Assembly (NCBI RefSeq): GCF_000003815.2 | Contig: NC_049996.1 | Span: forward strand, 17,430,087-17,494,086 | Length of the DNA: 64,000 nt | Origin: Branchiostoma floridae | Taxonomy: Eukaryota > Chordata > Leptocardii > Amphioxiformes > Branchiostomatidae | Reading direction: 5' to 3' | In this document: positions 1-64,000 of the stretch, in pieces | Layout of the letters: every line of letters starts with the position of its first letter | How positions within the stretch are numbered: the stretch's first letter is position 1 | Position numbers and translations under genes: made by a program | The notes under the pieces: generated by a model | Database searches by the model: none | What the model was told of the DNA's origin: nothing | The model's input: the letters and a program-made list of their open reading frames with translations, nothing else

Positions 1-2026
1 TAGCCTACTATGAATGCATTAAAAGAACATGAATTCATGAAAATTCATGAACTTCATGGAAGATATTTGGCATCTGATTGTACTCTATAACAAGACAGAT
101 ATGACTTGGGAATTGATTGACTCGATACAATGTATTATCATTCTGTAACGTTAATGAATAAAGATTTAGCGCATCTAGCGCATATACATGATTTGAATCT
201 TAATCATGTATGTTTATTGACGAATATGCATTTGGAAAGAGAGCANNNNNNNNNNNNNNNNNNNNNNNNNNNNNNNNNNNNNNNNNNNNNNNNNNNNNNN
301 NNNNNNNNNNNNNNNNNNNNNNNNNNNNNNNNNNNNNNNNNNNNNNNNNNNNNNNNNNNNNNNNNNNNNNNNNNNNNNNNNNNNNNNNNNNNNNNNNNNN
401 NNNNNNNNNNNNNNNNNNNNNNNNNNNNNNNNNNNNNNNNNNNNNNNNNNNNNNNNNNNNNNNNNNNNNNNNNNNNNNNNNNNNNNNNNNNNNNNNNNNN
501 NNNNNNNNNNNNNNNNNNNNNNNNNNNNNNNNNNNNNNNNNNNNNNNNNNNNNNNNNNNNNNNNNNNNNNNNNNNNNNNNNNNNNNNNNNNNNNNNNNNN
601 NNNNNNNNNNNNNNNNNNNNNNNNNNNNNNNNNNNNNNNNNNNNNNNNNNNNNNNNNNNNNNNNNNNNNNNNNNNNNNNNNNNNNNNNNNNNNNNNNNNN
701 NNNNNNNNNNNNNNNNNNNNNNNNNNNNNNNNNNNNNNNNNNNNNNNNNNNNNNNNNNNNNNNNNNNNNNNNNNNNNNNNNNNNNNNNNNNNNNNNNNNN
801 NNNNNNNNNNNNNNNNNNNNNNNNNNNNNNNNNNNNNNNNNNNNNNNNNNNNNNNNNNNNNNNNNNNNNNNNNNNNNNNNNNNNNNNNNNNNNNNNNNNN
901 NNNNNNNNNNNNNNNNNNNNNNNNNNNNNNNNNNNNNNNNNNNNNNNNNNNNNNNNNNGCATAATTGATAAAAATCCACCACAACACGTAACCAAGGACA
1001 GACTGATCTGATATGTAGGTTCTCAATTTAAAATAAAAGTAATGGACTTGAAGTTCAACACAAAAGCAGAGTTCGAGGGGAAGTCTGTACCTTAGTACGC
1101 ACAGTTTCAGAGAAGGAATATGGTTCAAGTTCAAGTTTTCTTCCCAGCTTTCTGTTTCCATGTTGTTCTCTTGCTGAATGTTTGCTTCAAAATGTTCTGA
1201 GTGTAACAGAGGGGTTCAAGCATCGCCAAACTGACCATGCAAAATGGCTCTGAGCCTTTTAGCGTAGTGGTTTGTATTACAGGGTTTGTGGTCTGGCAGC
1301 CCGGTTTCATCGCAGGTTTGAATCCATGGAGTTAGGATAATGTTATCTGTTTCTACTCGCCTCTTACCACTGAAATAATTTGGTGTGGCCCAATATTCAA
1401 ACTCATACACGTACCTAGTAAGTAGATCATGGCAGACGTCAATTCAAACCTGATCAAAAAATCTCCCCATTATTGAGCCGTACATTCGTATCCACAGAAG
1501 CGACTATAAATCATATTGGACACAACACGGCTTGTCCCTGGTGTTAAGGGAAATTGGCAATTTGAGAAGAAAATTCATATCAAGGAACCAGATGTGGCAT
1601 TTATATTGAAGAACATTGTGCAAATCAGATCATAGTATACACATTTGTCAGGTTTGTGTCATACACGATGCACATATTGTGAGTCTTAGTGACATGGGGC
1701 AGATATGATGAAACATAATACACAGCAAGGGGGTCACTGTTTGCAGCTATACGTTATAAATTCCAAAAGTGAACAAAATACAGCTTAAAATGCTCTGTTC
1801 AATCCTGGGCACATTTCCCGGTCTAAGATATTGAGATGGAATGCAGGACACAGATTAATGGTTTATATAACTCGATAAAAAGCCTTTATAGTGTGCATGG
1901 TGAAAGGGCCTTGGAAATCAGATATGGACCACATGAAAACAGAAGGGTAGGAGCCGTAGGGGATTCTACTCTCATCTGACTGTGTTCCCTCAATGAAACT
2001 GTGTGTACCAAGGTTCAGGTTTTCCC

Positions 2027-2400
2027 TCAGGCCACACCAATTTAATTTCTTGGTTCACGGATTTTTTCATAAAAAATCGGGAGCGAGAGGGCGAAATAAA
2101 AATAAAAATTGTAAAATGGTTGGGGTAAAGGTAACGGCTAATGCAAAACATAAGGAAAAAAAGTTTTCAGCTTGAAAAAAGTACAAAAACACTATTATTT
2201 TACAGTAACAGCACCTGTACCCACACTTTAAGGAGCTTATAATATAAAGGCCAATTTGCTACACCAGAAAGTTGGTGAATGGTTTCATTAATGGTGAAAA
2301 TTTGCTGAGTGGTAATTTATTTTTATTTTTTTCCCCAAAAAATAGGAGCGAGCGAATCCGTGAACCAAGAGATAAATTGGTGTGGCCTCAGACTCTGGTT
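2027..2400. mobile_element. MITE-like element with long inverted ends
   Basis: The left end (AGGCCACACCAATTTAATTT, then a TTGGTTCACGGATT stretch) reappears reverse-complemented at about 2345-2390 (AATCCGTGAACCAAGAGATA, then AATTGGTGTGGCCT). The inverted ends are roughly 60-80 bp, with AT-rich sequence between and no coding capacity. A related fragment lies at about 20060-20115. This is a non-autonomous DNA element by structure; the superfamily is not assigned. Confidence 0.6.
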
Positions 2401-3184
2401 TTCATTTGGTTTACAATTTTCAGTTAGTANNNNNNNNNNNNNNNNNNNNNNNNNNNNNNNNNNNNNNNNNNNNNNNNNNNNNNNNNNNNNNNNNNNNNNN
2501 NNNNNNNNNNNNNNNNNNNNNNNNNNNNNNNNNNNNNNNNNNNNNNNNNNNNNNNNNNNNNNNNNNNNNNNNNNNNNNNNNNNNNNNNNNNNNNNNNNNN
2601 NNNNNNNNNNNNNNNNNNNNNNNNNNNNNNNNNNNNNNNNNNNNNNNNNNNNNNNNNNNNNNNNNNNNNNNNNNNNNNNNNNNNNNNNNNNNNNNNNNNN
2701 NNNNNNNNNNNNNNNNNNNNNNNNNNNNNNNNNNNNNNNNNNNNNNNNNNNNNNNNNNNNNNNNNNNNNNNNNNNNNNNNNNNNNNNNNNNNNNNNNNNN
2801 NNNNNNNNNNNNNNNNNNNNNNNNNNNNNNNNNNNNNNNNNNNNNNNNNNNNNNNNNNNNNNNNNNNNNNNNNNNNNNNNNNNNNNNNNNNNNNNNNNNN
2901 NNNNNNNNNNNNNNNNNNNNNNNNNNNNNNNNNNNNNNNNNNNNNNNNNNNNNNNNNNNNNNNNNNNNNNNNNNNNNNNNNNNNNNNNNNNNNNNNNNNN
3001 NNNNNNNNNNTTCGTTGGGACAAACATATGGAGCCCAAATGATATGATAATAATAATAATGGGTAGGAGCCGTAGGGGAATTCTGCTCTTATCTGACTAT
3101 GTTCACTCAATAAAACTGAGTGTACCATTAGGTAAGACTTTCTCCTTACGTAGACTATGTTTTCAATTTGATTTCCAGTTCCAG

Positions 3185-3960
3185 ATCTGAAAACCAACAA
3201 ATTCTGATGGTATGCCCTTGCACTGACACCATATTATGTACATTATCAAATCATATAATATCCATGCATCCTGATTCAGTAGAATTGAGCACGATATGAT
3301 GTACATTTTGTAACTCTGTTTTCACGTTCATCTTTTAGATGAAATGTTTTCTTAAGATCCGCAAACCAACAAATTAAGATGGTCTGTCCTAATACTGAAA
3401 TCATCATAGAATGGAAATATATATTTTCCATCCATCCTAAAATAGGGCACAATATGATGCACATTTTGTAACTGTTTTCACGTTTATTGTTTGGATCGGC
3501 ATTTTTTTCTTTAGATCCGCTAACCAACAAATTAAGATAGTTTGTGCTAATACTGACATCAAATTATGTATATTATAGAAACATATAATCTCCATTCTTT
3601 CTGATTTTAAATTAGTAAAATTGGGCACAATATAATGTACACTTTGTAACTGTTACATTACTCTGTTTTCAAGTTGATCTTTTAGATCAGCATTTAATTC
3701 TTTCAGAAATGCAAACCAACAAATTAAGATGGATTGTCCTAATACTGACATCATATTATGCATCAGTAAAATTGGACATGATATGAAGTACATATTGCAT
3801 CTCTGTTTTCACACAAATCATTTAGAACAGCATCATTTCTGCTATAGATCCGCAAACCAACAAATTAACTCGACATGCCCCTACTATACTGTCATCGTAA
3901 TTTGTACATCATATAGGGACATCACATCTCCACCCTCCTGACTCAGTAACAAGCTGTACA
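3185..3960. repeat. Degenerate tandem repeat, about 140-190 bp unit, five copies
   Basis: The core AACCAACAAATTAAGATGG-like block, followed by a tract like CTAATACTGACATCATATTATG and then GTACATTTTGTAACTCTGTTTT, recurs at about 3192, 3363, 3522, 3714 and 3857. Copies have diverged by substitutions and small indels. No coding signal. Confidence 0.7.
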
Positions 3961-4084
3961 CACATAGCACACAGGGCTGGAGTGTGTAAGGGACCAGGTT
4001 AGGGGAATGCCCTTATCATTTTACCGTATGGAAAGAACATTCCAGTTCAGTGCCCGGCTGATAACTCCTGAGGGAGAGGATAAG

Positions 4085-4165
4085 ACGGGGTTATAAATAG
4101 CACCGACGAGCCGCGCCGGTATTGACTCTACCCGAGGTGTGAAGGAGACGTCCTCCTTATAAACA
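4085..4165 (+). promoter_or_regulatory. Candidate muscle promoter (TATA/MEF2-like box)
   Basis: TTATAAATAG at 4091-4100 fits both a TATA box and the MEF2 consensus YTAWWWWTAR. Local sequence changes from AT-rich to GC-rich just downstream, and a second CTTATAAAC lies at about 4156. The next plausible coding exon on this strand starts at 5186, leaving an inferred leader of about 1 kb that may itself be spliced. Role as a promoter is inference; there is no transcript evidence. Confidence 0.35.
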
Positions 4166-4620
4166 CAGAGTTCCTCCCGCAGGGAGTTTTCCTTGAGGAG
4201 ACTGAGAAGGTACTTTCACTTTCACAAAGGATTGGGCTGTGAAAAAGGGAAAGTGATGGAAAAGACTTTCTCCTACTGGATCTTCAAGATGCACCTGCCA
4301 ACGCGTCTTTAAGGATCTGTGTTCTAACTTCAAGTCTGCATCAAGGAGGAGTTGCAATCCAGATAGGGAAGGAATTCTGAAGACGCCAATTGTCAGAACC
4401 CTGGAGCAGTTCCTTAAGAATTTCCTTGAAGACTCTGAAGCAGACACATGACGTCTTAAGGTCATTACCAGTATCAGTCCGGGCGGATTTCCGACGGATA
4501 AAAAAAGCGTCGTCCCGGCGATGCCTTATCGCTGGCATCAACCTTCAGAAAACCAGCCGGGATGTTTTTGAGCCCCTCATGCCGTCACACTGAGCCATCG
4601 CGAGATCTGCTCCGGCCATT

Positions 4621-5010
4621 TCTGCAGCCTCTCATCCACCAACCGCTTTGTAACCTCACTCCTCTGGTCTATCAATCCGTCACAAGTTGTGTGGACAACC
4701 CTGCGTATCAAACATCGAGTCTTGCAGCCGCCCATCCACCAACAGCTTTGTAACATCCCTCCTCTAGTCCACATATCCATCACAAGTTGTGTGGACGACT
4801 GTACATATCACAGATCGAGTCTTGCAGCCGCCCATCCACCAACAGCTTTGTAACATCCCTCCTCTAGTCCACATATCCGTCACAAGTTGTGTGAACGACT
4901 GTACATATCACAGATCGGGTCCTGCAACCGCCCATCCACCAACAGCTTTGTAACATCCCTGCTCCAGTCTATCAATCCATCACAAGTTGTGTGAACGACC
5001 CTGCGTTTTG
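4621..5010. repeat. Tandem 100-bp repeat, four copies
   Basis: Units begin at about 4621, 4721, 4821 and 4921 with the pattern CTTGCAGCCGCCCATCCACC, then AGCTTTGTAACATCCCT and CACAAGTTGTGTGGACGAC. Spacing is exactly 100 bp between the inner units. The array sits between the candidate promoter and the candidate first coding exon. Confidence 0.85.
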
Positions 5011-5185
5011 CGGCCTTCAGTATTACGGTTGTATCCGGCAGTTTCAAAACCCGCCTGGCTATTCAGTAACCACTCATTGGATCAGTGTAGTCGGTTGTTT
5101 CGCCGTTCCAGTTCTGCCTCTCCGTAGTCCAGCCTTTGCTGATGTTTGATCGGTGTTAGTCAAGCGGTTTGAGGCCTGTGGAAGG

Positions 5186-5237
5186 ATGACATGTTTCCTG
5201 AGCTGCTGTATTCACCCTGGGGGCAGGGACTCGTACG
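5186..5237 (+). CDS. Exon 1 (candidate first coding exon)
   Basis: An ATG with A at -3 starts a 17-codon exon ([17 protein letters not shown]) that ends in phase 1 at a strong donor, TACG|GTAAGT. An in-frame TGA lies at 5147, so this ATG is the first in its frame after a stop. Phase 1 matches exon 2, about 10.6 kb downstream. Three clustered cysteines near the N-terminus could be lipidated, but that is speculation. If correct, this isoform begins directly at an FN3 domain. An alternative is that exon 2 splices to Ig exons outside the window. Confidence 0.45.
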
Positions 5238-8200
5238 GTAAGTCTGCGTGGGGCGATGGTGCGTTATGTCGTGTTGCTAGAGTTTCATTAATTAATTTAG
5301 CACCTAAATCACTAAATTAATTTAGCATCTAAATCACATCCTACTCAAATTGTACTTAGAATCACTAGGAGATGTACCCTATTCACCTTGACCTGTACTT
5401 ACCTTGTTAGAAAGCAAAAACGTACAATAAAGGTCTTCACTCATTCATTCATTATAGACAGATGGAGCATGCATTTTACTGTAAGATTCAACATTTTGTC
5501 CTAAGGATAGGAAGTACAATTCCTATATGATGTTGAGCTCAGGCAAAGGTGCTAAATGTTTTTGTTGTTGATGGTGGGTTATGTCGTGTCACTAGACTTG
5601 GTCTAGAGTTTTATTTCAGAAGGATCCTGTATTTTTCTGCTAGATGCAACATTTTGTCCTAAAGATAGGAAATATAATTCCTATATGATGTTGATCTCAA
5701 CAGGCTCCAAAGATACTAAATGTTTTTGTTGATGGTGGGTTATGTCGTGTCACTAGTTTAGAGTTTCATTTCAGATGGAGCCTGCATTTTTCTGTTAGAT
5801 GCAACACTAAAGATAGGAAGTACAATTCCTATGTCATGTTGAGCGCAGGCAAAGATACTAAATGTTTTTCATTGATGCTGGGTTATATATGTCATGTCAC
5901 GAATTTGATTAATGACAGAAGAAGCCTGCTTTTTACTGTAAAATGCAACATTTTATCCTAGTCAGTAGTAGTAGTAGTAGTATCCAGTTCTAAAGATAGG
6001 AAATACAATTCCTATGTCATCTTGAGCTCTGGCAAAGATACTAAATGTTTTCATTGATGGTGGATTATGTCGTGTCACTTAGTTTGATCAACGACATATG
6101 GAGCCAGATATTTACAGTAAAATGTTAGAACATTTTGTTCTAAAACTAGGATGTATTTCCTATATTGGCATAGATGTAGAAATATAACGTACATCCTAGG
6201 CAATGATACTAAATGTTTTTGGTTGATAATAAACCCATCATGTCATGTCACTTGGGTTTGATCAGTGACATATGGAGCCTGCTTTTTACCATAAAATGCA
6301 ACATTTCATCGTAAAGCTAGGATGTACATTTATTATTTTGGCAAAGATGTTACAATAGGAATATAATGTGCATCCTAGGCAAAGATGATCCATGTTTTTG
6401 CTGATGGTGGGTTGTGTAAGGAGTAGGACTTGATAAATGCAGTGAGATTTCATTTGTGTTACATCTCATTACTTTGGGAGGTAAGATGTTTCAGAAGTAA
6501 TCACTATGTAACTGTGCGTACCCCAGTAATGTGTTTAGCCAAGGAGAGAGAATAATCTATGTATGGTTCAGGTTACTCATATGGCACAAATCTCTCGAGA
6601 TGACGGAGGGTTATGTCTTGCCTGTAGAGCGTGATTCAGACAGATTTTCAATTTTGTCTTCATCTATTTTACACACTCAGGGTAAAGCCCCAGGATGCAC
6701 GCCTTAGATGTGGGAATGTGGGGATCAAAAATATAATAATAATCTGTACTGCATGTTCACGCCCGTAGGCTAAATGCACAAATGACCACAATGGATGAAA
6801 ATGAGAAAAAAAATTATGTATACAGTAAACTCGACTAATGGAAAATGATCAAAATTATCATGATAAAGCAGGAAAGAGGATCCTATTGGCCCCTCTATTG
6901 AAATTGTTCAACTTACAGTACATTTTCGAAGGGGATCTTTTCAAAAACATGATCTAAAAGTATATACATGTACATAAATATACTAAGATATGAAAAGGTG
7001 CTCAAAAACAGGGAATGTCTTATGACAGTACTTTGAAATAAAAAATTTGTATCTGTGATAAGGTGCTTAAAGGATTGGGGATTATGTACCAGGACCTAAG
7101 GACTGCCATATGTAAAGCTAGTATTACATGGTACTTTGTTCAGCCAAGGAGAGAGAATTAACGCTGTATGTTTTCAGTGACATATGGTACAAAGCTAGGG
7201 TGCTGTGTGACAGTGAGTTGAGCTTGATTCACAATAGACTGAGACAGATTTGTACTTTTCCTTTTTTGTTGACTGTTCTTGTCTTTATAAACAATTTGAA
7301 GATAATTGTCATAACTCATTACTGTTGCGTCCCTAAATTCGGCATTTATTGTTTTGTGTAACTGGGCCCATTGAAAATCAATACGACAGCATTGAGTGGC
7401 CACCCATGTGTCTGAAACTTCAATAAAAGATTAAACAAAAGACAACACTACATGCAAGTCCTGAATTGTATGATTTGCTTAGTACATACAATAGATACAT
7501 TGTACATAGTTTACATACAATATCAGTTCAATTTCACATCTATTTGGATACTCAATTATTCCATAAATTCCCCTGCAGTCTTCAGAGTTATTGTTATGGG
7601 ATGGCATCCAAAACGTCCCTCTTTAGTGAATTCATCCAGTCACTTGTGTTCATTTTGTACTGCAATACTACAATAATATTTTACCTGTGTGAATGTCTAA
7701 CCTTTGCCAAAGTATTTGGTATTAAACATCTCTGACAGAGCTTACTTGTGCCTTTCAAAGTGTTAGAGGGCACCTTGGATTATGCCACGGATGTTCCTTA
7801 CATGAACACACAGCTCGTGTTACGGACTCTTGTGCTGAACCCAGTAGTTATGACGGGCTTACAGGGCCTACATGTATAATACAGTGTGTCACCTTTATCT
7901 GAGGGTAACCTACTGTATATTAGTTGTGCGTAAAAAAAAACGTATGTAGGGATGTGAAGTCGACGGACAGTGGTTTCAAATCGGAACATTTTGAAAATAT
8001 TGCAAATTTGAAACCACTGTCAGCAGACTTAATACTCCTAAATGTGCTATTTTTAAGACAACGAATAAAGGTCACCCCACGGATAAAGGTGACCCAGTGT
8101 TATATGTACAGTGTACAGTAGCTGTGTCAGGAGGTCGATGCTTAAACATGAATGTTGTTACATTTGATGGAGTCAGAAGAATTGCCTTTTTTTACTCCCG

Positions 8201-11200
8201 TTGATGTCTCTTTGCTTCATAGACTGTACCAGGGTTATAGCCAGCCTGAAATAATTTTCTGTCCCCTCGATTTTGAATACGATCGAGTGCGCAAGGCGCC
8301 AGACGTTGCAACATTTCTAGGGTGGTACGGGCGCATGCACCCCCAGAAAATTTTGGAATCTAGACCCTCTGAGAAACAAAATTTCCTTCATTTTGAGGAT
8401 ACATTTTACTGGTAGACTAAGCTGTTCAATGGCATCTGTTTTGGTGAAAAATTACACAAGGGAGACAGTTTTATTATATCTTTTCATAACGATTTTTGTC
8501 CGTCACAGAGGATGGAATGGTCAAAATTTTTTTCCGTCCCCAGCTGCAAAATTCCTACAAAGGACGGAAGGACGGGTGCTGGCTACAACCCTGCACTGTA
8601 CCCATGTCTTGTTGCCACTCACTGACAGGTAATTGGTATTATAATATTTGTTTATGACAGTGATAAGTGTCAATGGCTGAATTACAAGATGGCAAAGTCT
8701 GATAAATGCAGAGCCTTTAGCTGCATCCCTCATTCCATCTTGACAGAATATGACCCCCAAAAAAATATAAAACCTGTCTTGAAGCCTCTATAGTGTATGC
8801 TTGAAGACCACCTGGCCAATGTCGCCACTTTTTGGTGGTGCCTTAGACATTCGTCGATGTAGGTTAGACATCCAGGTAATAAGATACGCCAAAAAGTAGT
8901 TACTCAAGCTACTGCCTTAGACATTATTTTTTAACAGATGTATTCATTTAAGAATCCTGTCTGTATATAGTGACCAACTGCCCACACAGACCAACTTTCA
9001 TTGGTGCCCTGAACGTCATTTAGCTGTAATCGCTATTCTGTCATTTTGAACGGCTGAATATTAATAATCGGCATGCCTAATATTTCAGACAATTAAGATT
9101 TAATTAGATCACACCAGCACTGGTTTTGCCAACTGTCCACATATTAGACCTGATTCTATAGCCTATCTCTGATCAGTGGTCTTTTTCAAGGGGCTTTTGA
9201 CTTTTACAGAATCTGATCTTGTTGTATATTTCAACATTTCACTAATGGAACCATCTAAACTACTGCTTAAAAAGATATCAAGTGTACTTTAGTACCAGGC
9301 TTGGCAGAAACTGAATGAACACTGGGTTTTGCAACTTGTCCACATAGATTAGTTTCTACAGGTTCCCCAAGTGGTGTTCTTCAATGGACACTTCTGACTG
9401 TAACAGTTGTAAAGTCCAACATTTCACTAATGGAACTACCCATGCTTGTACTTAAAAAGATATCAAGTTGCACTTTAGTACCAGGCTGTTCAGAACCCAG
9501 AGGACCTGAATGAAGATAAGATAATGTAACCTGTTCTAACACTATCTCCTGAATCTAAATGTCTGACAATAACAGCCGACATTTAGATGAGGGAGATAAA
9601 TGAAATGTTAGAACAGATGATTATCTTGGATTCATGGTTTGAATCATCGCCCTACTTTTCTCCTGTAGTGAAGAAGGTTTTCTGCTTGACTGACTTGACT
9701 TTATTCAGATCCACTTTTAGCTTACAACATTATGTTACCAGCTATTCTTCCAGTGGTCTACATAAAATACATTAATACACGCACAACATTACATACATAC
9801 AAACATAATATGTACATTGCAAACTATACAGCTGAGAGAAAAAACAATTTCATTTAGTAACTGTGTTCCAGTGGCAAGCCATTCGGTAGAGGAAGCGCTT
9901 CCTTTCTGCATTGGTCCTAGGTTTTGACAGTTTGATGCAGTTTGTTGTTGTTGACCGAGTTTGGCAACGACTGTTGGTTGACTGGAATGTGAGTTGGTTG
10001 TACAATGTTTTTGGTAGTCGTGCGTGCACTATCCTGCTGGCCAGTTTCATCCATGGCAAAAGCAATATTATAATTCATTACAAAAATGTAATTCTCGTAT
10101 TTGTGAAAAATGCTTGATAGGAAGAAAATTCAACATGAAAACAGAGTTTGTACCAATTGTATCGGATTCCACAATTTGAAGGAGTCCTCTTAATAAAATT
10201 TTGCACAAAAAATGTCAATCAATTCTTTGTTGAAGCCTGTTCATGTAAGAAAGGTACCAGGTACTTTTTTTAAAACTGCTAACCATGATTTAAGGCTATC
10301 TGGGACTGCCTCAGGAAAATGACTGTGCATTTTACAATTCTATCATCAAAATGGATATCTTTATGGATGTATGATTAGATAGCACGTCAACCGATGATGA
10401 TGATGATGATGATGATAAGATAGCAGCTTTATACTAAATTATAGTTCTGATGATGACATAGCGGTATAATCTTTTGTTACTATTCCTGGCCATGCTAATA
10501 CATTTCCTCGGTGGCCAGGCACTTTTGAAGTAAAAATTCAGCAAGAGTACAAGATGAAAACAGAAGGCTGGGTGGAAAACTAAATGAACCAGGCTATAAC
10601 CCAGAAGGCTTAAGTCCCAATTGCACCAGTGCCCGTAAGAGAGGTATGTAGTCTAACTAGACTAGGCTCCAAAGCCACAAATTTGTCCCGGTGGACTGTC
10701 GAATACCAGAGGTACCCCTTGGTGTTCCCCACGGGTAGGTCATGGCCTATATTTGTTACCGGGTCCGGGTTCATTTTAAGTCCGGCTAAAATTCAACCCC
10801 GTGCCCGGCTGGGCCCAAAAATACCTTGGGAGCTGCAAAGTTTCCCACAGGGCCAGGTAGAAGTCAGGCCTCCTTTTTCAATAAGGACCTAAGCCTTAAA
10901 CTGTACAGACTTTCTAGTCTCCAAGCAGATTCCCAGTGTAAGTATCAAAGCCGGCCAAGGAGTATAGCCGCCGAGAGTCAATCTGTCGCCTACCGGAATA
11001 CAGAACCTCCGGTCGCAAACACACACCCAGGCCGGCTACACTCCTCTGGCAGCTTTTGATACAATCTTTTGCTACCGTAGGATCTGACTGGAGATTACAG
11101 AGTTTCCCAACAGACTCTGTTTTCATGTTGGTTCCAAGAACCAAGGAATTACCTTGTCGCTGCCTAAAGAGCACCCCCTGCGGGCTTATTCCCCCTGACT

Positions 11201-14200
11201 GAGCTGTAAGTGACAGTCTGCGTGGGTAATTCATGGGGCCACGTGGGTTTTATCTACGCTTCCCACGTGGGTTATTTGTGGTGCCCACGCAGGTAAACAC
11301 GTGTCGGTGTAAGATAGGGGGGTGTCGCATTAAGTGGCTTTGCTGCGTGACAATGATGAACAACACTAAAATCACAGCTGGGCTACAGCAATGCTGGAAA
11401 CTGATGCATTGGATATTTATTCAGAGTAACTGCAGACTGAAACATTTCTTGAACTTCAGACTGAAACATTTCTTGAACTTCAGACTGAAACATTTCTTGA
11501 ACTTCAGACTGAAACATTTCTGAACTAAAAATTAAGAAGACAAAATTTTTTTTTTGGGGGGGGGGGGCTAGGATTAAAATAGTGTGTATAACGCAAACTC
11601 CGCTATCCGGAGCTGGTAGGACGGGCCTGAGAAGCGAGATTAAATCAGGCTAGCATTAAAATACCATGGTCAAAAAAACATACTATCTCTTTGCTGCAAA
11701 ATGTAGTTCGTACATTCAGTCAGAATATTTCCATCCCCCAACATTGTAAGTTGTTAAATGAAATAAATTTTAAACTTCTCTGCAAAAACTTTATCAATCA
11801 GTATTTCAAGCCTTGAGACCCACAACCGAAGCAAATTTTGAAGTAAAGCTTAACTTAGCTATAATAGAGGACCCAGACTTTTGTTACTGCTTGCAAAGTG
11901 TACGGGCTATATATATCTACTACCAAACAACCATGACAAATACCATGTCCAGAATAGATAGAAGAAGAAGAACTTTATTGCACGACAACTGTAGAGGATA
12001 CAGTGTTTGGCAACTTGAACATACAATACATACAGAACAGAACACTACATGAGTTACTAGTATCTAAAAATCTAACAGACTAATCTATTTTACACATGGT
12101 ATAATATTTACAATCAGGCTATCATTATGTGCTGGTTCATGATAGTATAATATCGTCACGTTTTTTATATGAGTTATATATAAATTGACCGACATAGGCA
12201 GATATATCAGCAGGACATGATAGTAACATATTGAACATTTCTGTCTTGGTAGGTGGTAACATAGTATCAGATTTGCATTTAATAGACTGTAACATTTTTT
12301 GTCTCTCTCTATCATAAGTTGGACAATCCATTATAAAGTGGGATTCATTTTCAATATTATCATGGCATGTTGGACACAGTCTCTCACTGGCTGGTGTGTT
12401 GTGATGTCTACCCTTTTCGATTTGTAGGGAGTGGGCACTAATTCTTAGTTTCGTAATGATATTTCTAAAGGATTTGTTTTGAACAGTTGAAAGGTAATTT
12501 TCAAGACAGAAATCTTTTTTGATTCTGCAATAAGTACTAAGTTTGCTTAGACTTCTTATTTCTTGTCTCCAGCCAGAGAGAAATGTGTCTATCAGGCGGT
12601 TTTTGAATAAATTTCCAAACTGATTGGCATTCACCGCAGGGTTGAGCCAAACAGTTTGGAAACCGTGTCTACATAACATGTCTTGTACATGGACAGCCCA
12701 GTCTTGTTGTAGCTGAACAGAAGTATTGTAAGCTTTCTTTACGAGTCTGTCATTTGGGAGACTATGTAATCTAAGCCAATATTTTATCAACTGTGTTTGT
12801 GAATCAATGTATAGAGGAAAAACTCCAAGCTCACCCCTGACCGCGGCGTTAATAGAGCTTTTGGGAATGCCGAGAGTAATTTTGCAATAGTTCAATAGTA
12901 CAAACTCTAAATCCGCAATTTCATAGGATACTGTTGGTTGCTGTAGTGTTACGTTTTGTCTGTTAAGTACGTTTGATTGATAGATAATGTTTAGTTTGTC
13001 ACTGTATTTTTGAAATCGAACAAGGACAGGGCGCGGTGTGGAGGTGTCTGATGTTTTGCCGATACGAGAAGCTCTGAGGATGTGAATTTCTGATCCCAGT
13101 GTCGTACTGAGGATCCTAGCTATTGAATCTCTGGTATTCTCATTTTGACTTTCTTCTATACCATGGAATATAAGGTCTCTACCTTGAGCGTTAGTTCCAA
13201 GAACTTCACCACAGTATAGAAGAATTGGTTTGATACAACTGTTGAATAGGTCAAGTGCTAGTCGAATGGATGGATTGAAATTTGTGGATAAAAGTGATTT
13301 TAGTTTAAAGGAAGCCCGAAGAGCTTTCAATCTTAGCTGTTTGTTGGCGCGGTTAAATGAACCTGAGGGGGTTAGATCGACTCCTAGGTATGTATAAGAA
13401 GTTGTAATATCAATTGTGCGGCCTTGTATTTTATATGTAGAATGTTGACTGTTTGTCCGTCCATTTTTTGTGAATATCATTACTTTAGTTTTCTTTTCAT
13501 TTATTGATAATTTCCAAATGGAGCAAAATTGGTCAAGTGTTCTTAGACATTCCTTCAGGCCTGATTCAGATTTTGATAGAAGAACGAGATCATCTGCCCA
13601 GAATAAGCTGTTGATGGGTGTGTCTTGTAGAATGAGAGGATCAGACGCTCGTGAATTTAATATGTTAGGAAGATCGTTTAGATATAAATTAAAGAGGAGG
13701 GGGCTAAGGTTACACCCTTGTCGCACCCCACATGATGATTGAAAGTATGGTGATAGGCCATTTGGTGTTTTTACGCAATATCTTACGTTAGAGTACATTG
13801 ATTTAATGATTTTGAAGAAGTTCCCCCCTATACCTGATGACAAAAGTTTGTAAAATAAACCGTTCCGCCACACAGAATCAAACGCCTTGCGGAAATCAAC
13901 GAAACAAGCATATAGTTTACCTGCAGGTTTGGAGATTTGTTGGTCAATCAGTGTTTTAAGCACAAAAACATTATCGCTTGTTCTAAAGTTTTTTCTGAAT
14001 CCAGATTGGAAAGGGGACAATAAGTTTTCGCTTTCTAAGTAATTTTGCAGTCTTTTGTTTAAGATGAATGTGAATAATTTGCCAACACAGCTGGATACAA
14101 AAGTTAGATTTTCTGCTGCAGTCCCAAGAAAAGCTGCCAGGGGCTTCAAATCTAGCCATCTCTTCAATTTGTCAAAACCTAACCACATTCTAAATATCAT

Positions 14201-17200
14201 AGCTTCCCAATCTTAGCTTCTTGAGTTATGCTGTACAACTTTAACACAAAAGCTGTTGCAAAGTACATGTATACCGCTTATAACAGTTTCAAATATACTG
14301 TAAAATTTAATGCATTTAAGTTCGTGGGGATTTTATTTCAGAGTAGCGAGAAAAAGGACTTTTTGCGGTGGTTTTAAGTTTGCGGTAGCACCATGCACTG
14401 TTACAGTAGTCTCTTACTGTCATGGAAAAATGTTAGCGGTGGTTTCAAGTTCGCGGTGAAGTGGCTACCATGAACATTAAACCACCACAAACATTTCTGC
14501 ATTTACAAAATGTACAGTACTAGAAAAAACATCACCTTCATGTCAAGGTACATGTAATTTAACTTAGACACACTGAATACCCTTGCCACGGCCGTGGGTG
14601 AAATGTGATTTGCATTCCGTCCGCAGCTCATGGAATGTAATTCTGGCTTATGCTTCACATTTCTTTTCACTTGTCTGATCGAAACGGAATCCCGCTGAGG
14701 GAAGGAAAGAAAAGAAACGGCAGGGCTTCGTCTGACAGACGTGCTCGCAATTCTTCACTTTCAGGCCATCCTAGGTCAATATTCGGGTTCCAGGATTTAA
14801 AATGGCTGAACAAGAACATAAACATAAACATAGAGACTGAGGGGAAAGTTTTATCTGACAAGCCAAGTTCAGGGAAGGGAAGAAAATGAACGGCAGGGCT
14901 TCGTCTGACAGACGTGCTTGCAGTTCTTCACTTTCAGGCTACGTCAGGGCAATTTGTTGGTTCTAACTGATTCTAAGGGCTATCAACATTACAACACATA
15001 CATGTACAGGGACTGAGGAGGAAGTCTGTACCATGATTTTTTTGCTTAGAGGGGTAGAAGGAATGATTGGTTCAGTCTGTAAAAAGAACTTCAATATATA
15101 TCAACATATGTCTGCAATTTGCTAATAAAATACATCTTATAGACTCAAGAGAAAGTTTGTCCATGATATAGAGTATTACCTTTACCTTTAAGGTACACAC
15201 AGGATTAAATTTTCAGGAAAAAAAATCAGATGCAATTATGGTCCTCAAGTTTTCGTCAAAGCCCTCTATTTTTATCTGGACCACTTGCGAGAATTAAAAT
15301 GGCTAAGAACCAATGAAGAAATGTTCTCACCTTGTATGTACAGATTTCTAAGGGCTTAGAGCTGGTATTTGCAACTTAATCTGATGGTATAATTAAAATC
15401 CATTCATAGGCTGTGGTTTCTGACAGGCTGAATTCCAGTTTATCTCAATGTTTCTAAACATTGCGATTAACAACATCACATTGTTGTCACAAACACACAC
15501 TCTATCCCACTCTGTGTATTGTCAAACCAGTCTGAGTTGACCACACAAGCCCCTGAACTAAATCAGTGGCCATAGCTTAGACAGCCTGCAGTCAGAGATT
15601 TAGTCTGGTTCCAACCATTAATATTGCTGTCTAATGACAAGACTGTCGGGATCCCAGACCAACACGAAGAGGGTGTTCCCATCAAGACTTATGTTTTTGC
15701 AATGACTCCCTTGGAAATCAGTTACCAAAATTAACTACCCATGGAAAAGATTCCTTTCACTAGAAATAGTTTTTGTTTGTTTACTAGTTGTTGTTGTTTA
15801 CACCAGATGTGCCAGACCCCCCGAGCGGCAAGCCGCGCGTCTCCAACATCACCCATGACTCTCTGACGCTGTCGTGGCAGGAAGTCCCCCGCAAACCCGC
15901 AGCCGGCATCACAGCTTACATCGTCGAGATATGGAAGGCAAGCGAAAGGTCAGACATAGTTACTTCATCCTCCTAACGCCCCGTCCCCAACGGCATTAGC
16001 CTATGGGGCCCTGCTATCTCATGCCCTATCAGCGGTTATTATGATTGTCGCCACAAACCAGCTGTCAACCAATCAGAAATAGGCTTTTCTTGGGCTAATT
16101 GTTGTTGCAAGCTGTCTCGCAAAGGCTGCTGGGAAGCTACCAGCCAATCATGTTACGTATTACATGGCTCCATCCTCCTACGCCCGATCCCCAACGGCTG
16201 ACTGCCCATGGCTGCCCAGGAGCTAGGAGACAGCCGTTCCTACTCGCCTCTCTAGTTGTTTCAGTGGTTTCCACACCGACCCTGCTGAGTAACAGTCCCA
16301 TTGAGTTTCAATTGTAACAAATATTTCATAAATGTTCCTACCTTCAACCTGTCCAGTAGTATAAAGAAGACCAAAACAACCTTTCATAAAGAGTTATGGG
16401 GGTAAGAACAAATTTGCCATTAACTGTAGAAATGTTATACACCAAATCAACCTGATCAAGCCCAGATTAATGTTCCATCAGTAGTAGGTAAGGTAAGTAG
16501 TTTAAAGAAGACAAAAACAACTTTCGATAAAGAGTTATGCGTGTATGAATAACTTTGCTGTTAACTGTAGCTGTTATCCACCAAATCAACCTGATCCAGC
16601 CCAGATTAATGCAGACTGCAGCAGATATTGCCCTCTCAGCCACAATGGGAATAATTCCCCGCATCGTTTGCTCCATCATTTGTTTGATATCGACAGTCAA
16701 ACCTCCCACACGGACGTGCACACGCACATCAAGCAATCAGACCTCTCCATTAAAAAACAGTAATCGCTAGTTTGGAGGCACGGTGGGACTTAGTTCTAAA
16801 CTGGGAGGATCACATGTCTGATTGCAGCAGGGGTGGTTAAAGACCGGAGGGATCGCGGCACTAAACGGTTCATTATTGCATCGTTTCATCTCTGATTACA
16901 GGAGAGGCTGCACTGATCTGTATTCTGGGTTTTACCACGACTTTTCAAATAAAAAGTTAGCAAGAGGTCGAGATGGAAAGAAAGGCATGACATGAAATAC
17001 AGTCCAAATTTACTAAGAACACTGCTGAGTCAGTGAGCAAGTGATATTTCCAGCTCTTAAAGGGAATATCTCCAAGCCAAGAACTCACAGTGCATTAACA
17101 GAACACTTTTTCAATACTCTATATCAGTAGCATCTCCATAGAGAACTGTCTTCTCACACTCTACACAGCTCCAAGCACACATAATTCAAGATCTCATAGC

Positions 17201-20200
17201 GCAGCAACAAAACTCATTCAATTTGCCAATAAATACTCTTACTACTTTTAATTAGTAGCCTCTCTATAATATAAAACTGTCTTGAAGTTCTAAAATTCTA
17301 GGCAGCTCCAGCAGACACACATAACTCAAGAACTGATGAGTGTATCGACATAACGCACTGTCAATTCTCTAGTCCATATCAGTAGCATCTTCAGAGAGAT
17401 CTGTCTCCTCTAACTCTAAACTTAGCAGCTCCAACCACACATAACCCAATAGCTCACAGTACATCTACAGAACTCATTGTCAATACTATAGATCTATATC
17501 AGTATCATCTCCAAAGAGAGCTGTCTTTTTACACGCTTAACAGCTCCAAGCACACATAACTCAAGAACTCATAGTGCATCACCAAAGCACATTGTCAATA
17601 CTCTATATCAGTAGCATCTCCACAGAGAGCTGTCTTCTTACACTCTAAACAGCTCCAAGCACACATAACTCAAGAACTTATAGTGCATCAACAAAGCTCA
17701 CTGTCAAATTACTATAGATCTATATCAGTAGCATCTCCATTAGAGAGCTGTCTTCTCAAATTGTAAACAGCTCCAAGCACACATAACTCAAGAACTCACC
17801 GTGCAGTCAACAAAGCACATTGTCAATACTCCATATCAGTAGCTTCACCACAGAGAACTGTCTTCTCAAGTTGTAAATAGCTCCAAGCACACATAACTCA
17901 AGAACTCATAGCACATCAACAAAGCACATTGTCAATACTCCATATCAGTAGCATCTCCATATATAGAGAGCTGTCTACTCAACCTCTAAACACTCAGCTA
18001 CAAACACACATAACTCAAGAACTCATAGTGTACCATACCAACAAGACACATTGTCAATACTCTATATCTATATCAGTAGCATCACCATAGAGAAATGTCT
18101 TCTCACACTCTAAACATCAGCTCCAAGCACACGTAACTCAATATTTATAACTCATAGCACATCAACAAAGCACACTGTCAATACTATAGATCTATATCAG
18201 TAGCATCTCCATAGGGAACTGTCTTCTCCCACTCTAAACAGCTCCAAGCACACATACTCAAGAACTAAATAAACTGATGTATCGACAAAACTTTGTCAAT
18301 ACTCTTTTATGAGTGACATCTCCATGGAGATAAATAAATAGATGGAGAGCTGTCTTCTCCCACTCTAAACAGCTCCAAGCACACATAACTCATCAGCCTC
18401 ATCTGGCAGAGCTCCAACAATATAAAGCACAGAACTGTCATTATCTGGTGTGAGATCTCAGTACCAACCAATCGAAGTTTGCACCCTGCATTTTAAGCGC
18501 CTGAAAGCCTATAAATCATTATTGATCACACAACGTGAACACAGAAAGGGCCAAACCGACTCATTTCCGTGTTCCTCTGACATTTTAAAGTGAAAATGTG
18601 CCAAGCAGAAAATCTATTTTCATATCAATATTGATCACAGCATGTCAACACAAGAAAGCCAAACTGGTTATAGATCAAAACTTTATCTGGCTGCAACATC
18701 TATCAAACTTTTTCCCTGCACTTTCAGCATCTTCAACACAATAATTCAGTATTGATTACCTAAGTATGAAAGCTACTAGCATGGAGAATTCGAGCATCGA
18801 TTTTAACATGAAGACTACAAACTCTCGGGCACCCTGTACATTTTTAGCTGCACAAGCAAATTGCCCTGTGTTATACCTTAACTGTACATGTATTTTATAT
18901 GAATATAATGTAAAGTTTTCATGTAGTACTACATAGTATTACTTGACGATGGGAGGACAACATTTAAAAATGTGTTTGAATGTCATACTTTGATGAGGGT
19001 TAGAATTAGACATACAGGTGGCACTGACGAAAGATAAAAGATGTTATCTGAAACGTCTGACTGTTTCCAAAATCATATCCAGTTGTTTGTGAGTATTGCT
19101 GTTTGGTGTAACCTATTTGAACTGTATCAATGGGACCAGAAATCGTGTGGCCGTGGCCGCGTTGGACAGGTGGCCGCTAAGCCTATTTCTTAATCATTAC
19201 GAATCCAAGGGACCGAAAAAAAGTGGCCACTATGGCCAGGTGGCTGCTATGCAAAGGTGGCCGCTAATACAGGTTTGACTGTATCAAGTAAGTATCTAAA
19301 TGTATCCTTCAAAACAGTGACATGCAACTAGTCTTAATAACCCACTGCCAGACAGCTCAGTTGAAGTACTCATTATCAAATATAGATGGGACACACAGGC
19401 AATCAGCTCCATACAAAGCTGAAGCACTTCGATGGATCTCAGCCAAATGTAAAGTAACAAATGGGCTCATCAGTGCTTGCAGCTATCCTGTGGGTCTATT
19501 AGCTGCTCAAATGATGCTATATGTTATATCTTAATTGTATCTGTACATATCGACTTCATGGTATTCAGATAATGTTAGATAGATGTGTGTATGGGAGAAC
19601 TGTTGCACAGTGGATGAATGTAAACCATTGCCATGAGAGTCATTATCAACAGGTAATGTTAGAATTCAACTCATCAAAATTAGTCCCCTGAAGTCTAAGC
19701 ATCTCCAACCTTAACAACTCAAATGAATAGCAGAATTATGCAACAGTAACAATTTCTTTTTAGAGGTAAACAATGAAAGTTCAAGCACTAAAACTAAATG
19801 TCTGTGAAACAGTACAAATACACCCATTAGTACTCAGGCACCCAGTGTGAATGCCATCCAGTGTGACAGTGACTGTGAATGTTTGAGTTGTCCGTAGATG
19901 ACAGTTTGATGTGTAATCATTATATGTTAGTGTGCTTGTTGTACGCCCTTAGTGCTTTCTGCGAAGCTACTGTCCAACACTGAGAAATGTTGGAGTGCTG
20001 ATTACCATAAGGGCATTGACACTGACTGGTCCCAAGGTCTCAGAATAAAATTTCAGAGTCTCGAAATAAAATTCTGGTTAGGCCACAACATTTTTATTTG
20101 TTGGTTCTCGGATTTAAAAAAAGATAAAAATGTGCTAAACCTAAAAAACATAATCATTGAAAACAAACTGGAAGCCCAGGTTTATGCCTTGTTGCACTCA

Positions 20201-23200
20201 AAATACAGTGATATTCAAGTTAAGACATTGGAGTACATGTAGTAGCCTTATGTTTATTTTTCACAAGGAGTTTCTGGGAATTCCGTTTCGTTCAAATAGA
20301 ACAAATCACAGTAAGGGATTTTGAAACATTATGAGAAAATTTGGTGGAGGTGTCTTAGCACTTGACCTGTGTGCATTTCTAAGTTTATAACATCACCAAG
20401 TTTATTTGTTTTTCAAACATTCTTAAGGTGCAATTATTGATGCCTGCGCAGCCAGCAGTCCAACATTATGGGTGCTCTATCTTTACCCTATTTTTGGTCC
20501 GGATCTTTGAGTATTCATTTCACAAATTGCGCAATACAGGGTCTAAAAATATGCCTGGTGAGTCGTATATACCAGCTGTCCTGTGGTCTGTGTGCTAAAT
20601 CACTGCGGGATAGGGCTGGGGTTACTGAGCCACTGACACTGGGGGTATTTAGGACATTGTGAGGGCTGAAATACAGGACGCCAGACTAAATTATTGTTAT
20701 GACACCCCTATGTTCGGACTCCTCTATATTGTGCATGTTCCGACACCCATATTATGTACAATGCCATAGACAATATTCTTACACCCCTATGTTACAAAAC
20801 CCCAGGCCTATATATGTTCTAGATCTGTATAACCAAAACAAACCAAAAACAATTCCTATGTGTTGAAATTTCCAACACCTCTATGTTTCGACACCCCCAT
20901 GTTCCGATATCCCATACCCATAGTATGTTCCGACACCCCTATGTTCTGACACCCCTATGTTCTGACACCCCTATATGTACTCAGATGATACCCTTATGTT
21001 CTGATGCCCCTAGTATGTTCCCAAACCTCTATGTTCCAGCACCTCTATATTTCCATGCAGTACTTAATTCCAAGTCAAAGTTTGTGCACTTGTTATTTAT
21101 CAACAATTGTATCAGGTACAATGTCCTATGTTCCTCTACATAGGAAACATAGGAAACATGTTATAACATGAGGTGGATATGTCATAGGGTTGGTGAAGGT
21201 GTATGCTTGCAGTTGTCAAAGCCTTTCTGTATTAAAACTGTTACAAATTATTACTAAAGTGACCAGTGTTATATGCCTGGTTTCTTCCAGGCTTCTAACT
21301 TTGAGGCAAATTGATTTGGTAGAGAAACCATACAAGAAACTGTCAGTAATGTCCTGCTGCTTTACAGATACATGATGTGTTCTTAGACTATTGATTGCTT
21401 TTATCTATTCCTGGAACTTCCTTTTTGAGACAAAAATCTCACAGATCGAATTTTCAACAACCACTGTCGCCTTCTTTAGGATCGATACTGACCGATCACC
21501 TCAGAACGTAAACTCGCAAGAGTTACAGACACGTCATCTCACGGATGACGTCATCGGCAATTGGTTAAACATGTCAGCAAGTTTATAACGCCCACTGTCT
21601 CTGTTCAGTGATTTTGGATTGCCCTGATCTATATGACATCCCATACTCTTCTTACAAAGTAGTCCTGTTCAGTTTCCAGTATAATCATTCTAACTTTGTC
21701 CAGTGAGACATGATTCAATGTGAATGTGGATTAAAACTTTGACCTGTGTTACACCTTAGTGTTGGAGGAAAGTTAATGAGCATTGTACAATCATCACTAG
21801 CAACACAGATGAGTTTCCATGACAGTATGATTGTCCGTGTGTTTGGGGTCCCTTGTAGAAACTGATTCCCTCTAGCTGTGACACATGAACTTGCGCATCG
21901 CTCCCTGCCAGGCTAAGTCATATATTAAGGCCTGTTATCAGATGGCCTGTCCACTGTGTGCTCCAGGAGGGTCTGCATGGGGGGTTCTGACCATGATTTA
22001 CACTGAATTCAGAGGAACCCCTATGTATAACGCTAAATCAAGAAAGGCAATTACGCTAAATTTCGTTGCCTCTTTACGAATTACGTAGATAAGATGGTTT
22101 TCCCTACAAATTACGCGGAAAAAAATAGGCTTCCTACAACGTAAAAGAGCATGCAGACCCTCCTCCAGTGTGGGGCAGTACCAGGGCTATATTAGGCACC
22201 CAGCGGGACCGCACCAGTCATCCTACATATGTACTGATACGCTACGTCGCAGATAGGGCGGGACGTACCACTTCAAGGGTCACGGGGTGATCCAGCACTT
22301 TTTTATCCCCACACCGAAGTGGAGATGAGGTTCTATAAACTTAAATCAAAGAAGACATTGCATATGCTGAAGTTGAATCGCAACTTGAGATACTAAAAAA
22401 AACTATGACGTTGTATAATTCTTACACAGAATAAGACGTCTTAATCTGTTGATTCTTAAAAAGAACCCCCCTCCTTCTGAGCGATAGTGGACCTCCCCCA
22501 GACAGACTACTGTCAGATTTGGTTGAATCCGTTCCCATCAAGTTCAGAGATGTGTTTCATATGAAGGGCGGATCCACCCAGCTGTAAATCACAGGATTTG
22601 TTCTGTCACACTTCTACAAGTAAGCTAATTACATTAACTTCCTTATTCCATTGGATATATTATTTTGCTTGCCATGTTGTGATGCTACCTGTTTGTGGAT
22701 GCCTCTGTGGCCAGAAATTCTGAACGGAGGTTCAGTTTCAGAAACACGATCCACTTTCCCTACATACGTCCAAGGTCATAAACTGTCACAGGGACTAGGG
22801 AGTCATTTGTGAATCTGTTCCCTCAAGTTTGTAGAAACAGCACATTATCTATTTTTTTTCAGAAAGTTCTGTAATTTTCGATAAAGAAGATATTTCTTTC
22901 TACTTAAAAAACGTAATTGACAGGATCCTAAATGCTAAGTTTGCTAACAAATTATACCATATTTTAGAAGGTCTTGGATGTAAATCTTAATAGTATGAAA
23001 ATTTAAAATGCAATGTGATTTAGAGAAAGTTAAGACATATCATTAAGACGCACTTGCCAAGGTAAATTCTATATTATGCTTAGTTTTGTCTTAATAAACT
23101 TTACTTTTGTTTTAAAAATGATGAGTGACTATATGTAGATCGATCGATCGACTACAACTTGCTAGCTGCCATGCTAGATAGAAACGCATGGTCAGACATT

Positions 23201-26189
23201 GTTAATGGCACCTCATATGAGGATGAACTGAACTGAACTGATATGTACATTGATTTTACTTGACTTGATAATGTATCTAAGAGAAAGGTCGGCCGCCCAA
23301 ACACAACTAAGAAACTCATTGAGGCCGAACCAGGGCTGGAGGGGCAAGGGCTACTCTCTGCGATGAAAGACAAGCAGTTCTGGAGGACTAACTTTGTCTG
23401 CTCCACCTCACACGAGAATGAATGATGATGATGATGATGATAATGTATTTACTTACATTTGTGTGTATTCTAAAGACTAAGTATGAGATGTAGATTATAC
23501 CTCTACCAATTTACCTTCACCTCTTCCCTCAGGGCCTGCATGCAGACCAATTTGAGCTTCTCCGGAATGAACAAAGCACCATGCAAAAATTTCCTTTTGT
23601 TGTGTCCATTAAGTATTGCTAATCTTTTGGTGGTAACATATACTGAAACTTGATTTAAAGTTCTCAGCATGCATGCAGTCAATTACAGCTGCCTTTAACT
23701 AAATCTGTGGAGTTCACTGGTTCATCTGCAAATCTTAATAATATTATAATGTAGTTTGTAAATTGTGATTTGTGTCATTAGATTACAAGAGAAGCCTTCA
23801 GCATACCAGGGAAACATCTGTCTGAACTGAACCTGAAAACGTATAATTAATGTTCCAAAACTTACCTTCCATCTGACAGTCCTGGCTTGTTCCCTTGTCT
23901 TCCCCCTGGATGGAAATATGATGAGTCAAATGACGACTTCTGGACTGATTGTGAAGTTAAGAAGCTCAGGACAGGATAGTTCACAGTTACTGTAACATGC
24001 TTCTGTGTAAGATTTCTCGGGTAGACGCAACCTGAAGATGCAGTTTCTCTCTTATCCTCTTCTCTTCCTTCAACACAACAAAGAACTGGTCTGAGTCAAT
24101 GGCGTTTGGTATGAACTGTAAACTAAAGATCCTCAAGCTTGTTTTTTGTTATTGGATGGGCCGACTACTCACTCTTTGCAGCCAGGGGCTAAATTCCGAG
24201 GAACTTACGATAGGCGGGGCTAAATCGCAAGGGTCTGGAGCGAGCTGCCATTCGGCGCCACTCAGGTGACCTCAATAGGACTGTCGCAAGTGTCTGGAGC
24301 GAGCTGCCATTCGGCGCCACTCAGGTGACCTCAATACGACAGTATGAACCTCTTGACAAAGACTTAGAGGAAACTAAAAGTCCTCTTGTCTTCCCTCCAA
24401 ACGATGGCAGTCTAAGTCTTCTGAACTAAACAGTTTCTCTGTATGTCATAATCCTTAAAACTTGTCTTGTCCTCTTGTCTTCCCTCTAGACGATCTCGGC
24501 CTAAGTCTTTTGAAGAACTAAACAGTGAAGTACCTCAGGACAAGATGCTGTTTTTGGTGGTTTATCTTTGTCCGACATCCGACAGGAGAATCCATCTTAT
24601 TGTAATAATCCTTAAAACTTTTCTTGTCCTCTTGTCTTCCCTGCAGACGATGGCGGTCTGAGTCGATCGTGTTTGGGACAAACTACACGGTAAAGAACCT
24701 ACAGCCGATGTCTGGGTACATGTTCCGTGTGCGCGCCAAGAACGCGTACGGCGCCAGCGAACCCGGCGAAGTCACGGATCCCGTCGTCACCAAGGAGAAG
24801 AAGACAGGTAGGCAAGACGTCTTGGCTGGAAGATGAAATATTGTCAGTGATCATCTGTGTTCAATGTAACACACCAGCTTCTGTATCTGTATGTATATTG
24901 CCAGTATCTGTATCTGTATCTGTATCTATATAGCCGGTATAACCGCCCTTCGGCGTAGCACACCAGCTAAAAATTCACGGGTCTCAGTGGCAAGTGTGCA
25001 GATGTTGACACACTGGCAACACCAAATCCGTAGGTGTTTTTGGCACCTTTAGACAGATTAGCCGTGAGGCTCGGTGGGCGTCACTCCACCGTCATGGGGG
25101 CAGGGGCATGGCGAGTATTGAACTCAGGACCTACTGATTCTGATTCCAACGCTCTAGCCGTTGCGCCACGCAGACACCCGGTCGGGCTGATACCTTGGGT
25201 GATACGGAATACACCGTGTTGTATTCTATATGTATATTGCCAGTAGAACAAGTATTTGAATCAATCCAAGGCATGACTATTTCTTGTTCTTGCCTGAGCT
25301 GGTTTAAAATACTTAGTTTTTGGTATATCTAACAGTTTATTTGATAGTCATTTCATACATCATAACTGATGGTAGATAACATCATTTTTTAACCTCATTG
25401 ATGACATGTTATAAGGATTATATCTATTTCCTTGGTTCTTGAAAATTTCTGGCAAAATTGAGCAAGCAATCAAGATAAAAACAGACTGCACACGGAGAAA
25501 ACTTAGGACTATATCTTCACACCTTAAAACTTTCCTTCAGACTCTGACCTGACCTCTGACCTTTGTTCTTTAGATAGCGACCTCCCCTTCAATCCCAGGC
25601 AGGTCAAAGTTCGTAAGGACATTGTGGAGAGGTTTTATGATGTCAACGAGGTCGTTGGAAGGTGAGTGACAAACCAACTTGTTCTCTATCTGATTCTTCT
25701 TACCTAAGATTTAACATCTAACTCAATGGCACAAAATTAAGGTTCCATACCATTGAATCAACTTAAGATCAATAGTTTGTCTCTCAGATCTAGATAGAGG
25801 TGATCTGATGATTGATGATTTGATCAGTTGATAGAAGGATTGATTAATTTTTCAGTGATTTATTGATCAATTACTTAACTACTTGATCAATTGATTAACT
25901 GACTAATGGACACTGATAGATCTACTGATTCATTAATTCTGCAGAAGAAGGTTTGCTATGTTACAGGTATCATTGATTAATTAATTGATTTGTTGATTGA
26001 TTAGTTGATTGATTGTTTAATTAGTTGATTGATTGACAAGTTTATTGATCTATTAATTTATTGACTCTACAGAGGAAGGTTTGGGACCGTGCAGCGGTGT
26101 CTGGAGAAGATTGATTGATTGATTGATTGATGGATTAATTGATTGACCTACAGAGGAAGGTTTGCCACCGTGCAGCAGTGTCTGGAGAA

Positions 26190-26232
<43 letters not shown>

Positions 26233-26275
26233 CCCACAAAGGAAGGTTTGCCACCGTGCAGCGATGTCTGGAGAA

Positions 26276-26309
<34 letters not shown>

Positions 26310-26352
26310 CCTACAGAGGCAGGTTTGCGACCGTGCAGCAGTGTCTGGAGAA

Positions 26353-26383
<31 letters not shown>

Positions 26384-29300
26384 CCCACAGAGGAAGGTTT
26401 GCGACCGTGCAGCGGTGTCTGGAGAAGATTGATTGATTGATTGACTGATTGATCCTACAGAGGAAGGTTTGCCACCGTGCAGCGGTGTCTGGAGAAGCTG
26501 TCTGGCCGGCTGCTGGCGGCGAGAACTGTCCGCCTCGACACGGCCGAGCAGCGCGAGAAAATCCTGCGGGAGGTGGAGATGATGCAGCAGCTGCATCATG
26601 GGAAACTGCTACAGCTGTACGACGCCTTCGAGCTGGACAGCAAAATCACCCTGGTGCAGGAGTTGTGAGTCCTCTCACCTTCTCATTTGCATATATGGGA
26701 AAATACCAAAAGTGACACTCAGAATACATTTTGCTCTAGCAAAGGGATTGGGGAGGTATGTACACGTAGGTGGCACTTTTGTGGCGAGAAAACAATCCCA
26801 AATGTTAGAAGCTCTGTGGAAGAAGTCTGATCAAAAATAAAACAGATGAAAGACATTATTTTGGCAGAGTTCCAGCGCTATAGTTCCAGGGTTGGCCGCT
26901 GACCTCCGAAAAGAGACCCCTGAACAAGGCCGAAGTCCCTGACTTCTGGGGTTTGTGCGCTACACGCGCGCAAAGCTGCTACTTCGGGGGAATACGCTAT
27001 CCCAGTTATAACCAGGCACGGAACACAGGGCATGTGTATGTGTGCCGGATATATCCAGTTTTGGCAGTTTAAGGGTTAAGACTACCAACCTGATGAAATT
27101 ATTCTTGGAATATCTCCTCTTCCCCAGCCTGGAAGGTGGTCCGCTGATGGAGCGTCTTCTGGAGCCTGAGTTCACCCAGACGGAGCGGGAGGCCGCCATC
27201 TTCATCCAGCAGGTGTGCGAGGGGCTGCAGTATATGCACGGCCAGCAGGTGGCGCACCTGGACCTGCGGCCGGAGAGCGTGATGTGCGCCGACAGGACGG
27301 GGTGTAGCATCAAGCTCCGCAACTTCGGCAGCGCGCGCCGCCTGCATCCGCGGGAAAACATCAGGTTTGGGAAAACTCCATTTTTCACATTTTGTCATCA
27401 TCTTATGTATTGGTAATAAGTAGCAAGCAACTCTAGCTCAGCCTTGGTACCATCTGGGTAGTAGTTCACTCCAATATATGTTCGCTTCTGCTACCCGTCT
27501 GGGGAACTCACTGTATATTCAAACTTTTTGGTGATGTCGTCAGTTGATGAGCGAATCAAGGAATGGGTTCTAGAGCGCTCAGGCACTCCAACACCTGTTC
27601 AAACACAGCAATCAGTTATTATAATAACCATTTCAAGTTTTTTGGGTAGCAGAAGCAAAGTTAACATAACATATGGAAGGTAGCTAACTATTGCCCGGAT
27701 GGGACCAAAATCTGGACAAGAATTTGAAATTCCAGGCGTTAGAATCGGAGTGAGTGAATGACAATGTCTGACTGTCCGTATGACTTCTTATCCTGCAGAG
27801 TGAAGTTTGAGGCTCCAGAGTTCTGTGCTCCAGAGGTCGTGAACTTTGGGGTCATCTGGTTTGCTGCTGACATGTGGAGCTTGGGGGTCATGACCTATCT
27901 ACTGTAAGTTCAAAGTTCAAGTTTCCACCCATTTTGCATTCTTTTTTAAGTTGCCCGTGGAAGTGCAAGGTAGCTTCACTACGGCTCGTGTTTTTAGCCC
28001 GGGTCACCCCTTCTCTTCTCCATAATTGTACGAGGGGCGTGCAATTAGTAATGGTCCTGACCCATTTCCCATAGCAGGAGATTAATAAACCTTGGCACAG
28101 TTATTAGTCTTTCTCTTCATAGGAATCACCCAGAGTTATGCATTTCTCCCATCGTTTGATGCAGCTCTGGACACCGATTTTGTAGGACACCCCAGGTTGG
28201 TCCTCCAACTGATGCCTCATCAATGGCACAAGAGGGACGACCGAGTCTGGGAGCTGTTTCCACAGACTTCCAGCCACGTTTGAATTCAGGATGCCAGCGT
28301 TTTACAAGGTCATATGATGGGGCATCATCACCATAAGTTTCATTTATTTCATCAAAAGTCTTCTTTGGTGTGCGTCCTTTCAAATACAAAAACCGGATCA
28401 CTGCGCGACACTCAACTGGTTCCATTTCACACCTGGTCCATTTCGCACCTGACTAAGTTAAAACACCAATAAATCAGAAACCACAATTAGTTCAGAGCTG
28501 TCTTTTGCAACATAACCCATAGAGATATGAATTATTACACATACAAAATTTCATTTAGATCAGACAACTGGAAGTGGGTCAGGACCATTACTTATTGCAC
28601 GCCCCTCGTATCAGGTTCCTTTACGGGCAATCTTTCTTAATTCATTAATGAGAAATGATGGAAGGTCAAACAGCCAATTTAGCCAGGTGAAATACCTTAA
28701 CTCATGTTGATCATGTATCTACTACTAGGGCTGGGTACCGGTACAGAAAATTCAGGTCCAGGTCCGGTTCAGGTCCAAAGGATCAGGTCCAGGTCTGGAC
28801 CTGAACCTGGACCTGATGCAGTATGACTCATACCAATGGTCCATTTCACTACAAAGAAATCTGTTTGGTGGAGTATTAGACTTACACTGACGTTTTAAAA
28901 TCCTACAACGCTAACTGCACCTGTACGATTGACTGTAAAACTCTACTCTACTTCACTCTTGTTATTTTCTTCCACCTGCAAGCGTCAAAACGTGTGAATG
29001 CCTGACAAAATAATCTGTTAATTTTCTAATCGGTCCAACATCCGGCCCACCTAATTTTTTCAGGTCCGGTTTTTCTGGACCGGTCCAATAAGAAAAACCG
29101 GTTTTGTACCGGTACGCTGTACCGATACCCAGCCCTATTCACTACGGCTCGTGTTTTTAGCCCGGGTCACCCCTTCTCTTCTCCATAATTGTATCAGGTT
29201 CCTTCACGGGCATTCTTTCTTCATTCATTAATGAATGAATGAATGACCTTTATTGTACATTTGTGCTCAAACAAGCTAAGTACAGGTCGTAGCGCTAGTG

Positions 29301-32300
29301 ATAAGGTACAATTTTGACAAAAAAAGGTATCTTATCATCTCTACATATGCTAATACAGTCAAGTATGTACAAGTTCAACTTCTTCTCGCTTCTTAAAACA
29401 GTTATAAACATAAGGACAAATGGAATCAATAATATATGGCTTATCTAATTGCATGAGAAGTATAAATTTTTCCGTGGTATTCAAGTATCGGAAATTTGGG
29501 AACATAAGTTGTATATTTTCAAAAAGGACGTTTCTTTCGTTTAATGAGACATGATGGAAGGTCAAAATGCCAATTTAGCCAGGTAAAAAATACCTTAACT
29601 CAGGTTGATTATGTATCTGCTACCTTATCTGTAATGATGTTGTGAGACAAACACCGAGAATGTGAGTGGGTGGTGAAACCAAGTGTACACTGACTCCAGG
29701 AAGAGTAGTGTTACGATGTACACTAATGAAAATCTTAATAAAACAAACAAACAAACAAACACGTACCTCACTTCCATGACAGGCTGTGCGGAGTTTCTCC
29801 GTTCGCGGGGAAGTCGGACCTGGCGACCTTACGGAACATCATCCGCGGGAACATCGACATGACGCGGGAGGGAGTCAGCAAGAGCTCTGAGGAGGCCAGG
29901 GACTTCTTAAGGGGGCTGCTGGCACAGAGCAAGGAGTAAGACATTCTGTACTTTTCTTAAGATTCACTAAGTCTTAAGAGTTTCCATTGGTGAAGAGGCC
30001 AGGGACTTCTTAAGGGGGCTGCTGGCACAGAGCAAGGAGTAAGACATTCAGACTTTGCTTACGATTCACTAAGTCTTAAGAGTTTCCATTGGTGAAGAGG
30101 CCAGGGACTTCTTAAGGGGCCTGCTGGCACAGAGCAAGGAGTAAGTCTTAGACATTCTGTACTTTTCTTAAGATTGACCAAGAGTTCCCACTGGTGAACC
30201 ATGATGTGGACTAACAAACTATGGAACCCTCTCAATGACAAATGTTTTCGTTTTGTATACAATCTTCAAGCTTTCAAAGCCATTTTCCCCCTTATGTCCC
30301 AGCATGATACTTTCCACCATCCATCAACTAAGTTCATTGCATAATAAAAGTGGTCAAAAGGCCTTGCATTGAACAAAACCCAATAAAGAAAGTAGGCAAT
30401 TGTGTTAAAGGTTCTGTGCGAAGACCAAATTTGGGGACACGCTTAGCAGACTGCAGGATCACTCCAGGCTATGTTTTTGAAGAACTGAATCTGTATAGGG
30501 ACACCCTTAGTAGACTGTTGGTTAACGCTAGTCTGTGTGTTTAAAGAACTGAATATACAACTGTAGGGACACCCTTAGTAGACTACAGGTTAACCCTAGT
30601 CTGTGTGTTTAAAGAACTGGATATACAACTGTAGGGACACCCTTAGTAGACTACAGGTTAACCCTAGTCTGTGTGTTTAAAGAACTGAATATACAACTGT
30701 AGGGACACCCTTAGTAGACTACAGGTTAACCCTAGTCTGTGTGTTTAAAGAACTGAATATACAACTGTAGGGACACCCTTAGTAGACCTCAGGTTAACCC
30801 TAGTCTGTGTGTTTGAAGAACTGAATCTGTATAGAGACACCCTTAGTAGACTGCAGGTTAACCCTAGTCTGTGTGTTTGAAGAACTGAATCTGTATAGGG
30901 ACACCCTTAGTAGACTGCTTGTTAACCCTAGTCTGTGTGTTTAAAGAACTGAATATACAACTGTAGGGACACCCTTAGTAGACTACAGGTTAACCCTAGT
31001 CTGTGTGTTTGAAGAACTGAATCTGTATAGGGACACCCTTAGTAGACTGCAGGTTAACCCTAGTCTGTGTGTTTGAAGAACTGAATCGGTATAGGGACAA
31101 CCTTAGTAGACTGCTGGTTAACCCTAGTCTGTGTGTTTAAAGAACTGAATATACAACTGTAGGGACACCTTTAGTAGACTGCAGGTTAACCCTAGTCTGT
31201 GTGTTTGAAGAACTGAATCTGTATAGGGACACCCTTAGTAGACTGCAGGTTAACCCTAGTCTGTGTGTTTGCAGGGCGAGGTACACCATCGAACAGTGCC
31301 TCCAGCACAGGTGGCTACAGGTGAGACATTGACATTCTTACATGTTCAAGTATCTCTGTCCAGTCAATGACTATAATCCTTTTATATTTACCTGGAGAAC
31401 AATTAGTGTAAAATTATTACATTCAGCAGGAAAGTCTTGATCATTGCTCCCTCTTGCCAAAACAATTCAGTATGTTAGACTGAGTTGAAAAATATCAATG
31501 GGAAGATCAACTTAAAAACAGTCTTAAGGCAAAGTCTGTACCCTGGTACACACAGTTTCAGGGACTTATTATAAGCAAATAGTCTGTATCTTTATCTGTA
31601 AAGCCTTTCAAAGTAGCGCCAGCTTCACAGGCACGCATCGCAGCAGCTGGTTATATTACACCAGACCTATCACACCCAACTTTTACACAATCTAAAATTC
31701 TAACTGTAAGCCCTGTTTAGAGCTATCAAATGCTGAAGATGCTGCTACAGTACTTTGTAGTAACTGTCCCCTACAAAGAGTTAAGAAATAGCTCAACACT
31801 TTCTCCCCCTTCCTTCAACACAGAGGGACAGGAAGAGCCCAGGGAACTACGTCGTGCCTAAACAGAACATCAAGGACTTCATGGCAAGGAGAAAATGGCA
31901 GGTAAAATGAACATCTTATTCTTCAAATGCCTCTGAAAGATCAACAGGTGTTTTGCCACCTGTTGTAAAGCTAGAAGTAATATGTTTCTGACTAAGAACC
32001 CCTTGGGGAAGGCCATTGACAGTCTAGGAAACAGAGACTGGTTTTCTCCTTGGTGCTGAATTGCTGTAACAAGTTTTCTGTATTTCTATTGCATGTGCTG
32101 TATTCCTTATTACCTGACTTGTATATGAACATGTATGGTAGCAACAATGTCATTGAAAAGAAGCAAAGTCTTGCTATATGGTCTGCTCTATAGTGCTGTG
32201 CAACTTCTTACTGTATACCAATTGTTATGTTATGTGTATGAACAATGATTATTATAGCAGCATTTCAGTTGAAATGAAGTGAAGTCTTGCAAGATGTATG

Positions 32301-35300
32301 TTGTTGAAATGTTAGGGCATTGCAGATTTTCTAAAAGAATCTTTTATAGTTTGTATTCTAGACTTTATAGTGTAATGAATGTATTTTGGATGTTGCTTAG
32401 ACGATTATTTTTTTATAGAAATGTAGGCTGAAGCGATAATGTTGTCTTGAATGTATATGTCGTGCTCAATGATATGTTAATGAAGCACCGACTTTTTTAG
32501 TCACTGCACTTGCACTGCACCATGTTGTACATGTTTTCTGCACTTTGCCTGAGTTTTGCAGTCGTGGCTTGTCCGCCCACCGTGCGGTGAAAGCCACACA
32601 CGTGTGTATAGCGCCCTCTATCTTCCCACAGGAGCACTTCAGGGGGTTGATGTCTGTGTGGACTAAGGTATCGTGGCTGTGAGGGTGTGTGCTTGTGACT
32701 AGTGCATGCAGGGGCAGTTTTTGTGTGCAAGCATGTTATTCTGACATAGAAGGATCAGAACCAGAGCTGTCTCTAGCTTTCAATTTTTTCCTTTCTACTC
32801 ATTGTTTGGGAGCCCATGTTGATAGTTTTTGTTTTTAAATCTGTCCTTTTAAGTTTAAAAATTCATTTTTGTTACTTTCATGTCAAGGAGTGCTGATGGT
32901 AGCGGTGGGTACAGAAAATTCAGGTTCAGTATCAGTCCAGCCCAATATGAACGGTTTACAGGTACCCATCGCTAGTAGACTGGTTGAAATTTTTGTCGGT
33001 CCCAACAAGCAAAATCAGTCCTTAGGGAAGGGAGGAGAACTGGAGACAGCTCTGATCAGCACCTGGTTATCTTTTGTTGGTTTGCTTTGACTTTTATTGA
33101 AGATATCAGTTTAGGTTTGTCACACGAGTTTCTGCACTGTCATGCCATGCTGATCACTTGTTTTGGCACCATTCTATCACGCCTCCCATTCCATCCTTCA
33201 CTCCCACCAGAAAATGAGAGCCATGAAACAGCTGGAGGCCCAGGGCAGTTCGCTGCAGGGTTTTTCAGGTGCCCGCCCCCTCGGCCAGATCACGCGCACT
33301 GCCTCTGTGTCCAGCATTGATTCTGGTTTGGATAAAGGACCCGATGCCAAGCTGAAGAAATCTGCCTCTATTCAGGATGTCACCACAGAGAAAGCCGGGC
33401 ACCCGAACGGGCCTGCTGCTGGGCAACACAAGACGACCCTAACAGTTCCGAGGCCCCCGCTGGTGAAGTCAAGGACGATTGAAGGGACAGCGCCAACAGA
33501 ACCTGCGACCCCGCCCCAGCTTGCCGTGGTACAAACGAAAGAAGCAGCGAAAATCGAAGTACCGAAAATTGTCAGCACCCCGACGTCAAAAAGAGCAGAA
33601 CTTTTGCCTCCCGATGTCCGCAGACCAGGACAGCTTTCTAAGTCAAGATCGTTCGACGTCTCTTCATCACAGCCTCAAATCCAGGTGTCTAAGATGCCCT
33701 CAGGGTCACAGCAAGTGCCTCAAAGTCAAGTCTCAGGAGGGCTTCTTAAACAAGCGTCGGCTGACGATGCCTTCATGCCTCCGTCTCAAGACGTGGTTGC
33801 CAGGACGACGACCCTTCCACGCAGAGAGCGACCCCACTCCATGGTTATCGAGCCAGCCTACCCCCCACCCCCGCAGAAGCAGAGACCTCTAAGTGACAGC
33901 GGGAGCTGGTTGCCGTCGGCGATGGTCGCGCCCGTCAGTCCACGAGGAGGAAACGTGAGTCCGGCAAAAGTCACGGTCATGTCCGGCCCGCTGCGGCCGG
34001 TACAGAAGTCAGCCTCGTTCGAGGTCATGGGGGTCGGGCGGGGTCAGACTCCAAGCCCAACTCCTGCAAAAATCACCGTCATCGCTAGCCCTGGTCCGAT
34101 GAAATCACCCACGGGGCATTTCTTCTCCCAAAGCCGTGACGAAAGCCCCGGTTCCGCTCAGCCTCCTCCGAAAATCGATCAGAAGGTTCCGCTGGACGTG
34201 CAGAAGCCGCAGACCGACCGTCAGCTGAAGACGCCGAGCCCCAAACGGCCGCGTACGCCGAGCCCCGCTCGTGTCGTGGTCACCTCTAGCCCCACTCCAA
34301 CCGGCAGCCCTGCGACATCGCCAAGGGAAGGACACCCGCCCAGCGCCAAGGTGCAGAAGTCAGGAGAACCACTCCCACAAACCAAACAGCAAAAACCTGA
34401 GATTCAAAAACCAGAGACTCAAAAACCTGAGACTCAAAAACCTGATGCAAAACAGCAAAAGGAGCCCTTTGCCAGCCGTCAGAAATCTCGCACGTCGCCC
34501 ACCAAACTCATGAAACAAAAGGCTGTGTCAAGCCGGCTCCAGAAACCAACGCTCGAAGACCCCAACATAAGCAAACCTGCACAGCCAAAAGTCGAAAAAC
34601 CAAAGGCACCACCACCTCCTGCAATTTCTGAAACTCCCCGCACCAAGCCACCTCCTCCTACCATAACTGAAACTCCCCCCTCACCTGGCTCACCGTCCAT
34701 GGCCTCTCCTTTCAGTTTCAAAAAAGCTGCCATATTGAAAGACAAGCCGTTGTCAGATCGTGCCAAGTCTTCTCCTTTCACCAAGGAAAAGGAAGCTGAC
34801 GTCTACAAAGACATGCCTCCTCTGGAGCAAACCAAACCATCTGTTGCGATGGAAACAAAACCTGCACCAAAAGATACCAAAAAGAAAGTCGCCCCATCCG
34901 TGCCAAAATCAGTGCCTGCTGTACCCGTAAGCAAACCTTCTATAGGACAAACCAAACCAAGCGTGCAGCCAAAAACACCCCAAGTGCCACAAACTACGAA
35001 AAAGGAGGTGTCAAAACCAACCTCTCCAGCTCTGAAACATGTCTCCAAAGTGCCCTCCAAGATTCCAGACGAGAGAAAAGCAGAGGAGAAGAAGACATCT
35101 CGAACAGAAGTGCCCAAAATGAAAGTTTCCTTCTCAGTGGAGGAGAAAGGACCGACGCCTGCACCAGGAAGGCTGGCCGTACCAAAACTTGTCAAAGCAA
35201 AGTCGCTCGACGATCGCTCCACAGTCGAAGCCAGGATGTCCAAGCCTCAGCTTCTCAAGAAATCCTCCTCCTTCGATGCTCCGGATGATAAGTCTCCTCT

Positions 35301-38300
35301 GGAGATCATCCTCCAGATGAGGAAGGGTCTAAGACCTGTCAAGAAGCAGCCAGTGAGAGCGCCGCTGGTCCACTCCAAGTCGGTTCCTGATGAGCTGAGT
35401 CAGATCACGCAGAAGATCCGAGGGGTGACGACAAAAGGCGGCGCCGAGAAACCAACTCCCGTCAAACCTACTCCCACTCCTACATTACGTAAATCTGCCT
35501 CGCTGGACCTCCCACGGATAACCGTGATCGAAAAACCGTCTCTGCAACCGATCAGGGAGAAGCCGGAAACCCCGCCGTCTACACCGCCAAAGCCGAAGGT
35601 ACACGTCGTTGCTGACCGCATGAAAGTGTCGCCAAGCAAAGAGGCCGAAACGAAAGCACCAGAAAAGTTCAAACCTCTCTTCGTGCGCAAAGCGGAACCA
35701 CCGAGCCAACTGAGGATTCCTCCTCACGTAAAGAAGCAGGAAGAGAAAAAAGAGCGTCCGGAGCTGAGCGAAGCACCTTCGGTCCTACAGCGTGCCAACC
35801 TGGCCATCTTCAAACAGGCCAAGCCTCTCAAGTTTAAGAAAACTCCATCCATGGAGGAGGCTGAGAGAGTGGAGCAACCCAAAGAGCGACGAAGGGCGCC
35901 GTTTGCCGAGTTGAGAAAGGTGCCCTCTGTGGAGAGAAGACAAGAGGAGCTAGAACAGAAAACTAAGGTAGAAAAGAGAGTATCTGTCGGTACAGAGAAA
36001 CAGAAGGTGGTAGAGAAAAGACCGCCAACAGAGGCGGGGAAGGAACTGGGCGTGGGGAAGGGACCAGACGCAGCTGTGCCAAAGCTCGAGAAGGCTGCAC
36101 CTGAGGTGAAGGAGAAAAAGGTGGATGAAAGAAAGGCTCCTGAAGTGGCAAGAAGAAAGAAAGGGGTGGAAGAAGTTAAGAAGGCTCCAGAGGTTCCTAA
36201 GATGGAGATTGCAGCTCCTCAAGAGGCAAAGAGAAGTCCAGAAGCTCCACGGAGGGAGGCAGGGTCTACCCCAGCCATCTCCACTGTGCCTGCAGAAGTA
36301 AGGAGATCCACGGAGTTGGTGTCTGTGGTGATCACGGCTTCAGCACAGGTGAGGGACAGTAAAATCATCTGTGTTATTATCTTGGAACCTGCTTGATACA
36401 AGAGTACTTGTTCTTTATAAAGTTGGCTTAAAATTTGTCAAACAGTAGTAGTAGTAAGAGTGAAATTCATTAAGTAACCTTCATTGTCAATTTTTGCCCT
36501 TTCTTTGCAACGTTTTATCTCATTTTACTGTAGATCTATATAAAGTTCACAGCAACTTTGACAAATTAAGGCAACTTCTAATAGGACGTAAGCATAATAT
36601 GAATGAACTTAGGAATCATGCATTCTACTGTCACAAAAAGTCATAAACATCAATTGTAATATCATCAGCTTAAAAAAGGTTATGTCGCAACTCTAATCTA
36701 ATACATTGAGGTGTCCTTTGCACACCCTTACACAGCCTGAAGAAGTGCTCCCAGCTGTATCACAGGTGACGGAGAGAGTAGTAGTGCCGCCTCAAGCAAG
36801 ACCGGCTTCCATCGCTCCCGCTGTTCCAGTTGCCATGGCAACAGAGAAACCAGCTGAGGAGAAGGCTAGGGAGCCAGTACCGAAACCAGTTCCTCCCAAG
36901 AGAGAGGTGGTGAAACCATCTCCATTATTATTAGGGAAGGTTGAAGAAGTTGAGAAAGTCTCTCCTAAGACATCCCCAGTGGCTAAGATGTCTCCACCAG
37001 CTAAGATGGTTCCTGAGAGGACCCCAACACCTCCTCCGTCCCCTAAGAAGTCACCCGTAGCTAAGATGGCACCCGGTTCACCCCAACCACCTGTGGAACA
37101 GCCGACTCCCCCATCGGCTCAAGTGGTTGCATCCATACAGAAGGAACCAGAACCAGCGCCAGCTACGAGGAAGGAACCACCCGAGGTGAGTAGGGGTGTA
37201 AACCAGTCATTTCTGAATGAGGCATCCAACATTAACTGATCATACAGTTTCTTAAAAAATAACAGAAGATATGAAGTTATATGTAAGGAAGGTCCGGTCA
37301 ATTTGGAAATTATAAAGAAGAAGTTTCAAAAGCATGTTTTGTGATTTTTGACCCAGTTCCGTTAACTTTCACAGCCAGCGCCCAAGCCGAAGCCTCCGGC
37401 CTTCTCCCGTGTGGCGGTCATGGAGGTCGCCAAGAGGACAGGGGAGGTCAGCAGCTTCTCATTGGCCACATATTCTGTTTCCGTGGCAACTGTTTCTGTG
37501 GCAACTGTTTCCATGGCAACTGTTACTAGGACAACCTTGCTTCCATGGCAACTGTTTCCATGGCGACTGTTTCCAGGGCAACTCTGTTTCCATGGCAATT
37601 CTATTTCTATCACAACCGACTCCATAAGAAATTTTGTAAGGAACGTAGGAAAATAGTTGAAAATGTTGCCATGGTAACAGGTGTCAGCTGTTCCCCTGTG
37701 CTTCTGTCTTCAGCCCTACCTTTAGTTAGTACTATATCTATTACAGTAATTGTTGTGTACACACTGCACCACCTCCCCCTCTCAGCTTCATGCTGCTATT
37801 AAAGTACTTACACCTGTTACTCTGTGTAACTGTTCATCCCGTCTCACAAGTTCCTTTCTCTCCTTTCTTGTAGAATTTCCACCTGTAGTTAGAAAGTACT
37901 AACTTTGCTTTCCTTTGTGCTACAGCTGAAAACTTTGTCCACTCTTTTGTCGTATATCTTATTTAATTCCTGACAAGTAGCATTTTCTCCCTCTCACTGT
38001 ACATTTGTATTGTCTTGCTTTCCCACATTGTAAAATGTATCATGTCCCAATGTTCAACACTTCTCTACTATGAAATGTTTTGCAAAATCAATGTATCAAT
38101 TTAGTGAAATATAGTTGCCTTTGAAGTATTGGTTTCATTCTTATATGTGTCCTTACTCCAAATTACTTAAAGTCACCAAATGTGAAAAAATTGGCATGCC
38201 TAACATTCAAATCACCTACCAAACATCAGGATGGTGTGTAGAAAAGAGAAAAATGACATGAACTTGTAGAACATTCTTAAAACCATGCATAAAGTTTATC

Positions 38301-41300
38301 TCCCTTTCTTCCATCTAAAGTGCATTTTTCCTGAGTTGAAATCTGACAGTGACTCTACCCCAGCTTCAGTGAAGTGTTCTGGTTTACAAAGAAATAAACT
38401 TGTGACCAGATTTTGATGACCTTGACCCCTGCAGGTCACAATTATGGCTGAAGAGGTCAAGAAACCGGTGGCCAAAATAGAACCTGTGCCCCAGGAGGCG
38501 GAGGTCAGAGGTCGCACCATAGAGGAGGTGGTCGCAACCATCCCGGTGAGTGTGTGTCAAGATGGAGCAGTTGTTTTATTCTTTTTTACTTTTACCTACA
38601 ATATCTTGAAATCCTCAACTTGGAAGTTCTGCTGTTAGCAGAACGAAACTACCAAGAGAATACTATTAACTGTTACATTCAATCTCTTGGTTCTTGCATC
38701 TAAAACTAAGCTGACTAATCTCCAAGCAGATCCTACGGTAGCATAAGATAGTATCAAAAGCTGGCAGAGGAGTGAAGCCGGCTTAGGAGTGTGTTTGGCT
38801 ACATGGCAAATGGACACCTCTTGGCTGACTACACTACTTGGCTAGTTTGGTACTATCTTATTCCATCGTAGGATCTGCTTGGAGATTAAAACTGACCTGG
38901 ATTTCCAAAAATCAGCATGAAAACAGAGTCTGAGGGAAAAGCCTGTGCCTTCGTCTACACAGTTTCAGGTAGTGATTGATGATGATATACCTTATATCCA
39001 TGTCACATTATCCACGATCTTCGGGCGTATCGATGGAAGATCGGCCATATTTAAGATCGACAGAGGGTTGCGCGTATTTTTCACCTGAAAACCGTCCCTG
39101 TCACATATAAGCCATACTTTGTACCTTGTAAAATTGTTGCGCAATAAAGTTATAATTATAAGCGAGGCTCGCATAATCGTCGTCCGATCGATTTTCGCCA
39201 AATTCGACAGGGGTATTAGGCAGACACTCTATGCATAGCTGTGCATGGGAAGGTAGTGTAATTGGACTTACCTGTAACTTGGGGTGACCATGAAATGTCT
39301 GACGTGTTGCGAAATCTCTAAACCATGGGACTGATGGATGGACGGATGGATGTAGCTTTGTATAAAATAAAATGTAACAACAGGAATAAAAGGCAAGAAA
39401 ATGTAGACTAACCTGTAGCTTGGAGTGAAATGTCCATCTCGCCAACACAAATGATTCTCCCCCTGCAGGAGGGGAAGCGTCCGCTGGCCAGGATGACGTC
39501 GCTGAAGCGGCGTGGATCGACCGGCTCGGACATGTCGGGCGTCTCGTCTCCCGCCGACAGCGAATCAGAGGAGTACTATAGCGGCACCTTCTCCGAGTCA
39601 GGTACACACCTGTAAAACATAACACACCTGTTATATAACACCTGTATAACACACCTGTATAACACAACACACCTGTAAAACACACCACACCTGTAAACAC
39701 AACACACCTGTATGTCACAGTGAATCAGAGGAGTACTATAGTGGCACCTTCTCCGAGTCAGGTAACACACCTGTAAAACACACCTGTATATCACACCTGT
39801 ATGTCACAGTGAATCAGAGGAGTACAACAGTGGCACATTCTCCGAGTCAGGTAACACACCTGTATAACACACCTGTATTACGCCATTTATCGTTTTTACC
39901 GTTCTGTTCGCAGACACGGAGAGCAGTTGGTACTTCACAGCCAGCGAGGAAGTTACGCCGTTTATCATTTTTATGGTTATAATAAAGGATTGTTTATTTA
40001 TGTTTTGATCCGAGGAGATTGTTTGATCCGACCACACACTGACCCGCCACGGTCAGCTTTAGTTAATTAACTCCAGGCAGGATAGTCCGGGGCATCATTC
40101 CCGGACCGCCTTCAATGCATGCGGACACAGAGAGTGGATGTTACGCTAGTTATCGTTTTTACCGTTCTGTTCGCAGACACGGAGAGCAGTTCCTACTTCA
40201 CAGCTGGGGAGGATGAAGAGAACACAGCTCCAGTGTTCCTGAAGAGGATGCTGCGACAGACAGTCCAGGAGGGGAGCACCACCAGGTTCGAGGTCGTCGT
40301 CATCGGACAACCCAAACCTGCAGGTACGTCTGGTACCACATATAGTCTGGTACGCAGTCAGGTACCGTAGTCAGACCCCAAAACCAAACCTGAAGGTACG
40401 TCTGGTACCATAACCATAGGTACCTAAGTCCAGTACTGCAGCCAGGTACCATAGCATTAGGACCGGCTGCATATATTACCATAACCAGATACTAGTTAGA
40501 CAACAAACTGAAACGTAAGATACTGTACTGTAGTCAGGTACTACCACAGTCAGGTACTGCAGCCCAAGTACCAAGGACCAGTTGCATAGTCAAGTACCTC
40601 TGCTTTGCACCATAACCAGGTACTGTAGGCAAGTAGGCATATATAGTCAGGCTGTGGAGACTCCAGATGAAAGGTTGCTGAAAAATTTACAGGCCACAGC
40701 ACTTCATTCAAAATGTACAAATTTAGCGGGCGCTCAAGATGAAAACCTTTCTTATGGGGCATCCTTTAGGGTGCTTTCAGGTTGGGTTCTGTCATGCATC
40801 AAATCTCCTTCTTCCTTCCCTCTCTCCAGTGATGTGGCTGAGGAACAACTTCCCAATTAAGGAATCGGAGGATTTCCAGTTTCTGCAAGAAGGAAACATC
40901 TACTGTCTGGTGTTGCGGGAGGCGTACCCGGAGGATGCCGGGCTCTACACCTGCCGAGCCATCAACTCTGTAGACGTTGTTTCCTGCAGCGCTGAGCTAC
41001 GCGTCGAGGAAGGTACGGTGCTTACTGTTTGATTCATTTGTTTTAGTGGGGACTTATTTTTACAGTAGGAGAGTAAAGGAGGCTTTTATGGTGTTCCATG
41101 CTCTGCATTGAAACAAATTTGGTAGATATACAATGGAAACAGACATCCCGCAGAGCAGACTTACGCATCGAGGAACGTCCTTAACGTACAGTTATTTTTG
41201 TGGGGAATTTCGTGGTAGAGAGGAAAGGAGATTTGATGGTGATTTAAGTTTATGATGGAGAATTATACTGTACATGTAGTAAATTATATATAATCATAAA

Positions 41301-44300
41301 AACGTGCGTTTGCAGAGTGTTTTGGGGTAGAGAGGTAGCTGCAAAAACTTCTCAAAAATAGAAATAAAACCACTCGGTCTGTGAACATTTCAAGGTGTAA
41401 TGCACTTTTTTCTAAACTGTAGCTTCCATACAAATCTGCTAAAGCAGAGTGACTTGTTCTGTGGTTTGGAAAGGGGTTGCAGCAGTAGTGTGAAAAATGC
41501 ACTTTTGCTGTCATCACTGTGCAGGAGACAAGTTAGAACCAGTCACAAGGCATGTATGATACTGTAAATGCATTTTCGCGGGGATTTAAGTTCGCAGTAG
41601 CGGGAAAAAAGGCCTTTTTGCGGTGGTTTTAAGTTTGCAGTAGCACCATGCATGCACTGTAGTCTCTTACTGCCATGGAAAAATGTTCACGGTGGTTTTA
41701 AGTTCGCGGTGAAACGGCCACCATGAAAACCGCGCGCATTAAACCACCGCGAAAGTTTCTGCATTTACAATAAGCTTAACTGTGGTGGAACTGTATCCAT
41801 AGGCAATGTCCTTGGTGCTGAAATGTAGTGCTTGTTGTACATAAAATACAGCCTCCCAAACACATCTCCGTAGCAAAACATTATCAATAGTGCACCCCTG
41901 CTGCTAAGAGCCTCCAGAGAGCACTCAGCTCCAGAAAGAGAAGATCTGGTGATGTAAGGTTAAACTTGTATGTTAAAGGTTAAATGTTAAAGGTTGAATG
42001 TTAGAGGTTGATGCTGTTGTCCATAGAGATGACAGATAAGGAAGGAGAGCCGATGGTCCATCCGGAGTTCCAGCAGAAAATCTACATGTGGTGATGTGAG
42101 GTTAAAGGTTGAATGTTAAAGGTTAAAGTTTGATGTTGTTGTCCACAGAGCTGACAGACGAGGAAGGAGAGCCCATGGTCCATCCAGAGTTCCAGCAGAA
42201 GATCAAGCCGTGCGAGGTCACCGAGGATGACCCTGCCAGGATGGACTGTAAGGTCACAGGTGTGCCAGAACCTGAGGTCACCTGGTGAGACAATCCTTCC
42301 ACCTTTACCTGTCACCTGTCTGTATCTAGTAGTAGTATCCGTTATTTGACTTTTACTGCTGCTGGGATCCCTGACACAGTTAGGCAGCAGTTCTTCTATG
42401 CAGCTCTGTCCAGCGGGCTCACCCAAGCAATTATGTAGCCAATATAATGCAGCTCTTTTGTGTAAAGTTACTCTAACAAATCAGCTTTGCAGTCACGCAC
42501 TATACATATATAGGTGCCAGATAACCAATGTCGCCCCCAGTCAGCATTGTTCCCCCCGTTACAGTTGCTCAAATGAACAGAGACTCCTTCATTGCATTGA
42601 TTTTTGTTTCCCAAAAAGATTTTTGCGAAGGTACAAGGATGGAGTAGAGATCAAGCAGAACCCAGTTCCTGTTTGTTGTTTGTCTGCTTTGTTGATTTTT
42701 TGTTTGTTTGTTTATTTCTGCAGGTACAAGGATGGGGTGGAGATCACGCATGACCCTGAGTACCAGTTCCTGTTTGTTGTTTGTCTGTTTTGTTGATTTT
42801 TTGTTTGTTTATTTCTGCAGGTACAAGGATGGGGTGGAGATCACGCAGGACCCAGAGTACCAGTTCCTGTTTGTTGTTTGTCTGTTTTGTTGATTACTTG
42901 TTTGTTTATTTCTCCTGTTTGTTGTTTGTTTTGTTGATTTTTTGTTTGTTTGTTTATTTCTACAGGTACAAGGATGGAGTGGAGATCACGCAGGACCCAG
43001 AGTACCAGTTCCTGTTTGTTGTTTGTCTGTTTTGTTGATTACTTGTTTGTTTATTTCTGCAGGTACAAGGATGGGGTGGAGATCACGCAGGACCCAGAGT
43101 ACCAGTTCCTGTTTGTTGTTTGTCTGTTTTGTTTATTACTTGTTTGTTTATTTCTGCAGGTACAAGGACGGAGTAGAGATCACGCAGGACCCAGAGTACC
43201 AGTTCCTGTTTGAAGATGAGGAGTCGATGTGCCTGATCGTTCCTGTGGCCAGTAAGAAACATGAAGGACTCTACAGCTGTCTGGCGGGGAACAAGCTGGG
43301 ACAGGTGGCCTGCTACGCTCGCCTCACGGTCAAGGGTAAGGAAGCTCAGATTACAACTTCTAAACTGTCTATAGGCTGGTTCACAGTTTGTGCTGCACAT
43401 GCCTCACGGTCAAAGCTAAGGAAGCTGTCTACAGACCTGTCTATAAGGTAGTTCATGGTTTGAGCTGCTCATGCCTCATGGCCAAGGCTTCTTCCACACA
43501 CAGAAGTGTCATAAAGCTGGCATACACCATGAAATAGATTTTCTGATGAGCTCAAAAGGACATTTTTGGCAGTACTTTATATTGTCCAGTGCTTTCTCAA
43601 TCACTGTGCAATTTTCAGGGATTTATCAATGGGCACTCAACATTGACTGTGAAGTAAAGTGAGCTTGTTTTTTCTTCTACAAAAAACGTTACACTTAGAC
43701 TTCTATTAGAATGCAGGTGGATGTAATGCTAGTTATACAAAAACAGACAGACTGAGTGTTTTTTTACATTGTTTAGTCCAGTGAATTTGATGGCTTAAAG
43801 GTCTAAGGCTATGGCATAACAGTTACTGACAGTAACTAGTGGAGCTTCTTATTTTCACCCAGAAAAGTCCCGCCGGCCGGCTCACCCCGGGCCCCCGTCC
43901 TTCCTGACCACCCTTGCCGACGTTTTCGCGGTGGAGGGGTCGCAAGCGTGCTTCACCTGTACCGTGGTCGGGAACCCGGACCCGAACATCGAATGGCTGC
44001 TGGACAGCCGCGTACTGAAACCCACGCCAGACTTCTCCATGTCGTTTGAGAACGATATGGCGAAACTGGTCCTGAAGACGGCATACCCAGAAGACCAGGG
44101 GTTGTACACCTGCAAGGTGAGCAACTTTACTTTACTTTCCCTAGTTGGGAAAACATATTATTTTTGTTGTTGGTGTGTTCTTCTTTTTCTTTCGTCATGA
44201 ACCAATCAGAGCTACAGGTTTGCGATAGCAACACCTGTATTGTAATTTGTTTTAACATTTTGTAAATGCAATGCAAATGTAATACAATTTATACATTCAA

Positions 44301-47300
44301 TGGTCTAAAGGAAGCTTCCACAACTGGAATCTCTTACTAATAGATATCACAATGTATGAGTGCAGATCATCTGATACTGTAATTCACTTTTTCTTCTCGG
44401 TACCAAACTTTCACGGTCTGAGAAAATTTAACTTGTTCTCGGAACTAAATGTTCTCGGTAAACAAATTTTTTGCTATCATCACCAAGACGAGTCATTTGT
44501 TATCGGCAATGATAAGTTCACGTTACAGTCGTCACCGTGAAAACCGTGAACATAAAAGTACATTGAAAAAATCAGGAATTACAGTAGTTGTTTGTTATAG
44601 GCGAGCAATGGCTACGGAGAAACATCGTGCAGCGCAAGGCTTCACGTTTCCGAGGAGTATACGCTTGACACGACGCACGCCATGCCGCCGAAGTTCGTCC
44701 ACACATTTCAGGATACGGACGCGATGGAGGGCCGGGAAGTACGGTTCGACTGTCGGATCATCGGGATTCCGCAACCCAAGGTCGCCTGGTACCTGCACAA
44801 CAGGTGAGGCAACTTGCTTCTTTTTTTTATTCATATTCAATTGATCCACTCACACCAGGAAAAAAACCCATCAAAACCGAGCAATGGTACTGTAAGTAAG
44901 TGTGACATCTTATCACAAACAAACAATAATGTTTTGATACAAAAAATGTTACCTCATGCGAAGAATCTTTGCATCTTTGCACCATACAGCCATTGGCTGA
45001 TTTGTGACAAGCACTGAAGAGTAATTCAATAAACCACTACATTATAACTGAAACTGTATGCTATTCCAGGAAGGTGCAAGATTCTCTGGAATGCATTGTG
45101 ACAGTCACTGTAGAACTGTCTCTAGAATGTTCCGTTTTCTTCTTGTGATGAAAAATTATAAATCATATAAATGTACATTGTACATATGAAGAAATTTATG
45201 TTATTTAAATGATGACTGATGAGTTAAACCGTATACTATTCCAGGGAGGTGCAGGATTCCCTGGAGTACCGGATATTCCAGGCCAACGATCAGCACTCCC
45301 TGGTGATTCCGGAGGTTTTCCCCGACGATGAGGGGGAGGTGGTGTGCAAGGCTGTTAACACACTGGGGGAGACCAGCTGTAGTGCTGAGCTGTTCGTAGA
45401 TGAGGAGGAACCAACAATCACCAGGCAGAGGTACGTCCTGTTGTTGTCGTTGTTTACGTCCTGTTGTTGTTGTTGTTGTCCTGTTGTTGTTGTTGAACAC
45501 GCTGGGGGAGAATCAACCATCACCAGGCAAAGGTATCACCTCACCTCACCTATCCCTTCCTTGACCTCCGTATGGGTCCTTGGGCGCCACCATGACTGGT
45601 CCATCCACTATCCTCCTCCACCTATCTCTGTCCTCTGCCGCTCTCATGGCTTTGGTTATACTCAAAACAGACTCCACTCTTTTATGTTGTGCTCCCATCT
45701 TTTCTTTTTGTCTCTCTTTGAGATCACTTTTGCTTTTATTCCCAGTCAAGAAGGCAGCCCCACCACAGTAGCTGTGTCCAGTGAGATCACTTTCCTTTTT
45801 GTACCAAGTTGAAACCACTTTCCTTTTCATTTCCAGCCGAGAAGGAAGCTCCACCACAGTTGCCGCTGCCGTCGGCATAATCCCGAACTTTGTGCAGCGT
45901 CTGCAAAACTCCGCCGTGTCAGAGGGTGAGACTGCGACCTTTCGGTGTCGGATTACAGGTGACCCCAGGCCAAAGGTCATGTGGTTCCACAAGAAGAGGG
46001 AAGTGACGGCGGCTCGGAGGGTCAAGATGTCTTATACAGGTGAGAATGTCTTAAAGATGACAGTTAGATAAAGGTAAGTTATGAACAAGTATACAGATTT
46101 CAAAAATATTTAGGTGGAATGTTCTATACCAGACAATTTAGAATTTTAGAATTTTGAAATGAAAGGACTGCAAATTCTGTAGTACAAACAAGAACTACAC
46201 TTCAGTACAACAACACAGAAAATCTTATGAACTATTTTCTGTTGTCTGTACAGAAGAGGGCGTGGCTACGCTGGTCATCAGCAGTGTCAGCAAAGGGGAC
46301 ATTGGAGTCTACGCTTGTGTAGCAAACAGCCCAGCTGGGAAGGCTACATGTGTGGCAAAGTTACATGTGGAGACAGAAGGTGAGTGTGGCAAGCTGTCCT
46401 GCTACATGTGTGGCAAAGTTACATGTGGAGACAGAAGGTGAGTGTGGCAAGCTGTCCTGCTACATGTGTGGCAAAGTTACATGTGGAGACAGAAGGTGAG
46501 TGTGGCAAGCTGTCCTGCTACATGTGTGGCAAAGTTACATGTGGAGACAGAAGGTGAGTGTGGCAAGCTGTCCTGCTACATGTGTGGCAAAGTTACATGT
46601 GGAGACAGAAGGTGAGTGTGGCAAGCTGTCCTGCTACATGTGTGGCAAAGTTACATGTGGAGATAGAAGGTGAGAATGTCGCAAACTGTCCTGCTACATG
46701 TGTGGCTAAGTTACATGTGGAAACAGAAGGTGAGAATGTCGCAAACTGTCCTGCTACATGTGTGGCATATTTGCTTGTGGAGACAAAAGGTGAGAATGTG
46801 GCAAAACCGTCCTGCTACATAAATGAATGAATGGGTTTTATTGAAAGAACACTTAGCAGCCGGATGGCTAAATTACATGTCCTGTACATGTGTGGCAAAT
46901 TTGCTTGTGGAAACAGAAGGTGAGAAAGTGTGGCAAAGGTACATGTTGATACAGAAGGGGGGAATGTGGCAACCATCCCAGGTTACATGTACAGCATATC
47001 GTCCTGCATATGTGTGGCAAAGTTACATGATTGTAAAGATACACAATGTACAAAATGTATAGAACCTCATCTATTTATTCTGTCTGCATTGACCTGCAAA
47101 ACAGGTAACATTCTAAACAAAACCTCTGAAGTGACAGTAAAAAAATTAGCACATATTTCACAAAACATTGGCTTCAAAGCCAGCCAATATTCAAGTGGCC
47201 AGTAGGACCTTCAATTTGTTTGTTTGTTTGTTTGTTGCAGGTGTTACGGAGGAGGACAGAGAGCAGACCCCGCCCCGATCCCCGCACGCAAAGCCACAGA

Positions 47301-50300
47301 TCAAGAAGAGCCGAAGCAGGGAAAGTATGAATGTCATGTTTTCAAAAAAATCTAGAACTGAACTCTGTAGTTTGATTTTCCTTTTAATTAGCACAAAGCT
47401 CTTGGTGTAAGTAGACTAAGTGTTTGGGCCCTCTAGTTCATTTTTAGAGCTGCAGGAGGCAGTTAAGTTTCAGACTTTGAAAGAGAGTAACTGAAGAAGT
47501 GGTTGATGGATTGTCATGATTTTTGGTATGAAGATAACTTGAGTAATGTCTGTGTATCTTTTCTGTCTCAGTTGCCCCAAAGCCTCCGTACGGAAAGCCG
47601 CGTATTTCCAGTCGCACCGCGACGAGTCTGATTCTGTCATGGAACCCGCCTCCACCACAGCAGGACACAGAAAGTTCGCTATCGTACATCATCGAGTTCA
47701 GGGAGTCAGAGGTGGGCATACGTAGTACATGTAGTATTGTTAGCAGTTCATAATTCAACAATGCTGACCAAACCCATGTTAAGTTCCAACCGTAATTCTA
47801 AACAATATACGCCCAAACTTGTAGCGTGCCTTGCCCTGGTGTTGAGTGACCCTACCTATGGAACTAGAAGCCGTGAGTTCTATTCCGACTGTGTCGCTCA
47901 CCTGACATACGCGCTACGGGAAAGGGTTACAGTCCTTAGGACAGGATGTTAACCCGTGGTCCACTGTTCATTGTGCTTGTTGGAAAGAGCTAGGGGAATT
48001 TCCCTGGTACACTGAACCTACAAATACTGTACATAGCATCTGTCCTCTCTGTCACGACCAGTGGAAGACTAGCTCTTCAGAGCTAAAACTGGATCGAGAT
48101 CACTTTCCTTCCTTTCCAAACTATAAGCTGTCTTTAAGAAGTTCCCCTCCCTGTTCCTTGCAGGACTCCCGGTGGCGGGTGAAGGCTAAGAACGTGCGGG
48201 AGACGTCTTACCTGGTGGATCACCTGCCGGAGGAAGGCGTCTTCTTCTTCCGTGTCAGCACAGAGAACGACTTCGGAGTCAGCGAGCCCTCGGAGGAGAG
48301 CAAAGCCTCCAACATACACGAAGGTCAGCCAGGGGAAGAGTCGGGCGTCCCAGACGTTCATCCCACTTCCCGTTACTATCAATTTTCTTCCAACAGTGAC
48401 TGTTTATCAAAGGTAGAGGACGTACCTCCAAATTTTTTAAGTCTGACAGCACCTCTTGGTCACGGAGAATGGCCTAGTCTCGATCTCGCGACAGAACACG
48501 AGTGAGAAGACTATTAATTGATAGTAACCGCGAGTTTAATTCCGGCTGTTGTCGCTCACCCGACATGCACGCGACCGGAAAGGGTTGCAGTCTCTAGGAC
48601 AGAACATTAAGCTGTTGTCCACTGTTCATTGTGCTTGTTGAAAAGTACAATGAACCTGTAAATACGGGCCTCCAACATACACGAAGGTTAGGCCTGGTGA
48701 AGAGTCTTCACATTCTGAAACTCAGTTACTTGACAGTTCAGTTCAGTTCAGTCATCAGGTGACACTATTTGACTATATTTCTTAAGACGTAAAATAAGAT
48801 ATTCTTGCCGAACAGAAACGTGCAAAATGAATGAGGAGAGCAAAGCCTCCAACATACACGAAGGTCAGGCCTGGGGAAGAATCTTCCCATTCTGAAACTC
48901 TGGTAGAAGAAATCACAGCAGTTACTTGACTATGATTACATTTCTTAAAGATGTAAAATAAGATATTCTTGCCGAACAGAAACATGCAAAATGAATGAGG
49001 AGAGCAAAGCCTCCAACATACACGAAGGTCAGGCCTGGGGAAGAATCTTCCCATTTTGAAACTCTGGTAGAAGAAATCACAGCAGTTACTTGACTATGAT
49101 TACATTTATTTAAGATGTAAAATAAGATATTCTTGCCGAACAGAAACATGCAAAATGAATGAGGAAGCAAAGCCTGCAACATACACGAAGGTCAGGACTG
49201 GGGAAGAATCTTCCCATTTTGAAACTCTGGTAGAAGAAATCACAGCAGCTACTTGACTAGGATCATATTTCTTAAAGATGTAAAATAAGATATGATATTC
49301 TTGCTGAACAGAAACATGCAAAATGAATGAGGAGAGCAAAGCTTCCAACATACACGAAGGTCAGGACTGGGGAAGACGTTCTTACCACTTCCCGTTTTGA
49401 AGCTTTACTGCAAACTCAGTGGTTCCTTAAAAGTTTGTTACCATTAAAGGTGCAAGGATGTTCTAATTGATGATAATTTCTAGGACCCATACTCTTTCTT
49501 AACTTGTCGTACCTTTGTTTCCCAATTGTATTAGAAAGTTCATAGTACTTAGAATATAAAACGTGCTCTCCAACAAGATCTCTTCAGCGTCACAGAATGT
49601 TATCTGAAACATCTGACTGTTTCCAATATCATATCCAGTTGGGTTGAGTAAGTGCCATTATATATTCTAATTTGGCATATCTTTCCCACATGCTGAGGGA
49701 TCACCAGATAAAGAAACTCACCTGTAAGACTCATGTATGCCAACTTCTCCTCCTGCAGGCTCTGACTCCGAGGATGAGGATGTGTTGTATATAACAGAAG
49801 TATAGTTTACATCATCTTGCAATGACAACAGCCGGGGGTTTAGAACCTGAGACCTATACTCTTTCCCACATGAGACAAAACCAGATAACGAACTCACCAA
49901 GTATGTAGTGTAAGATTCATGTGGGCTAGAAAGGGTAGACATTACTAGGCAGCTACACATGTATGCTCTCCTGATAAAGATACTCACCTGAAGACTCCTC
50001 CCCCTGCAGGTTCCGACTCCGAGGATGAGGATGTGTTGGGGAGACCAGGTCTGGTACGGCAGGGGTCCGTCAAGCGCCGCGGGCCGCCCGGAGCGCCCGA
50101 GTTCCTCAGCCTGCCCGAGGACTGCTTCACGCTGGAGGGCGGGACGGCCGTCTTCTCCTGTACACTGAGCACCCGGCCTGCGGTCAGCACTGTGCAGTGG
50201 CTCTGGATGGGCAAGGTCATACTAGGTCAGGACTAGCGCTAGGTAGTAAAACACAGCGAGCACTCGCGCTAGATTAGAGTAAATTAATTACTAGGTAGAC

Positions 50301-53300
50301 ATCATCTTCTGCATGCTGAGCACCCGGCCTGCTGTTAGCACTGTGCAGTGGCTCTAGATGGGCAAGGTCATACTAGGTCAGGACTAGCGCTAGGTCTCTG
50401 GATGGGCAAGGTAATACTAGGTCAGGACTAGCGCTAGGTAGCATAACAACATACGTTAGTGCTAGGTGGGTAAACATTGTTAGATAGTCGTGTTCTCCAA
50501 ACCTCTATGATGAGCACCCGGCCTGCTGTTAGCACTGTGCAGTGGCTCTGGATGGGCAAGGTCATACTAGGTCAGGACTAGCGCTAGGTTGTGTACTTGT
50601 CGCTTATTGCTAGGCAGCCATATTGATCTGTATGCTGAGCATCCAGCCCACAGTCAGCACCATGCAGTGGCTCTGGATGGGCAAGGTCATACTAGGTCAG
50701 GACTAGCGCTAGATAGGGTAGAGATTGCTAGGCAGCTACAATGTATGTTCACCTGTATGCTGAGCACCTGGCCTGCTGTTAGCACCGTGCAGTGGCTCTG
50801 GATGGGAAAGGTCATAGTAGGTCAGGACTAGCGCTCAAAAAGATAGTAAAACACAGTGAGCACTAGCACTAGGTTAGAGTAGCATATTGCTAGGCAGATA
50901 TGTTCTCCTGTATGCTGAGCACCCGACCCGCGGTTAGCACTGTGCAGTGGCTCTGGATGGGCAAGGTCATACTAGGTCAGGACTAGCGCTAGATAGGGTA
51001 AAGATTGCTAGGTAGATATTGCTAGCTGTCTTCTCCTGTATGCTGAGCACCCGGCCTGCTGTTAGCACCGTGCAGTGGCTCTGGATGGGCAAGGTCATAC
51101 TAGGTCAGTACTAGCGCTACATTAGAATGAATAATTGCTAGGTACATGTAGACATGTTCTTCTGTAAGGTTATACATGGTCAGGACTAGCACTAGATGAG
51201 CAGACATTGCTAGACAAAATGTTCTTCTTCTGTACGTACTCCGCAATGGCTGTGATGGGCAAGGTCATACTAGGTAGGACTAGCGCTAGATAGAGTATAG
51301 ATTGCTAGGTAGATATTACTAGCTATCTTCACCTGTATGCTGAGCACCCGTCCTAATGTTAGCACTGTGCAGTGGCTCTGGATGGGTAAGGTCAGGACTA
51401 GCACTAGGTTGCATTCAGTTCTACAGTAGTTCTAGTACCAGGGGAGTAGACATTGCTAGGCAGACATGTTCTCCTTTATGCTGAGAACTTGGCCCGCAGT
51501 TTGCACCATGCAATGGCTCTGAAAGGGCAATCTTAAGGTCATACTAGGTTAGGACTAGCGCTAGATAGGGTAGAGATTGCTAGGCAGCTACAATGTATGT
51601 TCTCCTGTATGCTGAGCACTTGGCCCGCAGTTAGCACCGTGCAGTGGATGTGGACGGGCAAGGTCATATTGGTCAGGACTAGCGCTAGATATGTTAGACA
51701 TTGCTAGACAATCATGTTCTTCTGTGCTAGGTTTAAGAGTAGCAAAGCCACATGGAAGTTCACATAATAACGCTGTTGAACAAGTTGGACATTGTTGTTC
51801 ATAAGTGCAGATTTCATGTTTCAGAGTGTAGGAAACATGGCCTGTGTTCTGGAGTAAGCCACATACAGGTTTCTATGATAAAAGTGGACTTAAAAAAAGT
51901 TGAGTATTGCTGTAAGGCCTAGGAAAAAAAATGTTGTGTTTCCTGTTTCCCTACCTACCCTAAAAAAACCTGCCGACCCTAGACTTTTTTTTTGGGTGAG
52001 CAGTGGAGTCACATAGCTTCCAGTTAGAATTTTTATTTAGCCTGCTTCTTATTGAAGTAAAACACTGCTTGTCCTATCTAATGAAGAATAAATGTATCTA
52101 TCATGTACAAAATTAAAGTTTGACACTGAAAGACAAGTGTCATCATGCATTTCAGTTTGCTTGAATTTTGGCCAGCCTAAAAAAAAAATACAAGAAAAAA
52201 AAAGATAATCCCTACCTACCGACCCTACTTTTTTCAGGACTGAAACAGGAAACACAACATTTTTTTTCCTAGGCCTAATGGTTGCATGTGTAGAAAGCCT
52301 GTGTTCTGAATGAGCAAGTTTCAATAGATGATACAACTGGTAGATGGAGCTAAAGTTTACGATTGTGTGTTACCTGTTTCAGAGATCAGGAAGAATATAA
52401 CATTATACATATATCCTGTGTTCTGGAGGAAGCCACAAAGACATTTCTATGATAAAGCTGGAGCGTTTGCGATTGCTAAGTTTACGATTGTCTGTCTCCT
52501 GTTGCAGAGAGCAGGAAGCACCAGCCCGTGTTTGACGCGCGGACCGGGGAGTCCAGTCTGACCGTACAGAGCGTCTCACTGAGGGACATGGGGCAGTATC
52601 AGGTCAAGGCCGAGAACCAACACGGCGCTATGGCCTGCTCTGTATGCCTTGGACTTGCAGGTAAACACACAAACAAACAAACAAACACAGTACCAGAGAA
52701 CTAGCATGGTGCCATGGCCTGCTCTGTATGCCTCGGACTCGCAGGTAAACACACAAACAAACAAACGAACAAACACAGTACCAGGTCAAGGCAAAGAACT
52801 AGCATGGCGCCATGGCCTGCTCGGTGTGCCTGGGATTTGTAGGTAAACAAACACACAAACAAACAAACAAACAATACAACAGAGCCATGGCCTGTTCTGT
52901 TTGCCTCGGACTCGCAGGTAAACAAACAAACAAACAATAAAAATAATACAGCAGAGCCATGGCCTGTTCTGTTTGCCTCTGACTCGCAGGTAAACACGTA
53001 AACAAACAAACAAACACAGTACCAGCTCAAGGAGGAGAACCAACATAGTGTCATGGCCTGCTTGGTGTGCCTCAGACTGGCAGGTAAACACGTAAACAAA
53101 CAAACAAACAAACAAACACAGTATCAGGTCAAGGCAGAGAACCAGCACGGCGCTATGGGCTGCTCGGTGTGCCTGGGACTCGCAGGTAAACAAACACACA
53201 AACAAACAAACAAACAACACAGCAAAGCCATGGCCTTCTCCATGTGCCTCAGACTCGGAGGTAAACACACAAACAAACAAACAAACACAGTACCAGGTCA

Positions 53301-56300
53301 AGGCAGAGACCCAACACTGTGCCATGGCCTGCTCTGTATGCCTCGGACTCGCAGGTAAACACACAAACAAACAAACACAGTACCAGGTCAAGGCAGAGAA
53401 CTAGCATGGCGCCATGGCCTGCTCTGTATGCCTCGGACTCGCAGGTAAACACACACACAAACAAACAAACAAACAATATGGTGCCATGGCCTGCTCTGTA
53501 TGCCTCGGACTCGCAGGTAAACACACAAACAAACAAACAAACAAACACAGTACCAGGTCAAGGCGGAGAACCAACACGGTGCCATGGCCTGCTCTGTATG
53601 CCTCGGACTCGCAGGTAAACACACACACAAACAAACAAACACAGTATCAGGTCAAGGCAAAGAACCAACACAGTGCCATGGCCTGCTCTGTATGCCTCGG
53701 ACTCGCAGGTAAACACACACACACACAAACAAACACAGTACCAGGTCAAGGCAGAGAACTAGCACGGCGCCATGGCCTGCTCTGTATGCATCGGACTTGC
53801 AGGTTAACACGTAAACAAACAAACAAACAAACACAGTACCAGCTCAAGGAGGAGACCCAACATAGTGTCATGGCGTGCTTAGTGTGCCTCAGACTGGCAG
53901 GTAAACACACAAACAAACAAACATACACAATGTAGTACCAGGTCAAGGCAGAGAAGCAGCACAGTGTCATGGCCTGCTCTGTGTGCCTTGGACTCGCAGG
54001 TAAACACACAAACAAACAAACAAACAAACAATATAGCAGAGCCATGGCCTGCTCGGTGTGCCTTGGACTCGCAGGTAAACAAACTCACAAACAAACAAAC
54101 AATACAACAGAGCCATGGCCTGTTCTGTTTGCCTCTGACTTGCAGGTAAACACGTAAATAAACAAACAAACAAACACAGTACCAGGTCAAGGCAGAGAAC
54201 TAGCATGGCACCATGGCCTGCTTGGTGTGCCTCGGACTTGCAGGTAAATACACAAACAAACAAACAAATAAACACAGTACCAGGTCAAGGCAGAGAACCA
54301 ATTGCAACACGGCGCCATGGCCTGCTCTGTATGCCTCGGACTTGCACGTAAACACACAACAAACAAACACAGTACCAGGTCAAGGTAGAATGGTAAACCA
54401 GGTCAACCAGGATGGTGCCATGGCCTGCTCGGTATGTCTCGGACTCGCAGGTAAACACACAAACATACAATACAGTAGAGCCATGGCCAGCAAATAAAAA
54501 TGTACAGAATTACAACATCTCAATAAAAAGTAATTGTTTATGGGGCAAGTGAATATTTGTGTAAGCCTGCTTGCTGTTGTCTGCAGAATCTCCCCAGTTT
54601 GACGTGACTAAGTTCATGCTCGGCACAAAGAAACACTGGGATTTTCCCTGTTGCGTCCCACAGTTTGATATGTTTTAGCACACAGAAACTCTGAGATGTT
54701 TAGCTCCACACACTGTTCATCAGATTTTCCTTGTCTTCCATAGAGTCCTCCAGTTTTAGCACACAGAGACCCAGAGATTTTCCCTGGTGTTGTCTGTAGA
54801 ACCTCCGCAGTTTGCTATGTTTAGCTCCACACACTGTTCACCAGACTTTCCCTGCTCTTGTCCACAGAGTCCCCGCAGTTTGAGGACATCATGGAGGATG
54901 TGGAGATGTATGTGGGGGAGACGGGCCGACTGGAGGTCAGACTGTTCGGCAAACCTTTCCCAGACATCACCTGGCTCAAGGTGGGTATCAATCCTGACTA
55001 CCTGCCCAGAAGCTCTTGTAGGGGTTCTAGGAACACTGACAGGGACCTGTATAGCTAGGAACTCTTGCAGTGGCCAGGCAGAGGCTTAGCGTTGCCATGG
55101 CAAACCTTTCCCTGCAATCACCTGGCTGAAGGTAGTCTGTCTCACAGACAGAGGTCTTGCTTCAATGTTAAAATGTTTCCATGACATCACATGGTGTATA
55201 AATAACAGCCAGGCATAATCTAAATGCTCTTGTAGCTAAGAATGTAGCTAGGAGCTGTGGCCAAGAGCTGTTGTATAGGTCTGTATAGCCCTGTGTGACA
55301 AACTTTTCCTGACAACACTGACTGTAACTATGACCTGATTGTAGACTGTATTAGCAACATTTAAGAATGAATCCACTAGAAATCCCCCCTCCAAACAAAT
55401 GTAACAGTAGCTAGCAGTCAGAGCTTAATATCAGAAGTGCACATTCTGAATTCTACATGTATTTCACTATTTGTATATATATGTTCAACTTGGTAGAACT
55501 TGTGCAGAAGTATACCCTAAATAAACTCGGCACAAAAAGTTTCGCATATCAACTTTCACTGGTTGATCACATTTCTGATGTTTCTGCATCAATTTCAATG
55601 TATCATATATCAATTGAAAGCTAGTGTGATTCCCTTTCCCACGGTATCAGACTCATTATAAATGTAAACTCATGAAACGAGCTCTGGGCCCGCTAACATG
55701 AGTGGGACACCAGAGATGATGATGATGAGATATTAAAAATACCTGATTGTAGAATCCGTTAGAAGTTTTGGTGCCCTGTGCAACTGCGGAATGTTTTAAC
55801 CCTTTTTCTGCTGTCTAACTACACCAATACATCATCATCATCTTTGCCAAAACCAAGACGAATTTGGTGCTAAACAGCTACTTTAGCAGTCTGAGGGTAA
55901 GTCTGTATTTGTTTTCAGGGTTCAGAGGAACTTCCCAAGGAGAAGCGTATCAGCACAACAAGGAGCGACGAAGAGGTGGTTCTGACGATCAACAGCGCCG
56001 TCCTGTCTGACACAGGAGTCTACACCTGCACGGCCAAGAACATCGCGGGGGAGGTCTCCTGCAAGGCACAGGTCACTGTGTCTCCAGGTAAGGGGTCTTG
56101 AGACATCTTAGAAAAAATTCTATTCACAGAGACAAATCTGAGACAAATGCAAGCCTCAAACCACAGTGTCTCCAGGTAAGACACCAGGTCTTAGAAATTA
56201 TCTCGTGCAAGACTTGAGTCACTTATTTCCTAATAAGACATAATAGAAAAATGTCTTGTGTTAGAATTTTTAGAGGAAAGTGCAAGGAAAGTTCTCGCAT

Positions 56301-59300
56301 AAATACAGTGTCTGATGTAACTGTGTCCTTACTTAGTAAGATGCCTTAGAAACAATGTGCAATGCGTTCGAGCCCATAACACTGAGGAAGCCACACGGCA
56401 AAACATGTTTGTTGTGTGTCGGTTCGAATAAAGTTCCTAAACGGGGAAGATGCGGCTCCAGCGTCTTTTCTGAAGATGTGGCGTAAGTGGGAACGGTTGG
56501 CTTGAGGTTGTCCTTCCCCACATACTACAATGTGCAATGCTTTGTTCCTGATAAGACAGTCAGTCTTCTGGTAAATTTCTGAGGCAAAAAAGGTTTGATT
56601 CTCTACCGTGCAGTTCCTGAGTCAACAGACACAGAAGCCGAGGAGACCTGCTGGACAAAAATCCACACAATACGGGAACAGTACAGGATACACGAGGAGC
56701 TGGGCAAGTAAGTTGCATAGAGAAAAACTTAACGATCACAGTTACATTTTTTGTCAGGGTATAACACAACTCTGGTAGCACAGTTTCATCAGACTGGTTA
56801 ATTTCAAGAAAACAAATTCTGTGACATTCTAATACCCTGAGGAACGTGAAAGACGGTCACCCAAATGTTGGCCAGTTTACAGTATGTTGTTATTTATTGT
56901 TATTGTGTTGTTTTTATGTATGCGCATGTGCCCAGGATGGCCTGAAAAACAGGTCTACGTTGAGCTGAGATGTATTCCTGGTTAAATAAATAAACTGAAA
57001 CTGAAACTGACTAATATATGTACTTGTGTACTAAGAACATACCGTTATCACCTTGCATAAAGCTTTTAACAGAGCTATAGAACTGATCTAATTCAACGAA
57101 AGCTTACGCTTACCGCTTACCGGTCCCTTGACCGGGGGTGGTCGTGGGGGCACTTAGCAGCTGAGCAAACCTCCCTCCATCTCACCCTGTCGTGGGCCAG
57201 AGCTTGGGTTAACAAAAGCTACATTGTTGTAAAAGCTCCTGTCCATGGTATATAGCCAAAGCAAGAAAGAGCATCCAAATCAATTACGACAGCACCATTC
57301 TGAGGTTGCAAGAGTCCTTCTGATATGGTGCTATAATCACCCTGAACCTGTCCTGTTATTCCAGAGGTGCCTTTGGGATCATCAAGCGAGTGACGCACCG
57401 CAAGACGGGCAAGAAATTTGCCGCTAAGTACATCCGGTACAAGCCCCACCGCAAGGCTGACCTCCAGCGAGAGGTCACGGTCATGGCCAAACTGGAGCAT
57501 GCTGGGATTGTACAGCTGGCGGAAACATTCCTGGAGACCAAGTTCGTTGTCATGGTGATGGAATAGTATCCTTTCAGTCGTTTAAGGCCTTGAAGATTCG
57601 GGGCTAGTCATCATGATAAATAATTAATTAGATTGGCCGTACAAATAACTTGTAGGATGATAGATTTGATAAATTTTGCAGGATATGTGTACAAAGGACT
57701 ATCTACCCTAGAAGTGGTGACCACAGCATGTCCAGACACAAACAAGTTAAAAATACAGATAAATAAACATGTTATCCTGCAGTATCTGGAGAGCTGCCAG
57801 GGGCCTAAAATCTTTGCACTTCTCTAAAAGGTCAATACCAAACCACAAACTAAATTTCATTGTCATATTAGCAATCCATCCCTTGTTGCTTCCATTGTTA
57901 TGCTGCTAAAAACAAAACTTCTGGTTACATTGTAACATCTACAAATACTACCAAAAACATACCATCTTGGTGAAGTTAACATTCAAGATGTCAACATTTA
58001 GACAGGTACTAATTATGAAGTCCTCTCTACTGGTAGGTAAAGCCAGAGGTCATGTGTTACAGCCACACCTCAAAATGTTAAATAACCCACCGAACTTGTT
58101 GAAAAGAGGGATCCATTCTAATGTGAGTGGATCAAACCTTACAGTCTGGTCTTACACAGATCTGGACTTTACATACTGTACGGACCTGGTGTGTTACGCC
58201 TAGAGGTGGTTTGAAAGTTATACAAACAAACAGAAGTGAGAAGCACCTTAACCCCCCACAGTGTTGCAAAATACCACCTGCATTATGCAGGTTAGTGCAG
58301 GTAAAATTGGAGCTGTGCAGGTATTTCTGGTGTCTACATGCACCTAACCTGCACTGGTCCATGTACTAGGATTTATACATAAATTATCCAATGATTTAGG
58401 TGCATGCAGATTGTTATTAGCTGCATTGACTGCTACCACCTATTAACTATAAAATAATGATGATGATAAAATAATGGTTCCTGAACAATTTTAGTATGAT
58501 CCATACTTCCTAAATTCAGAGTGGTGCAGGTAAAATTTGTCTGGTGCAAGTAATTTTCAATGCCACCTGCACCAGTGCAGGTATGCAGAAAAAAAGTATT
58601 TCGAGCCCTGAAAACAGACAAACAGAAGTGAGAAGCACCTTAACCCCCCCAGTGTTGCTATGGGCGAGCTGCTGGAACACCTGGTGAAGGTGCCAGACCT
58701 GAGCGAGGCAGACATCGTGCCATACCTGTCCCAGCTGCTAGGGGCGCTGCAGTACATACACAGCAAGGACATCGTACACTTAGACATCAAGGTACCAGTA
58801 CTCACACGTTATAAGAAGACAGTGCCTTCTACCTTAAGTTAGTCTTAGTAGTGTATATCTTGAAAAAAGGGCTTTCCACCACTGGCTGTGACCACTGATC
58901 ATATAAACAAACATATGACAGATCATGTAACAGATTTCATAGACAATTTTTATGTTTTGTATGCACTTTTACATAATGCAACATATTCAAGGTATAAACT
59001 CAAGGGTCACAAAAGTTGAATTCTATTCCCTCAATGGTGACTCAGTAAATGCATGGAAGAAGAAAGAACCCATTTCAGCACCAAGGACATCGCCAATGGA
59101 ATCTCTTTCCACTGAGATACATGAAAGTTTCCTTTTACCCACTTTAAGTCCATCCTCTGTACCCCCTTACTTCACCCGCTTCTCACTACTACCGGTCGTA
59201 GGGGTCTCCAAAGACCTAAAACAAAGGGCCAAGATCTACGTTGTTTACCAAATGGGAAGATCTACACCCTACATTGCCAAATCCATTCACGATTCCTCCT

Positions 59301-62300
59301 ACATTTTTCCAGAAAAAGGCATGTACTAGAAACCTGTATACTGTTAGGCTAATATTGAGCCTGCACACCTGCATGTAAGAGTGACCTCTGACCTTTGCCC
59401 TATGCCCTTTACCCCCAGCCCGAGAACCTCCTCCTCACCAAGTCAGACTCGGGGCAGCTCAAGCTTTGTGACTTCGGGTTGGCACGGCAACTGTTGCCAG
59501 GCACGCCCGAGATCTGCAGGTTCGGCACGCCCGAGTTTGTTGCCCCGGAAACGGTTGCCAAGGAACCTGTGCACCTGACGACCGACATCTGGAGCACCGG
59601 GGTCCTGCTTTATGTCTTGTAAGTCTTAAGGAACCTTAAGGGTGAAATTGTTTTATCTAACTTCAGAAAAAATAAGACTGACATGTGTACATTATTAGAT
59701 CATTTCATATTAACAGCAGAAATTAATTCCAAAAAATCTGCTGTCATGAAATGCCCACATTTATAAAATTTAATCTTATATTTGTAATGATTATCATGAT
59801 TGTCACTGCACTTCCAGTAAATTTTGAATAAGGGATTTTCAACTTAATGCCTGACTTGAAGCTCAGGGTCTGCATGCTACTGTAAAGTTGCAGTCTTTAT
59901 TTGAAAAGAAGTACATTATGAACCTATAGATACTCTACATAGCATTACTCTTTCTTGTCACACCAGACTGAGTGGAAGATTAGCTCTTCAGCGGGCTAAA
60001 CTCATTTCTCCCTTTCCCCAAGTTTGACTGCCTTTCACCCTGCCTCCTGTAGGCTCAGTGATGTTTCTCCCTTCTTGGTGAACAACGACAAGGAAACATA
60101 CACGCAATGAAGGCACTAAGCTGTGGTCCACTCTTCATTAGATTGTCGGAAAGAAATACGAGGGTTTCTCTTAGACTAGTACAAATGAAGCTGTAAATAC
60201 AATAGCATTCGTATTCTCTGTCACGTCACCAGTGAAAGAGTAGCTCTTCAGTGAGCTAAACTGGTTCCAAACTTTGCTTCTTTCCCCTTTTCTGTAGGCT
60301 CGATAGTGTTTCCCCCTTTGTGGACAATAACAACAAGTAGACGCACAGTAAATACGATACACAGCGTCTGCCTCCTCTTTCACAACCAGTGGAAAACTAG
60401 CTCTCCCAGAAGTGGAGCTATTTTGAAGTTTTGTTTCTTTCCCCTTTTCTGTAGACTCAGCGGTGTTTCCCCCTTCATGGGGAACAATGACAAGGAAACG
60501 TACACGCGCGTGAAGGCCGGCCGCTGGGCCTTCGACCAGAAGATCTTCAACCACATCTCCAACGAGGCCAAGGACTTCATCACCAAGATGCTCGTGGTCG
60601 ACCCAAAGTACGTTCTACATCTTAGACACCATTTAAGAGCCCAATATCAGTTACGGTAGTACATTGTAGGTCTTCTGCATTTACATGTATCTTACTGAAG
60701 TTTATGGAAAGAATCACCAAGATGCTTGTGGTCAAGTCTAAGAAGGTTCTAAATCTTAGACACGATTTTTAAAAATCCTACTAATGCGTGCTTGTAGTTG
60801 ACTTAATCAGTACGTCTTAATCAGTCAAAGAAATCATTTAAGAGGTTTGTATAAGTCTTAAATGTGTGTCATAATGTTGTTCAAGATGTCTCAAAATAAA
60901 GTCCTGACTTCTTTTCACTCCTCAGGAAGAGACCAACGGCCAGTCAGTGTCTGGAAGATGTCTGGATTAAGGTACAGGGGAGGTCTGGGAGATTAGTAGG
61001 AGTGGTGCAAATATATATTGGGGGGTCTATGTCGTACTACAATATATTTTGGGGGGCGGTTATTTTATGAAACCTCTTCTATCTTCTATCTTCATTTTTC
61101 AAAACTAAATAGATGAATCAAAAGAGTCCAGAAGTAAATCTCAGTTTTTACCCAGTTGTACGATTCATGTATTTGAATATTGTTTAGTACCTGGATGTCT
61201 AACATATCATTTTCTAGTGCCATAAGAAAGACATCTCAAAAAAATCAGTGTCACCTTGAAGCTAAATAGTAGACATTGTGTGACGCTCTCCTTTACCTTA
61301 TCTAAGACTCCAGTTTCTAAGGAGACAGCGGCGAAGGTCAGCGCAGATCGTCTCAAGTTCTTCCACTCCAGACGCAAGTGGCAGGTAAGGAAACCTGTTC
61401 CCTGGTTTGTTGAACACCTTGGTGCCATAAGTAAATGACCTGTTTTATATCTCATTTATATGTCAGAATATTGAGAAGGGCTTACTGTGTGTGAACAATT
61501 TGTTGTAAGCAACATTCTAATCTAAATTGCTACATTTCATGTATGCATGAATCTCTAAATCCACCCAAATCCAATCTCTTGGTTTTTATAATTATTCAAT
61601 TAAAGATTGGAAGATGAGGGGAAAGTCTTGGTACACAATGCAGTTGTGGGGAGTGTATCTGTATCTGTATTTGTATCTATATAGCCGGTATAACCGCCCT
61701 TCGGCGCAACACACCAGCTATGAGTGAGAGCCAGGTTCAAGCCTTCTGCTGTTGTTGTTGTCCTCTTGCTATGAGTTTACACAAAAATGCCTGAAATCCA
61801 ACAAATGAAAACTGCACATGGTCTGAGACAGTGTGCTAAATATTAAAGATGATGGATGTTTACTCCAAAAACACCAGTGTCGATGGGGACTACACATTAA
61901 TGAGCCCAGTTTAATTTTACACTCACTTAAAACCCTTTTCTTTTGAGCTACCCTCAGCCAACAACCATTTTTCCTCAATGATAAATGATACCAAATTTTT
62001 CCCCTATATTGTAAAACAGTAATAACTATCTGTACTGTATGTGCAGATGATAAAATATCACGATTCTTACCTTTACAGAAATCGCTGATCTCGGTTGGTG
62101 CTCCTCTGAAGATGCGCCCGATCTCGCAGGTTCTGGCGGTGGCGGGCGGGTCCCAGTCGCTAGGCATCAAGCGTGGCCCCGACGACAGCGACTCGCCGTT
62201 GTCATCGGAGGCGGAGACCACTGACATCGAGGCGCTCACGTCTGAGGTAGGAACAGGGGGGATTATTATCTATTGCTGACAAAATCAAATTAAACACAGC

Positions 62301-64000: not shown

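Follow-up and report, generated by a model that had tools for sequence, protein, structure and literature searches.

The window, by which is meant the whole 64,000-nucleotide stretch of DNA analysed (C18:17430087-17494086), carries on its forward strand a predicted gene of 38 exons (24647-64000) that reads through 3163 codons without a stop and in consistent phases, a model built from genomic sequence and not from transcripts. A dynamic-programming exon prediction gave 61 exons, which were cut by hand to 38. Predicted exons were dropped in this curation if they were copies within arrays, scored weakly or did not fit the phase, and 34 of the 38 exons kept are identical to predicted ones. The model has 75 splice junctions in place of the 78 counted in the original prediction, and the start coordinate given there (24384) falls within a copy of the exon-1 acceptor (24380-24418), where the model has no exon start. 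Two gaps are present in the window, neither of them within this gene, hereafter the host gene. Upstream, where no exon is modelled, lie five contiguous tandem arrays with units of 74-172 bp (3179-21051), and a 691-codon frame on the reverse strand (12137-14212) contains a reverse-transcriptase domain (RVT_1, E 6e-36) and is probably a fragment of a non-LTR-like element.

The product of the host gene, a giant kinase gene of muscle type, begins with an FN3-like end (23.1 bits, under the Pfam cut-off of 25). This is followed by an MLCK-like kinase whose nearest solved structure is MYLK4, the long exon 9 (3138 bp), in which no Pfam domain was found, Ig repeats, an FN3 domain, further Ig, a second kinase with DAPK and twitchin as its nearest structures, and an S/R-rich region, after which the gene continues past the end of the window. 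Seven I-set stretches lie between exon 14 and the second kinase. Within the second kinase domain the intron at 57566-58652 has the U12-type donor GTATCCTTT, which we take to represent the U12-type consensus, and CCTTAAC near its acceptor. Past the window (L030 and L031, C18:17494000-17513999) Ig- and FN3-like exons are predicted up to a third kinase-like stretch, identified by eye, and we take the last two kinases to resemble the obscurin/SPEG tandem. The first kinase could instead come from a distinct MYLK-like gene, and the naming of the gene has no bearing on the tests of junction repeats. The accessible text of a 2025 paper places the titin, obscurin, MYLK, MYLK2 and TRIO genes on amphioxus chromosome 18 (PMC12198301), in agreement with the position of this titin/MLCK-family gene on contig 18.

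Splice junctions that carry copies

Tandem repeats across splice sites in amphioxus have been named "mirages", among them those of Adh3 (Canestro et al. 2002, as cited in the accessible parts of PMC3087553 and PMC3902484). The boundary minisatellites of the Adh locus that the original prediction mentioned are a real precedent, and the phenomenon itself is not new. For the host gene, a junction was counted under a strict criterion when self-comparison within 2 kb gave a direct repeat that scored 30 bits or more and extended 8 bp or more to either side of it. Copies were found in this way at 21 of the 75 junctions (12/38 acceptors and 9/37 donors), and an inverted-repeat control on the same junctions gave 0/75. 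The count remains 21 at thresholds from 24 to 40 bits and is 20 at 50 bits. At five more junctions (A7, D20, D28, D29 and A32, where A and D are the acceptor and donor of the numbered exon) the match stops less than 8 bp from the junction on one side. D15, inspected since the original prediction had listed it, has a decayed copy; in a scan of the 49 then-unassigned junctions by the same criterion it ranked highest at 29.2 bits, while the other 48 reached at most 24.7 bits, as did 98 control comparisons. In total 27 of 75 junctions carry copies (21 strict, 5 edge cases and the decayed D15) and 48 do not. These are the same 27 boundaries, 13 donors and 14 acceptors, that had been named by eye, once exon n of the original prediction is read as exon n-2 of the model. 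The range of extra copies given there (1 to about 20) also held, running from 1 to 20 with the maximum at D27. All of the 18 alignments of junction copies checked by eye appear genuine, and Tandem Repeats Finder picks up many of the arrays.

All families lie on the forward strand. Among the donors, D27 has an array of 84-98 bp units with 20 extra copies and GT in 20/20 (52594-54488), D26 about 12 extra copies (50151-51725), D22 about 8 units of 58 bp (46343-47029), and D6 and D13 two extra copies each, with units of 103 bp (29888-30198) and 89 bp (39557-39881), respectively. The copies of D25 (48293-49376) have a unit of 164-177 bp, and the nearest lies 363 bp from the real donor. Single copies are present at D14 (40309-40454), at D17 (43321-43489), with CT in place of GT, and at D34 (60579-60768), with GA in place of GT. 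On the acceptor side, A3 has 5 extra copies, the intron part of which includes a GATT microsatellite (25839-26497), and A17 also has 5, with a unit of about 97 bp (42619-43212). Two copies of A1 were found upstream of it by self-comparison (24380-24664), several of A28 (54572-54888) and A34 (59971-60517), and one each of A14 (39878-40213), A16 (41977-42204; 122-bp unit), A20 (45051-45265), A21 (45699-45863), A26 (49680-50038) and A27 (52353-52518). The edge cases comprise an array of 64-68 bp units that ends exactly at A7, its match containing no exon base (30426-31274), and copies of D20 (45408-45535), D28 (54948-55133), D29 (56060-56180) and A32 (58222-58658). The copied piece of A32 (58222-58267) is the 3' end of the intron with the U12-type donor, which is evidence against a cause restricted to the sequence of ordinary splice sites. 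The decayed copy of D15 (40982-41206) consists of the 29.2-bit match and a colinear second piece.

Units are mostly 58-180 bp, and divergence among copies reaches about 30%. As in described mirages, the units span the exon-intron boundary, the exon body is single, and the additional copies, many of which keep AG or GT, are located on the intron side, within the neighbouring intron or ahead of exon 1. The exception is exon 38, where a 36-bp array at the acceptor (63154-63429) includes an in-frame repeat (63154-63383) that has an open frame and may be part of the coding sequence. Its consensus unit contains the acceptor-like CTCTCCTTCCCAG, and the array represents either a minisatellite in coding sequence or a mirage that provides several acceptors in frame.

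The splice signals of the copies are mostly intact. Of 72 copies, which represent 21 junctions (exon 38 left out, A32 included), 67 (93%) retain GT or AG, compared with 82% for other adjacent base pairs, and the splice dinucleotides are the better kept in 17 families and the less well kept in 4. The site score lies no more than 1 nat below that of the real site in 57 of 71 scored copies. These figures, together with the retention of AG bases at acceptors (44/46, vs 134/161 at seven nearby positions), would suit copies that function as spare or decoy splice sites. At donors, however, the GT bases (94/98) and nearby bases (322/343) are kept about equally. The comparison is also limited in that a counted match had to span the junction, which favours matches there, and in that the copies within one array are related and thus non-independent; moreover, 48 of 75 junctions do without copies. 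A function of this kind appears quite improbable, and the retention of splice signals is best described as near-neutral, with weak selection possible; no claim of selection is made.

Placement of repeats relative to splice junctions

Plain base coverage, compared with random placement as the original prediction had proposed for its own refutation, gives a negative result: junctions of the host gene are not enriched, with 28% of junctions and 32% of intron positions covered. The boundary copies themselves fill and lengthen the introns, which accounts for this result and is the reason that event counts are used in place of covered bases, although both are reported here. In the event test each family is counted once, and the start positions that straddle a junction are set against those that are wholly intronic; the P values rest on the approximation that families are independent of one another. 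Of 29 short-offset families 21 cross a junction (5.65 expected, P 5e-10). Three more are marginal, and the other 5, which include the array ending at exon 7, lie only in introns. When introns are reduced to a single unit per family and the exon-38 array is excluded, 20 of the 28 families cross a junction (7.19 expected, P 3e-7), and whole-span placement gives an expectation of 4.17 (P 4e-12). The repeats of the host gene are thus tied to its junctions beyond random placement when events are counted, and the overlap between repeats and splice sites anticipated in the original prediction exists at the level of events and not at that of base coverage.

The same tie is seen in the arrays that are still contiguous. 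Of 13 such arrays 12 cross a junction, and the remaining one stops exactly at the acceptor of exon 7; without the exon-38 array the count is 11 of 12 (2.78 expected, P 7e-7). The host-gene introns, 30 kb in all, contain no contiguous array away from a junction. The restriction to contiguous arrays removes most of the detection advantage conferred by a conserved exon, and it bears on the possibility that duplications arise at random and that those holding an exon edge are merely recognisable for longer, since the real exon is constrained. The old families A20, A27, D20, D28, D29 and D34 can indeed be recognised only near the exon edge, and the excess is weaker outside the host gene. Against this, the contiguous arrays retain the tie, and masking of all exons leaves 23 families recognisable in the introns, 15 of which come within 20 bp of a junction, a raw count given without a chance expectation. 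Constraint on one of two copies should, in addition, at most about double the time over which a duplicate is recognisable. Such a bias is rather unlikely to account for the pattern.

Errors of assembly are another potential source of repeats, either because two haplotypes that share similar exons but differ in their introns were placed one after the other or because repeat numbers were miscounted. Long arrays such as the 20-copy array at exon 27 are difficult to assemble. In the accessible text of earlier work the draft version of one globin mirage is described as aberrantly assembled (PMC3087553), and repeat copies in PGBD5 differ between two assemblies, 2 vs 7 and 3 vs 6 (PMC3902484), so copy numbers taken from an assembly are unreliable. 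An artefact nevertheless seems highly improbable as the origin of the copies themselves, given that most units measure 58-180 bp, that as many as 20 extra copies occur and that copies diverge by up to about 30%. The exon-17 region has a single full-length place in the genome, and the repeats in PGBD5 were confirmed by re-sequencing data according to the authors (PMC3902484, accessible text).

Junction copies in other genes

The host gene was compared with a sample of 20 regular 10-kb pieces from contigs C1 and C2 only, nine of which have usable predicted exons. Copies are present at 8 of 86 predicted junctions in this sample and at none in the inverted control. Five of 39 short families straddle a predicted junction, and many families lie outside predicted genes. 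Apart from two satellite-like loci (L016 and L019), the sample has 15 contiguous arrays. Six of these cross a predicted junction, with 1.25 expected by unit events and 4.09 by whole-array rotation (P 0.17); as it is not significant under rotation, this excess alone is no proof.

In the tail of the host gene past the window, 6 of 26 predicted junctions have copies (4/20 and 2/6 in the two pieces), and of its 11 short families 6 cross a junction (2.6 expected). Boundary arrays there lie at donors 3794, 4992 and 8068 and acceptor 7194 of L030, and at acceptors 1351 and 2026 of L031. Two dynein segments (L011 and L034) have copies at 4/26 and 2/26 junctions, and a myosin-I-like gene (L035, C10:21155001-21165000) at 4/18. 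The latter is rich in boundary arrays, one of which extends for about 1.3 kb at a 100-bp offset (1151-2432) over small predicted exons that the prediction leaves unresolved. No copies were found at the 24 junctions of a coiled-coil gene (L017). Two class-II (muscle-type) myosin heavy-chain genes, L032 (C9:6390501-6400500) and L033 (C2:12843001-12853000), gave 0/40 junctions each, and their predicted exons, 20 in each gene, are accompanied by no direct-repeat family, at junctions or in introns, under the detection used here. Pooled, the dynein, myosin-I-like and coiled-coil genes have copies at 10 of 94 junctions. The six loci have 21 short families in all, of which 9 cross a junction (5.4 expected), 9 lie only in introns and 3 are edge cases. 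Predicted junctions are crossed by both contiguous arrays of L011, by the single one of L034 and by 3 of the 4 in L035; L017, L032 and L033 are without such arrays.

By the strict count the density of copies in the host gene (21/75) exceeds that of the C1/C2 sample (8/86, p 0.0035) and that of the other genes taken together (10/174, p 4e-6); L011 and L017 belong to both comparison sets. The number in one gene, which the original prediction considered exceptional, is therefore high relative to the sample and the pooled genes. It is not unique, however, since the myosin-I-like gene has a similar rate. The proposal of a boundary-linked duplication process is supported in part: in the host gene the repeats are tied to junctions by events, whereas outside it the tie to exon edges is weaker or not significant.

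Known mirages and the origin of the copies

The host gene differs from Adh3 in having copies at 27 junctions of one gene. The units of the Adh3 mirages are given as 10-72 bp (PMC3087553), compared with mostly 58-180 bp here, and somatic instability has been reported for them, whereas the host gene was read from one assembly. Among the globin genes of B. floridae, BflGb6 and BflGb9 have mirages with units of 150-160 bp, one on the acceptor side and one on the donor side, and RT-PCR suggests regular splicing (PMC3087553). The accessible text of that paper describes one boundary per gene and contains no test against random placement, in contrast to the many junctions and the test presented here. 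Repeats across splice sites are also known from lancelet PGBD5, where two occur in the gene, and the same source cites troponin C (PMC3902484, accessible text). Intron gain by tandem duplication in Cryptococcus (PMC2395259) and in the potato RdRp gene (PMC4974935) resembles the host gene in that duplication or repeat expansion copies splice signals; in the accessible accounts of those cases new introns result, whereas the host gene shows no new intron. A literature search that fell short of most subscription papers found no genome-scale or event-level study of mirages and no contrast between genes. Relative to the literature found, in which mirages are gene-by-gene curiosities, the event-level test is new, as is the contrast between class-II myosins (0/80 junctions) and the dynein, myosin-I-like and coiled-coil genes (10/94). 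The events in the host gene show more than minisatellites touching exons by chance. Together, the edge tie and the myosin contrast lead to a testable mutational or survival bias.

The observed structure and number of the copies and their tie to exon edges in the host gene are probably those of amphioxus mirages, in which edge-straddling segments are duplicated in place, seeded in or at exons, with exon-internal events selected away and the survivors near neutral. Segments mostly of about 60-180 bp across an exon edge would be duplicated in place by ordinary local copying, whether slippage, template switching or unequal repair, and some duplications would then have grown, to as many as 20 extra copies, and undergone homogenisation. 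Seeding in or at exons would have to be far commoner than in intron interiors, and selection would remove the events that fall wholly inside exons, so that the survivors straddle edges. The extra copies would remain on the intron side and presumably be spliced out along with the intron. Once established they would be nearly neutral, since splicing would use the site attached to the exon body. The edge tie itself is most likely due to this combination of seeding in or at exons and removal of exon-internal events. The 3.1-kb exon 9 contains no array with a unit of at least 30 bp, which argues for the edge itself, as exon-wide seeding would predict a few in-frame arrays. The two class-II myosin genes without any copies indicate that seeding is not universal.

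The heterozygosity of amphioxus is high, and the introns of homologues might be too divergent for repair to pair along anything other than exons. Repair tracts would then end or switch template at exon edges and leave straddling duplications. Such exon-limited recombination is unlikely, even if it would account for donors and acceptors alike and fits both the lack of contiguous host-gene arrays away from junctions and the exon breakpoints, which apart from the exon-38 array fall 11-75 bp into the exon. In 7 exons copies are found at both edges, as this scheme might predict, but the pairing is marginal (hypergeometric P 0.048), and copies at both ends of the same intron are nearly as common (6 introns, P 0.17). 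The scheme also presupposes high heterozygosity, taken here as general background. The broader proposition, that exon edges throughout the amphioxus genome act as hot spots of tandem duplication, since hyper-polymorphism lets homologous repair pair only along exons and makes it fail or switch template at their ends, with splice-site copies as the scar and as raw material for new introns and exons, is comparably doubtful. Seeding in or at exons followed by selection is preferred here. The edge tie of the host gene points to some way in which the genome duplicates or keeps exon edges, and dozens of near-perfect spare splice sites in one gene bear on the origin of new introns and of alternative splice sites.

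Within the host gene, copies are present at 2 of 26 phase-0 junctions and at 24 of 49 others (p 3e-4; 26 matches, D15 not included). Twelve of the 26 phase-0 junctions fall in a single linker block, exons 7 to 13. Avoidance of phase 0 as a general rule was rejected, since it was not repeated in the dynein and myosin-I genes (7/50 vs 3/20) or in the gene tail (1/3 vs 5/23). Copy-bearing and other junctions do not differ in GC contrast, exon GC, exon length or splice-site score. Intron GC near copy-bearing sites is slightly higher (p 0.028, uncorrected), and the introns beside copy-bearing junctions are longer (median 868 vs 527, p 0.006), as expected because copies add length.
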